From: Oscillospiraceae bacterium
Lineage (GTDB): Bacteria > Bacillota > Clostridia > Lachnospirales > Lachnospiraceae
Direction of reading: 5' to 3'
DNA: 64,000 nt
NCBI GenBank assembly: GCA_021771715.1
Contig: JAETOO010000018.1
Span: forward strand, 1-64,000
Shown here: positions 1 through 64,000 of the stretch, piece by piece
How the letters are laid out: every line of letters begins with the position of its first letter
Numbering within the stretch: the first letter of the stretch is position 1
Translations under genes and position numbers: made by a program
The notes under the pieces: generated by a model
What the model was told of the DNA's origin: nothing
Database searches by the model: none
Seen by the model: the letters and a program-made list of their open reading frames with translations, nothing else

Positions 1-117
1 GTAGAGCCTGTTATCGTTAAAAAGTATATGAAAACCCTTGCAAATAGGAGCTTTTACAAAAAGAAACTGGACACCAATCAAGATACCCATTGTATCAAAA
101 TTGGTGTCCAGTTATGA
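1..117 (+). CDS. Possible 3' end of an unidentified gene (partial)
   Basis: Frame 1 is open from the left edge to a TGA at 115-117, giving 38 codons that end in KIGVQL. The last third of the reading frame runs through a perfect palindrome (65-113), so it could equally be noncoding. I recognise no family. A reader with the upstream contig could decide; from this window it is only a possibility. Confidence 0.25.
   Translation, partial: VEPVIVKKYMKTLANRSFYKKKLDTNQDTHCIKIGVQL
65..113. repeat. Perfect 14-bp inverted repeat
   Basis: AACTGGACACCAAT at 65-78 is exactly complementary to ATTGGTGTCCAGTT at 100-113, with a 21-nt loop. On the minus strand the hairpin is followed by a T-rich tract, like an intrinsic terminator, but no minus-strand gene lies to its right. 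It may be an insertion-sequence end or the terminator of something lost. Role uncertain. Confidence 0.6.
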
Positions 118-258
118 TGGGATTGCATAGTGTCGGTTTGCGTCTGCGGACAACGGGCGGTGATATCCGTGTTATAGGACCCGGAGGAATTAGGCAGCAA
201 GAGGTTAGACTTCTATATCATACAGGTAAATGAGTGGAAATAAAAAGGAGGAAGAGTT

Positions 259-3200
259 ATGAAGCGAAGAAAACTTGCTCTGGTGATGGCTGCGGCGATG
301 GTGCTGACATCCGTCCCCGCAAACGGTTTCATCGGCTACGCGGAGGAGCTGCCAGCAGAGGTGCTGGAGCTGGAAGCATCCGGCGGAGAAGAGATCCTTC
401 TGGAGGAAGGGCTGCCGGAGGGGGTAGGAACAAACGTGTCTGGAGTGTCCGATGAGGGAATTCAGGGATCAGGAGGAGCGGCTGCAGTGCCGGATGGCAT
501 TGCGGAGAACAGCGTTCCGGAAATTGCGCCCGCAGGAGACGGAGGACTCGTGATCGAGTCTATCTCAGAACTGGAGACGGCGGAGGAATTATCCGGACTC
601 GGAGAGCTGACGGAGGAGGATCTGCTGGAGCTGCAGATCGCAGATGCGCTGGCAGCTGAGAGCACAAACGGCTCAGTGACCGAGGTGGACGGCAAGAAGG
701 TGGCGACGGCCGCGCCGGGAGAATATGTAACTGCAGAGGTGAAGCCGGGAGAGACGCTGACCTTATCAATCGCTGCGGAAAACACGGAGGGCTGGAGTTT
801 TAAGTGGGTAAACAGGAACAGTAACGAGACGATCAGCGACGCGACAGGCAGCAGCTATGACGTCTCGAATCTGGCGCAAAATACAGAATTCTGGTGCAGT
901 ATGACGGACGCCGAGGGACAGTCTAAGCTGATGGCGCGCTTTTATGTGAAGGTGGACTCCGGTCTGGAAATTATAGGCGGGAATATTGATGCTCAGGCGG
1001 AAATCGGCGGCTCTGCGTCGGTGTATGTGAATGCGTCAGTCGACGTGGATAGCGAGATTTCTTACGAATGGCATTTTTGGAATTTTGATACAGATAATTA
1101 TGAGGCAGTAGAAGGATTAGGCGGAGATGCGGCTGTTGAACCAAATGAAAACGGAAGCCGTCTGACCCTGTCCAATCTGCAGCATGAAATGCGGGGAGAC
1201 TGTGTGATCAGCGATTCTTATGGAAATACCCGCAACTACTACTGGACGGTAAGGGTGAAGACTTTTACTGTGGAACATGTGTCCGAGACGATTCCTGTCC
1301 TGGTTCAGAGCGGAGAGAGCACAACGCTGTCAGTGTCTGCGACGCCGGTTGCAGCGGGTGTGAATCTGACTTATCAGTGGTATACGGTAAAGGAAATGGA
1401 GCCGCTTACACCGATTGAAAACGAGACGGGAAGTTCGTTTGAAGTAGCGAACATAACAGGGTATACAGGCTATTGCTGCGGAGTGAGCGACGGGTATACG
1501 TATGAGTATGTTTATTTTGATGTGTCGGTAGACAGCGGGCTGCAAGCGTCTGCGGAAAACACCTCCTTCTATGTGAATGCAGGGGAGACGGTGAAGATGC
1601 AGGTACAGGCGTCCGTCACGAGCGGATCACTTCACTACGAGTGGTACAAGGGGCTCTACGGGGAAAGAGAACTGATTTCGGACGCGACTGCGGACATTTA
1701 CACGATAACGGCGAAAAAATCCGGGGACTGGATATGCCGTGTCAGCGATGATTATGGGCGGTATGAGGACATTTCTTTCCGGGTGCAGGTACAGACCCTG
1801 ACTGTGCAGGGAGAGGGAATGCAGCAGCAGGTACCTGCCAGTAGAGGGGAGACGAAGACCCTCTCGGTAACCGCATCGACGACTTCAGGCGAGGAAATTA
1901 CTTATCAATGGTATATCGAGAAGAATATGCGTGCAGAAGAGATTCCTGGGGCAACGAAGTCTTCCTATACTACGGATGCGATTACCGGAACGGTGACCTA
2001 CGGTTGTTATGTACGCGACGGCAATCAGACAAAGACAATATCATTCAGAGTGATGGTCGATACCGGGCTGGCGCTTGATTCTTCCAAAACAAAGACGTGG
2101 TATGATGTGACCTATGGCGAGCCGGTGACGCTTCTGGTGGCGGCGTCGGTCAATGAAGGCTATGACGTCTCCTATCAGTGGTTTCGCTATACCGGTATGG
2201 GATATGAGAAGATCAGCGGGGCAAATGAAGGCTCGTATACGGTGGCGGCAGCCAGCGGACAGGAACAGTATCAGTGTCAGGTAAGCGATACCGGTGGGAA
2301 TACGCTTTACGTGTACGTTACGGTTCATGCGGATACGCTGGTTTTTGAGGAAGACACCGAGCAGGAGATCACAGCGGAGATTGGTAAGCCGATTACACTG
2401 GAGGCAAAGGTCAGAACAAGCATCCCGAATGCTACAATCAATTATCAGTGGTACAAAGGGGAGTATTTAGAAATCACCGAAACGATTCCAAATGCAAATG
2501 ACCGTACTTATATGATTGACAGTATGAAGGAGACCGGCTGGTATTGCTGCGTTGTGGGCGACGGAACGAACAGCGAAGAAATCTGGTTTCATGTGATAGC
2601 GGACAGCGGACTGACCGTGTCGGAAAATTCAGACCTGATTGTTTTTCCGGGAGAGTCAAGGACACTGCGTGTCGAGGCCTCGACAAAAGTCGGGACACCG
2701 AGCTACCAGTGGTATCAATATGAGCCGGAGAGTGACGGCATCTTAATTGAAGGAGCGACTTCTTCTGAGTATGAGCTGAAAAACATACAGGGAAATAACG
2801 CTTATTTTTGCAGGGTCACAGACGGATATAATACAGAAGATGTCTGGTTCCGAATCGACGTCGAGAGTGATCTTGTCTGCAACGCAGCCACGAATACTGA
2901 TTTCCTGGTATCAAAGGGAGAGACCGTGACGATGGGGGTTTCAGTCACCAGTTCACTTTCGGGAATCACTTATGAGTGGATGAGGCGTCCGTGTTATGGT
3001 GAGGATCCACAGTGGGAGACGGTGGAGAACGCCACTGGTAGCACACTGACTGTAACGGCGGATCAGAGCATGTATTATCAGTGCTGGGCGACGGATGGCT
3101 ATGGAGAAGACTATATGAGCTTCAGTGTGCTGGTGAACAGCGGACTGGAGATCAGGGAGGTATCCGCAGAGTGGGTGGAATATCCTGGCTCAGACGGCAA

Positions 3201-6200
3201 CTATGAGATCCATGCAAAGCCAGGAGATAATATTTCGGTGTCGATTGACGCGACCTCAGAGCTGGGGAAGTTGACATACAAGTGGGCAGGATATGACGGT
3301 ATATCCAATGTGACCGGATCGTCTGTGACGCTGGAGAATGTCGCCAAATCCGGATGGTGCTACTGTATTGTCCGGGACGGATATCAGGAAGAGAGGATTG
3401 AGATCGAAATTATTCTGGACACTGGGCTTACGGCGTCGGCGGAGGCTGCTGAGGTAGAGGCAGAGAGCGGCGCGGATGCCACATTGCGGGTAAACGCTTC
3501 TGTGGATGCGGCGTACGGGCCGGTGACGTATACCTGGTATAGGGGGCAGCTTGAGGAAACGGATACCAATTCGTACTACGAGTATGTCGAGATAGAGAAT
3601 GAGACCGGATCGTCTCTTGTGGTAAAAAATGTGACAGGGATACAGCAGTATTACTGTACTGTCAGCGACAGCGGGCAGTGGAATACGAAAGATGTTTATT
3701 TTACCGTTGCGCCGAAGGGGGTGCTGGATTCCCTTGCGAACAGCTTTGAGCGTGCCAAGACGCTGACAGAGGGCACAGCGCAGAGCGCGGTGATCGGGAT
3801 CTTGTATGACAAAGCGTATTTCAAGTTTGTTCCGGAGCGGTCTGGGGTGTATACGATCGTATCTCTGGGCGATTCGGATACTGTCGGATCGCTGTATGAC
3901 GGGCAGCGAAATGAGCTGGCATACAATGATGACGGATCTGAGAATCTCAATTTTGAACTGGAATATGAGCTGAATGCCGGAAGAACGTACTATATTGCGG
4001 CTGGATTTTATAGTGAGGACGATGACGGCAGACTCGGCGAGTTCCAAGTGCTGGCGACGTATCAGGGCGCGGGCGAGATGGAGGAGCATCAGTGGGATGA
4101 CGGAACCGTCACGCAGGCGGCGACCTGTACGGAGGATGGCGTGAGGACGTTCACGTGTCTGATGCACGGGGAGACCTATGCAGAGACGATCGACGCACTC
4201 GGACACGATTACCCGCAGGAGTGGACGACGCAGAAGGAGGCGACCTGCACGGAGGCAGGCAGCAAATACCGGGCATGCGCACGGTGCGGTGAGGTTGAGA
4301 ATGAGACGATTGCACCGAAGGGTCATACGTTTGGCGAGGAGTTGAGGCAGGATCCGACTGCGACAGAGAACGGAATGGTGTATAAAAAGTGCTCGGTTTG
4401 CGATCAGGAAGAGATTCTGGAGATCCTTCCGGCGACAGGTGTCAGTGACAGCTTGAGTGAAGTGCAGGGCATTGTAGACAAGTTGGGCCAGGAAGGTTCC
4501 GATGCGAACATAACGGATGCGGTAGATAAAATCACGGCGATCGACAACGATGCGCTCGCAGAGATCATGGATCAGCCGATCGGAGATACGAATCCGAAAT
4601 CTCCGATGGAAACGATCAAAGAGCTGGAGGAGAAGCTGATCGCTGAGGACGCACAGACCGGTCTGACCGGAAAGATCACGGCGAGCAGTGTGGCGGCGAA
4701 TCTGGCGGACCCGACAGTTGCACCGGAGAAAGTTCAGGTGGAGGGTGCCGCTGTCACAGTGGCGGCAGCATTGAAGAATGAGATTACGCCGGATGCGAAT
4801 ACGGTATATCAGGCGCAGCTCTCGATCACAGAGGATAAAGAGGGAACCGGGACAACGGAGGACGGGAAGAAAGTCTATGCACTGGATATCTCTATGGATA
4901 TTGTTGCAGTAAAGGCAGACGGAACCGGATCAGCAGATCCGGTAAAGGAGAATGTACAGCCGGCGGCCCCGATCCGCATCACGATGCCGGTTCCGCAGGC
5001 ATTCCAGGGAGCGGAGTTTACGCTGTACCATACGGTGAACGGAACCGATGTGCCGGTCTCCTATACGAAGAATGCGGACGGAACAATCAGCTTCTATGCG
5101 GCGTCGCTCAGTCCATGGCAGCTCGTGCTGGAGAAGTGCGCGGAAAATGCTCATAAGTATGTGGAAGAAACCACAAAGGCCCCGACTTGCACGGAGACGG
5201 GTGTGAAGGTCAGCAGATGCAGCATTTGCGGTGATGAGAAGACAGAGATTGTCGGAAAGGCTCCGCACACCTGGTCTGAGTGGATAACTGACAAGGCGGC
5301 TGATTGTACGGAAAAGGGCAGCCAGACACACAGTTGTTCGGTTTGTAATGCAACGGAGACGCAGGAGCTTCCGCCTCTTGGTCACGATCTGAAGACAGTT
5401 GTTGACAAGGCAGCGACGTGCAGCGCGGCAGGCAGCCAGCACAGAGAATGTGCGGTCTGCGGCTACAAGGAGGCAGCGACAGAGATTCCGGCGACCGGCG
5501 CACACACGATGAAGACGGTTGTCGACAAGGCGGCGACATGCGGCGTGGCAGGCAGCCAGCACGCAGAGTGTACCGTCTGCGGTCACAAGGAGGCGGCGAC
5601 GGAGATTCCGGCGACCGGCGCTCATACGATGAAGACGGTTGTCGACAAGGCGGCGACATGTGGCGTGGCGGGCAGCCAGCACAGAGAGTGTACGACTTGC
5701 GGCTACAAAGAAGGAGCGACAGCGATCTCTGCGACCGGCGCACACACGATGAAGACCGTCACCGATAAGGCGGCGACATGCGGCGCGGCGGGCAGTCAGC
5801 ACGCAGAGTGTACCGCTTGCGGCTACAAGGAGGCGGCGACAGCGATCCCGGCGACCGGACGCCACACATTTGGCAACTGGGCGACGACGCAGGATGCGAC
5901 CGTATTTGCGGACGGCATATCCGCGCGCAGCTGTACGGTCTGCGGCGCGCAGGAGACGACCCGGATCGCAAAGCTCACCCCGACGATCACGCTGAATGCG
6001 ACAAGCCTTCCGCTGAAGGTGAAGCAGTCGACGACGAAGCTGAAGGTGTCCGGCCTGGCGGCTGGCGATTCGGTCGTATCGTGGCAGTCGAGCAACCAGA
6101 AGATCGTGAAAGTAAACGCAAGTGGAAAGATCACGGCGCAGAAAAAGACCGGCAAGGCGGTGATTACCATCACACTGGCGAGCGGCCTGCAGGCAAATGT

Positions 6201-6711
6201 GCAGGTGAAGGTCCAGAAGGGCACCGTGAAGACCTCGAAGATCACAAATATTGTGAAGAAACTGACGTTGAAGAAGGGCGAGACGGCGAAGCTTGAGCCG
6301 ATCATCACGCCGATCACGACGACGGATAAGCTCAGTTACACGAGCTCGAACAAGAAAGTGGCGACGGTCTCCAAGAAGGGCGTCATCACGGCCAAGGGCT
6401 CTGGAAAGGCGAAGATCACCGTTAAGTCCGGCAGCAAGAAGGTCGTTATCACAGTGACAGTTGCGAAGACAGCGCCGACCGGAATCACCGGCGTGAAGGA
6501 TGCGATCACCATGAAAAAGGGCAAGTCGACGACCTTGAAGCCGAAGCTCGCGCCCAAGGGAGCGGAGGCGAAGATCAAGTACAGCTCTTCGAACAAGAAG
6601 ATCGCGACCGTGAACGCAAAGGGCAAGGTGACGGCAAAGAAGAAAGGCACCGCGGTGATCACGATCACGGCAGGCGGTATCAAGAAGACCTGTACGATTA
6701 CCGTGAAATAG
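259..6711 (+). CDS. Giant secreted surface protein with Ig-like, Cys-rich and Big_2 repeats
   Basis: This 2150-residue protein starts at an ATG behind a clear AAGGAGGAAGAG ribosome site. Residues 1-30 form a signal peptide (KRRK, hydrophobic core, cleavage near FIGYAEE). An acidic linker runs to about 150. About a dozen Ig-like modules of 85-95 residues follow to about 1150, each with YQWY and YxCxVxDG motifs and ending VDSGL. Next come a PPC-like beta domain (about 1160-1270), paired-cysteine repeats of the ATC..AGS..C..CG type (1275-1395 and 1630-1875), a unique stretch between them, and three Lys-rich Big_2-like domains with the SSNKK(I/V)ATV motif (about 1907-2150). There is no LPXTG motif or C-terminal membrane anchor, so retention at the wall would have to rely on the Lys-rich C-terminus. 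It is probably an adhesin or matrix protein; the ligand cannot be read from sequence. Ends at a shared terminator facing the AraC gene. Confidence 0.9.
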   Translation: MKRRKLALVMAAAMVLTSVPANGFIGYAEELPAEVLELEASGGEEILLEEGLPEGVGTNVSGVSDEGIQGSGGAAAVPDGIAENSVPEIAPAGDGGLVIESISELETAEELSGLGELTEEDLLELQIADALAAESTNGSVTEVDGKKVATAAPGEYVTAEVKPGETLTLSIAAENTEGWSFKWVNRNSNETISDATGSSYDVSNLAQNTEFWCSMTDAEGQSKLMARFYVKVDSGLEIIGGNIDAQAEIGGSASVYVNASVDVDSEISYEWHFWNFDTDNYEAVEGLGGDAAVEPNENGSRLTLSNLQHEMRGDCVISDSYGNTRNYYWTVRVKTFTVEHVSETIPVLVQSGESTTLSVSATPVAAGVNLTYQWYTVKEMEPLTPIENETGSSFEVANITGYTGYCCGVSDGYTYEYVYFDVSVDSGLQASAENTSFYVNAGETVKMQVQASVTSGSLHYEWYKGLYGERELISDATADIYTITAKKSGDWICRVSDDYGRYEDISFRVQVQTLTVQGEGMQQQVPASRGETKTLSVTASTTSGEEITYQWYIEKNMRAEEIPGATKSSYTTDAITGTVTYGCYVRDGNQTKTISFRVMVDTGLALDSSKTKTWYDVTYGEPVTLLVAASVNEGYDVSYQWFRYTGMGYEKISGANEGSYTVAAASGQEQYQCQVSDTGGNTLYVYVTVHADTLVFEEDTEQEITAEIGKPITLEAKVRTSIPNATINYQWYKGEYLEITETIPNANDRTYMIDSMKETGWYCCVVGDGTNSEEIWFHVIADSGLTVSENSDLIVFPGESRTLRVEASTKVGTPSYQWYQYEPESDGILIEGATSSEYELKNIQGNNAYFCRVTDGYNTEDVWFRIDVESDLVCNAATNTDFLVSKGETVTMGVSVTSSLSGITYEWMRRPCYGEDPQWETVENATGSTLTVTADQSMYYQCWATDGYGEDYMSFSVLVNSGLEIREVSAEWVEYPGSDGNYEIHAKPGDNISVSIDATSELGKLTYKWAGYDGISNVTGSSVTLENVAKSGWCYCIVRDGYQEERIEIEIILDTGLTASAEAAEVEAESGADATLRVNASVDAAYGPVTYTWYRGQLEETDTNSYYEYVEIENETGSSLVVKNVTGIQQYYCTVSDSGQWNTKDVYFTVAPKGVLDSLANSFERAKTLTEGTAQSAVIGILYDKAYFKFVPERSGVYTIVSLGDSDTVGSLYDGQRNELAYNDDGSENLNFELEYELNAGRTYYIAAGFYSEDDDGRLGEFQVLATYQGAGEMEEHQWDDGTVTQAATCTEDGVRTFTCLMHGETYAETIDALGHDYPQEWTTQKEATCTEAGSKYRACARCGEVENETIAPKGHTFGEELRQDPTATENGMVYKKCSVCDQEEILEILPATGVSDSLSEVQGIVDKLGQEGSDANITDAVDKITAIDNDALAEIMDQPIGDTNPKSPMETIKELEEKLIAEDAQTGLTGKITASSVAANLADPTVAPEKVQVEGAAVTVAAALKNEITPDANTVYQAQLSITEDKEGTGTTEDGKKVYALDISMDIVAVKADGTGSADPVKENVQPAAPIRITMPVPQAFQGAEFTLYHTVNGTDVPVSYTKNADGTISFYAASLSPWQLVLEKCAENAHKYVEETTKAPTCTETGVKVSRCSICGDEKTEIVGKAPHTWSEWITDKAADCTEKGSQTHSCSVCNATETQELPPLGHDLKTVVDKAATCSAAGSQHRECAVCGYKEAATEIPATGAHTMKTVVDKAATCGVAGSQHAECTVCGHKEAATEIPATGAHTMKTVVDKAATCGVAGSQHRECTTCGYKEGATAISATGAHTMKTVTDKAATCGAAGSQHAECTACGYKEAATAIPATGRHTFGNWATTQDATVFADGISARSCTVCGAQETTRIAKLTPTITLNATSLPLKVKQSTTKLKVSGLAAGDSVVSWQSSNQKIVKVNASGKITAQKKTGKAVITITLASGLQANVQVKVQKGTVKTSKITNIVKKLTLKKGETAKLEPIITPITTTDKLSYTSSNKKVATVSKKGVITAKGSGKAKITVKSGSKKVVITVTVAKTAPTGITGVKDAITMKKGKSTTLKPKLAPKGAEAKIKYSSSNKKIATVNAKGKVTAKKKGTAVITITAGGIKKTCTITVK
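5389..5868 (+). repeat. Four 120-bp tandem units inside the surface-protein gene
   Basis: Units begin near 5389, 5509, 5629 and 5749, exactly 120 bp apart, and encode 40-residue Cys-rich repeats (KTVVDKAATC..AGSQH.EC..CG.KEAAT). Adjacent units are nearly identical, which suggests recent duplication or gene conversion. Confidence 0.9.
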
Positions 6712-6846
6712 CCCACAGGTTTACAGGACTGCTGCGGACAGCAGTAAATCCGTCATGAATTGGCGGCAGACTTGCCTCAGCCTCGGAAAAGAGCAGAATC
6801 ATCTGCCGGGAGTCCGGCGAGACATTATGATCTGAACAGACAATAG

Positions 6847-6891
6847 AAAAGCCCCTTGTACAGATGAAGAAATATCTGTGCAGGGGCTTTT
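6847..6891. terminator. Bidirectional terminator
   Basis: AAAAGCCCC at 6847 pairs with GGGGCTTTT ending at 6891; the stem extends through GTACAGAT/ATCTGTGC. The A- and T-tracts on the two sides let it serve both the surface-protein gene and the convergent AraC gene. Confidence 0.85.
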
Positions 6892-6990
6892 GTCCCTGGT
6901 GCCGGAACGATGGCATCCTTTCTGCGATCATATGATTCGTACAATGCGGACGCGGGATTCCGCCACTGTTGCAGTTAAAAATGAGTTCTA

Positions 6991-7989
6991 TCAGTAACCA
7001 ATCCGCTGCGCATACTTTTTCGGCGAGATGCCGACGGACTTTGTGAAGGACCGCAGGAAATTGCTGTAATCGTTGTAGCCGCACTCCGCGCAGGCCTCTG
7101 TGACCGAGCAGCCCAGGGAGAGCAATTCCTTGGCGCGGGTGATCCGTTTGGCCGTGATGTAGCGGTTGATGGTGGTGCCGGTCGCGTCGCGGAAGAGCTT
7201 GCAGAGGTACGAGCTGCTGATATAAAAATGGCCTGCGAGCGCGTTGATGCTCAAATCTCCGGTGAGATTTTGATTGACGTAGGAGAGGATCTGGTCAATC
7301 TGCGCATGGCGGGCGGCTGAATCACCGGGTTTGGAAGTCAGATCCGAGTCGGATCTGACATCTATTGCTCCGGGAGAGAGCGCGGGGACGGAATGTGCGG
7401 CAGGCCATGCGGAAGAGAGCGCGGGGACGGAATGTGCGACAGGCCATGTGGGAGAGGACGTATCTGCGGCGGCCTCCTGAGCGCGCAGAAGAAAACACCG
7501 GTTCAGAAAGGTCATCAGCTCGAGAAAGCAGGACCGTTCCAGAATATCCTGGCCGAAGCCCGCGTCCCCGGAGAGGCGGTGGATCAAGGACAGAAACTGC
7601 CCCTGTTCGTCGGGCGTCAGGGACAGTCGATGGCCGAACGGGGTGTTTCGGATTGAGAAGCACAGATTCAGATCGGTCTGCGGCGTGCAGCACTTCTTCA
7701 GATACTCCGGCCAGATGGACACGATGATCCGCTCGTGCGTGACATGGTCGATCTGCGTCAGATAATGGCTCTCAAACTGGTTGATAAAAAAGATATCCCC
7801 GGGGTGAAAGTTGTACAGGTGATTGTCGATCAGGAACTGTTTGCCGCCGGAGATCGAATAGTAAATTTCATAGCAATCGTGAATGTGGATTGCCATAGGC
7901 TTTTCGTCGTTGTACAGATGTGCGATGGCGAAATTTTTTTCGCTCAGGCAGGCGTTGATTGCGTCTTTGCAGGAAGAATAAAACTTCAT
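6991..7989 (-). CDS. AraC-family regulator with N-terminal cupin
   Basis: This 332-residue regulator starts at the ATG at 7989, preceded by AAAGGAA at good spacing; an upstream in-frame Met at 8040 lacks a ribosome site. Residues 30-95 form an arabinose-binding-type cupin (HIHDCYEIYYSISG, PGDIFFINQFESH). Residues 230-332 carry the double helix-turn-helix typical of AraC proteins (FYISSSYLCKLFRDATG, and the final GYNDYSNFLRSFTKSVGISPKKY). Between them, residues 172-228 are a Ser/Ala/Pro-rich insertion that includes a duplicated 13-residue unit (WPxAHSVPALS), which is unusual for this family. The gene diverges from the reductase/isomerase pair at 8301-9944, so it most likely controls that pair in response to a sugar or uronate; the inducer is inferred only. 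Confidence 0.9.
   Translation of the reverse strand: MKFYSSCKDAINACLSEKNFAIAHLYNDEKPMAIHIHDCYEIYYSISGGKQFLIDNHLYNFHPGDIFFINQFESHYLTQIDHVTHERIIVSIWPEYLKKCCTPQTDLNLCFSIRNTPFGHRLSLTPDEQGQFLSLIHRLSGDAGFGQDILERSCFLELMTFLNRCFLLRAQEAAADTSSPTWPVAHSVPALSSAWPAAHSVPALSPGAIDVRSDSDLTSKPGDSAARHAQIDQILSYVNQNLTGDLSINALAGHFYISSSYLCKLFRDATGTTINRYITAKRITRAKELLSLGCSVTEACAECGYNDYSNFLRSFTKSVGISPKKYAQRIGY
7381..7452 (-). repeat. 39-bp duplication inside the AraC linker
   Basis: Two near-identical 39-bp units begin at 7381 and 7420 and encode the repeated WPxAHSVPALS peptide. The unit length keeps the reading frame. Confidence 0.85.
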
Positions 7990-8216
7990 AAAAATTCCTT
8001 TCGTAGGGTGAGCGCGGAGCAGTGCGATCCGGCACGGCAATTTATGAATTCAAATACCGGAAACGGTCGATAGCAGGCTTTTGTCCTTGTTCTGCTATCT
8101 GAGGTTATCGTTTATTTACAGTATATATGCGAAAAAGAAGATTTGCAAGATTTTGAATAAAATAAGACAGGAAAAGGAATATCGGATATGATAGAGTGTA
8201 AGACAGTAGGAAAAGG

Positions 8217-8279
8217 TTCCTGTTCATGCATCGCGAAGCGCGCTGCTGTGTGCGCGGCCAGGATGCCCGTGAACAGGAA
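8217..8279 (+). promoter_or_regulatory. Nested inverted repeat in the leader of the reductase gene
   Basis: TTCCTGTTCA at 8217-8226 is complementary to TGAACAGGAA at 8270-8279. An inner GCATC/GGATGC pairing and a CGCGAAGCGCG hairpin lie inside. The structure ends 21 bases before the ATG at 8301 and just ahead of the ribosome site, so it could affect leader folding or be an operator or small mobile repeat. A weak AAGACA-17-TATGAT promoter (8164-8192) lies upstream. Confidence 0.5.
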
Positions 8280-8300
8280 AAGTAAGATCGGAGGAAGGAC

Positions 8301-9101
8301 ATGGAGATGGACAGATTATTTTCCCTCGAGGGAAAGGTAGCCCTTGTGACCGGGGCGGCCTACGGGATCGGGTTTGCGATCGCCGAGGCGTTTGCCGGCG
8401 CGGGCGCGAAGATTGCGTTCAACTGCCGCGGGCAGGAGCACATGGACAAGGCGCTGGAGCAGTACGCAGAGAAGGGGATTGACGCGCGCGGCTATCTCTG
8501 CGATGTGACCGACGAGGCGCAGGTGCAGGAGATGGTCGCAAAGATCGAGCAGGAGCTCGGGACGATTGATATCCTTGTGAACAATGCGGGCATCATCAAG
8601 CGGATTCCGATGACGGAGATGAAGGTTGAGGAGTTCCGCCAGGTGGTGGACATCGACCTGAATGCGCCGTTTATCGTCTCGAAGGCGGTGCTTCCGGGGA
8701 TGATTAAAAAGGGGCACGGCAAGATCATCAATATCTGCTCGATGATGAGCGAGCTCGGCCGCGAGACCGTGTCGGCGTACGCGGCGGCGAAGGGCGGCCT
8801 GAAGATGCTGACGCGGAACATTGCGTCCGAGTACGGCCAGTACAACATCCAGTGCAACGGCATCGGACCGGGGTACATTGCCACGCCGCAGACCGCGCCG
8901 CTGCGCGAGGTGCAGCCGGACGGCAGCCGTCATCCGTTTGACCAGTTTATCATCGCAAAGACGCCGCAGGCGCGCTGGGGCACGCCGGAGGACCTGATGG
9001 GCCCGGCAATCTTCCTCGCATCGGACGCGTCCGACTTCGTGAACGGACATATCCTTTACGTGGACGGCGGCATCCTCGCATATATCGGAAAGCAGCCGTG
9101 A
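8301..9101 (+). CDS. SDR-family sugar/uronate reductase (DhuD/KduD/gluconate 5-dehydrogenase type)
   Basis: This 266-residue short-chain dehydrogenase starts behind GGAGGAAGGAC. It has the Rossmann motif TGxxxGIG (17-24), NNAG (94-97) and the Ser147-Tyr160-Lys164 catalytic set (YAAAK). The family includes gluconate 5-dehydrogenase, KduD and streptococcal DhuD, which reduce ketonised uronates or gluconate with NAD(P)H. The next gene is an RpiB-like isomerase of about the size of DhuI, an arrangement described for streptococcal breakdown of unsaturated uronic acids, so a DhuD-like role is the favoured inference. Gluconate 5-dehydrogenase remains a real alternative. Likely regulated by the divergent AraC protein and cotranscribed with the gene at 9306. 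Confidence 0.88.
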   Translation: MEMDRLFSLEGKVALVTGAAYGIGFAIAEAFAGAGAKIAFNCRGQEHMDKALEQYAEKGIDARGYLCDVTDEAQVQEMVAKIEQELGTIDILVNNAGIIKRIPMTEMKVEEFRQVVDIDLNAPFIVSKAVLPGMIKKGHGKIINICSMMSELGRETVSAYAAAKGGLKMLTRNIASEYGQYNIQCNGIGPGYIATPQTAPLREVQPDGSRHPFDQFIIAKTPQARWGTPEDLMGPAIFLASDASDFVNGHILYVDGGILAYIGKQP

Positions 9102-9305
9102 GAATGTCGGCAAAATTTAAAGACAAGAATACTGCGAGGCTGCGCAGGGATGCGATCTGAAGGTTGCATATAAAGTGTGAAGCCGGGATGCAGATGAAGT
9201 AGTATGGGAGTCGAAGAACAGAGCGACTAACGTACAGAGACAAGAAAGTTACATATCAAAAAGACGCCACACAGGCGGTCTAAAATCATACAGGAGGACA
9301 GGACT

Positions 9306-9944
9306 ATGAAAATTGCACTGATTAATGAAAACAGCCAGGCGGCAAAGAACAGCATCATCGAGAACGCGCTGCGCAAGGTCGTGGAGCCGATGGGGCATGA
9401 GGTGTTTAACTATGGGATGTATGCGGCGGATGACGCGGCGCAGCTTACGTACGTGCAGGTCGGCATCCTCGCGGCGGTGCTGCTGAATTCGGGGGCAGCG
9501 GACTATGTGATCACGGGCTGCGGCACCGGCGAGGGCGCGATGCTCGCGTGCAACTCCTTCCCGGGCGTGATCTGCGGCCATGTCGAGGACCCGCTGGACG
9601 CGTACACCTTCGCACAGATCAACGACGGCAACGCGATCGCGATCCCGTTCGCGAAGGGCTTTGGCTGGGGCGGAGATTTGAATCTCGAGTATATTTTTGA
9701 GAAGCTGTTCTGCGAGGAGAGCGGACAGGGCTACCCGAGGGAGCGCGCCGTGCCGGAGAAGCGCAACAAGAAGATTCTCGACGAGGTGCGTGCGGTGAGC
9801 TATCAGAAGCTGCCGGACATCCTCAGAAGCATCGACCGCGAGCTCGCAAAGGGCGCGTTTGCGACCGAGGGCTTCCGGAAATACTTTGCGGCAAACTGCA
9901 AGGACGAGGAGATCAGGAAGGCCGTGGAGGAAGTGATGGCCTGA
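9306..9944 (+). CDS. RpiB/LacA/LacB-type isomerase, DhuI-like
   Basis: This 212-residue protein begins behind ACAGGAGGACAGG. The N-terminal 150 residues match the RpiB/LacAB fold: an MKIALINENS opening, the active-site segment ITGCGTGEGAML (70-80) and GHVEDPLDAYTFAQINDGNAIAI. It exceeds ordinary RpiB (about 145-150 residues) by a C-terminal helical extension. Long RpiB homologues paired with an SDR enzyme have been described as DhuI, 4-deoxy-L-threo-5-hexosulose-uronate isomerase, in streptococci, replacing KduI. The neighbouring SDR and the KdgF-like cupin at 43769 support such a role. A plain pentose or deoxy-sugar phosphate isomerase cannot be excluded. Confidence 0.82.
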   Translation: MKIALINENSQAAKNSIIENALRKVVEPMGHEVFNYGMYAADDAAQLTYVQVGILAAVLLNSGAADYVITGCGTGEGAMLACNSFPGVICGHVEDPLDAYTFAQINDGNAIAIPFAKGFGWGGDLNLEYIFEKLFCEESGQGYPRERAVPEKRNKKILDEVRAVSYQKLPDILRSIDRELAKGAFATEGFRKYFAANCKDEEIRKAVEEVMA

Positions 9945-10043
9945 CGGTTGCGGAAGAAGGGGACAGGACAGGCTGGCCGGGAATCCGTACAAGCATGGCT
10001 GTGGCTGCCTGGCTCGCTGCCCCGGGGAATAAAAGGCAGAAAT

Positions 10044-10098
10044 AAAAAAGCTGCCGGAATGCATGGCGTGAAGCCACACTGCATTCCGGCAGTTTTTT
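10044..10098. terminator. Bidirectional terminator
   Basis: A 19-bp arm, an A-tract followed by GCTGCCGGAATGC, pairs with GCATTCCGGCAG and a T-tract ending at 10098. It lies between the convergent isomerase and MATE genes. Confidence 0.88.
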
Positions 10099-10142
10099 GT
10101 ATAGGTTCGCAGCACGGATGTACAGAACGTCCTGAAGATGCT

Positions 10143-11540
10143 TCAGGAAACCGCCGCTTCGTCCGCCATGAGCGCTTTCTTTTTCCAGGTGCCCTTGCGG
10201 AAGAAGAAGAAATTGATGATGGCGCCGAGAACCCATGCGGAGAGCAGCGAGATCCAGATGCACTGGTATGCGCCGTTCGGGAGCTCCGGAGTCCGGGTCA
10301 AAAAGGCGATGCCGTAGGCGAGCGGCACGCGGATCACAACGGTCGTGATCAGGGAGATCCACATCGGGGTCATCGTGTCGCCGGCGCCGCGCATGACGCC
10401 GGAGAGGCACTGCGTGACAGCCATCGCGATGTAGCCCGGCGCGAGGATTTTCATCATGTTGGCGCTCAGAGTGACGAGCTCGTCCGTCTCCGTGAAGATT
10501 CCCATCAGATTCTTTCCGAAGATCAGGATCAGTCCGGTGATGGTCGCGGAGGTCAGGACTGCGAGCAGCGTGCCCTGGCGCGTGCCCTGCTCGACGCGGT
10601 CGTAGCGCCGCGCGCCGACGTTCTGTCCCGCGTAGGTGGTCATCGTCGTGCCGAAGGAGAAGTTCGGCATCATCGCAAAGCCGTCGACACGCATGATGAT
10701 GACGTTCGCCGCGATGACGAGCTCGCCGTAGCTGTTGGTCAGCGACTGGACGACGATCATGGCCATCGAGAAGATCGCCTGCGTCAGTCCCGACGGGAGA
10801 CCGAGGCGGATGATCGTCTTGGCATGGTGGCCTGTGAATTTCAGATGCCGCAGCTTCAGATCGAAGATTTCCTGCATGCGTCCGAGCTTCACGATGCAGA
10901 GGACGGCGGAGACCGCCTGGGCGATCACCGTGGCGAGCGCGACTCCTGCGACACCCATCCCGAAGCTTGCGACGAACCAGACATCAAGGATGATATTGAT
11001 CACGGTAGCCACGAGCAGGTAGACAAGCGCGGAGACCGAATCGCCGAGTCCACGCAGAATCCCGCAGAGGATGTTGTAGTAAGCGCTTCCGGCGCAGCCG
11101 AGCAGCAGGATCATCAGATAGGAGGTACACCAGTCGATGATCGACTCCGGCGTGCCGAGGATCTCGAGCAGAGGCCGGATGCCGAGGATGCCGAGCACCA
11201 TGATGATGATCGAGGAGAGCGCGGTCAAGGTGATGCAGTTGCCGATCGTCTTGGAGAGCTCCTCGCGCTGCCTTGCGCCGAAATACTGCGACACCATGAC
11301 GCCCGCGCCGACCGAAATTCCGACAAAGAGCACCTGCAGCAGATTCAGAATCGGGCCTGCGCTTCCGACTGCGGCGAGCGCGTTGTCACCGACATAGCGT
11401 CCGACGACGATGCTGTCGACTGTGTTGTAGAGCTGCTGCGCGATGTTTCCGATCAGCATCGGAATCGTAAAGAGTACAATTTTTTCCCAGGGGCGCCCCT
11501 CGGTCATGTCGGAGGGGGCGAAAAGCTGTTTCAAAGTCAT
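10143..11540 (-). CDS. MATE-family multidrug/cation antiporter
   Basis: This 465-residue polytopic membrane protein starts at the ATG at 11540 (MTLKQLFAPSDMTEG), with an AAGGGA ribosome site at rather long spacing. The open frame continues upstream only through a repeat element. Twelve hydrophobic segments and two homologous halves are visible, with typical MATE motifs: PMLIGNIAQQLYNTVDSIVVGRYVG near the start, GISVGAGVMVSQYFGA, and GLPSGLTQ at the start of the second half. MATE proteins export drugs or metabolites in exchange for Na+ or H+; the substrate cannot be predicted. It is a single gene, convergent with the isomerase, and its 5' region contains the palindromic element at 11589-11772. 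Confidence 0.93.
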   Translation of the reverse strand: MTLKQLFAPSDMTEGRPWEKIVLFTIPMLIGNIAQQLYNTVDSIVVGRYVGDNALAAVGSAGPILNLLQVLFVGISVGAGVMVSQYFGARQREELSKTIGNCITLTALSSIIIMVLGILGIRPLLEILGTPESIIDWCTSYLMILLLGCAGSAYYNILCGILRGLGDSVSALVYLLVATVINIILDVWFVASFGMGVAGVALATVIAQAVSAVLCIVKLGRMQEIFDLKLRHLKFTGHHAKTIIRLGLPSGLTQAIFSMAMIVVQSLTNSYGELVIAANVIIMRVDGFAMMPNFSFGTTMTTYAGQNVGARRYDRVEQGTRQGTLLAVLTSATITGLILIFGKNLMGIFTETDELVTLSANMMKILAPGYIAMAVTQCLSGVMRGAGDTMTPMWISLITTVVIRVPLAYGIAFLTRTPELPNGAYQCIWISLLSAWVLGAIINFFFFRKGTWKKKALMADEAAVS

Positions 11541-11588
11541 AAGTACACCAGATCCCTTCTCAGTTTGTAGTCTGCAAGAACATTTTGT

Positions 11589-11772
11589 GTTACAGTTTAG
11601 CCATGCATAAAAAATGGGAAGACAGGCCGTGCAAGCTTGCTTGCTAAGGACTGTATTTCCATTTTTGAATGGGCGAAACGCCCATTCAGCCACAGACAGA
11701 AGCCGCATAGCGGCGGATAGCTTGCGTAGCAAGCGGGTCTGCGGCTTGCATGGCGTCGCGGCTGAACTGTAC
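11589..11772. mobile_element. Nested palindromic element D (MITE-like) upstream of the MATE gene
   Basis: The ends are GTTACAGTTTAGCC (11589-11602) and GGCTGAACTGTAC (11760-11772), a terminal inverted repeat. Inside are several hairpins: an AAAATGGGAAGACAG/CTGTATTTCCATTTT stem around the palindrome GCAAGCTTGC, GAATGGGCG-aaa-CGCCCATTC, and an AGCCACAGAC/GTCTGCGGCT stem enclosing GCCGC-ATA-GCGGC and GCTTGC-gta-GCAAGC. Related pieces occur at 18651-18890 and 45228-45297. No open reading frame of its own. The remaining 11541-12007 sequence is AT-rich with no gene. Confidence 0.65.
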
Positions 11773-12007
11773 ATTTGCACGCTAAAATTAGAGAATCCGC
11801 AAGCGAATTCTCAGGAAAAAAGAATGATAAATTTTCTACATTGTATCATGAAACAAATGGAAAAGGAAAGAGTTTTTTTAAATTATTGCAGAATAGTTTT
11901 CGTGTCATCGGCATGTATGTGCGGCAGCACCAGGTCATATACTGATAGAAAACGTCTGTTTCCGGCAAGAATGCGGGGCAGGCGGCGCAGGGCAGGGATC
12001 ATGGGCT

Positions 12008-13186
12008 ATGGCGGAGGAGAGATCGGGGGAAATCGGGATAGAGGAGAGGATGGCTGATGCCGGGGAGATAGAGTCGGGGAAAGGCGGGAGGAGCCTTTGG
12101 GGGAGGTGTAAGAACGCCGGGGAGGCGTTTTGCCGGACTGCCGGGGAGGAGCTTCACCGGACCGCCGGGAGGCTGCTTGGCGCACTCGTGATCTGGGGAC
12201 TGGCCGGAGTAGCGCTGATGACGGTGGGCGATGCCGGAGAGGGACGCCTGCGACGGGAAAGAGTGAACGCGGCAGCAGAACAGGGTGCTGTTGATGCGAC
12301 AGGAGTGGCAGGAGCAGCAGATGCGCCAGGAACGGCAGATATGGCAGGCGCAGTAGGTGTGGCGGAAACGGCAGATACAGGCGCAGCGGGTGTGGCGGAA
12401 ACGGCAGATGCAGGAGCAGCGGGTGTGGCGGAAACGGCAGATGCAGGAGCAGCGGGCGTGATGGAAACGGTAGGTGCGGCAAAGCCGAAGGGAGAGACCG
12501 TTTTAGATCATATAGTCTCCCCAGGAACGCAGAGTCTCCAGGACGGAAGCGAAATCTGGTCCGGCGGGGGTGGGGACACTGCGGTGCGGCAGACAGAATC
12601 GAACGACAGAGCGGACCGGGAGGACGGCGCATGCCGTCAGGTGGCGCTGACCTTCGACGACGGGCCGCATCCGGTCTACACGGCAAAGCTGCTGGACGGC
12701 CTGTCGGAGCGCGGAATCTGCGCGACCTTCTTTGTGGTCGGGAAAAATATTCCGGGAAATGAGGAGGTGATTGCGCGCATGGCCGCGGAGGGTCACCTGA
12801 TCGGAAACCACACGTATGACCACGTAAAAATTGCCGGCATGGACAACGACGATGCGTGTGCGCAGGTCGAGAAGACGAGCGCGCTCGTGCGGGAGATCAC
12901 CGGGAAGGACACCGAGTTCGTCAGGCCGCCGTTTGGCAGCTGGGATAAGACGCTGGAGTGTCCGTTTCAGATGATCCCGGTGCTCTGGGATGTGGACCCG
13001 CTGGACTGGACGACGAAAAACACGGAGCTCGTCGTACAGCGCGTGCTCGACGACGTGGAGGCGGGCGATATCATTTTGCTGCACGACTTCTATGAGTCGT
13101 CCGTCGACGCGGCGCTCGAGATCGCGGATCAGCTGATGACGCAGGGCTATGAGTTTGTCACCGTGGACGAACTGATTCTTGAATAA
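12008..13186 (+). CDS. Membrane-anchored polysaccharide deacetylase (NodB domain)
   Basis: This 392-residue protein has two possible starts, 12008 and 12050 (MADAGEIES); neither ribosome site is ideal. A single membrane segment (LLGALVIWGLAGVALMTV, about 60-78) anchors it. An Ala-rich linker with 11-residue repeats (GVAETADAGAA) leads to the catalytic domain from about residue 215. The NodB motifs are present: LTFDDGPHP with the metal Asp, HTYDH with the two metal histidines, RPPFGSWD, and LLHD near the end. The family removes N-acetyl groups from peptidoglycan or chitin-like polymers outside the cell, often giving lysozyme resistance. It is a single gene with its own downstream promoter separating it from rarA. 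Confidence 0.9.
   Translation: MAEERSGEIGIEERMADAGEIESGKGGRSLWGRCKNAGEAFCRTAGEELHRTAGRLLGALVIWGLAGVALMTVGDAGEGRLRRERVNAAAEQGAVDATGVAGAADAPGTADMAGAVGVAETADTGAAGVAETADAGAAGVAETADAGAAGVMETVGAAKPKGETVLDHIVSPGTQSLQDGSEIWSGGGGDTAVRQTESNDRADREDGACRQVALTFDDGPHPVYTAKLLDGLSERGICATFFVVGKNIPGNEEVIARMAAEGHLIGNHTYDHVKIAGMDNDDACAQVEKTSALVREITGKDTEFVRPPFGSWDKTLECPFQMIPVLWDVDPLDWTTKNTELVVQRVLDDVEAGDIILLHDFYESSVDAALEIADQLMTQGYEFVTVDELILE
12356..12487 (+). repeat. 33-bp tandem repeat in the deacetylase linker
   Basis: Units start at 12356, 12389 and 12422, with a degenerate fourth at 12455. Each encodes GVAETADAGAA-like 11-mers between the membrane segment and the catalytic domain. Confidence 0.9.
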
Positions 13187-13193
13187 AAAACAG

Positions 13194-13222
13194 TTGAAAG
13201 AACATACGTTCTGTTATATAAT
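13194..13222 (+). promoter_or_regulatory. Sigma-A type promoter for rarA
   Basis: TTGAAA at 13194-13199 and TATAAT at 13217-13222 are separated by 17 bp. Transcription would begin about 200 bases before the rarA ATG, leaving a long leader in which I see no known riboswitch. Confidence 0.75.
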
Positions 13223-13427
13223 AGCAGGAAGCAGGCCAGGGCTCACAGTCTGGAGCGGAAAGCGGCAGCGCATGGATTCTGGCGGTGTGCGCTCTGAACG
13301 CGGCCTGGGTGCGGTGGCACTCGCCTGGCAAAGACCGAACCGGCAGGCGGCGGTGCGAGGATGGCAGTGTGAGCAACAGTCGATGGCCGGAATTCGTTTC
13401 ACAAAATCAGGATAACAGGAGAAAAAA

Positions 13428-14747
13428 ATGAATTTATTTGAGTACGCAAGGTCGAAGGCCATGCAGACGGAGGCGCCGCTTGCCTCGCGGATCCGCCCGC
13501 GGACGCTCGACGAGGTGGTGGGGCAGCAGCATATCATCGGAAAGGATAAGCTGCTTTATCGCGCGATCCAGGCGGATAAGCTTGGCTCGCTGATCTTCTA
13601 CGGCCCGCCCGGCACCGGGAAGACGACGCTGTCGCGCGTGATTGCGAACACGACGAAGTCCGAGTTCACGCAGATCAACGCGACGGTCGCGGGGAAGAAG
13701 GACATGGAGGAGGTCGTGAAGGCGGCGAAGGAGAACCTCGGCATGTACGGGAAAAAGACGATCCTGTTCATCGACGAGATTCACCGGTTCAATAAGGGAC
13801 AGCAGGACTATCTGCTGCCGTTTGTCGAGGACGGGACGCTGATTCTGATCGGCGCGACGACGGAGAATCCGTATTTTGAGGTCAACGGCGCGCTGCTCTC
13901 CCGCTCTGTGATCTTCGAGCTGAAGCCGTTGCAGAAGGATGACATTGTGCAGCTGCTCCAGCGTGCGGTCACTGACACGGAGCGGGGAATGGGGGCGTAC
14001 CACGCGGTGCTCGAGAAGGATGCGGCGGAATTTCTGGCCGATGTCGCGGGCGGCGATGCGCGCGCGGCGCTGAACGCGGTCGAGCTCGGCGTGCTGACGA
14101 CCTCGCCCTCTGAGGACGGGCAGATCCATATCACGCTCGACGTGGCCTCCGAGTGTATTCAGAAGCGCGCGGTGCGCTACGATAAAGACGGGGACGGGCA
14201 CTATGACACGATCTCCGCGTTCATCAAGAGCATGCGGGGATCGGACCCGGACGCGGCGGTTTATTATCTGGCCCGGATGCTGTACGCCGGCGAGGACATC
14301 AAGTTTATCGCGCGGCGCATCATGATCTGCGCATCGGAGGACGTGGGGAACGCAGACCCGCAGGCGCTGCAGGTGGCGGTGGCGGCCTCGCTCGCGGTGG
14401 AGCGGATCGGGATGCCGGAGGCGCAGCTGATCCTGTCGCAGGCCGTGACCTACATCGCGACCGCGCCGAAGAGCAATTCCGCGACGAATGCGATCGGAGC
14501 CGCGATGCGCGCGGTGCAGGACAAGCCCGCGCAGGTGCCGGTACATCTGCAGGATTCGCATTACAAGGGCTCGGCGAAGCTGGGCCACGGAGCGGGCTAC
14601 GAGTACGCGCACGATTGCCCGAAGCATTTTTCACGCCAGCAGTATCTGCCGGACAGTCTTGTCGGGAGCCGCTTCTACGAGCCGTCCGACAACGGATATG
14701 AGCGTCAGATACGGGCGTACCTGGATTGGATTCACGAAGAGCTGTGA
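13428..14747 (+). CDS. rarA: Replication-associated recombination protein A (AAA+ ATPase)
   Basis: This 439-residue protein matches the full length of the RarA/MgsA/WRNIP1 family and starts behind ACAGGAGAAAAAA. It shows PLASRIRPRTLDEVVGQQHI near the N-terminus, Walker A GPPGTGKTT (59-67), Walker B ILFIDEIHRF, the sensor motif LIGATTENP, and the C-terminal tetramerisation region ending YLPDSLVGSRFYEPSDNGYE. RarA acts at stalled replication forks with SSB and recombination proteins. The AI-2E family gene follows after 17 bases and may be cotranscribed. Confidence 0.96.
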   Translation: MNLFEYARSKAMQTEAPLASRIRPRTLDEVVGQQHIIGKDKLLYRAIQADKLGSLIFYGPPGTGKTTLSRVIANTTKSEFTQINATVAGKKDMEEVVKAAKENLGMYGKKTILFIDEIHRFNKGQQDYLLPFVEDGTLILIGATTENPYFEVNGALLSRSVIFELKPLQKDDIVQLLQRAVTDTERGMGAYHAVLEKDAAEFLADVAGGDARAALNAVELGVLTTSPSEDGQIHITLDVASECIQKRAVRYDKDGDGHYDTISAFIKSMRGSDPDAAVYYLARMLYAGEDIKFIARRIMICASEDVGNADPQALQVAVAASLAVERIGMPEAQLILSQAVTYIATAPKSNSATNAIGAAMRAVQDKPAQVPVHLQDSHYKGSAKLGHGAGYEYAHDCPKHFSRQQYLPDSLVGSRFYEPSDNGYERQIRAYLDWIHEEL

Positions 14748-14764
14748 GGAGGTGTACAGATAAT

Positions 14765-15925
14765 ATGAAGATAGAAGAGCGTTCCGGCCTGGAGCAGACA
14801 GAGCACAAGGTCAATGTCAACTGGGTGAAGATCGCGGTCATCGCCGTGATCAGCTGCCTGTGCGTCAAATACTCGGACCGGATTTTTTCGCTGGTATCCC
14901 TGGTCCTGCACACGATGAAACCGCTGGCATACGGTTTTATGATCGCGTACGTGCTGAATATTTTCATGAAACGGCTGGAGAAGCTGTATTTCCCAAAGCG
15001 CACGGACGGCTGGGCGGCGCGCACCCGCAGGCCGGTCTGTGTCTTTTCGAGCATCCTTCTGGTGCTGGCGATCGTGGTTTTCATGATCGTGCTGGTCGTG
15101 CCGTCCCTGGTGGACTCGATGCAGGTGCTCACACGGGATATCCCGCGGTCGTTTGGCCGCTTCCAGAAATGGCTGATCCGGCTGCTCGAGGATGAGCCGG
15201 AGATTCAGGAGTACGTGATGGGTCTCGAGATCAACTGGAACACGCTGTTTGGCAAGATCGGAAATTTCCTCTCCAAGGGGATCGGGAACCTGTTCAACTC
15301 CGCGTTCTCGGCGGCAAATGTGATTGCGGGCTTTATTTTTACCGGGATTATCTCGATTATTTTTGCGATCTATATGCTGTTCGGGAAGGAGCGGCTGCGC
15401 GTGCAGCTCTCGAAGCTCTCCAGCGTCTACGTGCCGCAGGGCATCACTGGGGGCGTGTCGCGATTCCTGGCGCTGGCGCATGAGACTTTTACGAATTTTA
15501 TCACGGGGCAGATTACGGAGGCGTTTATTCTCGGGTCGCTCTGCGGCGTGGGCATGGCGGGGCTGCGGCTGCCCTACGCGCTGATGACGGGCGTCATCGT
15601 GGGGGCGACTGCGCTGATCCCGGTCATGGGCGCGTACATCGGAGCGATCGTCGGCGCGTTCCTGATCGTCACGATCAGCCCGCTCAAGGCGGTGGAGTTC
15701 GTCATTTATCTGGCAATCCTGCAGCAGATTGAGGGAAATGTGATTTACCCGCGCGTCGTCGGGGGCTCGATCGGTCTGCCCGGCATCTGGGTGCTGGCAG
15801 CTGTCACAGTCGGCGGCGGCCTCCTGGGGATTCCCGGGATGCTGCTCGGCGTCCCGCTCACCGCGACGCTGTATAAGTGGATCCGGAACGACGTGAATGC
15901 GAGGCTGGAGAAGAAGACAGAGTGA
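14765..15925 (+). CDS. AI-2E family (PerM/YdiK-like) membrane transporter, copy 1
   Basis: This 386-residue protein starts at the ATG behind GAGGAGGTG; an ATG further upstream lies inside the end of rarA and is unlikely. The arrangement of hydrophobic helices is typical for the family: two at the N-terminus (VIAVISCLCVKYSD, PLAYGFMIAYVLNIF), one at 60-100, an amphipathic stretch, then a cluster after residue 180. The conserved C-terminal motifs include GVIVGATALIPVMGAYIGAI, LQQIEGNVIYPRVVG and GIPGMLLGVPLTA. Family members export autoinducer-2 or act as Na+/H+ antiporters; the substrate here is unknown. A paralogue lies at 26788-28155. Confidence 0.92.
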   Translation: MKIEERSGLEQTEHKVNVNWVKIAVIAVISCLCVKYSDRIFSLVSLVLHTMKPLAYGFMIAYVLNIFMKRLEKLYFPKRTDGWAARTRRPVCVFSSILLVLAIVVFMIVLVVPSLVDSMQVLTRDIPRSFGRFQKWLIRLLEDEPEIQEYVMGLEINWNTLFGKIGNFLSKGIGNLFNSAFSAANVIAGFIFTGIISIIFAIYMLFGKERLRVQLSKLSSVYVPQGITGGVSRFLALAHETFTNFITGQITEAFILGSLCGVGMAGLRLPYALMTGVIVGATALIPVMGAYIGAIVGAFLIVTISPLKAVEFVIYLAILQQIEGNVIYPRVVGGSIGLPGIWVLAAVTVGGGLLGIPGMLLGVPLTATLYKWIRNDVNARLEKKTE

Positions 15926-15981
15926 GGCCGGGGAGGCGTCTTTCGGGCGAACGGCGCGGAAGAGAGTAAAGGGGAATACAG

Positions 15982-16557
15982 ATGAGCATTGTAGAATTAT
16001 TTTTGCTTGCGGTGGGGCTGGCGATGGACGCGTTTGCCGTGTCTGTCTGTAAGGGCCTGGCGATGGAGAAGTGCAGTCTGAAAAAGGCGATGGTCTGCGG
16101 TGTGTGGTTCGGAGGCTTTCAGGCGCTGATGCCGGCGATCGGGTATCTGCTGGGCGTCCGGTTTGAGCGCTACATCACAGCCATCGATCACTGGATTGCG
16201 TTTGTGCTGCTCGGCGTGATCGGCGGCGGCATGATCAAGGAGGCCTTCGCGAAGGAGGAGGAAGCGGTCGATGACGCGATGGACGCGAAGACGATGTTTT
16301 TGCTGGCCGTGGCGACGAGCATTGACGCGCTTGCGGTCGGCATCACGCTCGCGTTTCTGCCGGACACGAATGTTCCGGTGGCCGTAGTCTTCATCGGCGT
16401 TGTGACGTTCGGGATCTCGACCGCCGGGGCCAGGATCGGCAACGTGTTCGGGGCGAAGTACAAGGGAAAAGCCGAGCTGGCAGGAGGCGCGCTCCTGGTT
16501 CTGCTCGGCCTGAAGATTCTGCTGGAGCACCTGGGGGTGCTGTCGTTTCCGCTGTGA
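15982..16557 (+). CDS. mntP: Manganese efflux pump MntP
   Basis: This 191-residue protein has six hydrophobic helices in two halves, each with the signature of the family: [18 protein letters not shown] at residues 10-28 and [18 protein letters not shown] in the second half. The paired Asp residues in these repeats are needed for Mn2+ export in characterised MntP proteins. The leader is only 56 bases, so there is no room for the yybP-ykoY manganese riboswitch that often precedes mntP. The stop is followed immediately by a 38-bp tandem array shared with the convergent ybaK gene. Confidence 0.95.
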
Positions 16558-16568
16558 GTGAGGGAACC

Positions 16569-16775
16569 GGCCGGATTCGCGTTGTTTCTGCTGCGCGAGA
16601 GATACGGGCCGGATTTGCGTTGTTTCTGCTGCGCGAGAGATACGGGCCGGATTCGCGTTGCTTCTGCTGCGCGAGAGATACGGGCCGGATTTGCGTTGTT
16701 TCTGCTGCGCGAGAGATACCGGCCGGATTCGAGTTGCTTCTGCTGCGCGAGAGATACCGGCCGGATTTGCGTCGG
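16569..16775. repeat. 38-bp tandem array between mntP and ybaK
   Basis: Units start at 16569, 16607, 16645, 16683, 16721 and 16759 (the last partial). They begin GGCCGGATT and contain CTGCTGCGCGAGAGATAC. Odd units have ATTCGCG or ATTCGAG and even units ATTTGCG, so the real period may be a 76-bp dimer. The array reaches the last base of ybaK. There are no spacers, so it is not CRISPR. Confidence 0.95.
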
Positions 16776-16776
16776 T

Positions 16777-17259
16777 TTACCGTGTGAAATCGCAGAATTT
16801 TCCCTTGCTCGCCGCGGCGAGGTCGTCCGGCGAGAGCTCGATCTGAGCGCCGAGCTTTCCGCCGCTGACGGTGATCTGTGGGAACGATCGGGCGTGGGCT
16901 GAGATAAAGACGGGATACTGCTTTTTCATCCCGATTGCGGTGCAGCCGCCGCGGATGTAGCCGGTCACGTCATGAATGTCCTTGACGTGGATCATGGCGA
17001 GCGATTTGACGCCGGCTTCGTGCGCGCATTTCTTGAGGTCGAGCTCGGAGTCGATCGGGAGCACGAACACGTAGTAGCCGTGCTCCGGGCTGACAGTCAC
17101 AAGTGTCTTGAACATCGTCTCGTGCGGCAGGCCGAGCAGGTCCGCGGTGTGCTGTGCATCCGTGAAATCGTCGCATTCATACGTATAGGTTTTATAGGAA
17201 ATTTTCATGCGGTCGAGAATCCGCATTGCGTTAGTCTTCACTTCTTTATTTTTTGCCAT
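16777..17259 (-). CDS. ybaK: Cys-tRNA(Pro)/Cys-tRNA(Cys) deacylase, YbaK/EbsC family
   Basis: This 160-residue protein starts at the ATG at 17259 behind GGGGAG. It is full length for YbaK: KTNAMRILDRMKISYKTYTYE at the start, the conserved lysine segment KTLV, FVLPIDSELDLKKCAHEAG, and GYIRGGCTAIGMKKQYPVFI with the catalytic-pocket Gly-rich loop. The enzyme hydrolyses cysteine mis-attached to tRNA(Pro) after ProRS errors. It is a single gene, and its stop codon lies against the 38-bp repeat array. Confidence 0.95.
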   Translation of the reverse strand: MAKNKEVKTNAMRILDRMKISYKTYTYECDDFTDAQHTADLLGLPHETMFKTLVTVSPEHGYYVFVLPIDSELDLKKCAHEAGVKSLAMIHVKDIHDVTGYIRGGCTAIGMKKQYPVFISAHARSFPQITVSGGKLGAQIELSPDDLAAASKGKFCDFTR

Positions 17260-17404
17260 TTTATATTCTCCCCGGAATTGGATCATGATGTGATACTGTC
17301 CTGATACATGGATCAGTATACCGCTCCGCCTGTGATTTGTACAGGGAACGGAAGGGAGAAATTTACATATATTATAAGGAAAAATTTAAGAAGGAACCAG
17401 AGGA

Positions 17405-18595
17405 ATGGATTATTATAGAAGCGGCAGGCCGGGAGGCTGTGCGGGTAAAAGAAGGACGGACTGCCAGGAGGGCGTGGAGCCGAGGCCGCGCGTGTGCAGG
17501 GGCATGTATATGCGCGCGGAGGAGATCGACCGGGAGCGGGCGATGAGCGGATGGAACCCATATGTGGGCGAGGAGGAGCCGGTGGAGCGGACGGCGGGCG
17601 AGCAGATGCCGCAGCCGATGCCGCTGACCCGGAGCGAGGAGGATACCTGGAGCCGTCAGCCATCGCCGTCGGAGGCCGGCTCCAATCAGAGAAAGGCATC
17701 GCCGGGATGGACGCAGATGGGGAATGACGGGCGGATGATGGACGGCGGAGCAGGGATGGATGATGGCCGGATGGTGGACGGCAGAGCAGGGATGAATGAC
17801 GGATGGATGATGAACGGCGGATCAGGGATGGATGACGGGCGGATGATGAACGGCAGATCAGGGATGGATGACAGGCGGATGATGAACGGCGGATCAGGGA
17901 TGGATGATGGCCGGATGATGAACGGCAGAACGGGGATGAATGAAGGATGGATGATGAACGGCGGATCAGGGATAGATGACGGGCGGATGATGGATGGCAG
18001 ATCGGGGATGGATGACGGCCGAATGATGCACGGCGGAGCATGGATGGACGAAGAGCGAATGATGGGCGATAGGTCAATGGCGGGGCAAGAACCGATGAGG
18101 AACAGACCTTCCGGAGCTATGGCAGGGAACGGAGCTATGGCAGGGAATGGAGCTATGGCGGAGAACGGCTATATGGCGGAGAATGCGGCGATGGCGGGCC
18201 GTGCGTGCGCGATGGAGAGAGAGCAGGCGATGAACGAAGAGCAGGCGATGGAGCAGGATCTGCGGAGGCTGCAGACGATGTACCCGGAGGCGGCGAAGCG
18301 GCTGCTGCCCTACGTGGAGGACGCGTGTGATAAGCTGGAATATGCGGGCAGCGAAATGTATATGGAGCACCCGGATCAGGAGGCTGTGCTGCGGCTCGGC
18401 GAGACGATCTACGAGCAGGTGAAGGAGCAGTTTCCGCCGATGTCAGAGCCGGAGCCGGATGAAGTGCTGTCAATGCAATTCGAGCGGAACCGCCGGCGCC
18501 CCGGCCAGAACTGGGTGCAGGACATGATTCGCGTCATGCTTCTGCAGGAGATGCACCGGAGACGATGCAGGTACGGGCGATGCAGAAGAAGATAG
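17405..18595 (+). CDS. Met/Gly/Asp repeat protein with conserved helical C-terminus, unknown function
   Basis: This 396-residue protein starts at an ATG behind AAGGAACCAGAGGA. Residues 108-227 are ten 12-residue repeats of the form DGRMMNGGSGMD, alternating GGSG and GRSG so that a 24-residue period is also visible. A short set of AMAGNG hexapeptides follows (about 237-260). The C-terminal 120 residues look like a real folded domain (LRRLQTMYPEAAKRLLPYVEDACDKL, then EHPDQEAVLRLGETIYEQV) and end in an Arg/Cys-rich tail. There is no signal peptide. The composition recalls spore-coat or metal-binding proteins, but I recognise no family and assign no function. The downstream methyltransferase is separated by repeats. 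Confidence 0.75.
   Translation: MDYYRSGRPGGCAGKRRTDCQEGVEPRPRVCRGMYMRAEEIDRERAMSGWNPYVGEEEPVERTAGEQMPQPMPLTRSEEDTWSRQPSPSEAGSNQRKASPGWTQMGNDGRMMDGGAGMDDGRMVDGRAGMNDGWMMNGGSGMDDGRMMNGRSGMDDRRMMNGGSGMDDGRMMNGRTGMNEGWMMNGGSGIDDGRMMDGRSGMDDGRMMHGGAWMDEERMMGDRSMAGQEPMRNRPSGAMAGNGAMAGNGAMAENGYMAENAAMAGRACAMEREQAMNEEQAMEQDLRRLQTMYPEAAKRLLPYVEDACDKLEYAGSEMYMEHPDQEAVLRLGETIYEQVKEQFPPMSEPEPDEVLSMQFERNRRRPGQNWVQDMIRVMLLQEMHRRRCRYGRCRRR
17726..18085 (+). repeat. Ten 36-bp coding repeats
   Basis: Ten 36-bp units, in frame, encode the DGRMMNGGSGMD-type 12-mers. A second array of 18-bp units (AMAGNG) lies at about 18114-18190. Confidence 0.9.
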
Positions 18596-18650
18596 GAATA
18601 CCCACTTGTTCAAAAGGGGAAGCGATAGTATACTGAGAGTAATAGTCCAG

Positions 18651-18890
18651 CCACAGACAGGAGCTGCGAAGCAGCGGATAGCTTGCGTAGCAAGCGGGGC
18701 ACTGAGTGCCAGTGTTGCTGCGTGCCAGTGTTGCTGCGTGCCAGTGTTGCTGAGTGCCAGTGGCACTCGTTTAGCAACGACCGAGCCGGGAGGCGAGACC
18801 ACTCGTTTAGCAACGACCGAGCCGGGAGGCGAGACCACACGGTTAGCGCCGACCGAAGCGGAGCGCAGATCTGCGGCTGGTATGGCGTCG
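18651..18890 (+). repeat. Truncated copy of element D interrupted by tandem repeats
   Basis: The left part (18651-18700: CAGCCACAGACAG, GCTGC-gaa-GCAGC, GCTTGC-gta-GCAAGC) and right part (CTGCGGCT..ATGGCGTCG to 18890) match the inner segment of element D at 11688-11756. Between them are a 16-bp unit GTGCCAGTGTTGCTGC repeated three times (18706-18762) and a 36-bp unit starting CACTCGTTTAGCAACG repeated twice plus a decayed copy (18765-18868). Confidence 0.75.
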
Positions 18891-18923
18891 AAAAAATGTG
18901 TGAAGAAGAACTATGAGGACAGA

Positions 18924-20462
18924 ATGGAAGAATTAAAGAAATTATTGGATACGATATTAGACGAGGAGCTGATCATGCTGGTGGTCAGTGCGCCCAGGAC
19001 GAAGGATGCGTATCAGAGGATCCGGATTCGGCCGGTCCGGCATCGCGGGGAGGTCGTTTTTCAGGCGGCGCTCTGGGACGGGAAAAAGGAATTTCACAGG
19101 AATTATGACAGGGAGAGCTTGCTTCCCGAGCTGCTTGCGTGGATGAGCCGCGATTACCGGCAGCTGCAGGCGGAGACGACGAGGCTGACCGCATCGGCGC
19201 TGGTGAGCAAGAAGGGCAAGGTGACTGCGAAGCTGAGGCACCGCCAGCAGCCCGCCAAGCAGGCCGATCTGGAGCACAACCGCACGAAGCGCTACCTGCT
19301 GCCGGAGGGGGAGCCGGTACCGTTTCTCGTGAAGCTCGGGGTGATGACGCCGGAGGGCAGGGTGGTAAAGGCAAAGTACGATAAGTTCCGCCAGATCAAC
19401 CGCTTTCTCGAGTTTATCGAGGACATTTGCCCGGTGCTCGCGAGGAACCGGGAGCTCACGATGATAGATTTCGGGTGCGGCAAATCCTACCTGACGTTTG
19501 CGATGTACTATTATCTGCACGAGAAGAAGGGCTACGACCTGCGGATCACCGGGCTCGACCTGAAGGAGGACGTGATTGCGCACTGCAATCAGCTTGCCGC
19601 AGAGTTCGGCTATGAAAAGCTGCAGTTTTTGACCGGCGATATCGCGGACTATGAGGGAGTGGAGCAGGTGGACCTCGTGGTCACGCTGCACGCCTGTGAC
19701 ACGGCGACGGACTACGCGCTTGCGAAGGCAGTTGCGTGGAACGCGCGCGCGATCCTGTCCGTGCCCTGCTGCCAGCACGAGCTCAACCGCCAGATCACAA
19801 GCGAGGTCCTGCAGCCGGTGCTCAAATACGGTCTGATCAAGGAGCGGATGGCAGCGCTTGTCACCGACGGACTGCGCGCCGCCATGCTCGAGGAGTGCAG
19901 CTACCAGGTGCAGGTGCTGGAATTTATCGACATGGAGCACACCCCGAAGAATATCCTGATCCGGGCCGTGAAGCAGCCGGAGCGTATTGGGTATGATAGG
20001 AAGGAAGACCGGTCGTCGGAGCTTGAGGCGTGTATGGAATTTCTGCATGTGCAGCCGACGCTTCGCGGATTGCTGCCGCTTCCACAGCCTCAGGCAAAGA
20101 GTGCGGCGGCAGGTGAGATCCTACCGGATACCGTATCGGAGCGTAAAGGAGCAACCCGGAGCCTATCGGATGAAGAATCGGAGCGCAGAGGAGCAGTCCA
20201 GAGCCTATCGGACACAGCATTGGAGCGCAAAGGAGCAGCCCAGAGCTTATCGGATGCATTGCCGGAGCACAAAGGAGCAGCCCAGAGATTATCGGATGCA
20301 TTGCCGGAGCGCAAAGGAGCAGCCCAGAGATTATCGGATGCATTGCCAGAGCGCAAAGAAATCGTCTGGGGCCCGTCAGACGCAGTGCCGGGGCGTGGCG
20401 AAACGGACATGACACAGAAAAAGAAAGGGCGGCAGCCGGAAGGGACGGGGGATCGGCAGTAA
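18924..20462 (+). CDS. Class I SAM-dependent methyltransferase with repeat tail
   Basis: I place the start at the ATG at 18924 (MEELKKLLD), which has a GAGGA site at good spacing. The in-frame ATG at 18882 belongs to the dispersed repeat just upstream. The protein is then 512 residues. Residues 1-130 are a family-specific N-terminal region. The methyltransferase core follows: TMIDFGCGKSYLTFAMYYYL (SAM loop), ITGLDLKE, TGDIADY, and VDLVVTLHACDTATDYAL with SVPCCQHELNRQ. This resembles methyltransferases of the Methyltransf_32 type, which includes tRNA- and RNA-modifying members; the substrate is unknown. The last 110 residues are 14-residue repeats (LSDALPERKGAAQR) foreign to the family. The next gene starts two bases after the stop. 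Confidence 0.85.
   Translation: MEELKKLLDTILDEELIMLVVSAPRTKDAYQRIRIRPVRHRGEVVFQAALWDGKKEFHRNYDRESLLPELLAWMSRDYRQLQAETTRLTASALVSKKGKVTAKLRHRQQPAKQADLEHNRTKRYLLPEGEPVPFLVKLGVMTPEGRVVKAKYDKFRQINRFLEFIEDICPVLARNRELTMIDFGCGKSYLTFAMYYYLHEKKGYDLRITGLDLKEDVIAHCNQLAAEFGYEKLQFLTGDIADYEGVEQVDLVVTLHACDTATDYALAKAVAWNARAILSVPCCQHELNRQITSEVLQPVLKYGLIKERMAALVTDGLRAAMLEECSYQVQVLEFIDMEHTPKNILIRAVKQPERIGYDRKEDRSSELEACMEFLHVQPTLRGLLPLPQPQAKSAAAGEILPDTVSERKGATRSLSDEESERRGAVQSLSDTALERKGAAQSLSDALPEHKGAAQRLSDALPERKGAAQRLSDALPERKEIVWGPSDAVPGRGETDMTQKKKGRQPEGTGDRQ
20128..20394 (+). repeat. 42-bp tandem repeats at the 3' end of the methyltransferase gene
   Basis: About six in-frame 42-bp units encode LSDALPERKGAAQR-like 14-mers. 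The 4th and 5th units are almost identical, while the outer units have diverged. Confidence 0.9.
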
Positions 20463-20463
20463 G

Positions 20464-22941
20464 ATGCGAAAGAGATGGAAGACAGTAAAGAATGTGGCGG
20501 TGCACGTCGCGGTACTCCTTGTGGTATTCGTCGCCGCGCTGGTGCTTTTTGAAAAATATATCAATCAGACGACGCCGGGAGGCGCCGAGACGATGGCGAG
20601 CTCGACGTTCCCGCTGGTGTATATCCGGAACAAGGGCGTGAGCTACAACTGCCTGCACGGCTACGCGTACGAGATGGACGTCAACTATATCCGGGACACG
20701 GTGACGGTGCTCGACGACAGCCACGAGCTTGACATCCGCATCCAGCCGTTCAGCACGAATGTCGAGAGCGTCTCCTACGAGGTGCTCTCGCTCGACGGGA
20801 CGGAGTCGCTCGAGAACACAAACGTGATCAAGCTCGAGGAGGACAACGGCTACCTGGACGCGACACTGCAGATCCAGAACAATATGCTGCTGAACCAGGA
20901 GTATATCCTGAAGCTGAAGGTGACGGCGGGCGGTCGCGACGTCTACTTCTACACGCGGTTTCTGCTGGAGGACGGACTGCACCTCGAGGCGTACCTCGAT
21001 TTTGTCACCGGCTTCTATGAAAAGTGCGTGAATAAGAGCGATGAGTCGACGCTCGGCTCTGTGGTGGAGCCGGACGCGACGACCGACGCGATCGACACGC
21101 TCGCGACAATGAACATCCACAGCTCGGTCAACCGCCTGATGTGGGAGGATCTGAACCCGCAGATTTTTTACAAGCCGACACCGAGCCTGGTCGATATCAA
21201 CGGGACGACGGCCTCCTTCGTGCTCGACTACCGGATCTCGGCGATCAACGAGGAGGGCGTGACGGAGCTCTACAACGTCAAGGAGTTCTACCGTCTGCGC
21301 TACACGGACACGCGTGTCTTCCTGCTCGACTTCACGCGGACGACGAGCGAGATTTTCGACACGGAGGGCACTGTGCTCGACTCGAAGGGAATCAACCTCG
21401 GCGTGACGACGCAGGAGCTGGAGTACGCGTTTGACAGCAAGAAGAGAGTCGCCGCGTTTGTGCAGGAGGGCGAGCTCTGGACGTACCGCGTAAACGGCGG
21501 GCGGATGACGCGCGTATTCGGATTCCCGCAGAAGGAAAACATGGATTATCGCGATTTCTATGACAAAAACAGCATCAAGGTGCTCCGGGTCGACTCGGAC
21601 GGGAGCGTCTGGTTTATCGTCTCGGGCTACATGAACCGCGGCGTCCACGAGGGGGAGAACGGCATCTCGATCTGTTACTATGAGGAGGCTTCGGCGACGG
21701 TCGAGGAAGTGCTGTTCGTGCAGACGATGGAGTCGTACGACATGCTGGAGCTCGACATCGGCGCACTCGCCTACATCACGGAGGACGAGGAGGACTGCTA
21801 TCTGCTGCTCGAGGGCGTGATCTACCGGATCAATCTGGTGACGCAGGAGTACGAGCGCGTCGTGGAGGGCGTGCACAGCGAGTGTTACGCCTCCTCCGAG
21901 TCGAACCGCTACTTCGCGTGGCTGAAGGAGGGCGAGCGGTACAATTCGCGGACGCTGTATGTGATGGATTTTGAGACCGGCTCCGTGCAGGAAATTACGT
22001 GCGGGGAGAACGAGCGCATCCGCCCGGTCGCATTTATGGAGGAGGATCTGGTGTACGGCGCGGCGTACGCATCGGACATCAACATTGCCCGCGAGGGGAG
22101 CGAGCTGTTCCCGATGTACCGGCTGACGATTGTGAACAAGGACGGCGAGGAGGTCAAGAGCTATCAGGACGGCGTCAATTACATCCTCTCGGTCGAGCAG
22201 TCGGAAAGTATGCTGCTGCTGAACCGCGCGGTGAAGACGGAGAGCGGGTATCAGGAGACGACGGAGGACCACATCGTGAGCACGAACACGGAGGAGGACG
22301 TGACCTACGGCGCCTCGACGCAGAAGTCGGCGCGAAAGTGCTCCGAGATCGTCCTGAGGCTCGGGACGATCGTCAACGAGAGCCGTGTGCAGACGGTAAA
22401 CGCAAAGCTGCTCTCTGACGGGGAGACCGTTACGATCCGGATTCCGACGAATAAGAACCGGGAGAAGCTCTACTACGTCTACGCGGGCGGCAGCCTGGAG
22501 AGCGTGTGGACGACGGCGGCAGAGGCGATCCGCCGTGCGGATGAGCAGGTCGGCGTCGTGATCAACGATGGGAAGGAGTTTGTCTGGGAGCGCGGAAACC
22601 GTGCGGACACGAGCAGGATCGCGCCGGAGAAGCTGCCTGCGGCGCTGCACAGCGGGACGATGGACGCGGCCAGCCTGGAAGCTTCGCTTGGTAAAACGGT
22701 GATCGACCTCACCGGCTGCACCCTGGATGAAATTCTGTACTTTGTCGGAAATAAGCGGCCGGTGCTGGCGTGGACCGGCACGGAGATCGTGATCATTACA
22801 GGGTACGACGATTACGGCAACCTGATCCTGCTGCGCCCGGGGGAGACCGAGACGTACTACAGCGGCCCGGAGGACAGCAAGGCGATGTTCGAGGCGGCAG
22901 GCAACTGGTTTGTGACCTATCTGGACACGGACGCGGAGTAG
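20464..22941 (+). CDS. Large membrane-anchored extracellular protein of unknown function
   Basis: This 825-residue protein starts two bases after the methyltransferase stop, so the two are probably cotranscribed. Residues 10-29 are a single N-terminal membrane anchor (VAVHVAVLLVVFVAALVLF); the rest should be outside the cell. Residues 45-240 are beta-rich. Residues 300-650 contain repeated beta-strand pairs of the kind GxLWTYRVNGG, DGSVWFIVSGYMN and RTLYVMDFETGSVQEI, suggesting a beta-propeller. The last 100 residues (TVIDLTGCTLDEILYFVGNKRPVLAW, then EIVIITGYDDYGNLILLRPGE) follow the pattern of a C39-like peptidase second half, but the His before the VxGYD motif is absent, so it may be a degenerate, binding-only domain. 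I know no named family. Confidence 0.8.
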   Translation: MRKRWKTVKNVAVHVAVLLVVFVAALVLFEKYINQTTPGGAETMASSTFPLVYIRNKGVSYNCLHGYAYEMDVNYIRDTVTVLDDSHELDIRIQPFSTNVESVSYEVLSLDGTESLENTNVIKLEEDNGYLDATLQIQNNMLLNQEYILKLKVTAGGRDVYFYTRFLLEDGLHLEAYLDFVTGFYEKCVNKSDESTLGSVVEPDATTDAIDTLATMNIHSSVNRLMWEDLNPQIFYKPTPSLVDINGTTASFVLDYRISAINEEGVTELYNVKEFYRLRYTDTRVFLLDFTRTTSEIFDTEGTVLDSKGINLGVTTQELEYAFDSKKRVAAFVQEGELWTYRVNGGRMTRVFGFPQKENMDYRDFYDKNSIKVLRVDSDGSVWFIVSGYMNRGVHEGENGISICYYEEASATVEEVLFVQTMESYDMLELDIGALAYITEDEEDCYLLLEGVIYRINLVTQEYERVVEGVHSECYASSESNRYFAWLKEGERYNSRTLYVMDFETGSVQEITCGENERIRPVAFMEEDLVYGAAYASDINIAREGSELFPMYRLTIVNKDGEEVKSYQDGVNYILSVEQSESMLLLNRAVKTESGYQETTEDHIVSTNTEEDVTYGASTQKSARKCSEIVLRLGTIVNESRVQTVNAKLLSDGETVTIRIPTNKNREKLYYVYAGGSLESVWTTAAEAIRRADEQVGVVINDGKEFVWERGNRADTSRIAPEKLPAALHSGTMDAASLEASLGKTVIDLTGCTLDEILYFVGNKRPVLAWTGTEIVIITGYDDYGNLILLRPGETETYYSGPEDSKAMFEAAGNWFVTYLDTDAE

Positions 22942-23040
22942 AGAACTGTCTGAAAAAATAGGCCAAGTTCAGAAAACAAAAACAGCGGTTTCGGCGAAGA
23001 AAGAGAGACGGGATCGTAATTCTGCACAAAAAATCGAAAA

Positions 23041-23076
23041 CGGGAGTCATGTTCGGTCATGGCTCCCGCTTTTTTA
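23041..23076 (+). terminator. Intrinsic terminator of the 825-residue protein gene
   Basis: CGGGAGTCATG (23041-23051) and CATGGCTCCCG (23058-23068) form an 11-bp stem with a TTCGGT loop, followed by C and six or more T residues. Confidence 0.9.
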
Positions 23077-23084
23077 TACACGTG

Positions 23085-23174
23085 TTATCCACAGAGGTGT
23101 GGACGCGAAAGGGCCGGAAAACGGAGTTATGCACCGAATTATCCACATTGTCCACATTTTCGGGTGTGGAATAA
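23085..23174. other. Cluster of DnaA-box-like sites in an intergenic region
   Basis: Two perfect TTATCCACA boxes (23085-23093, 23139-23147), a one-mismatch TTGTCCACA (23148-23156), and reverse-strand TGTGGA cores at 23098 and 23165 (TGTGGAATAA) fall within 90 bp. No dnaA, dnaN or other origin genes are nearby. It could titrate DnaA or mark a secondary DnaA-binding locus. The rest of the 22942-23335 gap holds only the two terminators. Confidence 0.6.
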
Positions 23175-23290
23175 CTGGTTTACATAGTTTTTGGAGAGGA
23201 ACGCGTGTTTTGTGAACTTTGATAAAATGGCGAAAAAGAAGGGACGGAGAGGAAAAAAGGTCGGCTGGGAAAATGACAGAAAATAGAGAC

Positions 23291-23321
23291 GCAAAAATTC
23301 CCCCGCAGAACCCTGCGGGGG
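23291..23321 (-). terminator. Intrinsic terminator of the NlpC/P60 gene
   Basis: CCCCCGCAG at 23300 pairs with CTGCGGGGG ending at 23321. On the minus strand the stem is followed by a run of T residues (AAAAA at 23293-23297 on the plus strand). Confidence 0.88.
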
Positions 23322-23335
23322 AGTGATGATCCGGA

Positions 23336-25246
23336 TCATGACCAGTAGCGGATGGCCTTGAGCGGAGTCTGGTAGTTGTAGTTGGAGATCTTGATGCCGC
23401 CTGCCGGGTACGGCTGGGAGTTGCTCGCATGTACGATCTTGCCGTTGCCCATGTAGATTGCGACGTGGCTGGCATAGTTGCCGGAGCCGTAGAAGAGGAG
23501 GTCGCCCGCCTGAATGCTCTTCATGTCGACAACGATCGCTTTTTTGTAGCCGTAGTTCTTTATGTAGGAAGCTGACGGTCCCTTCATCTGATCGTCCGCA
23601 ATGCGGAGCAGCTTGATGTTGAAGTGCGAGAACACCGTCTGTACGAAGCCGGAGCAGTCCGCGCCGTTTGTCAGGCTGGTGCCGCCGTAGACGTACTTGT
23701 TGCCGACGTACTGCAGCGCGAAGTTGACGATCTGCGTGCCGGTGGTGTTGCCCGATACCTTCAGGCTGGTCTCCTCGGTCACGATGCCGTTTGCGTTTAA
23801 TGTGTACTGCTTCGTCCCGACGATCACCGTCGTCGATACCGCCATGTTCCCTTCCGGATAGAAGTAATACTTTGCGCCGCCGATCTCGAGCAGCCCGGTC
23901 TGCATTGCGCCGGTGGAATTGAAGTAATACTTCTTGCCGCTGATCGTGGTCCAGCCGGTGGCCGGGTTGCCGTTCGCGTCAAAGTAATACTTGACTCCGT
24001 TCAGCGTGGACCAGCCGGTCGTCTTCTTCTGGTCCGTACGCGCGCCGTTCGCATCCACGTAGTATGCGCCGACCCAGGTCGCCTTCGCCATCTTTCCGTC
24101 ATTTCCGAAATAGTAGTATTTGGACTTGATCTTTACCCATTTATTCTTTGCGGCGGTGCCGTTTTTCTGGAGATAGTAGCTGTCGGCGCCGACCGTGGTC
24201 AGGGAGTTCGTGACCTTCTTGCCGGTCGAGAGGTTGAAGTAGTAAAGATTTCCGCCGATCGCATTCAGCCCCTTGAGCACCGCTCCGGAGGCGCTTGCGT
24301 AGTACGTCTTGGACCAGAGCCAGCGCTTTTTCTGAAGCTGTCCGTTCTTGTTGAGGAAGTAGCGGCCGCCGTCCACGGTGATCCATCCGGTCTTCTTTAC
24401 GCCCTTCGCGGTGAAGTAGTAGGTGTATTTGCCGATGGCGGTCCAGCCCTGTGCGCGGGAACCGTCTGCGTTGACATATTTTTTGCCGACCCACTTGTTC
24501 TTCTGGAGGACGCCCTTGCTGCTGAAATAGTAGACCTTATTGTTGTACGTGATCCAGCCGGTGCGGCGCTTACCCGCGGTGGTGAAGAAGTACGTCTTTT
24601 TGCCGACGGTGGTCCAGCCGGTGGCCATCGAGCCGTCGCTCTGCAGGTATTTGCCGCTGACCCACTGCTTTTTCAGGATCACGCCCTTCTTGGGGCCTGC
24701 GTAGTACGTCTTGCCGCCGATCTTGAGCCAGCCCTTTTTCAGGACGCCGGTCACCGGGTCCATGTAGTACGTCTTGCCGTCCACGTTCAGCCAGCCCTTG
24801 ATCGGGAGATGCGTCCGCGCGTCGTAGTAGTACGTCTTGCCCTTGTCCGTGACCCAGCCGACGTTGTTCATCACGCCGGTGTATCTGCCGTCGGAGCCAA
24901 CCCACTTGCCGTTGATCCAGGTGTTGACCGCCATCGTGCCGTCTTCCTTGAAATAGTAGTTGTCGACCCACTTTGCCGCGGCGAGGACGCCGGTCTTGCT
25001 GTCGCCGTAGTAGACCCGCCCGTCCGGCAGCTTGATCCAGCCCTTCTGCATGATACCCTTATCATTAAAGTAGTAGAGCTTTTTGTCTATCTTTTGTACT
25101 CCGACCAGGTAGCCGGGGGATGCCTTTTGGGTGTACATCTTGCCGGCGGAGGTAGTCTTCCACGCGGCATTCGCTGTCACGACCGGAGAACCGACGGTGA
25201 GCAGGCCCGCAAGCGCAAGCATGACAAGCGCTTTCCTTTTTTTCAT
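23336..25246 (-). CDS. Secreted NlpC/P60 peptidoglycan endopeptidase with cell-wall-binding repeats
   Basis: This 636-residue protein starts at the ATG at 25246 behind GGAGAGGA. Residues 1-28 are a signal peptide (KKRKALVMLALAGLLTVGSPVVTANA). From about 30 to 490 there are roughly twenty Trp/Tyr/Gly repeats of the choline/glucan-binding type (GWxxxxGKxYYFxxxG). The C-terminal 130 residues are an NlpC/P60 papain-like hydrolase with Cys531 in NGADCSGFVQ and His594 in SHVAIYMGNGKIVHAS. Such enzymes cut D-gamma-Glu-diaminopimelate bonds in peptidoglycan stem peptides, and the repeats would hold it to the wall. It has its own promoter and terminator. Confidence 0.94.
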   Translation of the reverse strand: MKKRKALVMLALAGLLTVGSPVVTANAAWKTTSAGKMYTQKASPGYLVGVQKIDKKLYYFNDKGIMQKGWIKLPDGRVYYGDSKTGVLAAAKWVDNYYFKEDGTMAVNTWINGKWVGSDGRYTGVMNNVGWVTDKGKTYYYDARTHLPIKGWLNVDGKTYYMDPVTGVLKKGWLKIGGKTYYAGPKKGVILKKQWVSGKYLQSDGSMATGWTTVGKKTYFFTTAGKRRTGWITYNNKVYYFSSKGVLQKNKWVGKKYVNADGSRAQGWTAIGKYTYYFTAKGVKKTGWITVDGGRYFLNKNGQLQKKRWLWSKTYYASASGAVLKGLNAIGGNLYYFNLSTGKKVTNSLTTVGADSYYLQKNGTAAKNKWVKIKSKYYYFGNDGKMAKATWVGAYYVDANGARTDQKKTTGWSTLNGVKYYFDANGNPATGWTTISGKKYYFNSTGAMQTGLLEIGGAKYYFYPEGNMAVSTTVIVGTKQYTLNANGIVTEETSLKVSGNTTGTQIVNFALQYVGNKYVYGGTSLTNGADCSGFVQTVFSHFNIKLLRIADDQMKGPSASYIKNYGYKKAIVVDMKSIQAGDLLFYGSGNYASHVAIYMGNGKIVHASNSQPYPAGGIKISNYNYQTPLKAIRYWS

Positions 25247-25305
25247 AATAAAATCCTCTCCAAAATGAAAACCAAAGATTACAAAAGTTTTAAATCTTAT
25301 TTAAA

Positions 25306-25334
25306 ATACTAACTGATATTTAACAAAAAGTCAA
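25306..25334 (-). promoter_or_regulatory. Promoter of the NlpC/P60 gene
   Basis: On the minus strand, TTGACT (25334-25329) and TAGTAT (25311-25306) are 17 bp apart, about 60 bases upstream of the start codon. Confidence 0.65.
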
Positions 25335-25390
25335 TAACTGGATAACAGAAAATAAAAAATTAAGAGGCGGAATTGGTATAGGGTGGTCGA

Positions 25391-25660
25391 CCCGGACGAG
25401 AAGAATGCAGGGCCGCCGGAATGCTCCGAATCGCTCGTCTGCAAGTACTAGACTCTCAGAAGGCCTGCGTATCCGCCGCTGGCAACTCACAAAATGTGCC
25501 GGATGCACATTTTGCTCAGACAGTGCCAGCTAAAAATCCTGCAGGAATGCAGGATTTTTACAGATACTCCGACCTTCTGAGAGCCAAGTACTTGTGAAGA
25601 CTCGCGATAGTCGCGTTCCGGCGGCCCTGCATTCTTCTCTGGCTGTGGCTGGAGGAACTG
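25391..25660. mobile_element. Long nested palindromic element A
   Basis: Outer arms: 24 identical bases from 25398 (GAGAAGAATGCAGGGCCGCC..) pair with the segment ending at 25639. After a mismatched stretch pairing resumes (CAAGTACT..CTCTCAGAAGG). The centre holds two further hairpins: GCTGGCA/TGCCAGC around CAAAATGTGC/GCACATTTTG, and AAAATCCTGCA/TGCAGGATTTT. The ends CCCGGACGAGAAG and CTTCTCTGGCTGTGGCTGG match elements B (54850) and C (61311). No reading frame of its own. It fills most of the 578-base gap between the NlpC gene and trmB. Confidence 0.75.
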
Positions 25661-25824
25661 TGAGGAAGTAGTTCGGTTGGAATCTTGCATTTTGTTGTAA
25701 AGTTCGTGAGAACACGTAAATTTAGCTAAGGGGGAGTCTGCTTGAAGGAGAAAGTGCTTGACATTTTGGTGCTTTCTGAGAAAATGGCAGTATACCATAT
25801 TAGGAAGAAGAGGGAGAGATTCAG

Positions 25825-26472
25825 ATGAGGCTTAGGAATATACCTGGGTCGCGCGATGTGATTGCGGCGAGTGAATTTGTGGTGCACGAGGATGTGATGC
25901 GCGAGATGTGCGGGAGATGGAATACGGTGTTTGGGAACGACCGGCCGATTTACATAGAGGTAGGAATGGGGAAGGGGCGGTTCATCACGGAGCTCGCGGG
26001 GCGCAGGCCGGAGAATAATTATGTCGGGATCGAGAAGTATTCGAGTGTGCTGCTGCGGGCGCTGGAGAAGCGGGAGATGCTGCCGGAGCTGACGAACCTG
26101 TATTTCCTGCGCATGGAGGCCGAGGATCTGACGGAGGTGTTCGGGGAGCAGGAGGTGTCCGGGATCTACCTGAATTTTTCGGATCCGTGGCCCAAGGACC
26201 GGCATGCGAAGCGGCGGCTTCCCAGCAGGGAGTTCCTCGCGCGCTACGACCGGATTCTGAAGCCGGAGGGGCGGGTCGAGTTTAAGACGGACAACCGCGC
26301 GCTGTTTGATTTCGCGCTCGACGAGGCCGAGGCAGCGGGGTGGAGGCTGGAGGTCTGCACGTTCGATCTGCATCAGGAGGAGGAGCTGATGGCGGACAAT
26401 ATCATGACGGAGTACGAGGAGCGCTTTTCCGCGATGGGGAATCCGATCTGCAAGCTGGTGATCGCGAGGTAG
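25825..26472 (+). CDS. trmB: tRNA (guanine-N7)-methyltransferase
   Basis: This 215-residue protein has the length and motifs of bacterial TrmB and starts behind AGGGAGA. It shows IEVGMGKGRFITELA (SAM-binding loop), NYVGIEKYSSVLLRAL, and the highly conserved YLNFSDPWPKDRHAKRRL, followed by LKPEGRVEFKTDNRALFDF. TrmB methylates G46 in the variable loop of tRNAs. A TTGACA at 25758 hints at a promoter, but the matching -10 is weak. The small gene at 26557 follows 84 bases later. Confidence 0.96.
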   Translation: MRLRNIPGSRDVIAASEFVVHEDVMREMCGRWNTVFGNDRPIYIEVGMGKGRFITELAGRRPENNYVGIEKYSSVLLRALEKREMLPELTNLYFLRMEAEDLTEVFGEQEVSGIYLNFSDPWPKDRHAKRRLPSREFLARYDRILKPEGRVEFKTDNRALFDFALDEAEAAGWRLEVCTFDLHQEEELMADNIMTEYEERFSAMGNPICKLVIAR

Positions 26473-26556
26473 AGACCGGGCACATTCCAAGGAGGCGTTG
26501 CATAGGATAGTGTAGAGAGTCGTGCAGAGCGTGCAGCGCAGGGAGGAGGTTCCTGG

Positions 26557-26694
26557 ATGCGGGTGAAGGGGATGCGCAGACGGCTGTATCTTCTGACGTA
26601 TGATAAGCCTGCGATCAACAAGAAGGCGCTGAAAATCAAGCGGTCGTTCGATGAGGTAAAGCGGCTGCTGAATCCCTCGGGATGCGGAAAGTAG
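26557..26694 (+). CDS. Small basic protein, 45 residues
   Basis: The ATG at 26557 is preceded at 7-base spacing by GGGAGGAGG, one of the strongest ribosome sites in the window. The product begins MRVKGMRRRLYLLTYD and continues with a Lys-rich helix (KKALKIKRSFDEVKRLL). Of its 45 residues, 14 are Lys or Arg. It is too short to assign a family, and there is no membrane segment or signal peptide. It lies downstream of trmB in the same direction and ends before a shared terminator, so it may be its cotranscribed partner. Function unknown. Confidence 0.6.
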   Translation: MRVKGMRRRLYLLTYDKPAINKKALKIKRSFDEVKRLLNPSGCGK

Positions 26695-26770
26695 AGAGAA
26701 CAGGATTGCAGAAATGTGCACCTGCGTGCGGAAACAGCCTGCCGGGCGGGGAGCGCCGGACGCGGATTGT

Positions 26771-26812
26771 AAAAAAGGAGCCGGATGTCAGTCATCCAGC
26801 TCCATATTTTTT
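26771..26812. terminator. Bidirectional terminator overlapping a stop codon
   Basis: GGAGCCGGATG (26777-26787) pairs with CATCCAGCTCC (26793-26803), flanked by AAAAAA on the left and TTTTTT on the right. The stem overlaps the last codons of the minus-strand AI-2E gene. Confidence 0.88.
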
Positions 26813-28155
26813 ATAGCGTCATCCACCATGCGCTCCGGGATCTTTTTCTTGTCGAGGCGGTACTGCAGGTAGCGGTCCAGCAGATAGCTGATGATCGCGA
26901 CGACAGGCACGCCGAGAAACATGCCGACGACGCCGAAGATGCTGCCGCCGACCGTGATGGCGAAGATGATCCAGAGCGGCTTCATGCCGGTCGAATCCCC
27001 GAGGATCTTCGGGCCGAGGATCAGGCCGTCAAACTGCTGCAGGCACAGGATCATGATGACAAAGATCAGCGCCTTGACCGGCTTCACGAAGAGCAGGATC
27101 AGCGCGCCCGGGATCGCCCCGATGAACGGACCGAAATACGGGATCATGTTTGTGACGCCGACGATGACACTAATCAGCAGCGTGTACGGCAGCTGCAGAA
27201 TCGTCATCAGGATGAAGCAGAGCAGGCCGATGATCGCGGAGTCGATGAATTTGCCGACGACGAAGCTGCTGAACAGCCGGTTGCACTCCGTCAGGATCTC
27301 ATGGCTGGCCGGGATATGCTTGTTCGGAAGAAACGCATAAATAATCCGCCAGCTCGCCTTCATGAGCCGTTTCTTGTCATACAGCATATAAATGGACACG
27401 ATGATCGTCAGAAGCAGATTGACGATCCAGTTCGCGATCCACATCGACACGGAGTAGATCGCGGGCACCATGTTGGTCGCAAAGTTCCGCAGCGTCGAGA
27501 TGAGATCCGGCATCAGGTCTGTCAACGGCTTCGTCAGCGCCTCGATGTCCAGCTCCGGGAACCGGGTCTGGAGCTCGGAGATCATATCGAGCAGGGAATT
27601 GTACGCACTCGGGATGAAGTTCACGAAATCCACGATATTGTTCATGATCTCAGGCAGCACATAGACGAGCACGAGTATGAGGAAGCCGAGCACGATAACA
27701 TACGTAATCAGGATCGCGATGACCGTGTGGATGCTGTGCTTGAGCTTGAGGTTCAGCTTTTTCAGCAGCAGCCCGATCCAGCGGTAAAACATATGGACCA
27801 TCGGATTCAGCATGTACGCGAGCAGGGCGCCGAAGATAAACGGGCTGAGCACGCCTGCGATCTGCCCGAGCCATGCCTTTGTCTTGTCGATGTCAATGAT
27901 GGCCTTGAAGATCACAGCGGCGGCCAGAATCATGATGATGCCGTAGACGCAGATCGTAAAATAGCGGCTGTTTTTGATAAAACGCTGGCTTTCACCGGGT
28001 TGGGTGTCACCGATCTGCCTGCCGGCGGCCCTGGAGACCGGAGCCGAAGCTTCACGCGGGGGCACTGCCTCGCCGCCTGCCTGAGCTTCCGTTCTGGCTT
28101 TGGCGGGAGAAACCGGCGGTGTTTTCTGTCCGTGAGAATTAGATTTTGTGCGCAT
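26788..28155 (-). CDS. AI-2E family membrane transporter, copy 2
   Basis: This 455-residue protein starts at the ATG at 28155 (MRTKSN) behind AAAGGATC; an upstream Met at 28185 has no ribosome site. About 60 residues of polar, Ala/Pro/Glu-rich cytoplasmic tail precede the first membrane helix (YFTICVYGIIMILAAAVIFKAI). The rest follows the AI-2E/PerM plan: FGALLAYMLNPMVHMFYRW, ILITYVIVLGFLILVLVYVLPEI, IGLLCFILMTILQLPYTLLISVIVGVTNMIPYFGPFIGAIPGAL, LQQFDGLILGPKILGDSTGM and VVGMFLGVPVVA. Function as for copy 1: permease of unknown substrate. The long N-terminal tail distinguishes it from the copy at 14765. Confidence 0.93.
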   Translation of the reverse strand: MRTKSNSHGQKTPPVSPAKARTEAQAGGEAVPPREASAPVSRAAGRQIGDTQPGESQRFIKNSRYFTICVYGIIMILAAAVIFKAIIDIDKTKAWLGQIAGVLSPFIFGALLAYMLNPMVHMFYRWIGLLLKKLNLKLKHSIHTVIAILITYVIVLGFLILVLVYVLPEIMNNIVDFVNFIPSAYNSLLDMISELQTRFPELDIEALTKPLTDLMPDLISTLRNFATNMVPAIYSVSMWIANWIVNLLLTIIVSIYMLYDKKRLMKASWRIIYAFLPNKHIPASHEILTECNRLFSSFVVGKFIDSAIIGLLCFILMTILQLPYTLLISVIVGVTNMIPYFGPFIGAIPGALILLFVKPVKALIFVIMILCLQQFDGLILGPKILGDSTGMKPLWIIFAITVGGSIFGVVGMFLGVPVVAIISYLLDRYLQYRLDKKKIPERMVDDAIKNMELDD

Positions 28156-28343
28156 AGGATCCTTTCTGATAAATAAGTCATTCAAAAGTTGTGTTCATAG
28201 TACCCTATTATAACGGGTTTAGCCAGCAGATTCAAGATCGCGCCTTTCAAAAAGGACATCCCAAATCTAAAAAAATTATAAAAAGCAAAAAAGCGTCTGT
28301 AAAAAAAAGAGGCGAAAAAAATAAAAAATTTTAAAAAAAGGGC

Positions 28344-28371
28344 TTGCATTTTTAAAAACCTGTGCTATAAT
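28344..28371 (+). promoter_or_regulatory. Strong promoter of tRNA-Lys
   Basis: TTGCAT at 28344-28349 and TATAAT at 28366-28371 are 16 bp apart, with an extended -10 TG motif. It lies 48 bases upstream of the tRNA in an A/T-rich stretch. Confidence 0.85.
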
Positions 28372-28418
28372 AAGTCTTGCTTGTGAGGGAACAGCTCAGA
28401 GCAAGGAAAAATGAAGAA

Positions 28419-28491
28419 GCGCGATTAGCTCAGTTGGTAGAGCACCTGACTCTTAATCAGGGTGTCCAGGGTTCGAGCCCCTGATCGCGCA
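28419..28491 (+). tRNA. tRNA-Lys (anticodon CUU)
   Basis: 73 bases fold into a standard cloverleaf: acceptor GCGCGAT/ATCGCGC, D arm GCTCAGTTGGTAGAGC, anticodon stem CCTGA/TCAGG around loop CTCTTAA (anticodon CTT), T arm CAGGG-TTCGAGC-CCCTG. The discriminator is A and no CCA is encoded. Confidence 0.97.
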
Positions 28492-28498
28492 CTGAAAG

Positions 28499-28543
28499 CA
28501 CTGTTTTTGGCAATCGAGATTGCCGGGGACGGTGTTTTTTTTG
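28499..28543 (+). terminator. Terminator after tRNA-Lys
   Basis: A hairpin GGCAATC-ga-GATTGCC (about 28509-28524), extended by CACTG/CGGTG pairing, is followed by eight T residues. Confidence 0.65.
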
Positions 28544-28555
28544 CGCGTTGGCAAT

Positions 28556-28690
28556 GAGCCGTGCAAAATCAGGAAAGCAGTCACAGCCAGGGCTGCTTGC
28601 AGTTCTGCCTGAGGCTGCTTTCCTGATTTTATAGGGCGAAGCCCGCGACCGAGGAAATGCGAAGCATTTTCGAGGTGCGCAGCACGGCTC
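28556..28690. repeat. Multi-branched palindromic element F
   Basis: The outer stem GAGCCGTGC (28556-28564) / GCACGGCTC (28682-28690) encloses three hairpins: a perfect 16-bp AAAATCAGGAAAGCAG/CTGCTTTCCTGATTTT (28565-28580 with 28615-28630), GGGC-gaa-GCCC, and AAATGC-gaa-GCATTT. It has the same design as elements A and D (GAA or GTA triloops) but different end sequences. It sits between tRNA-Lys and the Rpn-type gene. Confidence 0.75.
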
Positions 28691-28775
28691 AGATACACCT
28701 GTTGGATTTATCGCTATTCATGAGGAGGGATTTGTGCTAATATAGAGGAGGGGGAAGAGGGCAAGGGATTGCCAT

Positions 28776-29600
28776 ATGATACGAGAATGGGAAGAGCTGG
28801 AACTAAAGGATGATTTCATGTTCGGAAAGGTCATGCGTGATACAGAGCTTTGCAGGGAAATGCTCGAGCGCCTCCTGGATTTTAAGATATCCAGGATTGA
28901 GTACCCGGAAGAGCAGAAGGTGATCGACGTCTCTTACAACAGCAAAAGTGTGAGACTGGATCTCTATGTGGAGGATGATAAGGACACTGTATATAATGTA
29001 GAGATTCAGACGGTCAACACAAGCGAGCTGCCAAAGAGGAGCCGCTACTATCAGGGAATGATAGACCTGAACCTGATCGAGAAGGGAGAACTCTACCGGA
29101 AGCTGAATACAAGCTATGTGATTTTCATCTGCACGTTTGATTTGTTTGGAAAGGGGTATTATCGGTATTCGTTTGAAAATCTCTGCAGAGAGGATGCGGA
29201 TATTGCGCTGGGAGATCAGGCCTACAAAATCTTTTTTAACACGTCCGGCACGGCCGGGAATATATCAGAGGAGGCCAAAGCATTTTTGCGGTATGTGGGT
29301 GGCTTTGCCAGCGAGGATGCCTACGTCAGGAAGCTTCAGGACAAAGTCGAGAAGGTTCGGCAAAATGAGGAATGGAGGCGGGAATATATGATGCTGTTCA
29401 TGCGTGACCTGGAAAACAGGGAAGAGGGCAAAAAAGAGGGCAAAAAGGAAGGAATCCTGGAGGAAAAAACGAGAATTGTCAGGACGCTTCTTCAGAGAGG
29501 GGGCTTTTCTGAGGAGGAGATCAGTTCGATTGCCCAGATACCGCTGGAGCGGGTGCTGGACATGAAAAAGGAATGCGGACTAGCAAATTTGACGGATTGA
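28776..29600 (+). CDS. Rpn-family PD-(D/E)XK nuclease / putative transposase
   Basis: This 274-residue protein starts at an ATG with a weak upstream purine stretch (GGAGGGGGAAGAGGG lies some 20 bases away). Motifs fit the PDDEXK_2 / Rpn group: LKDDFMFGKVMRD at the start, SVRLDLYVEDD with the metal Asp, and the NVEIQ catalytic segment about 15 residues later, then RSRYYQGMIDLNLI and YVIFICTFDLFGKGYYRYSF. The C-terminal part is a charged helix with EEGKKEGKKEGI repeats, typical of these proteins. Family members promote recombination or act as domesticated nucleases, and many copies per genome are usual. It stands alone, next to palindromic element F. Confidence 0.9.
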   Translation: MIREWEELELKDDFMFGKVMRDTELCREMLERLLDFKISRIEYPEEQKVIDVSYNSKSVRLDLYVEDDKDTVYNVEIQTVNTSELPKRSRYYQGMIDLNLIEKGELYRKLNTSYVIFICTFDLFGKGYYRYSFENLCREDADIALGDQAYKIFFNTSGTAGNISEEAKAFLRYVGGFASEDAYVRKLQDKVEKVRQNEEWRREYMMLFMRDLENREEGKKEGKKEGILEEKTRIVRTLLQRGGFSEEEISSIAQIPLERVLDMKKECGLANLTD

Positions 29601-29694
29601 TGGTAAACTATCTGTAAACGGATCGCTGTTTTGTGGAAAACGAGCTCGCGCGGCGGTCCTTTTACAGATATTTTTTATAAAAGGGGGATATGCT

Positions 29695-32250
29695 ATGCAT
29701 CCAATCAGAATTGACTCACCGGAAGTTCAGCCATTTGAGCGTGCGCACATCGAGGCAGTGCGCAAGGTCGCGCCGGAGTGTATGGTGCTGCTGAAAAATG
29801 ACGGCACACTGCCGCTCGCCAAGGCGGGGAAGCTGGCGCTGTACGGGAGCGGTGCGCGCAGCACGATCAAGGGCGGCACCGGCTCGGGGGACGTGAATGT
29901 GCGCCATTTTGTGAATGTGGAGGAAGGGCTGGAACATGCCGGGTTTGAGATCACGACGAAAGCGTGGCTCGACGGGTATGACCGGGTAGTCACCGACGCG
30001 AAGAAAGCATTTTTTGCCGGGATCCGCAGGGAGGCGGAGGCGGCGGGCGTCACCGGAGGCCAGATGATGCTGTTTGCGATGGGGCGCGCCTGCCCGGAGC
30101 CGGAGTACGAGCTCCCGCTGGACGGGGAGGGCGACACGGCGCTCTACGTGCTGTCGCGCAATTCCGGTGAGGGCGCGGACCGCAGGCCGGAGGCGGGGGA
30201 CATCAACCTGACCGCGACCGAGATCCGCGATATCCTGGCGCTGAACCGGAAGTATGAGAAGTTTGTGCTGGTCCTGAATGTGGGCGGCATGATCGACCTG
30301 AAGCCGGTGGAGGAGGTCGGCACGGTGCTGCTCCTCGGACAGCTCGGCAGTGCGACGGGTGACGCGCTGGCCGACGTCGTGCTGGGGAAATCGTATCCGT
30401 CCGGCAAGCTGACCATGACCTGGGCGCCGATCGCGGACTATGCGTCGACGGAAGGCTTCGGCGATCCGAATGACACTTATTATAAGGAAGGAATCTATGT
30501 GGGTTACCGCTATTTTGACACGATCGGGTACACGCCGGCCTATCCGTTTGGCTACGGAATCGGCTATACGACGTTTGCGGTGGAGCCGAAGGCGTTCGCG
30601 GCGGACGAGAAGACGGTGACGGTCACAGCGACGGTGAAAAACACGGGATCCGCGGCGGGCAAGGAGGTCGTGCAGGTCTACTACTCGGCCCCTGACGGGA
30701 AGCTGGACAAGCCGTACCAGGAGCTGGCGGGCTATGCGAAGACGCGGGAGCTGCAGCCGGGTGAGAGCGAGGATGTGACGGTAAGCTTTGAGACCGCGTC
30801 GATGGCGTCGTACGACACGGCTCGCGCGTCCTACATCATGGAGTCGGGCGTATACTATGTCCGTGTCGGCAACTGCTCGCGGAGCACACAGATCGCCGGG
30901 GCGGTGGAGCTCGACGCGGAGGCCGTGACCGAGAAGGACAAAAATATCTGCGGCGACTGCGGCTTCGAGGATCTTAAGCCGGAGCGGAAGCATATCACAT
31001 ATGCAGGAGAGACAGAAGAGAAAGAGAAGGCAGCGGTGATCCGGATTCAGGCTGCGCATCTGGAGACGAGGGAGATTGCGTACCAGGAGGTGCCGGAGGA
31101 AATTCCGGCCGGACCGGTGTGCACCTGGGATCAGGTCGTAAGCGGCGAGCGGTCGCTGGATGACTTTGTGGCCGGGCTGACGGATGAGCAGCTGGCCTAC
31201 CTGTGCATCGGGGCATACAAGGAGTCGGAGGATCTGATGGAGGTCATCGGAAATGCGTCCAGCACGGTGGCAGGCGCCGCGGGCGAGACGACCCAGCAGC
31301 TGAAGTCGCTGGGCACGCCGGTGCTCGTGATGGCAGACGGACCGGCAGGGCTGCGCCTGAGCCCGACCTACCAGTATGAGAACGGAGAGGCGAGAGCGAC
31401 GTCCTCGAATATGAATGGAGATGTGATGCTGGTCTTCACGGACGAGGAGCGGCAGGCGATGGGCGGTGCTATGACGGCGGCAGGTGCGGATCAGGCAGAG
31501 ACAAAGGCGCCGACCTACTATCAATACTGTGTGGCAATTCCGATCGGCACCGAGCTGGCGCAGTCGTGGAATGACGAACTCGTGCGGCACTGCGGCGATC
31601 TGGTCGGCGAGGAGATGGAGCTGTTCGGCACACATCTGTGGCTGGCTCCGGCGATGAATATCTACCGCTCCCCGCTGTGCGGAAGAAACTTTGAGTACTA
31701 CTCCGAGGATCCGCTGCTCTCCGGCTGCATCGCGGCGGATGTGACGCTCGGCGTGCAGACGCACGAGGGCTGCGCGACGACGATCAAGCACTACGCGTGC
31801 AACAACCAGGAGACGAACCGCTACTTCTCGAACAGCAACGTCAGCGAGCGGGCGCTGCGCGAGATCTACCTGAAGGGCTTTGAGCTCTGCGTGAAAAAGT
31901 CACAGCCGCACTTTGTGATGACCTCCTACAACCTGATCAACGGCGAGCACGCCTGCAACCGCAAGGACATCCAGACGTACACGCTGCGCGATGAGTGGGG
32001 CTTTGCGGGCGTCGTGATGACCGACTGGCTCGTGACCGGCGGCATGGGCGCGTCGGGAGAAAAGTGGCCGTGCGCGTCCGCGGCGGGAAATGTGAAGGCC
32101 GGAAACGATATCACGATGCCCGGCATCCCGGCTGACAAGACCGACATCCTGCGCGCGCTCACAGACCCGTCGCATCCGTACGCGCTTGGCAGAGCGGAAT
32201 TGCAGCTCGCGGCGAAGCGCGTCCTTGGAATGATCCGGAAGCTGGCATAG
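29695..32250 (+). CDS. Glycoside hydrolase family 3 with circularly permuted domains
   Basis: This 851-residue intracellular enzyme (no signal peptide) starts behind GGGGGATATGCT. Its domain order is reversed from standard GH3: the alpha/beta sandwich comes first (ECMVLLKNDGTLPLA, GKLTMTWAP near 240), then a fibronectin-III-like domain (about 305-405), and the TIM-barrel domain last (about 465-840) with FGTHLWLAPAMNIYR, KHYACNNQETNR and the nucleophile Asp777 in VVMTDW. This permuted layout is known from some rumen and gut clostridial beta-glucosidases. It is probably a beta-glucosidase or beta-xylosidase acting on imported oligosaccharides. It opens the 29.7-45 kb glycan region; the dehydrogenase at 32366 follows. 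Confidence 0.93.
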   Translation: MHPIRIDSPEVQPFERAHIEAVRKVAPECMVLLKNDGTLPLAKAGKLALYGSGARSTIKGGTGSGDVNVRHFVNVEEGLEHAGFEITTKAWLDGYDRVVTDAKKAFFAGIRREAEAAGVTGGQMMLFAMGRACPEPEYELPLDGEGDTALYVLSRNSGEGADRRPEAGDINLTATEIRDILALNRKYEKFVLVLNVGGMIDLKPVEEVGTVLLLGQLGSATGDALADVVLGKSYPSGKLTMTWAPIADYASTEGFGDPNDTYYKEGIYVGYRYFDTIGYTPAYPFGYGIGYTTFAVEPKAFAADEKTVTVTATVKNTGSAAGKEVVQVYYSAPDGKLDKPYQELAGYAKTRELQPGESEDVTVSFETASMASYDTARASYIMESGVYYVRVGNCSRSTQIAGAVELDAEAVTEKDKNICGDCGFEDLKPERKHITYAGETEEKEKAAVIRIQAAHLETREIAYQEVPEEIPAGPVCTWDQVVSGERSLDDFVAGLTDEQLAYLCIGAYKESEDLMEVIGNASSTVAGAAGETTQQLKSLGTPVLVMADGPAGLRLSPTYQYENGEARATSSNMNGDVMLVFTDEERQAMGGAMTAAGADQAETKAPTYYQYCVAIPIGTELAQSWNDELVRHCGDLVGEEMELFGTHLWLAPAMNIYRSPLCGRNFEYYSEDPLLSGCIAADVTLGVQTHEGCATTIKHYACNNQETNRYFSNSNVSERALREIYLKGFELCVKKSQPHFVMTSYNLINGEHACNRKDIQTYTLRDEWGFAGVVMTDWLVTGGMGASGEKWPCASAAGNVKAGNDITMPGIPADKTDILRALTDPSHPYALGRAELQLAAKRVLGMIRKLA

Positions 32251-32365
32251 ACGCAGGAGAAGGAAACAGCGGCTTCCGTTTAACTGCCGGAGGCCAATGA
32301 TGGAAAAGCGGCCGTGAGTAAAAGATAAACTGGAAGAACACAGGCTGAGAAACAGGAGGCCCACT

Positions 32366-33322
32366 ATGGGAAAAAAGAACATTCTCGTCACCTGGGAGCT
32401 GACGGAGGCGCAGCGGCGCCTCCTGGAGTCGGCCTGCCCGGACGGCGAGCTACGGTATGTGCCGTCCGGTGAGGTGACGGCGGAGACACTGAGAGATACG
32501 ACGGCGGTGCTCGGGAACCTGCCGCCCGCGCGGTTGAAGGATGCGCCGCAGCTCGAGTGGGTGCAGCTGGGGAGCGCGGGGGCGAACGGCTACTGCGACC
32601 CGGGCGCGCTGGAGGAACGTGTCGTGCTGACGAACGCGTCGGGGGCGTACGGGCTGGCGATCTCGGAGCACATGATCGGCATGCTGCTGATGCTGCAGAA
32701 AAAGCTGGACCGCTACTACGACAATCAGAAGCGGCAGCTGTGGCAGGATGAGGGCAGCGTGACCGGAATCTGGAACAGCCGGACGCTCGTGCTCGGGATG
32801 GGAAACCTCGGCACGGAGTTTGCGAAGCGCATGGCCGCGATGGGGAGTCACGTCGTCGGCCTGCGCCGCAGCGAGAAGCCAAAGCCGGACTGCTTCGAGG
32901 AGCAGTATGGGATGGAACAGCTGGATGCGGAGCTCGCGAAGGCGGATGTCGTCGCGCTCTGCCTGCCGGGCACCGGCCTGACCGCGCAGATTCTGGATGC
33001 GCGCAGGATCGCGCTCATGAAGCCGACGGCGATCCTGCTCAACTCCGGGCGCGGGGTGCTCGTGGACAATCTGGCTCTGGCGCGCGCGCTCGGTGAGCAC
33101 CGGCTCGCCGGGGCAGCACTCGACGTGACAGACCCGGAGCCGCTGCCCGCCGGCCATCCGCTCTGGGATGCACCCAACACGCTGATCACGCCGCACGTTT
33201 CCGGCGGCTACCACATGAAGGAGACGTTTGAGCTCGTTCTCTCCATCGCGGCGGAGAACCTGAGCCGGTACAGCCAGGGTCTCCCGCTTAAGAACCAGGT
33301 AGACCGGAGCGTGGGATATTAA
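32366..33322 (+). CDS. D-isomer-specific 2-hydroxyacid dehydrogenase
   Basis: This 318-residue NAD(P)-dependent oxidoreductase starts behind AGGAGG. It has the nucleotide-binding GMGNLG motif (144-149), LNSGRGVLVDN with Arg229, DPEPLPAGHPLW with Glu258, and TPHVSGGY with His277, the complete catalytic triad of the family. It is close in layout to glyoxylate/hydroxypyruvate reductases (GhrA-like). Whether it reduces hydroxypyruvate or a sugar-derived 2-ketoacid cannot be told. It follows the permuted GH3 by 115 bases and ends before a long terminator hairpin. Confidence 0.92.
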   Translation: MGKKNILVTWELTEAQRRLLESACPDGELRYVPSGEVTAETLRDTTAVLGNLPPARLKDAPQLEWVQLGSAGANGYCDPGALEERVVLTNASGAYGLAISEHMIGMLLMLQKKLDRYYDNQKRQLWQDEGSVTGIWNSRTLVLGMGNLGTEFAKRMAAMGSHVVGLRRSEKPKPDCFEEQYGMEQLDAELAKADVVALCLPGTGLTAQILDARRIALMKPTAILLNSGRGVLVDNLALARALGEHRLAGAALDVTDPEPLPAGHPLWDAPNTLITPHVSGGYHMKETFELVLSIAAENLSRYSQGLPLKNQVDRSVGY

Positions 33323-33331
33323 ACACAACAG

Positions 33332-33425
33332 AAAATGCCTGTCAGGGATCTGTGTCTGCTGTGCTCTGCAAAAGAAAAGGAAGTCGTATGCAGAGCGCGC
33401 CGAGAGATGCCCGGCAGGCATTTTT
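33332..33425 (+). terminator. Long-stem terminator
   Basis: AAAATGCCTG (33332-33341) pairs with CAGGCATTTTT (33415-33425), with an internal GCTCTGCA/TGCAGAGC hairpin. T-rich sequence follows. Together with the operator-like palindrome and promoter below, it accounts for much of the 601-base gap 33323-33923; nothing else is visible there apart from an AGCGC-rich imperfect repeat near 33450-33515. Confidence 0.75.
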
Positions 33426-33588
33426 GTTTGCTGTGCGCGGAAAAAAAGAGGAAGCGCCCCGTGCATTGCTCTGCTATGTTGCACAAAGGAAAAGCGCTTT
33501 TTGCGCTGTGAAATGTAAATAATTCTACAGCATCGTCATGCCATATGCGGTATCGGCGGTCGGTGCGTTTCAGAGCCGTCAACGACCG

Positions 33589-33602
33589 TGTAAGCAGTTA
33601 CA
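33589..33602. promoter_or_regulatory. Palindrome TGTAAGCAGTTACA, cre-like or LacI-type operator
   Basis: This perfect TGTAA-N4-TTACA palindrome differs at one position from the catabolite-responsive element consensus TGWAANCGNTWNCA. It lies about 160 bp upstream of the importer promoter, rather far for direct blocking. Confidence 0.45.
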
Positions 33603-33759
33603 CCCTCGCGGAGCAGGAGAAAATATGCAAAATGTCTGCATATTTACACTTCTATATGACGTGGCCCACGCTTTTACATGCGGCACTGCATATTTGGAGA
33701 TATGAATAATTGCTGTAACTTTTAAAAATTGCGAATGGTCATAATGGATAAAAAATGGG

Positions 33760-33788
33760 TTGACAAATAGCTGTTATGGTGGCATAAT
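33760..33788 (+). promoter_or_regulatory. Promoter of the sugar importer operon
   Basis: Consensus TTGACA (33760-33765) and CATAAT (33783-33788) with 17-bp spacing, leaving a leader of about 130 bases before the binding-protein gene. Confidence 0.85.
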
Positions 33789-33923
33789 AACAACATTAAA
33801 TGACTCGTTTGGTTGTGGAACGAGCATTTTGCCAGCTTGTTGGAGAATTTCGACAGCTACTTTGAAGGAGAAATTTTCCATCTGAGCAAAAAATAATAAT
33901 ATCTAAGGAGGTAATTTATTATT

Positions 33924-35273
33924 ATGAGAAAGAAAGCATTAGCTACGCTGCTGACAGCTGCAATGGTTGGGTCCATGTTCTCCGTTACGGCAGGCGCTGA
34001 GGAGGCGAAGAACCTTCCGGAGCTGACGACCGAGCCGCTGACGATCACTCTGTGGGACATCGCTACCGAGGAGCCGACGAAGGGCATCCAGGAGGGCGCA
34101 GTACAGAGATTCATGGCTGACTACCCGAACATCACGGTAGAGCAGGTACATCAGCAGAACGACAACTACAAGCAGCAGCTGATCGTTGCGATGAGCTCAG
34201 GCGAGGCTCCGGATATGTACATCCACTGGGGCGGCGGCCCGATGGCTGAGTATTACAAGTCCGGCTTTGTAAACGACATCACAGAGATGTACAATACATA
34301 CGATCATCCGGATTTCATCGACGGCGCAGTGGCACAGTCCACGTATGACGGCAAGATGCTGGCGATCCCGTTCGGCGGCCTGAGCGGATGCGATATCTTC
34401 TACAACAAGACGATCTTCGCAGAGGTAGGCGTAGAGGTTCCGACGACGATCGACGAGCTCGAGGCAGTCTGCGACAAGCTGATCGAGGCTGGCTACGTAC
34501 CGTTCTCTCTGGCAAACGGTTCCAAGTGGACAGGCTCCATGTACTATATGTACCTGGTAGCACGTCACTCCGGAAATGAGCAGTTCGATGCGGCTTATAC
34601 GCAGGCGGACGGCGGCTCCTTCACATCCGAGGCATTTATCTGGGCCGGCGAGAAGATCCAGGATTGGGTAAAGAAGGGCTACTTCAACGAAGGCTTCAAC
34701 TCTCTCGTGACGGACAACGGCGAGGACAGAGCGCTTCTGTATGACAACACCTGTGCAATGATGCTTCACGGTTCTTGGCAGACCAGATCCATCGCGGCAG
34801 ACAGCCAGGAGTGGTATGACGCGAACCTTGGCACCTTCCGTTTCCCGGAGGATGCAGAGGCAAAGGAAGCAGGCGTTGACCAGAACGTAGAGGTAGGTAC
34901 CGCGATCGGTAACGGCTTCTCCTTCAACTGCTGGAACGAGGATGGCTCTGTAGACCAGGCGAAGCTGGATGCTTGCTACGTGCTGGCTACTCAGTACTAC
35001 AGCGACGACACCTACAACGAGGAGCAGATGGCTTCCAACACGATCCCGTCGATCAACGGCTATGACGCACAGGTTGAGGATCCGAACATGCAGATCGTTG
35101 CAAAGGTATTCTTCGATGCGACCAGCGTACAGTTGTGGTATGACCAGTATCTGCCGGCATCTGTAACCGAGGTTCACAAGGATACGATGACAGAGCTGTT
35201 TGGTCTTGAGAAGACTCCGCAGGAGATCGGCGAGCAGATGGATGCGGCTATGCAGGAGTACCTGGCACAGTAA
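33924..35273 (+). CDS. Sugar ABC transporter substrate-binding protein
   Basis: This 449-residue extracellular solute-binding protein of the family-1 (MalE-like) type starts behind AAGGAGG. It has a signal peptide (MRKKALATLLTAAMVGSMFSVTAGAEE) with no lipobox cysteine, which is odd for a Gram-positive binding protein. LTITLWDIATEEPTKG, NDNYKQQLIVAMSSGEAPDMYI, AIPFGGLSGCDIFYNKTIF and MMLHGSWQTRSI are the usual signatures. The permeases at 35465 and 36378, and the GH120/GH3 genes downstream, suggest xylo- or other plant oligosaccharides as ligand. An intrinsic terminator after the gene would give more binding protein than permease. Confidence 0.93.
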   Translation: MRKKALATLLTAAMVGSMFSVTAGAEEAKNLPELTTEPLTITLWDIATEEPTKGIQEGAVQRFMADYPNITVEQVHQQNDNYKQQLIVAMSSGEAPDMYIHWGGGPMAEYYKSGFVNDITEMYNTYDHPDFIDGAVAQSTYDGKMLAIPFGGLSGCDIFYNKTIFAEVGVEVPTTIDELEAVCDKLIEAGYVPFSLANGSKWTGSMYYMYLVARHSGNEQFDAAYTQADGGSFTSEAFIWAGEKIQDWVKKGYFNEGFNSLVTDNGEDRALLYDNTCAMMLHGSWQTRSIAADSQEWYDANLGTFRFPEDAEAKEAGVDQNVEVGTAIGNGFSFNCWNEDGSVDQAKLDACYVLATQYYSDDTYNEEQMASNTIPSINGYDAQVEDPNMQIVAKVFFDATSVQLWYDQYLPASVTEVHKDTMTELFGLEKTPQEIGEQMDAAMQEYLAQ

Positions 35274-35360
35274 GTCTTGAGATGTGCGCAGCAGGAGTCG
35301 GACGGCCATGCGGGGTGCATGGAGATTTGACAGCTTGCTGACAGTGAATAAGCATTTGAG

Positions 35361-35396
35361 GCCCGCAGGAAGAAATCTCCTGCGGGCTGTTTTTTC
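35361..35396 (+). terminator. Partial terminator between binding-protein and permease genes
   Basis: GCCCGCAGGA (35361-35370) pairs with TCCTGCGGGC (35378-35387), followed by a T-tract to 35395. It probably attenuates transcription into the permeases. Confidence 0.85.
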
Positions 35397-35464
35397 AGAT
35401 GGCAGATATCGCAGGGACAGTCAGTCTGCACCGTGTGCGGACGGCCTGTCGGAAAGGAGTAAAC

Positions 35465-36376
35465 GTGCCTAACAATAGTACGAACAGCCTTGCGAAGGCA
35501 AGGGCAAAGAGCACGGCAATCGCGGCGAGCATTTTTCTGGCGCCGGCGCTGATTCTGATTGTCGTGTATATGATATATCCGGTGATTGATACGTTTGTGA
35601 CCAGCGCCTACAAGTGGAACGGAATCTCGTCGGACAAGATTTTCGTCGGTCTGGGCAACTGGAAGACGCTTCTGACGGATACGAAATTCTGGTCCGCATT
35701 CGGACACAACGTCGTGGTCATGATTTTCTCGATTCTGCTGCAGATTCCGCTCGGCCTGATGCTGGCGACCTTCCTCGACGCGGGCGGCAAGAAGTTCAAC
35801 ATCTTCAAGATCATCTGGTTCTTCCCGTACCTGATGAGCTCTGTGGCGATCGCGTTCCTGGCGAACTACATTCTCGCGACCAACGGAGGCCTGTTCTCCT
35901 CGATTGCGACACTGTTTTCCGGTCATAAGGTAAACATCGACCTGCTCGGCAAGAGCCCGTCGGCGCTGTTCTCTGTCATCGGCGTAATGGCATGGCAGTT
36001 CACGCCGTTCTACATGGTGTATTTCATCGCAGGCTACGGCAACATCGACACCTCCCTCTACGAGGCGGCTGTGATCGACGGCGCGACGCGCAAGGACTAC
36101 CTGTTCAAGATCGCGATCCCGCTTCTCGGGCCGATCTTCAAGACGGCATGTACGATGTCCCTGATCGGTTCTCTGAAGTACTTCGACCTGATCTGGAACA
36201 TGACGCAGGGCGGACCGGCAGGCGGCACCGAGCTGATGGCGACCTACATGTACAAGCTGTCGTTCCAGCAGTTCAACATGGGCTACGGCTCCTGTGTGGC
36301 TGCGGGTATGTTTATCCTGATCACAGTTATCGCGCTGGTGTTCCAGAAAATCTTTGTGGTAAAGGAGGACTACTGA
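35465..36376 (+). CDS. Sugar ABC transporter permease 1 (MalF-like)
   Basis: I place the start at a GTG (35465, product begins MPNNSTNSL) because AAGGAG lies 5 bases upstream; an ATG further upstream (35399) has no site. The 303-residue protein has six membrane helices (the first is SIFLAPALILIVVYMIYPVIDTF) and the EAA loop EAAVIDGATRKDYLFKIAIPLLGP, which docks to the ATPase. It forms the inner-membrane channel with the next gene. No ATPase gene is present, so a shared MsmK/MsiK-type subunit encoded elsewhere is expected. Confidence 0.93.
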   Translation: MPNNSTNSLAKARAKSTAIAASIFLAPALILIVVYMIYPVIDTFVTSAYKWNGISSDKIFVGLGNWKTLLTDTKFWSAFGHNVVVMIFSILLQIPLGLMLATFLDAGGKKFNIFKIIWFFPYLMSSVAIAFLANYILATNGGLFSSIATLFSGHKVNIDLLGKSPSALFSVIGVMAWQFTPFYMVYFIAGYGNIDTSLYEAAVIDGATRKDYLFKIAIPLLGPIFKTACTMSLIGSLKYFDLIWNMTQGGPAGGTELMATYMYKLSFQQFNMGYGSCVAAGMFILITVIALVFQKIFVVKEDY

Positions 36377-36377
36377 T

Positions 36378-37238
36378 ATGAATGACAAAAAGGCAGATTA
36401 CCGCAAGTCGAAGACGAAGAGCCGGATCGCGTGGGTGATCGCGACGGTTCTGGCGATTTTCTGGATGTTCGTGGCGCTCATACCGTTCGCGTTCATGATC
36501 CTGAACTCCTTCAGAAAGCAGTTCGACATGCTCTCGCAGGGCGTGTTCCACCTGCCGGATCCGTGGTTCTTTGACAACTATCCGGGCATCGTGGCAAACG
36601 GTTTCTTCGGGTACTTCTTCCGCAGTGTGATCATTGTGGTGGTATGTATGATCCTGATGCTGACGATCGCGGCGTTCGCGGCGTACCCGCTCTCGAGAAT
36701 GCAGTTTAAGCTCAGGGGCCTGATCTATGCCGGCATCGTGGCGATGATGTCGATCCCGATGCACGTGACGCTGATCCCGATCTTCAAGATGACGACGAAC
36801 ATGGGTCTGTACGACAACCTGTTCTCGCTGGTCGGCCCTTACGTGACGTTCGCACTGCCGATGTCGGTGTTCATCCTGACCGCGTTCATGATGACGATCC
36901 CGAAGGAGGTCGAGGAGTCCGCGGAGATCGACGGGTGCAATAAGTTCAGCAATTTCTTCAAGATCATTCTGCCGCTCTCCAAGTCGGGACTCTCGACGCT
37001 GGCGATCTACAACGGCGTATCGATGTGGAACGAGTTCGCATTCGCAAACACGCTGCTGCAGACGGCTTCCCAGAAGACGCTGCCGCTGGCGCTGGGACAG
37101 TTCAAGGGCGAGCATGCGATGGATATGCCGCTGATCCTCGCGGTACTGGTGCTCTCGGCGCTGCCGATGATCATTCTGTTCATCATCTTCCAGGACAAGC
37201 TGGTTAAGGGTATGATGGCAGGCGCGGTGAAGGGCTGA
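36378..37238 (+). CDS. Sugar ABC transporter permease 2 (MalG-like)
   Basis: This 286-residue protein starts one base after the previous stop, with AAAGGAGG inside the upstream gene, so the two are translationally linked. It has six membrane helices and the EAA motif EVEESAEIDGCNKFSNFFKIILPLSKSG. The C-terminus ends QDKLVKGMMAGAVKG, the standard end of CUT1-family MalG proteins. It is the partner of permease 1 in importing an oligosaccharide. Confidence 0.94.
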   Translation: MNDKKADYRKSKTKSRIAWVIATVLAIFWMFVALIPFAFMILNSFRKQFDMLSQGVFHLPDPWFFDNYPGIVANGFFGYFFRSVIIVVVCMILMLTIAAFAAYPLSRMQFKLRGLIYAGIVAMMSIPMHVTLIPIFKMTTNMGLYDNLFSLVGPYVTFALPMSVFILTAFMMTIPKEVEESAEIDGCNKFSNFFKIILPLSKSGLSTLAIYNGVSMWNEFAFANTLLQTASQKTLPLALGQFKGEHAMDMPLILAVLVLSALPMIILFIIFQDKLVKGMMAGAVKG

Positions 37239-37288
37239 TACAGGCAGGACGGTTTCAAAAATACTGTACGAGGCTATAGAGAAAAGAA

Positions 37289-37330
37289 GAGGCTGCCGTG
37301 TATCGTATGATATTGCGGCGGCCTTTTTTA
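37289..37330 (+). terminator. Terminator after the importer genes
   Basis: GGCTGCCG (about 37291) pairs with CGGCGGCC (to 37322) with one G-T pair, followed by six T residues. Confidence 0.75.
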
Positions 37331-37353
37331 TAGTTTAAGGAGGAGAGGAAACA

Positions 37354-39375
37354 ATGCAGATTTATGTAGATGCAAGCGCGCTGCGCAGCGGCGACGGCAG
37401 CAGGGAGTATCCGTTCCAGCGGATTTCGGAGGCGGCGAAGGTGGCCGTCGCGGGCGACGAGGTGCTCGTGGCGCCGGGACTGTACCGGGAGTATGTCGAC
37501 CCAGTGAACGCGGGGACGCCGGAAGCGCGGATCGTGTACCGCTCGGTGGAGAAGGGCGCGGCGGTGATCAGCGGCGCGGAGCAGGTGAAGAGCTGGGAGC
37601 CGTACGAGGGAAATGTCTGGGTGGCCCGGATCCCGAACGGCCTGTTTGCAGATTACAACCCGTACACGACGCTGGTGAGCGGCGACTGGTTCATCGCGAC
37701 CTACATCGCGCACACCGGGGAGGTCTATCTGAACGGCAAATCCATGTACGAGGTGACAGAGCTTTCGAAGGTGCTCCGTCCGGAGGTGTACACAAAATCC
37801 TGGGACCCGGAGTTCACGGTGTACACGTGGTATACCGAGCAGGATGAGGCGGCGGATGAGACGGTAATCTACGCGAACTTCCAGGGGGCGGACCCGAATG
37901 CGGAGAATGTCGAGATCAATGTCCGTGAGAACTGCTTCTACCCGTCGAAGGAGGGCGTGGGCTATATCACGCTGTCCGGCTTTACGGTGCGGCAGGCCGC
38001 GACGCAGTGGGCGCCGCCGACAGCGTATCAGGAGGGCATGGTGGGCCCGCACTGGTCGAAGGGCTGGATCATCGAGGACTGCGAGATCTCGGATTCGAAG
38101 TGCTCCGGCATCTCGCTCGGAAAGTATAAGCAGCCGAACAACGACAACAAGTGGCTGCACGGAAAATTCAAGAACGGCACGCAGACGGAGCGCGACTGCA
38201 TCTGCCAGGCGCAGCGCGAGGGCTGGACGAAGGAGCGGATCGGCTCGCACATCATCCGCCGCTGCAACATCCACGACTGCGGGCAGACCGGTATCGTCGG
38301 TCATCTCGGAGGGGTATTCTCGATCATCGAGGACAACCACATCCACCACATCAACAACAAGCAGAACCTTGCGGGCGCGGAGATCGGCGGCATCAAGATG
38401 CACGCGGCGATCGACGTCATCATCCGCAGAAATCATTTCCACCACTGCACGAGAGGGCTGTGGCTCGACTGGCAGGCGCAGGGCACGCGCGTGACGCAGA
38501 ACCTGTTCCACGACAACACGCTGCCGAACCGCGCGGACCCGAACGAGCTGGACGGGGTCGGCGAGGACATCTTCATCGAGGTGTCGCACGGACCGACGCT
38601 GGTGGACAACAACCTGCTGCTGTCCGATTTCAGCATGAAGCTGCCGACGCAGGGCGTGGCGGTCGTCCACAACCTGATCGCGGGAGGCTTCACGGCGGTC
38701 GGCCGCGGCGTCGACAACGGATCGGAGCATTTCCCGTCGCCGCGCTACACGCCGTACCATGTGCCGCACCGCACCGAGGTCGACGGGTTTATGACGATCT
38801 TGCACGGCGACTGCCGGTTCTACAACAATCTTTTCATCCAGAAGCCGATCCGTCCGGGCATGCAGGCGATCCACGAGGTCATGAAGGACAGCGAGTGGAT
38901 GGATGCGAACCTGATCGCGGGCACGCACCCGTATGAGGGGTATCCGACGTATGAGCAGTATGTCGCAATGTTCGAGGGCTACTGCGGGATGGGCTCCACG
39001 AAGAGCAGAGATATCTACTACGAGAAGCTCCCGGTGTGGGCCGGCGGCAACGTGTACTTCAACGGCGCGAAGCCGATGTCGACCGAGCAGGACGCGGTGG
39101 TCGACAGTGAGCACACGGTGACGGTCGCGGTGGCAGAGACGGAGGACGGCTGGAAGCTCGAGACGAATGTCTACGACTGCCTGCCTAAGACGCGCTGCGC
39201 AGTGATCTCGACGGAGACGCTCGGCATGGCGTTCGAGCCGGAGGAGAAGTTCGAGAATCCGGACGGCACGCCGATCGTGTTCAACTACGACTATTTCGGA
39301 TGCGGCCACGCAGTCAACCCGCTCCCGGGACCGTTCGCGTCGAAGGATGAGGCGGAGAAAGTGCTGGCGGAGTAG
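37354..39375 (+). CDS. GH120-type beta-helix glycosidase, divergent copy with insertion
   Basis: This 673-residue protein without signal peptide starts behind AGGAGAGG. It is a right-handed parallel beta-helix protein opening with the DUF1565-like MQIYVDASALRSGDGSREYPF and is plainly homologous to the next gene, a GH120 beta-xylosidase. Shared landmarks include ANFQGADPNAENVEINVRENCFYP, HWSKGWIIEDCEIS, HDCGQTGIVGHLGG, GLWLDWQAQGTRV and IFIEVSHGP. By alignment to Thermoanaerobacterium XylC from memory, Asp372 would be the nucleophile and Glu409 the acid/base. Their spacing is 37 residues instead of 23, because of a 14-residue insertion (PNRADPNELDGVGE). Specificity may differ from xylobiose. 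Cytoplasmic, acting on imported sugars. Confidence 0.85.
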   Translation: MQIYVDASALRSGDGSREYPFQRISEAAKVAVAGDEVLVAPGLYREYVDPVNAGTPEARIVYRSVEKGAAVISGAEQVKSWEPYEGNVWVARIPNGLFADYNPYTTLVSGDWFIATYIAHTGEVYLNGKSMYEVTELSKVLRPEVYTKSWDPEFTVYTWYTEQDEAADETVIYANFQGADPNAENVEINVRENCFYPSKEGVGYITLSGFTVRQAATQWAPPTAYQEGMVGPHWSKGWIIEDCEISDSKCSGISLGKYKQPNNDNKWLHGKFKNGTQTERDCICQAQREGWTKERIGSHIIRRCNIHDCGQTGIVGHLGGVFSIIEDNHIHHINNKQNLAGAEIGGIKMHAAIDVIIRRNHFHHCTRGLWLDWQAQGTRVTQNLFHDNTLPNRADPNELDGVGEDIFIEVSHGPTLVDNNLLLSDFSMKLPTQGVAVVHNLIAGGFTAVGRGVDNGSEHFPSPRYTPYHVPHRTEVDGFMTILHGDCRFYNNLFIQKPIRPGMQAIHEVMKDSEWMDANLIAGTHPYEGYPTYEQYVAMFEGYCGMGSTKSRDIYYEKLPVWAGGNVYFNGAKPMSTEQDAVVDSEHTVTVAVAETEDGWKLETNVYDCLPKTRCAVISTETLGMAFEPEEKFENPDGTPIVFNYDYFGCGHAVNPLPGPFASKDEAEKVLAE

Positions 39376-39427
39376 GACCAGGAGACCGTTTGTGTCGGAG
39401 GAGACAAGACAGACGAAAGAGAATTAG

Positions 39428-39490
39428 CAAAGTATTGCTTGCGGTCGCCCGGAGTGTGATGCCGGGCGGCCGCGGCCAGCGATGCTTTGT
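39428..39490 (+). other. Intercistronic hairpin
   Basis: GCGGTCGCCCGG (39441-39452) pairs with CCGGGCGGCCGC (39462-39473), with outer CAAAGTATTGC/GCGATGCTTTG pairing. No T-tract follows, so it more likely stabilises mRNA than terminates. The two GH120 genes lie on either side. Confidence 0.6.
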
Positions 39491-39528
39491 CTGATTCGAT
39501 TAATATATGAAGTGAGAGGAACAGAAGT

Positions 39529-41487
39529 ATGTCCAGAGAATATCATGTAGCAAAGAACGGAAATGACTGGGGCAAGGGCACGAAGGAGGCTCCGTTTGCC
39601 ACGATTTCGAGGGCGGCGGATGTGGCGATGCCGGGCGATACGGTCATTGTGCACGAGGGAGAGTACCGCGAGTGGGTGGATCCGAAGATGGGCGGCAACA
39701 GCGAGCTGGAGCGGATCACGTACTGCGCGGCCCCGGGAGAGCGGGTCGTGATCAAAGGCTCTGAGCGGATCACGGGCTGGGAGCGCACGGAGGGAACGGT
39801 CTGGAAGGCGGTCGTGCCGAACAGCCTGTTCGGCGATTTCAACCCGTATGACACGTACCTCTACGGGGACTGGATGGTGGGGCCGCAGCTCCCGACGATC
39901 CACCTCGGCGATGTCTATTTAAACGGAAAATCATTTTTTGAGGCGCTCTCGGTCGAGGACGTCGTGAAAGCGGAGCGCAGGGAGACGGGTTACTGCCTGC
40001 CGTGGGATACGTACTGCGAGCCGATTCTGAACGCGGACGACACCATTTATCAGTGGTACGCCGAGGTGGACGCGGACAACACGACGATCTGGGCGAATTT
40101 CCAGGGCGCAGACCCGAATGAGGAGCTCGTCGAGATCAATGTCAGAAAGTGCGTGTTCTACCCGAAGCAGCCGAACAAGAACTACATCACGGTGTCCGGC
40201 TTTGAGATGGCGCAGGCGGCCTGCCCGTTCGCACCGCCGACCGGGGATCAGCCGGGCCTGATCGGCACACACTGGTCGAAGGGCTGGATCATCGAGGACA
40301 ACCAGTTCCACGACGCAAAGTGCAGCGCGGTCAGCCTCGGAAAGGACGAGCGCACGGGGGACAACCTGTTCACGAAGACGCGCAGGAAGCCGGGCTACAC
40401 GTACCAGTTCGAGGCGGTCGGGCGCGCGCTGCAGCTGGGCTGGAGCAAGGAGACGGTCGGCTCGCACATCGTGCGCAACAACGTGATCCACGACTGCGGA
40501 CAGAACGGCATCGTCGGGCACCTCGGCTGCGTGTTCAGCGAAATCTGCGGCAACGAGATTTACCACATCGCGACCAAGCATGAATTTTTCGGCTATGAGA
40601 TCGCCGGGATCAAGTTCCACGCGGCGATTGACACGCAGATTCACCACAATTACATCCACGACTGTACCCTGGGCGTGTGGCTCGACTGGGAGACGCAGGG
40701 CACGCGGATCAGCAGCAACCTGATGTGTGACAACACGCGGGATCTGATGGTCGAGGTATCGCACGGGCCGTACCTCGTGGACAACAATATTTTCGCGTCC
40801 CCGTACAGCTTCGAGAACGCCTCGCAGGGCGGCGCGTACCTGCACAACCTGGTGCTCGGCAACATGAAGCACTGGACCGTGCTCGACCGCTCGACGCCGT
40901 ACCACTTCCCGCACACGACGGCGATCATGGCCTCGTCGTTCATCTACGGAGGCGACGACCGGTTCTACCAGAACATATTTGTCGGCGGCGCGGACATGCT
41001 GGGGCAGAAATCGGATTCCTCTTGCGGCACGGACGCGTTCGACGCGCACCCGGCCTCCTATGAGGAGTATATCGAGCTGCTGGAGCAGGAGAACCGGGAG
41101 CGCCCGGCGGACGAGGCGCTGTACGTGAGAGTGCCGCAGCCGGTCTACATCAACCGCAACGTCTATCTCGCGGGCGCGAAGGGCTACGCGAGAGAGCAGG
41201 ACAGCTACCGCGGCGATGCGCAGCTGAAGGTGGAGATCAAGAAGGAGGGTGGCGCCGTCTACCTCGAGGCGGACGTGGATCAGGCGATCCTCGACCAGGC
41301 GGCCGTCGTGCTGGAGACGAAGGATCTCGGCTGCACGCGTGCGGTGGAGGGCCTCTTCGAGAACCCCGACGGGACATCGATCACCTTCGACGAGGACTAC
41401 TGCGGCAAGAAGCGGAGCGCGAAGGATGTGATTGTCGGGCCGGTCAACGGGCTGAAGGCCGGGCACAACCGCGTGCGGATCTGGTGA
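39529..41487 (+). CDS. GH120 beta-xylosidase
   Basis: This 652-residue protein starts behind AGTGAGAGGAACAG. It matches the GH120 beta-xylosidase layout almost throughout: YHVAKNGNDWGKGT, GDTVIVHEGEYREWV, VVIKGSERITGW, GDVYLNGKSF, ANFQGADPN, SKGWIIEDNQFHDAKCSAVSLG, HDCGQNGIVGHLG and GVWLDWETQGTRIS. Asp386 (WLDWE) and Glu409 (VEVSHGP) are 23 residues apart, as are the nucleophile and acid/base of the characterised Thermoanaerobacterium enzyme. It releases xylose from xylobiose and short xylo-oligosaccharides. There is no signal peptide, so it works in the cytoplasm after import. The GH3 gene follows after 119 bases. Confidence 0.92.
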   Translation: MSREYHVAKNGNDWGKGTKEAPFATISRAADVAMPGDTVIVHEGEYREWVDPKMGGNSELERITYCAAPGERVVIKGSERITGWERTEGTVWKAVVPNSLFGDFNPYDTYLYGDWMVGPQLPTIHLGDVYLNGKSFFEALSVEDVVKAERRETGYCLPWDTYCEPILNADDTIYQWYAEVDADNTTIWANFQGADPNEELVEINVRKCVFYPKQPNKNYITVSGFEMAQAACPFAPPTGDQPGLIGTHWSKGWIIEDNQFHDAKCSAVSLGKDERTGDNLFTKTRRKPGYTYQFEAVGRALQLGWSKETVGSHIVRNNVIHDCGQNGIVGHLGCVFSEICGNEIYHIATKHEFFGYEIAGIKFHAAIDTQIHHNYIHDCTLGVWLDWETQGTRISSNLMCDNTRDLMVEVSHGPYLVDNNIFASPYSFENASQGGAYLHNLVLGNMKHWTVLDRSTPYHFPHTTAIMASSFIYGGDDRFYQNIFVGGADMLGQKSDSSCGTDAFDAHPASYEEYIELLEQENRERPADEALYVRVPQPVYINRNVYLAGAKGYAREQDSYRGDAQLKVEIKKEGGAVYLEADVDQAILDQAAVVLETKDLGCTRAVEGLFENPDGTSITFDEDYCGKKRSAKDVIVGPVNGLKAGHNRVRIW

Positions 41488-41606
41488 GAACGGCAGAGAA
41501 AAAAGGAAACATGGGATGTGGCTGCCGGAGTAAAAGGCAGAGCACAGCCGACAAAGGATGCAGGAAAGTATAGTAACAATAAAAATAGAACAGGAGGGTT
41601 TTGTCA

Positions 41607-43679
41607 ATGAGAGCAACGAAGGAATACCGTCTCGCGCTGACCGCGGAGGCGAAGAAGATCGTGGAGAGTCTGACCCTGGAGCAGAAGGTGGATCTGATGG
41701 GTGCCAACTTCTATATGGACAGCCTGCAGGATCTGCTGGACAGCCTGAACAGCGACACGAGCCATTACAACATGACGCCGTACCCGGCGGGCGGGATCGA
41801 GGGTGTGATTCCGCCGATGCAGTTCTGCGACGGGCCGAGAGGCGTGGTGTGCGGAGTCGGCCAGACGACGTGTTTCCCGGTGTCGATGGCGCGCGGCGCT
41901 TCGTTTGATCCGGAGCTCGAGGAGGAGATCGGACATGCAATCGGCCGGGAGACGCGGGCGTTCGGCGGCAACCTGTTTGCGGGTGTCTGCATCAACCTTC
42001 CGTACAATCCGGGCTGGGGCAGAAGCCAGGAGACGTACGGCGAGGAGTCGTTCGCGATCGGTCAGATGGGCGCGGCGCTGGTGCGCGGTGTCCAGAGCGA
42101 GGACGTCATGGCGTGCGTGAAGCACTTCGCATTCAATCAGATGGAAAATGCACGCTTCAAGGTCAGCGTCTACGCGGACAAACGCACGGAGCGCGAGGTC
42201 TTCCTGCCGCATTTCAAGGACTGTATCGACGCGGGCGCGGCGTCCATCATGAGCTCCTACAACCTGTACAACCAGGTACAGTGCGGACACAGCAAGTACC
42301 TGCTGAGCACGGTGCTCAAGGGTGAGTGGGACTTCGACGGCTTTGTGATGAGCGACTTTATCTACGGAGTCAAGGACACGGTCGAGGCGGCGAACGGCGG
42401 ACAGGATATGGAGATGTGCATCACGAACTATTTCGGCAGCAATCTCGTGAAGGCAGTGAAGGACGGCTTCGTGCCGGAGAGCAAGGTCGACGAGGCGGCG
42501 CTGCGCATCGTCCGCACGATTCTCGCGTTTGACCGCGGGCACAAGGAGTACGACATGTCGGTCGTGGGCTGCAAGGAGCACATCGCGCTGGCAAAGCGCG
42601 CCGCCGAGGAGTCGATCACGCTGATCAAGAACGACGGCGTGCTGCCGCTGGATCGGAGCAAGGTGAAGAAGCTCGCGGTGCTCGGCAAGCTGGCGAACTA
42701 TGAGAATATCGGCGATCACGGTTCGAGCTGTGTCTACCCGAAGTATGTGGTGACACCGCTGCAGGGTATCGCCGCGGTGGCGCCCGAGGTGCAGGTACTC
42801 TACGAGGACGGCTCCGATCTGGAGGCGGCAAAGCGGGCAGCCGCGGAGGCGGACGCAGTGCTCTTCGTGGTCGGCTACAATTTCGACGATGAGGGCGAGT
42901 ACATTTCCGGCGATGATTTCGGCAGCATGTCCGGCGCGGCAGAGAGTGTCGGCGGCGACCGCAAGCCGGGCCTGGGCCTGCATGCAGACGAGGTCGAGCT
43001 GATCCGCGCGGCAGGGCCGGTCAATCCGAAGTCCGCCGTTGTCATGATCGGCGGCAACACGATCACGATGAAGGAGTGGCAGGACTGTGTCGGTGCGGCG
43101 CTGATGGCGTACTATCCGGGCCAGGAGGGCGGCACGGCGATCGCTGAGATCGTGTTCGGCGACGTGAACCCGAGCGGCAAGCTGCCGTTTGTGATCCCGG
43201 CCGATGAGAAGGATCTCCCGCAGGTAGACTGGGAGGCGACCGAGCAGTATTACGGCTATTATCACGGCTACACGAAGCTGGAGAAGGAGGGCATCGAGCC
43301 GCTCTACCCGTACGGACACGGCCTGTCCTACACGACCTTCGCGGTAGACGGCGCGTCGTTCGCAGCGGACGGCGAGAACGTCAGCGCGACGTGCAAGGTA
43401 AAGAACACCGGCGCTGTCGCAGGCACGCAGGTTGTTCAGATGTATGTCGGCTTTGGCAAGTCAAAGGTAGACCGTCCGGTCAAGATCCTCAGAGGCTTTG
43501 CGCGCGTGGCGCTCGCCCCGGGTGAGGAGAAGGAAGTCACGATCACCTGTCCGGTGGAGAAACTCGCATACTACAATGCGTACACCCGCCAGATGGAGGT
43601 CGAGAAGATGGAGTATGAGATGTACATCGGCACAAGCGCAGCCGACAAGGATCTGCTCAAGGGCAGCGTGAGACTGTAA
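41607..43679 (+). CDS. Glycoside hydrolase family 3 (standard domain order)
   Basis: The ATG at 41607 has AGGAGGG at 8-base spacing; a TTG six bases upstream (41601) is less likely. The 690-residue enzyme has the classical order: TIM barrel (LTLEQKVDLMGANF; KHFAFNQMENARF; nucleophile Asp250 in GFVMSDF), alpha/beta sandwich (EESITLIKNDGVLPLDRSKVKKLAVLG) and fibronectin-III-like C-terminus (VKNTGAVAGTQVVQMYVG). Probably a beta-glucosidase or beta-xylosidase working beside the GH120 enzymes; substrate not determinable. There is no signal peptide. Unlike the permuted GH3 at 29695, its layout is ordinary. Confidence 0.93.
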   Translation: MRATKEYRLALTAEAKKIVESLTLEQKVDLMGANFYMDSLQDLLDSLNSDTSHYNMTPYPAGGIEGVIPPMQFCDGPRGVVCGVGQTTCFPVSMARGASFDPELEEEIGHAIGRETRAFGGNLFAGVCINLPYNPGWGRSQETYGEESFAIGQMGAALVRGVQSEDVMACVKHFAFNQMENARFKVSVYADKRTEREVFLPHFKDCIDAGAASIMSSYNLYNQVQCGHSKYLLSTVLKGEWDFDGFVMSDFIYGVKDTVEAANGGQDMEMCITNYFGSNLVKAVKDGFVPESKVDEAALRIVRTILAFDRGHKEYDMSVVGCKEHIALAKRAAEESITLIKNDGVLPLDRSKVKKLAVLGKLANYENIGDHGSSCVYPKYVVTPLQGIAAVAPEVQVLYEDGSDLEAAKRAAAEADAVLFVVGYNFDDEGEYISGDDFGSMSGAAESVGGDRKPGLGLHADEVELIRAAGPVNPKSAVVMIGGNTITMKEWQDCVGAALMAYYPGQEGGTAIAEIVFGDVNPSGKLPFVIPADEKDLPQVDWEATEQYYGYYHGYTKLEKEGIEPLYPYGHGLSYTTFAVDGASFAADGENVSATCKVKNTGAVAGTQVVQMYVGFGKSKVDRPVKILRGFARVALAPGEEKEVTITCPVEKLAYYNAYTRQMEVEKMEYEMYIGTSAADKDLLKGSVRL

Positions 43680-43710
43680 GGATCGCTGTATAAGGGAAGC
43701 ATCCCGTGGA

Positions 43711-43742
43711 GGAGCCGGCATCGGAGGGTGCGCGGCTCCTTT
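43711..43742 (+). terminator. Weak terminator-like hairpin
   Basis: GGAGCCG (43711-43717) pairs with CGGCTCC (43733-43739) followed by only three T residues, between the GH3 and cupin genes. Readthrough is likely. Confidence 0.4.
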
Positions 43743-43768
43743 CCAGAGCATAGAACGGAGGGGCACAG

Positions 43769-44110
43769 ATGAGACAGGATGGATTATTTTTTACGAAGGA
43801 AGAGTTTCAGCCGGAGGTGCTGGACAACGGTGTGGTGCGCACGATCAAGGGCTATATCAATGACCTGATGGTCGCGGAGCTCGTCTGGAAAAAGGGACAG
43901 GAGGGAGCGGTACACACGCATCCGCACCGCCAGTGCGACTACATCATAAAGGGGACGTTCGAGGCGAATCTGAACGGCGAGAAGAAAATTCTCGGCGCGG
44001 GCGAGTGCTTTTATATAGAAGCAAATGTCCCGCACGGCCTGATCGCGCTCGAGGATGACGGCGTGATTCTCGATATCTTCACGCCGATGCGCGAGGATTT
44101 TGTGAAATAG
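43769..44110 (+). CDS. kdgF: KdgF-type cupin, unsaturated-uronate ring opening
   Basis: This 113-residue single-cupin protein begins behind GGAGGGG. It matches KdgF in length and key residues: metal ligands in HTHPHRQ (His49, His51, Gln55) and His89 in NVPHG, and the C-terminal signature LDIFTPMREDF with Asp102, Phe104 and Arg108, which in characterised KdgF proteins are needed for activity. KdgF converts 4,5-unsaturated monouronates from pectin or alginate to the linear keto form. The product would feed the DhuI/DhuD-like pair at 8.3-9.9 kb. Its presence in a xylan-type locus suggests that uronate-decorated glycans are used. A generic cupin is the fallback. Confidence 0.78.
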   Translation: MRQDGLFFTKEEFQPEVLDNGVVRTIKGYINDLMVAELVWKKGQEGAVHTHPHRQCDYIIKGTFEANLNGEKKILGAGECFYIEANVPHGLIALEDDGVILDIFTPMREDFVK

Positions 44111-44137
44111 GGATGAGATGACAGGGAGGAATTGCTT

Positions 44138-45220
44138 ATGTACTGTACATTGAAGGAGGCGCGCGCGCTGCTCGCGGCGAAGCCGAAGTATCCGCTCGGA
44201 TTTTTCCCGACTCCGCTGCACCGGCTCGACCGGCTCTCAAAGGAGCTGGGGGTGGAGCTCTACATGAAGCGGGACGATTTCACGGGCCGGAATCTGTTTG
44301 GAGGCAACAAGATCCGGAAGCTCGAGTATCTGATCGGGGAGGCGCTCTCACAGCGTGCCGAGTACGTCTTTACGTACGGCGCGACGGAGTCGAATCACGC
44401 GATGCAGACGGCGGTCGCCTGCCGCAAGGCGGGGCTGAAGCCGATTCTCTACCTGACGGCGGTGGTCCCGGTGGATGAGGCGGATGTGCGGTCGAATCTG
44501 CTGCTGGATCAGGTGCTCGGCGCGGAGGTCCATATCGTGCGGATGCTGGACGGCGAGACGGAGGACGAGGCGGATGAGCGCGCCCTGCAGCTGGCGGCTG
44601 TGCGGCGGGCCGAGCTCGAGCAGGAGGGGCACAGGTGCTACGACATCCCGATGGGCGGCGCGAACCGTGTCGGCTCTGCGGGGTTTGCGGAGGGCTACCT
44701 GGAGCTGACGGAGCAGCTTGAGGCGCTCGGGCTGCGCGCGGACTACGTGTACCATGCGACCGGGACCGCCGGGACGATGGCGGGGCTCGCGGCCGGGCGG
44801 AAGCTCATCGGGAGCAGCGCGCAGATCGTATCGGTGAACGTGAGCCCGAAGGATGACTCCTACCTGACGAAAGCGGCCAATCTCGCGAACGAGGTGCTCG
44901 CGTGGATCGGCGCTCCAAAGGAGCTGAAGGTCGACGCGGCGAAGGACGTGGAGCGTGAGAGCAATTTCTATCAGCCGGGTTACGAGAAGCCGAGCAGGGA
45001 GTCGACGGAGGCGATCAAATACCTCGCGCGGACGGAGGGACTCTTTATCGACCCGGTGTACTCCGGGAAGGCGTTCGCCGGGCTGCTCGCGCACATCCGC
45101 TCCGGAAGAATCGCACCCGGCAGCACGGTGGTCTTCTGGCATACCGGCGGCGCGACGGCTCTGTTCGCGGAGAAGGAGATCGTCGGGGAGCTGACGGGAG
45201 AGCTGATTTACGACCGATAA
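44138..45220 (+). CDS. PLP enzyme, D-cysteine desulfhydrase / ACC deaminase family
   Basis: The ATG at 44138 lies 6-8 bases behind GGGAGGAA; a TTG six bases upstream is less likely. The 360-residue protein has the fold-type II PLP signature: FFPTPLHRLDRLSKELG, YMKRDDFTG, GGNKIRKLEYLIGEAL with the PLP lysine, TYGATESNHAMQTA, and a phosphate-binding HATGTAGTMAGLAAG. Closest families are D-cysteine desulfhydrase (DcyD/YedO) and 1-aminocyclopropane-1-carboxylate deaminase; D-cysteine desulfhydration is the more common bacterial function. It follows kdgF by 27 bases and may be cotranscribed, though no pathway link is obvious. Confidence 0.88.
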   Translation: MYCTLKEARALLAAKPKYPLGFFPTPLHRLDRLSKELGVELYMKRDDFTGRNLFGGNKIRKLEYLIGEALSQRAEYVFTYGATESNHAMQTAVACRKAGLKPILYLTAVVPVDEADVRSNLLLDQVLGAEVHIVRMLDGETEDEADERALQLAAVRRAELEQEGHRCYDIPMGGANRVGSAGFAEGYLELTEQLEALGLRADYVYHATGTAGTMAGLAAGRKLIGSSAQIVSVNVSPKDDSYLTKAANLANEVLAWIGAPKELKVDAAKDVERESNFYQPGYEKPSRESTEAIKYLARTEGLFIDPVYSGKAFAGLLAHIRSGRIAPGSTVVFWHTGGATALFAEKEIVGELTGELIYDR

Positions 45221-45227
45221 GCGGCGC

Positions 45228-45297
45228 CCTTAGCCCTTAACAGGCAAGCTTGCACGGTCTGTCTTTCCATTTTTTTGCATGGCTGAACTTTGTGAGA
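45228..45297. mobile_element. Fragment E of the element D family
   Basis: Reverse-complement similarity to 11589-11650: both contain GCAAGCTTGCACGG, CTGTCTT, CCATTTTTT and GCATGGCT(A/G)AACT in the same order. Only one end is kept. It lies between the PLP enzyme and the feoAB promoter. Confidence 0.6.
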
Positions 45298-45314
45298 AAA
45301 AAAGTCAATAATAC

Positions 45315-45345
45315 TTGACCTCCCACTCGCATTAGCATATACTAA
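45315..45345 (+). promoter_or_regulatory. feoAB promoter with overlapping TTAG-N6-CTAA palindrome
   Basis: TTGACC (45315-45320) and TATACT (45338-45343) are 17 bp apart. TTAGCATATACTAA (45332-45345) covers the -10 and resembles half-sites of DtxR/IdeR-type iron regulators, which would repress feoAB when iron is plentiful. The regulator assignment is inference. Confidence 0.7.
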
Positions 45346-45434
45346 CCACAGCAAGGCATGACAACCCTGCGCACCGCGCGGGCAGAGAGATAAGGTTGGG
45401 CCTGCGGTGCAGTCGAATGAGGAGGGAAAGGAAC

Positions 45435-47774
45435 ATGACACTGAAAGATTTGCCGGTTGGCAAGACCGCCACGATTCTGGCGGTGGGCGGCGAGGGCGCG
45501 CTGAGGCAGCATTTTCTCGACATGGGGATCATTCCGAAGGCGGAGGTCACGATGGTGAAGTACGCGCCGATGGGCGACCCGGTCGAGGTCCGCGTGCACA
45601 GCTATGAGCTGACGCTGCGTCTGGCCGACGCGGAGAAGATTGAGATTGAGGATATACATGAGGAGCGCACGCGCGAGGCGAGCCCGAAGAAGCGGGTGAT
45701 TCCGCACCCGGGTCTGGGCGAGGGCGGAAAGTACCACAACAAGGCGGACGAGAACCCACTGCCGGACGGCACCGTCCTGACGTTTGCGCTCGCAGGAAAC
45801 CAGAACTGCGGCAAGACGACGCTGTTCAACCAGCTCACCGGCTCGAACCAGCACGTCGGCAATTTCCCGGGCGTGACCGTCGACCGGAAGGACGGCATGA
45901 TCCGCGGCCATAAGAATACGCTGGTGACGGATCTGCCGGGCATCTACTCGATGTCGCCGTACTCGAGCGAGGAGATCGTGACGCGGAACTTCGTGCTGGA
46001 TGAGCACCCGCAGGGGATTATCAATATCGTGGATGCGACGAACATCGAGCGGAACCTTTACCTGACGATGCAGCTGATGGAGCTGGATGTGCCGATGGTG
46101 CTCGCGCTGAACATGATGGACGAGGTGCGCGACAACGGCGGCTCGATTCTGGTCAATGAGATGGAGGAGCGCCTTGGTATCCCGGTCATCCCGATCTCCG
46201 CCGCGAAGAATGAGGGAATCGGCGAGCTGATCGAGCATGCGCTGCATGTGGCGAAGTACCAGGAGCGCCCCGGGCGCAAGGATTTCTGCGACGCCGACGA
46301 CAACGGCGGAGCGGTGCACCGCTGCCTGCACGGCATCATGCATCTGATCGAGGATCACGCGAAGAAGGCCGGCATTCCGGTTCGGTTCGCGGCGAGCAAG
46401 CTGGCGGAGGGGGATCAGCTGATTCTCGATGCGCTTGCGCTGGATGAGAATGAAAAGGAGACGCTGGAGCACATCATCGTCCAGATGGAGGCGGAGCGCG
46501 GCCTGGACCGTGCGGCCTCGATCGCGGACATGCGCTTTACGTTTATCGAAAAGATCTGCCGGGAGACGGTGGTGAAGCCGCATGAGAGCAAAGAGCACCT
46601 GCGCAGCATGAAGATGGACAAAATTCTGACCGGAAAGTACACGGCGATCCCGTGCTTTATCGCGATCATGGGCGCGGTCTTCTACCTGACGTTCAACGTG
46701 ATCGGCGCCGTGCTCGCAGACCTGCTGGATCTGGGGATTTCCTGGCTGACGGAGCTGGTCGACGCAGCGCTGGGCGCATGGCATGTGAACGACGTGCTGC
46801 ACTCGCTGATCATCGACGGCATTTTCAACGGAGTCGGCAGCGTCCTGAGCTTCCTGCCGATTATCGTGACGCTGTTTTTCTTCCTGTCGATGCTCGAGGA
46901 CAGTGGCTACATGGCGCGCGTCGCGTTTGTGATGGACAAGCTGCTGCGGAAGATCGGTCTCTCGGGCCGCAGTATCGTGCCGATGCTGGTCGGCTTTGGC
47001 TGCACGGTGCCGGGTGTCATGGCGAGCCGGACGCTTCCGTCCGAGCGCGACCGGAAAATGACGATTTTGCTGACGCCGTTCATGAGCTGCTCGGCAAAGC
47101 TTCCGATCTACGCGTTCTTTACCTCGGCATTTTTCCCGAAGTACGGCGCGCTCGTGATGATCGGGCTGTATTTCGGCGGCATTGTGACCGGAATCCTGAT
47201 GGCGCTTCTGATGCGCGGGACGATGTTCAAGGGCGAGGCCGTGCCGTTTGTCATGGAACTCCCGAACTACCGGATGCCGGGGGCAAAAAATGTCGGCCAG
47301 CTGCTCTGGGAGAAGGCGAAGGACTTTTTGCAGCGCGCGTTTACCGTGATCTTCATCGCGACGATTGTGATCTGGTTTTTGCAGACCTTCGGCACGCATC
47401 TGAATATTGTGACCGATTCGCAGGACAGCATTCTGGCCGTGGTGGCAGGCGCGATCGCTCCGGTCTTTGCGCCGCTGGGCTTTGGCGATTGGCGCATCTC
47501 GACGGCGCTGATCACCGGCTTTATGGCGAAGGAGAGCGTGGTATCGACGCTGTCTGTTCTGTTTGGATCGACTGCGGCGCTGACGGAGGTGCTGAATCCG
47601 CTGGCGGCGGCGAGCCTGCTGGCTTTCTGCCTGCTGTACACGCCGTGCGTGGCCGCGGTCGCCTCGATCAAGCGTGAGCTCGGAAGCAGATGGGCGGTTG
47701 GCGTCGTGATCGGACAGTGCGTGATCGCGTGGATCATGGCGTTCGCAGTGCGGCTGGTCGGGATGATGTTCTGA
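45435..47774 (+). CDS. feoB: Ferrous iron transporter, FeoA-FeoB fusion
   Basis: This 779-residue protein starts behind AAAGGAAC (an ATG at 45396 is less likely). Residues 1-75 are a complete FeoA SH3-like domain (MTLKDLPVGKTATI, HFLDMGIIPKAEV). A 40-residue linker joins it to FeoB. The G domain has G1 GNQNCGKT (121-128), G3 DLPG, and G4 NMMD. The membrane part begins near 410 and includes two Gate motifs (FVMDKLLRKIGLSGRSIVPMLVGFGCTVPGVMASRTL and the later LLAFCLLYTPCVAAVASIKRELG). It imports Fe2+ under anaerobic conditions. FeoA and FeoB are separate in many bacteria; fusion is known in some Clostridia and Bacteroidetes. Confidence 0.96.
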   Translation: MTLKDLPVGKTATILAVGGEGALRQHFLDMGIIPKAEVTMVKYAPMGDPVEVRVHSYELTLRLADAEKIEIEDIHEERTREASPKKRVIPHPGLGEGGKYHNKADENPLPDGTVLTFALAGNQNCGKTTLFNQLTGSNQHVGNFPGVTVDRKDGMIRGHKNTLVTDLPGIYSMSPYSSEEIVTRNFVLDEHPQGIINIVDATNIERNLYLTMQLMELDVPMVLALNMMDEVRDNGGSILVNEMEERLGIPVIPISAAKNEGIGELIEHALHVAKYQERPGRKDFCDADDNGGAVHRCLHGIMHLIEDHAKKAGIPVRFAASKLAEGDQLILDALALDENEKETLEHIIVQMEAERGLDRAASIADMRFTFIEKICRETVVKPHESKEHLRSMKMDKILTGKYTAIPCFIAIMGAVFYLTFNVIGAVLADLLDLGISWLTELVDAALGAWHVNDVLHSLIIDGIFNGVGSVLSFLPIIVTLFFFLSMLEDSGYMARVAFVMDKLLRKIGLSGRSIVPMLVGFGCTVPGVMASRTLPSERDRKMTILLTPFMSCSAKLPIYAFFTSAFFPKYGALVMIGLYFGGIVTGILMALLMRGTMFKGEAVPFVMELPNYRMPGAKNVGQLLWEKAKDFLQRAFTVIFIATIVIWFLQTFGTHLNIVTDSQDSILAVVAGAIAPVFAPLGFGDWRISTALITGFMAKESVVSTLSVLFGSTAALTEVLNPLAAASLLAFCLLYTPCVAAVASIKRELGSRWAVGVVIGQCVIAWIMAFAVRLVGMMF

Positions 47775-47990
47775 GCAGGACGCAGAGAGGATACCGCAGT
47801 TTTGTGACAGAGGATGATTACGAAGCAGGCAGCGCAGTTTTGCGGCGGGAGACAATCACTGAGCAGGGAGTGTAGGTTTGCTGCAGCAGTCGGTCGAAGA
47901 GCAGGTAACGCAATTTTGCGGTTGGAGATGGCTGAGAAATAGATACTGTGTTCTGATCGGAACATGGATCTGAGAGATGAGAGGCTACAT

Positions 47991-48605
47991 ATGATAAAAA
48001 ACATAATTTTTGATATTGGAATGGTGCTGGTGGACTTCAACCCGAAGCAGGTGATCGAGTCGCTTGGCATTTTCGGGGAGGAGGCGGAGACGATTCTGGA
48101 TGCATCCATATGCTCGGCGCTCTGGGCGGAGCTCGATCGCGGCGTGCTGCCGGAGGAGGAAGTGATCGCGCAGATGCGAGAGAATGTGCCGGAAGCTCTG
48201 CGGGAAAAGTATGACCGGTTCATCGTGGAGGGCAAGCCGATCCTGGCAAAAATGTACCCCTACGCCGAGGATTGGCTGCGGGGAATGCGGGAGCGCGGGT
48301 TCGGCGTGTATATCCTGTCGAACTACCCGGTCAGCTATTTCGAGATGCACAAGTCCGGCTTTCCGTTTTTGCAGTACGCCGACGGGCAGGTGGTCTCTGC
48401 CTACGTGAAGCTGCTGAAACCGGATCCCGAGATCTATCGCTGCCTGCTGAACAAATATGGGCTGAAGGCCGAGGAGTGCATTTTTATCGACGATCTCGCG
48501 CGGAATGTCGCGGGCGCGGAGTCGGTGGGAATCCACGGGATACAGTTTACCTCGTACGAGGAAGTGAACCGCCGGATCGAGGAGATCATCCAATCCGTGG
48601 AGTAG
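47991..48605 (+). CDS. HAD-superfamily hydrolase
   Basis: This 204-residue protein starts at the ATG at 47991 (MIKNIIFDIGMVLVDF), since the HAD first motif begins there; an ATG 27 bases upstream would add nine residues. Motif I is FDIGMVLVDF, with Gly replacing the usual second position after the nucleophile Asp. Motif II is LSNYP, motif III Lys is in KLLKPDPEIY, and motif IV is FIDDLARNV. This resembles the YihX/alpha-D-glucose-1-phosphate phosphatase branch (cap type I). The substrate is unknown; a sugar phosphate fits the locus. It is followed by the GH42 gene after 111 bases. Confidence 0.9.
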   Translation: MIKNIIFDIGMVLVDFNPKQVIESLGIFGEEAETILDASICSALWAELDRGVLPEEEVIAQMRENVPEALREKYDRFIVEGKPILAKMYPYAEDWLRGMRERGFGVYILSNYPVSYFEMHKSGFPFLQYADGQVVSAYVKLLKPDPEIYRCLLNKYGLKAEECIFIDDLARNVAGAESVGIHGIQFTSYEEVNRRIEEIIQSVE

Positions 48606-48716
48606 GTACGGTCATCTTGAGTGGAATAGCGCTTAAATACGTTAGCGCATCACAAAGCGCGGTATGGTCTGCGGCCTACAGAGCAGCAGGCCATAACCGG
48701 GAAAACGGAGGCAGAT

Positions 48717-50744
48717 ATGGAGTTTAGGACAGATCGGCTGCTGCACGGCGGCGATTACAATCCGGAGCAGTGGCTGGACCGCCCGGATATTTTGGAGAAG
48801 GACATTGAGATGCTGAAGGAGGCGGGCTGCAACGCGGTGAGCCTCGGCATTTTTTCGTGGTCGACCCTGGAGCCGGAGGAGGGCGTGTTTCACTTTGAGT
48901 GGCTGGAGGAGATCATCGACCGGCTCTACGCGAACGGGATCTCGACGATCCTGGCGACACCGTCCGGCGCGCGGCCGAAATGGCTGGCGGAGAAGTACCC
49001 GGAGGTGCTGCGCGTAGATGAGTCGCGCCACAGGAATCTGTTCGGCGGGCGGCACAATCACTGTTACACGTCCCCGGTGTACCGTGAGAAGGTCGCGCTG
49101 ATCAACCGGAAGCTCTCGGAGCGTTTCGGGAAGCATCCGGGCGTGATTCTCTGGCATATTTCCAATGAGTACGGCGGCGAATGCCATTGCCCGCTGTGCC
49201 AGGATGCGTTTCGCGGCTGGCTGCGGGAGCGGTATCAGACGATCGACCGGCTGAATAAGTGCTGGAACACAACGTTCTGGAGCCACACGTACCAGAGCTT
49301 TGACCAGGTGGAGAGCCCGTCGAGGCGCGGGGAGCGGGAGCTGCACGGGCTGAATCTGGACTGGAAGCGCTTCGTGACGGAGCGGACGGCGGACTTCATC
49401 CGCCATGAGGTAGAGGCGATTCGGGCGGGCGGCAGCACGCTGCCGGTGACGGCGAACCTGATGTACTATTTTGAACAGCTCGACTATTTCCGTCTGGCTA
49501 AGGAGCTCGACATTGTGTCCTGGGATAACTACCCGATCTGGCACAAGAAGGAGCTGATCGAGACGGCGTACGATGCCGGGATGTGTCATGACCTGATGCG
49601 CTCTCTGAAGCGGAAGCCGTTTTTCCAGATGGAGTCCTGTCCCTCGGCGACGAACTGGCAGGGTGTCAGCAAGCTGAAGCGGCCGGGCGTTCTCTTCGCG
49701 CAGTCGATGCAGGTGATCGCGCACGGCGGCGAGGGCGCGCTGTATTTCCAGATCCGCCAGAGTCAGGGCGCTTCCGAGAAGTTTCACGGGGCGGTGATCG
49801 ACCATTACGGCGGGACGGATACGCGCGTGTTCCGCGAGGTCAGCGAGGTGGGAGCGGCGCTGAAATCGCTCTCGGAGCTTGCAGGCAGCACGGTGAACAG
49901 CAAGGTGGCGATGCTCTACGACTGGAACAGCCAGTGGGCGATGAACGACAGCCGCGGGCCGAGAAACGACGGGCTGCACTATCATGAGGTACTTCTGAAG
50001 ATTTACCGCGCGTTCCGCAGGAGGGCGGTGGATGTCGATTTGATTGATATGGAGCAGGAGCTCTCCGGGTACCGGGTGCTGGTGCTGCCGATGGCCTACA
50101 TGTTCAAGGCGGGCTTTGCCGAGAAGGTGCGCGCGTTTGTGGAGAATGGCGGCGTCCTGATCACGACGTACTGGTCGGGGATCGCGGACGACACGGATCT
50201 CTGCTACCTGGGCGGCACGCCGTACGGGCTGATGGACGTGCTCGGGGTGCGCAGCACGGAGATCGACGGGCTGTTTGACTGGGAGAAGAACCGCTTCGTC
50301 CCGGTGGACGGGAATGCGCTCGGATTGTCGAAGGAGTACGATTGCCGGTATCTCTGCGACCTTGTAGAGCTGCGCGGCGCGACGCCGGTGATGACGTACG
50401 GCAGTGATTTCTATGAGGGCTATGCGGCGCTGACGGTGAACCGTTATGGTGAGGGAAGCGCGTGGTACGTGGCCGCGGACGCGGACCGGGAGTTCTACGC
50501 GGACTTCATCGCGCGCGTGCTGCAGCAGAACGGCATCGAGGGCGCGGTCGCAGACGAGATCCCGGAGGGGCTCGAGATCACGACGCGGGAAAAGGATGGC
50601 GTGCGATACTACCTGTATCAGAATTTCGGCACGCAGCCGGTACAGATTCCGCTGCCGCAAGGAGCGGTGGAGGCAGTGTTCGGCGATCCGCAGAAAGCGC
50701 TGAAGCCGTGCGGGCTGGTTGTGCTGAAAGGCGGCTGTAAGTAG
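48717..50744 (+). CDS. Beta-galactosidase, glycoside hydrolase family 42
   Basis: This 675-residue enzyme starts behind GGAGG. It has GDYNPEQWLDRPDILEKDIEMLKEAGCNAV at the start, the acid/base Glu151 in WHISNEYGGECHCPLC, with nearby cysteines typical of the zinc site in GH42, and nucleophile Glu306 in FFQMESCPS. The middle trimerisation domain (about 390-600) and a small C-terminal beta domain complete the standard A-B-C layout. It has no signal peptide and probably hydrolyses imported galacto-oligosaccharides or arabinogalactan side chains. The last 15 codons form the first unit of a 62-bp tandem repeat that runs into the intergenic region. Confidence 0.94.
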   Translation: MEFRTDRLLHGGDYNPEQWLDRPDILEKDIEMLKEAGCNAVSLGIFSWSTLEPEEGVFHFEWLEEIIDRLYANGISTILATPSGARPKWLAEKYPEVLRVDESRHRNLFGGRHNHCYTSPVYREKVALINRKLSERFGKHPGVILWHISNEYGGECHCPLCQDAFRGWLRERYQTIDRLNKCWNTTFWSHTYQSFDQVESPSRRGERELHGLNLDWKRFVTERTADFIRHEVEAIRAGGSTLPVTANLMYYFEQLDYFRLAKELDIVSWDNYPIWHKKELIETAYDAGMCHDLMRSLKRKPFFQMESCPSATNWQGVSKLKRPGVLFAQSMQVIAHGGEGALYFQIRQSQGASEKFHGAVIDHYGGTDTRVFREVSEVGAALKSLSELAGSTVNSKVAMLYDWNSQWAMNDSRGPRNDGLHYHEVLLKIYRAFRRRAVDVDLIDMEQELSGYRVLVLPMAYMFKAGFAEKVRAFVENGGVLITTYWSGIADDTDLCYLGGTPYGLMDVLGVRSTEIDGLFDWEKNRFVPVDGNALGLSKEYDCRYLCDLVELRGATPVMTYGSDFYEGYAALTVNRYGEGSAWYVAADADREFYADFIARVLQQNGIEGAVADEIPEGLEITTREKDGVRYYLYQNFGTQPVQIPLPQGAVEAVFGDPQKALKPCGLVVLKGGCK

Positions 50745-50935
50745 ATAAGCGGCAGGAAGCGCTGAGGCTGTGCGGGCTGGTTGTGCTGAAAAGCGGCTGT
50801 AAGTAGATAGGCGGCAGAAAGCGCTGAGTCTGTGCGGGATGGTTGTGCTGAAAAGCGGCCGTAGGTAGATAAGCGGCAGAAAGCGCTGAGGCTGTGTGAT
50901 CTGGTCGTGCCCGGAAGTGGCTGCAGGCAGAGGTG
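50691..50935. repeat. 62-bp tandem repeat covering the GH42 stop codon and downstream
   Basis: The motif GCTGA..CTGTGCGGG..GGT(T/C)GTGC begins at 50699, 50761, 50823 and 50885, exactly 62 bp apart. The first unit is coding (final residues KPCGLVVLKGGCK and TAG); the later units lie after the stop and the last is the most diverged. Confidence 0.95.
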
Positions 50936-50944
50936 AAAAATTCA

Positions 50945-50982
50945 GAAGAGGTTGCCGCGAAATGGTCGGCGGCCTCTTTTTT
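50945..50982 (+). terminator. Terminator after GH42 and its repeats
   Basis: AGAGGTTGCCG and CGGCGGCCTCT form a stem followed by TTTTTT. 50983-51125 holds nothing recognisable except an imperfect CAGGT/ACCTG pairing. Confidence 0.85.
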
Positions 50983-51125
50983 ATGGAAAAGAAAGAGACG
51001 TATGAGCTGGTGGTTTATTCCCGTGAGCAACGAGCCAGGTAGCCATGCTTGTACAGATATTTGGTAACTGCTGCGAGGATCAAATACTCCGTTGCTTGCG
51101 GCGAGGCACCTGATTCGAAAAATGC

Positions 51126-51154
51126 TTGATTAAACGAACAGAAGCGTCTATACT
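51126..51154 (+). promoter_or_regulatory. Promoter of the HipA-like module
   Basis: TTGATT (51126-51131) and TATACT (51149-51154) are separated by 17 bp, about 30 bases before the start codon at 51184. Confidence 0.75.
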
Positions 51155-51183
51155 GTAAAAAAGCGTTGGTTGAGGTGGGAGCG

Positions 51184-51897
51184 ATGGAAGAAAAAGAGGC
51201 TCTGGAGCGAGAGATTGAACGGCTGAAAAAGAAGGTGGAATCCCTGTCGGCGGCTTATCAGCGGGCGGTGGAGAAGCTGGACGAGATACAGCGAAGGGAC
51301 GTCGGGCCAAGAAAAAAGGGCCGTCCTTCGATAGACAGGGAGAAAAAAGCAGGCATACTTGCCTTGTATCGCCAGGGAAATACCATGCGTGAGGTTGCCG
51401 CCAGGGAGCAGGTGTCGGTGAGCACGGTGCATAAAGTCATTCAGGACGCATCCGCAAAATCAAGAGTCGTCTATGTTTTCGCAGACCGGGAAGCGCCTGC
51501 CACCGTGATCGACGCGTGTGGACTGACAGAAAAAGTGAGAATCGTAAATCTGACCGAGAATCTCGTGAGCCGGGCATTTGGAGTCAAGGAAAAGCCGACG
51601 TGGGAGGACTATGAGGAGTTCCTGGAGAGCAGATGTATGCCGCGCACCAGGTTCGGCATTCGGGAGGAGCTGAAGTGTCTTGGATTGGATGCGTATGACC
51701 CTTTTCAGATCGTTGCCCTGACGCGGGGGCGGGTGTACGGGGACCATCAGTACCTGACCAGGATGACGGAAGACTTTATCCGGGAATTTGACGAGATTAT
51801 GAAGACGGCCGCCGGTGCAGGAGAGAAGCGGGAGTGGCTGCTGGAACTTCTAAAACAAAGGGAAGAGGAGTGGAAGCTGGGTGAGGGTGAATATTGA
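51184..51897 (+). CDS. Coiled-coil/HTH DNA-binding protein, possible HipB-HipS-like partner
   Basis: The ATG at 51184 has GAGGTG six bases upstream; a TTG at 51166 is less likely. The 237-residue protein has an N-terminal coiled coil (EALEREIERLKKKVESLSAAYQRAVEKL), a Hin/resolvase-type helix-turn-helix (GRPSIDREKKAGILALYRQGNTMREVAAREQVSVSTVHKVI, about 45-85), and an unassigned domain (90-200). The latter contains FLESRCMPRTRFGIREELKCLGLDAYDPFQIVALTRGR, whose pattern (F-L..P..R, then D-P-F..I...GR) loosely recalls the HipA N-subdomain that is a separate protein, HipS, in HipBST systems. A charged helix ends the protein. Its last 17 bases overlap the kinase gene. Likely autoregulator and antitoxin-like partner (inference). 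Confidence 0.75.
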   Translation: MEEKEALEREIERLKKKVESLSAAYQRAVEKLDEIQRRDVGPRKKGRPSIDREKKAGILALYRQGNTMREVAAREQVSVSTVHKVIQDASAKSRVVYVFADREAPATVIDACGLTEKVRIVNLTENLVSRAFGVKEKPTWEDYEEFLESRCMPRTRFGIREELKCLGLDAYDPFQIVALTRGRVYGDHQYLTRMTEDFIREFDEIMKTAAGAGEKREWLLELLKQREEEWKLGEGEY

Positions 51898-52705
51898 GCT
51901 ATTGAAAGATGAGAAAACGCCGGTCTGGACCTCCTCGAAGGGGAATCAGAATAAATGGTGTGCGGACGGTGTATGGTATAAAGAGGACGGTCTTGGATAT
52001 GAGGCCTTGGCAGAGGTCTTTGTATCCCGGCTACTTGAGAAGACCAATATCGACCATTATGTCGTGTACGAATATGAGTGGCTGGAAAAACACGGTCGCA
52101 TGTGCCGGGGCTGCAGGTCAAATAATTTTATGCTGCCGGAGGACGACAAGGTGATATCTGTGGACCGTCTTTTTCAGATTTATTATGGAGAAAGTGCGGC
52201 AAAAGCGGTTTTGAAATTCCCGGAGCTTACGGACAGGATTCAGTATGTCGTTGACAGTGTGGAAAAGGCTACAGGGCTAGAAGACTTTGGGATATATTTG
52301 AAGAAAATGATCACATTGGATGCCCTTTTTCTGAACGAAGACCGCCATTTCCATAATATTGCTGTGATACAAAAAAAGGATGGAACCTACCGGGAATGCC
52401 CAATATTTGATCATGGTGCAGCGCTTTTTTCGGATGTAACGGAGGATTATCCGTTGCATATGAGCGCGGAAGACTGTTATCAGACAATACAGGCAAAGCC
52501 TTTTTCCACAGATTTTGACAGCCAGCTGGATGCCTGCGATGTATTATTTGGCGGATTCCGGTTTCAGGCGAAGTTTACGGCAAAGGATGTGGAACAGATC
52601 CTCGCAGAGTTTCAGGGGATCTATGAGGATGAGATTTTATATAGAATCCGGGAAACGATGAGGATTCAGATGAGAAAATATTCCTATTTGTTTTGTGCGT
52701 CATAA
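51881..52705 (+). CDS. HipA-like (HipT/CtkA-type) Ser/Thr kinase domain protein
   Basis: This 274-residue protein begins with GTG at 51881 (or 51887), inside the previous gene, with GAGGAG upstream, so it is translationally coupled. It has the HipA C-terminal kinase signature: catalytic LDALFLNEDRHFHNIAVI (Asp154, Asn159) and the metal-binding IFDHGAAL (Asp177). The nucleotide-binding Lys is probably in VWYKEDG (about residue 34). It lacks the HipA N-terminal domain, as HipT and Helicobacter CtkA do. HipA-type kinases halt growth by phosphorylating glutamyl- or tryptophanyl-tRNA synthetase; the target here is unknown. With the HTH partner it looks like a two-gene toxin-antitoxin module. A terminator shared with sdaAA follows. 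Confidence 0.82.
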   Translation: MRVNIELLKDEKTPVWTSSKGNQNKWCADGVWYKEDGLGYEALAEVFVSRLLEKTNIDHYVVYEYEWLEKHGRMCRGCRSNNFMLPEDDKVISVDRLFQIYYGESAAKAVLKFPELTDRIQYVVDSVEKATGLEDFGIYLKKMITLDALFLNEDRHFHNIAVIQKKDGTYRECPIFDHGAALFSDVTEDYPLHMSAEDCYQTIQAKPFSTDFDSQLDACDVLFGGFRFQAKFTAKDVEQILAEFQGIYEDEILYRIRETMRIQMRKYSYLFCAS

Positions 52706-52718
52706 ATTTACCGGCAAT

Positions 52719-52775
52719 AAAAAAGAAACGGGCGGCCCGCATGAGTCATAAGACTGTACGGTGCCCCCGTTTCTC
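52719..52775. terminator. Terminator between the kinase and serine dehydratase genes
   Basis: GAAACGGG (52725-52732) pairs with CCCGTTTC (52766-52773). An A-tract to the left (52718-52724) makes it a good terminator for the minus-strand sda operon; it is weaker for the kinase gene. Confidence 0.7.
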
Positions 52776-52883
52776 GCTTATCGTATGGAGGATGCGACGG
52801 GGTATGTCAGGAAAAAAGTATCGGAACGGCAAGCTGTTAAAAATCGTTACAAATGCTTGAGCTATCGTTTCATTTGGGAGGGG

Positions 52884-53918
52884 TCACAGCTCTGTCTCGA
52901 GCCGCTCCGTGATCTCGACGGCGCGCCTGGTGGCGGCGAGGCCGCCGTGACCGGTCTCTCGCAGGGAGACGTCCATGAGGTCGCCGACCTCCTTCATGGC
53001 GTCGATGACCTGGTCGGCGGGGATCGCGCTGCGGATTCCGGCGAGTGCCATGTCCGCGGCGGACATCGCGTTGACGGCGCCGATGACGTTGCGCTTCACG
53101 CACGGCACCTCGACGAGCCCGGAGACCGGGTCGCAGACGAGGCCGAGCAGATTCTTCAGGCTGATGGCGACAGCGGTGAGGATCTGATCGGGGGCGCCGC
53201 CCTGCAGGTAGGTGAGCGCGCCGGCCGCCATCGCGGAGGCGGAGCCGATCTCCGCCTGACATCCGCCGGAGGCTCCGGCGATGCTCGCCCGCGTCGCGAT
53301 CACCTGTCCGATCCCGGCAGCGACGAAGAGCGCCCTGACGGCGGGAAGCTCTTCGGCAGAACGTTTACTCCCGGAAGATGCGCGGTCAGTGTCATTTACA
53401 GGAAAGCCAGCCACACTGCGGTCATCTGTCGTTAGGGCAGCAGCATCTGGCTCATTTGCCGCAGGATAGATATCATTTGCGGCAGCGCAAGCATGCTCAG
53501 ACTGCGCGGTACTGTCCGTGCCCTCCCGAAACAGCGGGATCAGCACCGCGGGCAGCACGCCGCAGGCGCCGGCGGTGGGCGCGGCGACGATGCGCTTCAT
53601 GCAGGCGTTGGACTCGCCCATCTGGAGCGCCTGGGCGATCACGCGGCCTATCCGGTCTCCGCACAGAGGATTGCCGGCTGCAACGTAGCGCGCCATCTGT
53701 CCGCCTGCGCCGCCGACGAGACCGCTGCGCGAGCGGCTGTTTTCATCGTATGCGTCGCTGGCAGCGCACATATTTTCCCACATGGAGGTCATCTGCGCGA
53801 CCGTCGACTCGCGCGTGACCAAGCGGTCCTTCATATCCTCGCGGATGATTGCCTCCGCGAAGTCTATTTCTTCTTCTTCGCAGACCGTTATGATCTGTTC
53901 GAGAGCTTCAAATGCCAT
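52884..53918 (-). CDS. sdaAA: L-serine dehydratase, iron-sulfur-dependent, alpha subunit
   Basis: This 344-residue protein starts behind GAGGAAACAGCT. It carries the family landmarks KDRLVTRES, NACMKRIVAAPTAGACGVLPAVLI, GASGGCQAEIGSASAMAAGA and VCDPVSGLVEVPCVKRN; Cys220, Cys262 and Cys273 are the likely [4Fe-4S] ligands. With the beta subunit it deaminates serine to pyruvate and ammonia in many Clostridia. Residues 133-187 are an odd polar insertion (TDSTAQSEHACAAAND.., rich in Ala, Asp, Ser) between LIPLFREG and ALFVAAGIGQV, where other SdaAA proteins have a short helix. The insertion is less GC-rich than the rest of the gene. It lies 30 bases downstream of sdaAB. Confidence 0.93.
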   Translation of the reverse strand: MAFEALEQIITVCEEEEIDFAEAIIREDMKDRLVTRESTVAQMTSMWENMCAASDAYDENSRSRSGLVGGAGGQMARYVAAGNPLCGDRIGRVIAQALQMGESNACMKRIVAAPTAGACGVLPAVLIPLFREGTDSTAQSEHACAAANDIYPAANEPDAAALTTDDRSVAGFPVNDTDRASSGSKRSAEELPAVRALFVAAGIGQVIATRASIAGASGGCQAEIGSASAMAAGALTYLQGGAPDQILTAVAISLKNLLGLVCDPVSGLVEVPCVKRNVIGAVNAMSAADMALAGIRSAIPADQVIDAMKEVGDLMDVSLRETGHGGLAATRRAVEITERLETEL

Positions 53919-53948
53919 AGCTGTTTCCTCACATTCTGGAATGATTTA

Positions 53949-54614
53949 TCACGAGTTTTCCGGCCCGAGGTATGTGACCTTGATTACTCCCTCGAGGCGG
54001 GACAGCCACTGCAGCGCCTCCTGCGGGACATCCTGATCGGACTCGATGACCATGACGGCATATCCGCCGCGGCGGTTGCGGTAGAGCTGCATCGTCGCGA
54101 TGTTGACTGCCTTGCGGAACAGGGTGGAGGTGACCTCCGCGACGTACCCGGGCTGGTCGATGTTGTGGACGATCAGCGTCGGGGAATCTCCGGTGAAATT
54201 AACCGTGATTCCGTCGAGCTTGTTGACGCGGATGCGCCCGCCGCCTAGGGAGGCGGCCTGAATCTCGAGGCGGCGGTCTCCCTCGCCGGTCAGGGACAGG
54301 ACGGCGGTGTTCGGGTGCGCGTCCTTCAGGTTCGCTTTTTCAAAGGTAAAGTGCAGTCCCTGCGCGGCGGCGACCTGAAAGCTGTCCGGGATGCGCGTAT
54401 CGTCCGGGCGCATCCCGAGCAGTCCGGCCACGAGCGCGCGGTCTGTGCCGTGCCCCTGCCCGGTCGCCGCAAAGGAACCGGAGAGGACGATCTGCGCGGT
54501 GAGAGGCGCTGTGCCGAGCAGCCTTCGCGCGATCAGCCCGATCCGGACCGCGCCTGCCGTGTGAGAGCTGGAGGGCCCTACCATGACCGGCCCCAGGATA
54601 TCATAAATATTCAT
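53949..54614 (-). CDS. sdaAB: L-serine dehydratase, iron-sulfur-dependent, beta subunit
   Basis: This 221-residue protein, first gene of the operon, has the SDH-beta domain (NIYDILGPVMVGPSSSHTAGAVRIG at the start, GSFAATGQGHGTDRALVAGLLGM) and a C-terminal ACT domain (about 148-218: TLIVHNIDQPGYVAEVTSTL, GGYAVMVIESD), which usually binds serine allosterically. The ribosome site (AAAGG at about 11 bases) is modest. A minus-strand -10 (TATAAT, 54778-54773) lies about 160 bases upstream, with a poor -35. A GGGACT/AGTCCC hairpin (54722-54746) falls in the leader. Confidence 0.94.
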   Translation of the reverse strand: MNIYDILGPVMVGPSSSHTAGAVRIGLIARRLLGTAPLTAQIVLSGSFAATGQGHGTDRALVAGLLGMRPDDTRIPDSFQVAAAQGLHFTFEKANLKDAHPNTAVLSLTGEGDRRLEIQAASLGGGRIRVNKLDGITVNFTGDSPTLIVHNIDQPGYVAEVTSTLFRKAVNIATMQLYRNRRGGYAVMVIESDQDVPQEALQWLSRLEGVIKVTYLGPENS

Positions 54615-54849
54615 AAGTGCGTCTGCCTTTCGTGTGGGGAGCCGCCGCAGGAACGGTGATACTCCCGGATAAAGTATTTGCAGCGATTGCTGCGGTTATG
54701 CGGAGGAAGGGCGGAGTCTGTGGGACTTATGGATGTGAGAAGTCCCGCGGGGAACCGACGCCCTTTTTCTGAATTATACCATGTCCGGAGGGGAAACAAA
54801 ACCTTTTTGTGCCATATTGTGCAGACTGTGCGGACACTGTTATCGATTC

Positions 54850-54959
54850 GTTACAGTTCATCCAACCACTGTCAGAGAAGGTAGCAGGGCCGTCCAAAAG
54901 CGATTTGGATCTTTCGGACGGCCCTGCTATCTTCTCGTCCGGGTTGGCTGAACTGTAAC
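54850..54959. mobile_element. Nested palindromic element B
   Basis: The terminal inverted repeat GTTACAGTTCATCCAACC (54850-54867) / GGTTGGCTGAACTGTAAC (54942-54959) encloses a second strong stem, GAGAAGGTAGCAGGGCCGTC paired with its complement ending CTATCTTCTC. The inner arm plus CTTCTCGTCCGG matches elements A and C, and the ends match element D. It occupies a fifth of the 550-base gap between sdaAB and the response regulator; the rest holds promoters and a small hairpin. Confidence 0.8.
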
Positions 54960-55038
54960 ATCGGTTCATCTGGGATACCATGCAAGCGGCAGAAAATTAA
55001 GAATTTCGAAAGAACGCGGGCTGGGAGGCATAACTGCT

Positions 55039-55066
55039 TTGCGTCGCGTTGCCGGTGTGCTAGAAT
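55039..55066 (+). promoter_or_regulatory. Probable promoter of the regulator/kinase genes
   Basis: TTGCGT (55039-55044) and TAGAAT (55061-55066) are 16 bp apart with an extended -10 TGC. The leader is about 95 bases. Confidence 0.55.
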
Positions 55067-55164
55067 AAGACAGTTCGGAGCGTGCCGCCGGTCTGCGGCA
55101 GAACAGTATGGAGTAGAGTACACAGAACGTTTGTGACGGATGGAATTTATTTGGCAGGAGAGAT

Positions 55165-55860
55165 ATGATGAGCTATCGGATTTTGGTGGCGGAGGATGAC
55201 CGCAGTTTAAATGAAGGGATTCGCCTGGCATTGGCACAGGAGGGAGTCGTGCTCGAGGCGGCGTACACGGTGGAGGAGGCGTACGACTGCCTGAGGCGGA
55301 TGCAGCCGGATATGCTGCTGCTCGACCGGGGTTTTCCGGACGGGAGCGGGCTGGAGCTGTTGCGGCGGCTGCGGAGAGATTCGGATATTCCGGTCCTGAT
55401 GATCACAGGGGATGACCAGGAGATTGACGAGGTGAAGGGGCTCGCGCTCGGGGCGGACGACTATATCACGAAACCGTTTGGGCTGATGGCGCTGCGCGCG
55501 CGGGTCGAGGCGATCCGGAGGCGCACGGAGCAGCGGGGCGGCAGGAAGGGAGCGCAGAGCGCGGTCTATGAAAAGGGCGGCTATCGGTTTGATTTTGAGC
55601 GGCTGCAGTTTTTTGCGGACGGGCGCGAGGTGAGTCTGAGCAGTGCGGAGCAGAAGCTTCTGCGGCTTTTTACCTCGTATCCGATGCAGACGCTTCCGCG
55701 GGGGCGGCTTGCGGAGGCGCTCTGGGTGGACGGCACGGAGTATGTGGATGAAAACGCGCTGTCCGTGACGGTCAGCCGCCTGCGCAAAAAGCTGGAGATC
55801 CAGGGTGCGAAGAGCCCGATCGGTACGGTGTACGGGATCGGGTATGTGTGGAACGTGTGA
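55165..55860 (+). CDS. OmpR-family response regulator
   Basis: This 231-residue protein starts at ATG-ATG behind AGGAGAG. The receiver domain has the acidic pair in VAEDD, phosphoacceptor Asp54 in MLLLDRGFPDGSG, Thr in LMITGDD and Lys in YITKPFG. The C-terminal winged helix is of the OmpR/PhoB type (LSSAEQKLLRLFTSYP, VDENALSVTVSRLRKKL). It should be phosphorylated by the kinase at 56027 and control the ABC genes at 57541-61093. Such sets respond to antimicrobial peptides in Firmicutes. Confidence 0.94.
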   Translation: MMSYRILVAEDDRSLNEGIRLALAQEGVVLEAAYTVEEAYDCLRRMQPDMLLLDRGFPDGSGLELLRRLRRDSDIPVLMITGDDQEIDEVKGLALGADDYITKPFGLMALRARVEAIRRRTEQRGGRKGAQSAVYEKGGYRFDFERLQFFADGREVSLSSAEQKLLRLFTSYPMQTLPRGRLAEALWVDGTEYVDENALSVTVSRLRKKLEIQGAKSPIGTVYGIGYVWNV

Positions 55861-56026
55861 GGGATGAGAAACGAGGACACGGAAAATGCGGGAAAACGGC
55901 ACTGATAAAAGTGGGGAAGGGCGTGTGCGACAGCGGAAGGATGGCGCGCGTAAACTCGTAGGAAACGGCGCGGATGAGAGACAGGAAGCGTGGGATGAGA
56001 GTGAATGGCTGCAAGGAGGGTGGGAA

Positions 56027-57382
56027 ATGTTCGGAAGATCGAGGACAATGGAGAGGCTGGACAATATGTTGGAGGATGCGATCAACGGCTGCTTTACGGA
56101 ATCGCGGTACGACGAGACAGAGCTCTCCCGCCTGGAAAACCGCTTTCGCCAGTATCTGGAGATGCGGGAGCTGCAGGCGGAGGCCGCGAGGCAGGAGCGG
56201 GAAGCGCTGAGGGAACTGGTGACAGACCTGTCCCACCAGATGAAGACCCCGCTCGCCGCGCTGACCTTGTACGCGCAGATTCTCGAGGAGCAGTGCGTGG
56301 GGGAAAGCGTCGACGCATGTGAAGCGCAGAGTGGCGGATGGAGCACTGACCGATGCGGCGGGAAAAGGGACAGCGAGCATGCTTGGTTGAGTGATAGCCA
56401 GGATGCCAGCCAGAGCATTGATCGATGCGGCGAGAAAAGTACGTGCGAGCATGCTCGGCTGAGTGATATCCAGAGTGGTGCCCAGGGCATTGACCGATGC
56501 GGCGGAAAAAACGCGTGCGGGCATGCAGGGCCGGTCGAGGGCCACTATATCAGCGCGGAGACCGTGCACTGCGCGGGGCAGATCCGGCTGCAGGCGGAGA
56601 AACTGGAGAGCTTGATCGGCGCGCTGGTACAGCTCTCCCGCCTGGAGACCGGCATGGTGGAGGTCGTGCCCAGACCGCTCTCCGTGAAAGGGCTGGTGGA
56701 CGGCAGCGTCCGTCTCCTGGAGGCGAAGGCGGCGGCAAAGGGAATCTCCATCCAGACAGGGTGGGATGAGAAGACACAGAGCGCAGGAGAACAGGAGAAC
56801 CGGGCGTGTCACGGGAGCGGTCAAGATAACCAAGCGTGGTATGGGAGCGTGCAGGAGAACCGGACGCAGCACGGGAGCGTGCAGGAGAACTGGGCGTGTC
56901 ACGGGAACGTGCAGGAGAACCGGGCGTGGTACGGGAGCGGTCAGGAGAACCGGGCGTGGCACGGGAACGAGCAGGAGAACCAGGCGTGGCACGGGAGCGG
57001 TCAGGAGAGTCGGGCATGCTACGGGAGCGGTCAGGAGCTCCTGGCTATGTACGACGCGCGTTGGACGCAGGAGGCGCTGGTCAATGTGCTGGACAACGCG
57101 GTGAAGTATTCGCCCGCCGGGAGCACGGTGACGGTCATGGTCCGCGCGCTGGAGCTGTTCGTCTGCATCAACGTCGAGGACGAAGGCATGGGTGTGCCGG
57201 AGGAGGAGCGCGCGAAGATTTTCGGCCGCTTCTACCGCGGAGCAAACGCTGTGCAGGAGGAAGGCTGCGGAGTCGGCCTGTACCTGACCCGCATGATCCT
57301 GCAGAAGGAGGGCGGCTATGTCCGCGTGCAGCCGCGCAGGGAGGGCGGCAGCAGCTTCCAGATATATCTCCCGAGAAAGTAA
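56027..57382 (+). CDS. Soluble sensor histidine kinase with two repeat insertions
   Basis: I place the start at the ATG at 56027 behind AAGGAGG; an in-frame ATG at 55886 has a poorer site and would add 47 polar residues. The 451-residue protein has no membrane helix. A DHp domain with His70 (VTDLSHQMKTPLAAL) is followed by a 72-bp-repeat insertion (DRCGGK.., about residues 95-160), then the second DHp helix (QAEKLESLIGALVQLSRLETGMVEV). After the start of the ATPase domain comes a second insertion of eight 10-residue repeats (QENRAWHGSG, 256-335). The N box NVLDNAVKYSP, DEGMGVPEEERAKIF and GCGVGLYLTRMILQKEGG complete it. The catalytic core is intact despite the insertions. Signal input probably comes from the ABC transporter. 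Confidence 0.88.
   Translation: MFGRSRTMERLDNMLEDAINGCFTESRYDETELSRLENRFRQYLEMRELQAEAARQEREALRELVTDLSHQMKTPLAALTLYAQILEEQCVGESVDACEAQSGGWSTDRCGGKRDSEHAWLSDSQDASQSIDRCGEKSTCEHARLSDIQSGAQGIDRCGGKNACGHAGPVEGHYISAETVHCAGQIRLQAEKLESLIGALVQLSRLETGMVEVVPRPLSVKGLVDGSVRLLEAKAAAKGISIQTGWDEKTQSAGEQENRACHGSGQDNQAWYGSVQENRTQHGSVQENWACHGNVQENRAWYGSGQENRAWHGNEQENQAWHGSGQESRACYGSGQELLAMYDARWTQEALVNVLDNAVKYSPAGSTVTVMVRALELFVCINVEDEGMGVPEEERAKIFGRFYRGANAVQEEGCGVGLYLTRMILQKEGGYVRVQPRREGGSSFQIYLPRK
56348..56540 (+). repeat. 72-bp repeat inside the kinase DHp domain
   Basis: In-frame 72-bp units at 56348 and 56420, with a partial third at 56492, encode 24-residue DRCGxKxxxEHAxLSDxQ repeats between the two DHp helices. 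Confidence 0.88.
56792..57031 (+). repeat. 30-bp repeat array inside the kinase ATPase domain
   Basis: Eight in-frame 30-bp units encode QENRAWHGSG-like decapeptides, placed just before the segment leading to the N box. Confidence 0.92.
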
Positions 57383-57540
57383 CATGCGTCGACAGCCTCC
57401 GTGTCCTGCCCCGTCCGAAAGGCGGAACGCGCCGGCAGCCTCTGAATTCTTGCAGAAGTGTTAGATTTCAGAAATACTCTCGAAAGGATGGCCTGCTATA
57501 GTATGGTACAGAAAGAGCAAGGACTGAAAGGAGAGTTTTT

Positions 57541-58305
57541 ATGGAACTGCTTAGGACAGAGCATCTGAAAAAGTATTACGGGGAGGGCGAGACGTGCGTG
57601 CGCGCGCTGGACGACGTGAATTTCTCCGTGGAGAAGGGGGAGTTCGTGTCGATCGTCGGGACGAGCGGGAGCGGAAAATCGACGCTGCTGAATATGCTGG
57701 GCGGCCTGGACCGGCCGACGTCGGGGCGCGTCATTGTGGACGGGAAAGATATTTTTTCCCTGAAGGAGCAGGCGCTGACGATCTTCCGCAGGAGAAAGAT
57801 CGGCTTCGTGTTTCAGAATTACAATCTGGTGCCGGTGCTGAATGTCTATGAGAACATTGTGCTGCCGATCGAGCTGGACGGCAGGCAGCCGGACAAGCGC
57901 TTTGTGGAGGAGGTCATCGGGACGCTGGGGCTGCAGAAACGGATCTACGCGCTGCCTTCGCAGCTCTCCGGCGGACAGCAGCAGAGGGTGGCGATCGCGC
58001 GCGCCCTCGCGAGCAAGCCGGCGATTCTCCTCGCGGACGAGCCGACCGGCAACCTGGACTCGGCGACGAGCCAGGATGTGCTGCTGCTTCTGCGCACCTC
58101 GAGCGAGCACTTCGGGCAGACGATGGTGATGATCACGCACAACGAGGAGATCGCGCAGCTGGCGGACCGGATCGTGCGCATCGAGGACGGACGGATCACG
58201 ACCTCCAGAGACGGGCGCGGGCAAAGCAGAGGCGCGGAGGCGACGGCAGGCCGACATCGGATCGAATCGGATGCGGGGGAAAAGGACGGTGAGCGCCATG
58301 CGTAA
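57541..58305 (+). CDS. ABC transporter ATPase (BceA/LolD/MacB type)
   Basis: This 254-residue protein starts behind AAGGAGAG. Walker A GTSGSGKS (40-47), Q-loop FVFQNYNLVPVLNV, signature LSGGQQQRVAIARAL, Walker B ILLADEP and the switch His in MITHNEE are all present. It belongs to the branch that pairs with FtsX-like permeases. After the usual end (RIVRIEDGRI) there is a polar tail of about 40 residues rich in Arg/Gly/Glu. Its last eight bases overlap the permease start, so the pair is translationally coupled. Confidence 0.95.
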   Translation: MELLRTEHLKKYYGEGETCVRALDDVNFSVEKGEFVSIVGTSGSGKSTLLNMLGGLDRPTSGRVIVDGKDIFSLKEQALTIFRRRKIGFVFQNYNLVPVLNVYENIVLPIELDGRQPDKRFVEEVIGTLGLQKRIYALPSQLSGGQQQRVAIARALASKPAILLADEPTGNLDSATSQDVLLLLRTSSEHFGQTMVMITHNEEIAQLADRIVRIEDGRITTSRDGRGQSRGAEATAGRHRIESDAGEKDGERHA

Positions 58306-61093
58306 GGTGGGAAATGCAGGTGTGATCCGCCGTCTTTCGATGAAGAGCTTCCGGGAAAGCCGCACGCGGAACCGGATTGCCGCGATCGCGATCCTGCTGA
58401 CGGCAGTGCTCTTTACGGCGGTTTTCACGATCGGGATCGGGCTTACCGAACATGCGCAGCGCTCTATGATGGAGCAGGCCGGTGGGGACGCGCACGGCGC
58501 GATCAAGGGACTGAGCCAGGAGCAGTATGAGATCCTGCGGGAGCATCCGCTGATCCGCGAATGCGGGCGGGACGTTCTGGTGGCTTACGGCGTGAAAAAT
58601 CCGGAATTTTTAAAGCGCCATGTGGAGATGCACTACATTGACCCGGAATTTTACGGGCACTGGTTTTTGGAGATTGTCGACGGAAGAGCGCCGGAGACGG
58701 CGGATGAGATCCTGCTGGATGAGCGGTCGATGGCGCTTTTGGGTCTTGAGCCGAAGGCGGGGCAGCAGGTGACGCTCGACGTGCTTGTGCACGCGCTCGA
58801 CCCGGACACTGTGCCGCGCAGGCTTACGGTAAGCGGCGTGCTCAGGGCGAAGGAGGCGATGAATGTCGGCTTTGCGATCGTGTCGGAGGCCTACCTGGAG
58901 GAGCACGCCGGGGAGATGGCCGAGGGCAGGACGGAGACTGTGCTGAACGGTGGCGAGACTGAGTCACTGATCGCAGGCGAGAGCAGCAGCGAGGCGGAAA
59001 GCATGGCTGCAGGTGGGCCAGACGGCGAGCCCGGGATTGTATCTGCAGGGGAACCAGACGGTGAGCAGGGAGAAGCGACTGCAAGTGAGTCTGACAGTGG
59101 ATCTGGGTCACCGTCCATAGAAGGAAACGGCGCGGACTGGGACGGCGTCGGAGAGATTTCGATGCAGATTGTGTTTGCGGATTCCTCCGATATCCAGGGC
59201 CGGCTCAACCGGGTGATTACGGAGAGCGGCTTTTCGACGGACAGGAGCGCGCCCGGCTATATCGAGTCAAACGCGAACTGGGCGTACCTCTCGGAGAGCG
59301 CGGGCGCCGATCCGATGACAGTGATCGGCATTGCCGGGGCGGTGGTTCTGATCCTCGTGGCGGGCTATCTGATCATCTACAATGTGTTCCAGATCTCGGT
59401 TCTCAGGGATATCCGCTATTATGGCCTGCTGAAGACGATCGGCACGACCGGGCGGCAGATCCGGCGGATCCTGCGCCGCCAGGCGCTGCTGCTCTGCCTG
59501 ATGGGGATTCCGGCGGGACTGCTGATCGGCTATTTTGGCGGCGCGCTGCTGCTGCCCGTCATGCTGCCGCCGAATACCGGCGAGCGCGAGGTGCAGCTGG
59601 TGAGCCCGCATCTGTGGATTTTCGCCGGGGCGGCCGTCTTCACGGTGCTGACGGTGCTGATCTCCGAGTGGAAGCCGGCCCGGGTCGCGGCAAGGGTCTC
59701 CCCGGTGGAGGCGCTGCGCTACACGGATCAGACGCATGGCCGAAAAAAGGGAAAGCGTTCCACGGACGGCGGAAAGCTCTGGCGGATGGCGTTTTCAAAT
59801 CTGGGGCGCAGCCGCATGCGGACGGCGGTGGTGATCTGCTCGCTGTCTCTGACGATTGTTTTGCTGAACAGCATTTACACGGTGACGCACTCGATCGACC
59901 GCGCCGGTTTTCTCTCGAAAATGATTCTGAGCGAGGATCTCATAGGCAACGCCGCTCTGTGGAACTACAATTACCGTCCGTACGACGAGGAATCGGCGGC
60001 GGAGGTATCGCTGACGGAGAGTTTTGTCAGTGCGGTGCAGGGGCAGGAGAGCTATCTGGACGGCGGGCGGATTTATCAGATCGACAGCGCCGTGTCCATG
60101 CCGGTGGAGAGCTGGAGGATTCCCGACTATATCCCGAAAAATGTGGCCGGAGCTCCGGTGGACATGACGCCGGAGGGACCGATCGCGTACAATGGCTATG
60201 AGGAGGGTGCTTACAGGGTCGCGCTGCACGGAATTGAGCCGTTTGTGGTCAGGAAGATGGAGGTCGCCGAGGGTGAGACGGACCCGGACGCGCTCTGGGA
60301 GAAACTCGCCTCCGGCAAGTATCTGCTGTACGCGGCGCCTGTGGATGACAATAATGTTGTGGTGGAGGATGAGCTGCTGCACCATGCGGGCGATTCCGTG
60401 ACACTGCAGTATCCCGACGGGACAGAGAAGACGTACGAGATCGCGGCCGTGACCAGGAACCACACATTCAGCCTGACGAACCGCATGAGCAGCAACTTTA
60501 CGTACTACGTGGCTGCCAAGGAGTTTCAAGCGCATCTCTCGGACGCGTATCTGATGAACTTCCTGTTCGACGTAAAGGAAGGACAGGAGGATGCGATGGA
60601 GGAGTTCCTGGAGGATTACACGGAACATGTGGAGCCGCAGATGTCGTTCGAGTCGAGAAAAACGTACGAAGGCTCTTTCCGGGAGATCATCGGTATGATT
60701 ACGCTGGTCGGCACTGCGCTGACCGTGGTGGTCGGCCTGATCGGACTTCTGAATTTTGTCAACGCGGTGCTGACCGGGATGGTCACGCGCGCGCACGAAT
60801 TTGCGATGATGGAGGCGATCGGGATGACCCGCGGCCAGCTCGTGCGGATGCTGATGGCAGAGGGCATCTTCTACGCCCTCCTGACAGCCGTCACCGCTGC
60901 GGCAGCCGGAACGCTCTTCTCCGTGACCGCGCTGCGGGCGATCAGCGGCGGAATCTGGTTCATGCGCTACCGCTTCACCCTGCTGCCGCTCCTGCTCACC
61001 TGCCCGGTGCTTTTGGCGCTCGGCGCCCTGATCCCCAAGGCGGCATACGCCCTGCAGAAAAAGCAGAGCATCGTGGAAGGGCTGCGGGAGTAA
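58298..61093 (+). CDS. FtsX-type ABC transporter permease
   Basis: I place the start at the ATG at 58298, which overlaps the ATPase stop; an ATG at 58271 lacks a ribosome site. The 931-residue protein has one N-terminal helix (IAAIAILLTAVLFTAVFTIGIGL), a large MacB-like extracellular domain, three helices around residues 340-470 with an FtsX domain, a second N-terminal-type helix (TAVVICSLSLTIVLLNSIYTV), another outside domain, and a final three-helix FtsX domain. Residues 215-285 of the first outside domain are an acidic Gly/Ser/Glu insertion (GEPDGEQGEATASESDSG..) unlike the family. The likely role is peptide-antibiotic detoxification or lipid/peptide export together with the upstream regulators. 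Confidence 0.92.
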   Translation: MRKVGNAGVIRRLSMKSFRESRTRNRIAAIAILLTAVLFTAVFTIGIGLTEHAQRSMMEQAGGDAHGAIKGLSQEQYEILREHPLIRECGRDVLVAYGVKNPEFLKRHVEMHYIDPEFYGHWFLEIVDGRAPETADEILLDERSMALLGLEPKAGQQVTLDVLVHALDPDTVPRRLTVSGVLRAKEAMNVGFAIVSEAYLEEHAGEMAEGRTETVLNGGETESLIAGESSSEAESMAAGGPDGEPGIVSAGEPDGEQGEATASESDSGSGSPSIEGNGADWDGVGEISMQIVFADSSDIQGRLNRVITESGFSTDRSAPGYIESNANWAYLSESAGADPMTVIGIAGAVVLILVAGYLIIYNVFQISVLRDIRYYGLLKTIGTTGRQIRRILRRQALLLCLMGIPAGLLIGYFGGALLLPVMLPPNTGEREVQLVSPHLWIFAGAAVFTVLTVLISEWKPARVAARVSPVEALRYTDQTHGRKKGKRSTDGGKLWRMAFSNLGRSRMRTAVVICSLSLTIVLLNSIYTVTHSIDRAGFLSKMILSEDLIGNAALWNYNYRPYDEESAAEVSLTESFVSAVQGQESYLDGGRIYQIDSAVSMPVESWRIPDYIPKNVAGAPVDMTPEGPIAYNGYEEGAYRVALHGIEPFVVRKMEVAEGETDPDALWEKLASGKYLLYAAPVDDNNVVVEDELLHHAGDSVTLQYPDGTEKTYEIAAVTRNHTFSLTNRMSSNFTYYVAAKEFQAHLSDAYLMNFLFDVKEGQEDAMEEFLEDYTEHVEPQMSFESRKTYEGSFREIIGMITLVGTALTVVVGLIGLLNFVNAVLTGMVTRAHEFAMMEAIGMTRGQLVRMLMAEGIFYALLTAVTAAAAGTLFSVTALRAISGGIWFMRYRFTLLPLLLTCPVLLALGALIPKAAYALQKKQSIVEGLRE

Positions 61094-61197
61094 CGACCGC
61101 AGGGAACCGTGTGAAGCTGCATCCGGCGTGATGTGCAGGGAATAAAAAGTACGTATAACAAGTTTCAGCAGCTATCGTAAATCATGGAAAAGAAAAC

Positions 61198-61240
61198 GGA
61201 GCAGAGAATGTCTTATCAGACGGAATCTGCTCCCTTTCTT
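61198..61240 (+). terminator. Terminator of the RR/HK/ABC genes
   Basis: GGAGCAGA (61198-61205) pairs with TCTGCTCC (61226-61233), followed by CTTTCTT. A run of eight C residues lies at 61254-61261. Confidence 0.7.
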
Positions 61241-61310
61241 CACTTTCAAGACACCCCCCCCAATTTCCGGAATATCAAAGCCAGAGACATGCCGAAATGA
61301 AAGCATACCG

Positions 61311-61356
61311 CAGTCAGAGAAGAACCCAGGGTCGCCCTGGTTTCTTCTCGTCCGGT
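61311..61356. mobile_element. Short palindromic element C
   Basis: GAGAAGAACCCAGGG (61317-61331) pairs with CCCTGGTTTCTTCTC (61335-61349) with one mismatch and a 3-base loop. The flanks CAGTCA on the left and GTCCGGTTATC on the right match element B. It looks like a deleted or minimal form. It is the main content of the 352-base gap 61094-61445. Confidence 0.65.
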
Positions 61357-61384
61357 TATCTATCCCCTTCTATTTACTTTTTTA

Positions 61385-61413
61385 GTGTCAAAACCTCCGT
61401 CATCTGCTATACT
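61385..61413 (+). promoter_or_regulatory. Promoter of the adenylyltransferase gene
   Basis: GTGTCA (61385-61390) and TATACT (61408-61413) with 17-bp spacing and an extended -10 TGC. Confidence 0.65.
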
Positions 61414-61445
61414 ACAGATAGGAAGCAATGACAAGGAGGGGGAAT

Positions 61446-62297
61446 ATGCGTACAGAGAAGGAAATGCTGGACATGCTGCTGGCGGTGGCCGCTGCGGATG
61501 ACAATATCCGCGCAGTGTATATCGAGGGCTCGCGTGCAAACCAGAAGGTGCCGCGGGATCTGTTTCAGGACTATGATATCGGCTTTGTCGTGAGAGACGT
61601 GAAGCGCTACAGCGAAGATCCGGTCTGGATCGACCGCTTCGGGGAACGGCTGTACATGCAGTGCCCGCGTGACAGCAGGACGGACGAGTGCTGCTACTGG
61701 CTGATGCAGCTTGCGGACGGCAACCGCCTCGATCTGCACGTGGGCACGCCGGAGTACACGCTCTCGGACCTCGAGCTCTACCGGGTGCTGCTGGACAAGG
61801 ACGGGATTCTGCCGCAGCCGGATCAGACGTCGGATGAGCGCTACTGGGTCCGGCGGCCGTCCGAGGAGGAGTACGACGCAGCGTGCAACGAGTTCTGGTG
61901 GTGCCTGAACAATGTGGCGAAGGGGCTGTGGCGCGGGGAGCTCCCGTATGTGATGTACATGCTTGACTGCGCGCTGCGCCCGATGGTGCACCGGCTGCTG
62001 GAGTGGCGGATCGGCTGCGAGCACGATTTTTCCGTGAGCCCCGGCAAGTGCGGCAAGTACATGAGCCGGTATCTGCCCCGGCCGGTCTACGAGGCGTACC
62101 TCTCGACCTGGGCCGAGGCCAGGACGGAGGCGCTCTGGCCTGCGGTCCTCGGAATGTGCGACCTGGTGGACGAGACGGCGGCCTTCGTCGGAGAAACACT
62201 GGGCTACTCCTACAACACGGAGGAGGCGAAAAACAGCCGCGCATTTTTGCTCTGCGTCAAGGAGCTGCCGGAGGACGCGACGGAGATCGACCCATAG
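61446..62297 (+). CDS. aadE: ANT(6)-like aminoglycoside 6-adenylyltransferase
   Basis: The ATG at 61446 has AAGGAGGGGG just upstream; an ATG at 61428 lacks one. The 283-residue protein is full length for AadE: RTEKEMLDMLLAVAAADDNIRAVYIEGSRAN, the nucleotidyltransferase metal site QDYDIGFVVRDV, QLADGNRLDLHVGTPEYT, and C-terminal FWWCLNNVAKGLWRGELPYVMYMLD. The family adenylylates streptomycin at O-6. Chromosomal relatives in gut Firmicutes are common and not always active in resistance. No mobile genes surround it, so it is probably intrinsic. Confidence 0.92.
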   Translation: MRTEKEMLDMLLAVAAADDNIRAVYIEGSRANQKVPRDLFQDYDIGFVVRDVKRYSEDPVWIDRFGERLYMQCPRDSRTDECCYWLMQLADGNRLDLHVGTPEYTLSDLELYRVLLDKDGILPQPDQTSDERYWVRRPSEEEYDAACNEFWWCLNNVAKGLWRGELPYVMYMLDCALRPMVHRLLEWRIGCEHDFSVSPGKCGKYMSRYLPRPVYEAYLSTWAEARTEALWPAVLGMCDLVDETAAFVGETLGYSYNTEEAKNSRAFLLCVKELPEDATEIDP

Positions 62298-62348
62298 GAG
62301 AACCGGACAAATGAGGTCATGTGGGAGAGAGAGGAGGGGTGTGATTTT

Positions 62349-63944
62349 ATGGGAAGTTTTTTTAATCCGGGAAAGCGTTTATTCGCCGATACGCGGCGAT
62401 CCGAGATCTATATTGACAAATCAGAGATGATCGAGTACCTGAACCGTTGTATTGACACAGAGCAGCGTTTTGTCTGTGTGAGCAGGCCGCGCAGATTTGG
62501 AAAGTCAATGGCGGCCAAAATGCTGTGCGCCTACTACGATCAGTCATGTGATGCACAGGAGCTGTTTGATGGGCTGAAAATAGCCGGAGCGACTTCGTAC
62601 CAGACACATTTGAATCGATATCCGGTGATCCATCTGGATATTCAGTGGTTCCGATCCAACAGTCAGGACGGCACGGCGGCGGTAAGGATGCTGGAGAAGG
62701 GCGTGTCAGCGGAGTTGCTGGCTGCATACCCGGAAGCTGCGGAGGAAATTTGTGCCGACGGAGAATACGTACCTCTTCCGGTTGTACTCGAACAGCTGAG
62801 CCGCCGGATAGGAAAGAGATTTGTGATCATCATTGACGAATGGGATTGTCTGTTCCGTCAGGATAAGAGCGACCATAAAGCGCAGGAGGCGTATCTGGCA
62901 CTTCTGCGCGGTCTGTTTAAGGGAACGGTGTCTGAGCAGTTTGTGAGTCTTGCTTATCTTACGGGGATTTTGCCGATAAAAAAATACGGAACGGAATCCG
63001 CGCTTAACAATTTCGATGAGTATACGATGGCGGATCCGGGCCCGTTGGCAGAATACGTGGGCTTTACGGAGGAGGAAGTTTACGCGCTCTGCGCAGAGTA
63101 CAAAATGAATTTCGAGGAGGCACAGCGCTGGTATGACGGCTACCGCTTTTTTGAGAATAGCCATATCTACAGCCCGAAGTCCGTGGTGGATGCGATGCGG
63201 AGACACCGCTTTGGCAATTACTGGACAAAGACAGAGACATACGAATCGCTGAAGCTGTATATTGCAATGAATTTTGACGGGCTGAAGGATACGGTGATCG
63301 ACCTGCTTGGGGGAGCGCACCATCGCTGTGACACAGAGGCATTTCAGAATGATATGACGACCTTTGAGTCAGGTGATGATGTGTTGACGCTGCTCGTTCA
63401 CCTGGGCTATCTCGCGTATGATGTGGAGCAGGGTGAGGTGTTTATCCCAAATGAGGAGGTGCGTTCTGCCTTTGTTCGGGCAATCCGTGTAAACGGATGG
63501 AACGAGGTAATGCAGGCAATCGGTGACTCAGAGCGTTTGTTGCAGGCGACGTGGGCGAAGGATGAGGAGACGGTAGCCGCTATGATTCACGCAGTGCACA
63601 GGCAGAATACGGCGAGTCTTGTCTATAATCATGAAATCTCTCTTGCAAGTGTGATTACGCTCGCGTATTACAGTGCGGCAAAGGACTACACAGTGATAAG
63701 AGAACTGCCGGCGGGGGAAGGGTTTGCGGATATTGTTTTTTTGCCGAGGCGGGTGTCGGAGAAACCGGCGCTTGTGGTAGAGCTGAAATGGAACCGGTCT
63801 GCAGAAGGAGCGGTGAGGCAGATCCGGGAAAAACGATACGTAGAAGCGCTTCGGGAGTACAGAGGAAATATTCTGCTTGTCGGGATCAATTACGATAAAA
63901 AGACAAAAACACATCAGTGCCGGATCGAGGAGGCTCTGATCTGA
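62349..63944 (+). CDS. AAA-ATPase-like protein fused to a PD-(D/E)XK nuclease domain
   Basis: The ATG at 62349 (MGSFFNPGKRLF) lies behind GAGGAGGGG. The 531-residue protein has the AAA-ATPase_like layout: P-loop variant RPRRFGKS (46-53), Walker B VIIIDEWD, and LTGILPIKKYGTESALNNFDEYTM in the middle. The C-terminal 100 residues form a PDDEXK_9 domain with Asp in GEGFADIVFLP and the ExK pair in ALVVELKWN. This family is widespread in many copies in gut anaerobes. A role in DNA or RNA processing or mobile-element biology is suspected but not established. It lies 51 bases downstream of aadE. Confidence 0.9.
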   Translation: MGSFFNPGKRLFADTRRSEIYIDKSEMIEYLNRCIDTEQRFVCVSRPRRFGKSMAAKMLCAYYDQSCDAQELFDGLKIAGATSYQTHLNRYPVIHLDIQWFRSNSQDGTAAVRMLEKGVSAELLAAYPEAAEEICADGEYVPLPVVLEQLSRRIGKRFVIIIDEWDCLFRQDKSDHKAQEAYLALLRGLFKGTVSEQFVSLAYLTGILPIKKYGTESALNNFDEYTMADPGPLAEYVGFTEEEVYALCAEYKMNFEEAQRWYDGYRFFENSHIYSPKSVVDAMRRHRFGNYWTKTETYESLKLYIAMNFDGLKDTVIDLLGGAHHRCDTEAFQNDMTTFESGDDVLTLLVHLGYLAYDVEQGEVFIPNEEVRSAFVRAIRVNGWNEVMQAIGDSERLLQATWAKDEETVAAMIHAVHRQNTASLVYNHEISLASVITLAYYSAAKDYTVIRELPAGEGFADIVFLPRRVSEKPALVVELKWNRSAEGAVRQIREKRYVEALREYRGNILLVGINYDKKTKTHQCRIEEALI

Positions 63945-63963
63945 AAAATCAGGAGGGAATAAA

Positions 63964-64000
63964 ATGAAGGAAATGCAGTTGAGAGAGCTGCTGCAGGAGA
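63964..64000 (+). CDS. Start of a further gene, cut by the window edge
   Basis: An ATG at 63964 follows GGAGGGAATAAA at normal spacing. The visible product is MKEMQLRELLQE. It is too short to identify; the 19-base gap after the AAA/PD-(D/E)XK gene suggests cotranscription with it. Confidence 0.6.
   Translation, partial: MKEMQLRELLQE

Follow-up and report, generated by a model that had tools for sequence, protein, structure and literature searches.

In-frame tandem arrays at the linkers and tails of ordinary genes in an Oscillospiraceae bacterium: probable local duplication and turnover filtered by frame and fold

The window considered here, positions 1-64,000 of contig JAETOO010000018.1 (assembly GCA_021771715.1, Oscillospiraceae bacterium from the gut), raises the question of why tandem repeats occur inside so many ordinary genes. 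A reading of the sequence alone had described repeat or low-complexity inserts in at least seven such genes, and had attributed them either to frequent tandem duplication with a reading-frame filter or to an active seeding of repeats at protein linkers and surface loops; fast length variation between strains could, on that view, result. The inserts are real: 15 tandem arrays with a TRF score of at least 50 were found in the window (Table 1), and the inserts in SdaAA and the histidine kinase were confirmed against relatives. As set out below, these arrays are probably the outcome of raised local tandem duplication (in rate or in retention) and turnover, filtered by frame and fold.

Table 1. Tandem arrays and low-complexity inserts in the 64,000-nucleotide window
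Feature	Position	Strand	Unit and copies	Context
Ig-like surface protein (2150 aa) array	5390..5868	+	120 bp x4	TRF
AraC-family regulator array	7371..7456	-	39 bp x2.2	TRF; gene 6991-8040
Polysaccharide deacetylase, weaker array	12115..12178	+	24 bp	TRF; N-terminal part of gene 12008-13186
Polysaccharide deacetylase array	12309..12470	+	33 bp x4.8	TRF; residues 101-155
Intergenic array	16569..16772	.	38 bp x5.4	TRF; convergent genes
Met-rich protein array	17724..18064	+	36 bp x9.5, higher order 144 bp	gene 17405-18595
Met-rich linker, two arrays	18112..18253 (18112-18197; 18209-18253)	+	18 bp	TRF
Arrays upstream of likely methyltransferase start	18702..18856	.	16 bp x3.8 (18702-18762); 36 bp x2.6 (18764-18856)	
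Methyltransferase C-terminal tail array	20116..20395	+	42 bp x5.6	gene 18882-20462
Minimal duplication	29422-29446		12 bp	TRF score 50
62-bp array	50690..50910	+	62 bp x3.6	spans stop codon of gene 48717-50744
SdaAA polar insert, 53-codon core	53349..53507	-		gene 52884-53918; ~54 extra residues
Histidine kinase array 1	56341..56526	+	72 bp x2.6	gene 55886-57382
Histidine kinase array 2	56792..57037	+	30 bp x8.2, higher order 90 bp	before ATPase-domain match (390-497)
FtsX-type ABC permease acidic insert	58895..59164	+		gene 58271-61093; residues ~209-298

In the AraC-family regulator the array forms the linker (residues 195-224) between the AraC_binding (51-169) and HTH (257-346) matches, and in the polysaccharide deacetylase the 33-bp array is N-terminal of the Pfam domain (207-316), with three orthologues matching only from residues 194-204 onward. 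The array-bearing tail of the methyltransferase, which has a low predicted confidence, measures 131 aa compared with at most 37 aa in 81 of the 87 usable orthologue rows (of 97 rows, some representing a locus twice, 10 with negative values from frame tracing were ignored). The 120-bp array of the Ig-like protein encodes a 40-residue, Cys-containing, domain-like repeat and is different in kind from the other arrays; neither it nor the 12-bp duplication had been mentioned in the earlier reading.

The first array of the histidine kinase sits in the HisKA hairpin, as the Pfam match ends at residue 141 and the helix continues beyond the insert. In an alignment with the six homologues obtained (6 of 12 homologue loci yielded a parsable kinase), the distance from H-box to N-box is 284 residues versus 113-142. 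Judged by eye, the H-box, N-box and G-boxes are all kept in this alignment; for the other proteins the integrity of catalytic motifs comes down to Pfam matches. At the site of the SdaAA insert, relatives have 0 (G020) or about 5 (G018) residues. The periodicity of this insert is weak, with 6 of 300 codon shuffles being equally good, and being hardly repetitive it is, as it stands, not explained by duplication. Both the SdaAA insert and the kinase array match only themselves in the 4.18-Mb draft genome. The insert of the ABC permease has a decayed 36-bp periodicity that none of 300 shuffles equalled. Where orthologues were compared (methyltransferase, Met-rich protein, kinase, SdaAA and part of the deacetylase), no same insert of the same length was found.

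Outside coding sequence, the 38-bp array occupies most of a 219-bp spacer that measures -6 to 74 bp in L033, L036 and L038. The 16-bp and 36-bp arrays at 18702..18856 were counted as non-coding, the likely start of the methyltransferase (MASKK) being at 18882. The 62-bp unit is the 3' end of gene 48717-50744, which we take to be beta-galactosidase-like, tandemly copied with the stop codon included, and this argues for a native origin of the array.

For the genome at large, 464 kb including the window were sampled, about 11% of the draft, and arrays with a TRF score of at least 100 were considered strong. In this sample, the unit length is a multiple of three in all 33 coding arrays and in 5 of the 20 non-coding ones (p=2e-9). 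With 8 ambiguous arrays excluded, the strict classes give 31/31 and 4/14. Multiples of three make up 17/18 coding (one coding unit being 40 bp) versus 4/14 non-coding units in genome G012, and 18/18 versus 5/9 in G003, G006 and G007 combined. Unit lengths span 9-120 bp, with medians of 39 bp in coding and 37.5 bp in non-coding arrays (p=0.88), and this shared size distribution points to one process acting inside and outside genes. Using gene calls from a home-made hexamer model, which covers 79% of the sequence and probably misses genes, array density is 20.8 per 100 kb in non-coding and 9.0 per 100 kb in coding DNA; the coding density is near one third of the non-coding one (ratio 0.74-1.29, according to how much of the sequence is taken as coding).

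Within genes, recognized domains are avoided. Among the 28 of 36 gene-borne arrays that entered this test, with the envelope defined as the best-scoring stretch per family only, one overlaps a Pfam envelope (two with the kinase hairpin counted whole), compared to about 15 expected, and 0 of 10,000 random placements gave an overlap as low. The single array that overlaps a listed envelope does so in a SpaA domain. The other eight comprise five in proteins without a Pfam match (L118, L120, L122 and two in the Met-rich protein), one at the 5' edge of a gene (L130) and the two upstream of the methyltransferase start.

Comparison of the 53 array sequences with one another gave only two matches, both of 16 bp. 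Between copies, dN/dS is 0.47 over 32 arrays, several being near 1 (one array below 65% identity and three unusable in frame were excluded), which indicates weak constraint, and exact repeat runs at least one unit long in 17/53 arrays point to recent events. In majority-strand genes, arrays are A-richer than other such coding DNA (AT skew 0.35 versus 0.05), and intergenic arrays have a GC content of 0.54 versus 0.41 in other intergenic DNA; the seeds may thus be non-random, or the composition may be selected. On the local majority strand the arrays are rich in purines; as regards replication-strand asymmetry, only three lie in opposite-strand genes, with mixed signs. Hairpin formation by the units is weak at most (z falls below -2 for 8/53 units when compared with simple shuffles).

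The sample contains 50 strong arrays, of which 38 lie in the 400 kb outside the window (9.5 per 100 kb), so that many more such arrays occur elsewhere in the genome. Extrapolation from the 11% sample gives about 450 arrays of score at least 100 genome-wide, about 234 with at least four copies. Lachnospiraceae loci (L037-L110), a set centred on one locus and including at least one same-genus genome (L038), have 28 strong arrays in 1.365 Mb, or 2.05 per 100 kb (ratio 4.6, p=1e-9). Other families of the order have 5 in 386 kb, or 1.3 per 100 kb (ratio 7.3, p=3e-7), and the same pipeline found none in 150 kb of Escherichia coli K-12. The trait is common to the genus, unevenly. The rest of the genus has a pooled 5.1 strong arrays per 100 kb, some of the stretches coming from the same central locus, and the present genome is only 1.9-fold higher (p=0.005). 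Density ranges from 0.8 to 16 per 100 kb among genus members with at least 60 kb read, and no strong array was seen in nine same-genus genomes with at most 30 kb read.

Orthologous linkers in related species carry different arrays. MutL has arrays in 7/19 genomes examined, and BLAST at E 1e-3 joins none of the nine MutL arrays to another, although those of G005 and G060, of the same length with 28/42 bases alike by hand count, look alike by eye. At the Met-rich linker other species bear different arrays or none; the arrays of G058 and G007 share one 23-bp match. Judged by eye, a unit that is repeated several times in G062 occurs about once in G044, which again argues for a native origin. In two sister species with DNA about 88% identical, MutL and SbcD arrays are present in one and missing from the other. 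A single copy of the unit was undetectable at MutL and SbcD in the species lacking the array, and direct duplication of shared sequence is therefore unsupported at those two sites. Taken together, in-frame arrays in linkers that hold other repeats in relatives suggest that these linkers are remade repeatedly by tandem duplication.

Under the explanation that we favour, units of mostly about 30-45 bp would arise alike within and between genes by ordinary local tandem duplication, through replication slippage or unequal recombination, with the rate or retention of duplication several times higher than in the wider family. In genes, selection would retain units divisible by three where the fold tolerates them, at termini, interdomain linkers and hairpin loops. 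Retained arrays would acquire and shed copies, diverge under weak constraint and decay into non-repetitive polar linkers, while new arrays would replace old ones at the same permissive sites; most arrays would then lack a function of their own. Of the two processes originally proposed, frame-filtered duplication at a high rate is backed by the excess of arrays, the frame bias, the equal unit sizes and the reduced coding density, whether through a higher birth rate or through better retention. Active seeding at linkers and loops is superfluous, since the units share almost no sequence, intergenic DNA is also hit, and avoidance of domains is expected from selection.

The most serious competitor, which we consider rather unlikely, is that arrays are born at an ordinary rate and persist under weak selection in small effective populations. 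The wide range of densities within the genus, although the tested repair genes are present, would suit it. However, the excess extends to non-coding DNA, and the nearly complete frame filter and domain avoidance imply that selection is not generally weak, neither point being decisive. Loss of a repair gene as a simple cause was rejected, as MutS, MutL, RecJ, SbcD and PcrA models all match the genome with no stop within the matches. Array density is unconvincingly related to G+C content as a driver (Spearman 0.45, p=0.10, 14 genomes), and its correlation with MutL ORF length (0.66, p=0.018, 12 genomes) is taken as a consequence of the trait, not independent of it. A further alternative takes each repeat for a functional linker selected in its own right, tuned in length or for binding, at an ordinary mutation rate. 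It could draw on the biased polar composition, the reuse of the same linkers by relatives and arrays whose differences are mostly synonymous (pN 0 and pS 0.70 in L127 5987), but it is improbable given the higher density of arrays in non-coding DNA with the same unit size, the overall dN/dS with several arrays near 1, and orthologues that have none or another sequence at these places.

Rickettsia palindromic elements are selfish sequences inserted in frame, with related sequence at many sites. A mobile or selfish element of this sort, entering genes in frame and then repeating, would account for in-frame insertion into loops of ordinary genes and for an SdaAA insert with little internal repetition. 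This reading is very improbable and already largely refuted: related sequence at many sites is what is missing, with two short matches among 53 arrays, no second match of the kinase array or SdaAA insert in the draft, and no mutual match between MutL arrays of different genomes. An assembly or binning artefact is hardly credible. The assemblies are drafts, and two G062 contigs end inside or beside arrays, but such breaks suggest under-counting; copies differ (mostly ~75-98% identity) with the frame kept, and the same pattern recurs in many separate assemblies. Targets of diversity-generating retroelements undergo adenine-specific substitutions, and such mutagenesis was rejected, as 363/848 inter-copy differences involve no A. 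CRISPR arrays were likewise rejected, since their repeats are separated by unique spacers of similar length and the TRF units of the window arrays are contiguous (stretch 16500-18900 read), as were domain repeats, no TPR, LRR or ankyrin model being found in the proteins scanned.

In-frame bacterial minisatellites are already known, and all 33 coding arrays have the head-to-tail units of ~9-260 bp, divisible by three, that define them. Copy number that varies between strains of one species is a further mark of the class; the differences observed here are between species. New here are the density, the housekeeping hosts and the replacement at shared linkers; a literature search by title, with most subscription papers outside its coverage, found no prior report of such arrays in Lachnospiraceae. 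The comparisons that follow are limited to the available parts of the published sources. In Legionella pneumophila, coding minisatellites likewise have unit lengths all divisible by three, interpreted as frame selection; 39 repeats passed the filter, of which several belong to TPR, ankyrin or leucine-rich proteins, and copy number differs between strains for 7/23 genes but is unchanged over generations in culture (PMC2639597). Against those 39, the present genome has the extrapolated number of about 450 (criteria differ), almost none of them in recognized domains, and orthologous linkers hold arrays that differ between species. Bacillus also has array-rich and array-poor species in one genus, with species-specific sequences, partial conservation between strains and multiples of three where coding; its repeats are mostly non-coding and of constant size (52 or 20-21 nt), with a mean of 22.8 per genome, and the B. 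cereus group is termed unique for how many coding repeats it has (PMC8161180). Repeats of that constant-size class were rejected here on the broad range of unit lengths and the 33/53 coding share, and the extrapolated count with at least four copies is about 234 against that mean of 22.8, TRF being used here and another program there. The in-frame repeat of E. coli tolA, comparable in kind, contracts in a RecA-dependent manner with function at least partly kept, and the mutS effect on its 15-mer repeats was not significant; about 30 genes of the whole E. coli genome have in-frame repeats (PMC3477136). tolA is one gene, whereas arrays are genome-wide here.

Beyond the favoured explanation, it is conceivable, as a tentative extension, that the genus carries a heritable driver, such as a change in a polymerase, in a helicase or in recombination, as distinct from loss of one of the five repair genes checked, which makes 30-45 bp duplications at a much raised rate, and that much of the proteome, MutL, UvrC, TilS and RsmB included, thereby has its linkers and tails continuously lengthened and replaced; this would be a bacterial counterpart of the fast-evolving, repeat-rich disordered regions of eukaryotes. 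For this group, orthologue lengths and short-read assemblies may be unreliable at array sites, and the arrays are possible strain-typing markers. The MutL linker, with different arrays by species and array-poor congeners, offers a natural experiment on the birth of disordered linkers in bacteria, and comparison of dense and sparse genomes within one genus could reveal what controls the birth of minisatellites.

Tandem-repeat arrays called by TRF in the window number 15 after merging (score >=50), and among them are all the repeat arrays of the original prediction, with the unit lengths stated there. The two low-complexity inserts proposed alongside them are likewise genuine sequence features: the SdaAA insert of ~54 residues corresponds to ~0 residues at the same place in one relative (G020) and to ~5 in another (G018), and the permease insert retains a decayed 36-bp periodicity that was equalled by 0 of 300 codon shuffles. 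Higher-order periods of 144, 90 and 84 bp among the arrays show that blocks of units have been duplicated.

The abundance of arrays extends across the genome. With one pipeline for all sets and a score cut-off of >=100, twenty 20-kb segments sampled from the 4.18-Mb draft (54 contigs, completeness 97.7%), none of them overlapping the window (contig C42), hold 38 arrays (9.5 per 100 kb); adding the window brings the count to 50 in 464 kb, and extrapolation from the sample gives a genome total of ~450. At a score of >=80, an array occurs in 30 of the 311 called genes sampled. The corresponding densities per 100 kb are 5.1 in 27 genomes of the same genus (54 arrays in 1.068 Mb), 2.05 in 74 Lachnospiraceae loci around the methyltransferase gene (28 in 1.365 Mb) and 1.3 in the order's other families (5 in 386 kb), and 150 kb of E. 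coli yielded 0 arrays. Density also varies within the genus (chi-square p=0.001, 14 genomes including our own), from 16.3, 12.8, 9.9 and 9.6 per 100 kb in G012, G007, G006 and G003 to 3.3, 1.7 and 0.8 in G018, G016 and G017; nine further same-genus genomes, each with <=30 kb read, gave 0 arrays. Two contigs of G062, one of a pair of sister species, end inside, or a few bases from, tandem arrays (C21, at the end of L156; C74, at the start of L246). Assemblies may therefore break at arrays, and near-perfect arrays are probably under-counted.

Named from their Pfam matches, the host proteins include TilS, UvrC, RsmB, a PSP1 protein, a helicase, two AraC regulators, a response regulator, a subtilase with a CspB prodomain, a sulfatase and an alpha-amylase. 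The arrays lie at protein termini and in interdomain stretches, separating the sensor from the HTH domain in both AraC regulators and the receiver from the DNA-binding domain in the response regulator. Overlap with a Pfam envelope was found for 1 of 28 arrays (a SpaA domain), or 2 of 28 with the kinase hairpin taken whole, where 15 are expected. The 72-bp array of the histidine kinase falls within the HisKA hairpin; the kinase's 30-bp array is N-terminal of the ATPase match, at a site where 3 of 6 homologues carry different, shorter inserts as judged by eye. AlphaFold prediction for the methyltransferase (26 sequences) gives pLDDT values mostly of 80-95 for the body and below 50 at 95 of residues 404-526 in the tail that contains the array.

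Coordinates of individual features in the window, in the same-genus genome G018 and in our own genome (G000)
Location	Gene or region	Observation
Window 5390-5868	Ig-like surface protein of 2150 aa	40-residue Cys-containing repeat x4; domain-like, differs from linker arrays
Window 28776-29600	PD-(D/E)XK nuclease family transposase gene (Pfam PDDEXK_2)	Short 12-bp duplication close to gene end
L031 3948-8106 (taken as G018)	Between orthologues of window genes 15982 and 16777	~4.1 kb extra DNA
G000:C52:279766-281907 (L210)	MutL, 943 codons with upstream extension counted; longest among MutL frames compared	Linker extended by 24-bp x6.5 array

At orthologous sites, the arrays differ between genomes. 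For the methyltransferase, the best orthologues with a name come from Lachnospiraceae MAGs (L031, SUG1567, 78%; L032, 69%) and from 'Candidatus Choladousia intestinipullorum' (L033, 72%). The tail measures 131 residues in our genome, 75 in L031 and 61 in L158, a locus with another repeat, and <=37 residues in 81 of 87 usable rows. The Met-rich protein contains other arrays in G062, G006, G007, G058 and L063, among which the sole match is one of 23 bp between G058 and G007; by eye, the protein of L033, L035 and G017 has no array. Arrays between two conserved ends of MutL occur in 7 of 19 genomes (G000, G012, G003, G002, G062, G005 and G060) with no pairwise match by BLAST (E 1e-3); those of G005 and G060 share their unit length and look related by eye. 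Between the sister species G062 and G044 (DNA identity ~88%), the former carries 231 bp of additional sequence in MutL, including a 48-bp array, and 204 bp in the middle of SbcD, including a 39-bp array; G044 lacks both. The stretches read from G062 contain six strong arrays. Four of them lie within or between aligned blocks, and at all four places there is no array in G044, whose own two arrays lie beyond the aligned regions and so outside this comparison. Matches to MutS in G001, G014 and G051 are split in frame near profile position 116-141, and those to PcrA in G006, G007 and G008 near 641-670; such splits at like positions in several same-genus genomes give the impression of inserts having become established at a single site.

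The original prediction offered two explanations, a high rate of tandem duplication filtered by reading frame or an active process seeding repeats at linkers. In our sample (score >=80), unit length is divisible by three in 33 of 33 coding versus 5 of 20 non-coding arrays (p=2e-9), and in 31 of 31 versus 4 of 14 under strict classes that exclude 8 ambiguous arrays. The respective counts are 17 of 18 and 4 of 14 in G012, and 18 of 18 and 5 of 9 in three further dense genomes pooled. Unit sizes are distributed alike (median 39 bp coding vs 37.5 bp non-coding, p=0.88), and relative to one third of the density in non-coding DNA, the density in coding DNA comes to a ratio of 0.74 to 1.29, according to which coding fraction is assumed. 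One process acting on all DNA, with loss of out-of-frame products, accounts for this pattern of frame, size and density, and a linker-seeking machinery is not needed. Of the duplication-and-filter explanation, both the genome-wide excess and the frame filter hold; either raised birth or raised retention of duplications would account for the excess. Absence of MutS, MutL, RecJ, SbcD or PcrA is ruled out as a simple cause, since our genome has all five, and tests of these repair/replication genes left no candidate.

The array of 62-bp units repeats the 3' end of the gene that precedes it, stop codon included, which shows that native DNA was duplicated there. The G062 unit of the Met-rich gene is present about once in G044 by eye; no single copy of the MutL and SbcD units was found in G044. 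Transitions make up 576 of 848 copy-to-copy differences, and a dN/dS of 0.47 between copies (32 arrays) indicates that constraint is weak. Exact repeats at least one unit long occur in 17 of 53 arrays, so part of the duplication events may be recent; other arrays are well decayed. Our arrays in majority-strand genes are A-/G-rich (AT skew 0.35 vs 0.05, GC skew 0.30 vs 0.16), and intergenic arrays are higher in GC than the remaining intergenic DNA (0.54 vs 0.41).

Arrays of such a kind are already known from Legionella and Bacillus. The Legionella study states that coding units are divisible by three and explains this by selection (PMC2639597), and the Bacillus study describes array content as species-specific and uneven across the genus (PMC8161180). 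Unevenness within the genus is common to Bacillus and the genus analysed here, whereas the Bacillus arrays described there have fixed unit sizes and are mostly non-coding. Our literature search found no report of such arrays for Lachnospiraceae; what is unusual here is their density, their spread across housekeeping genes and the recurrence of different arrays in the same linkers.
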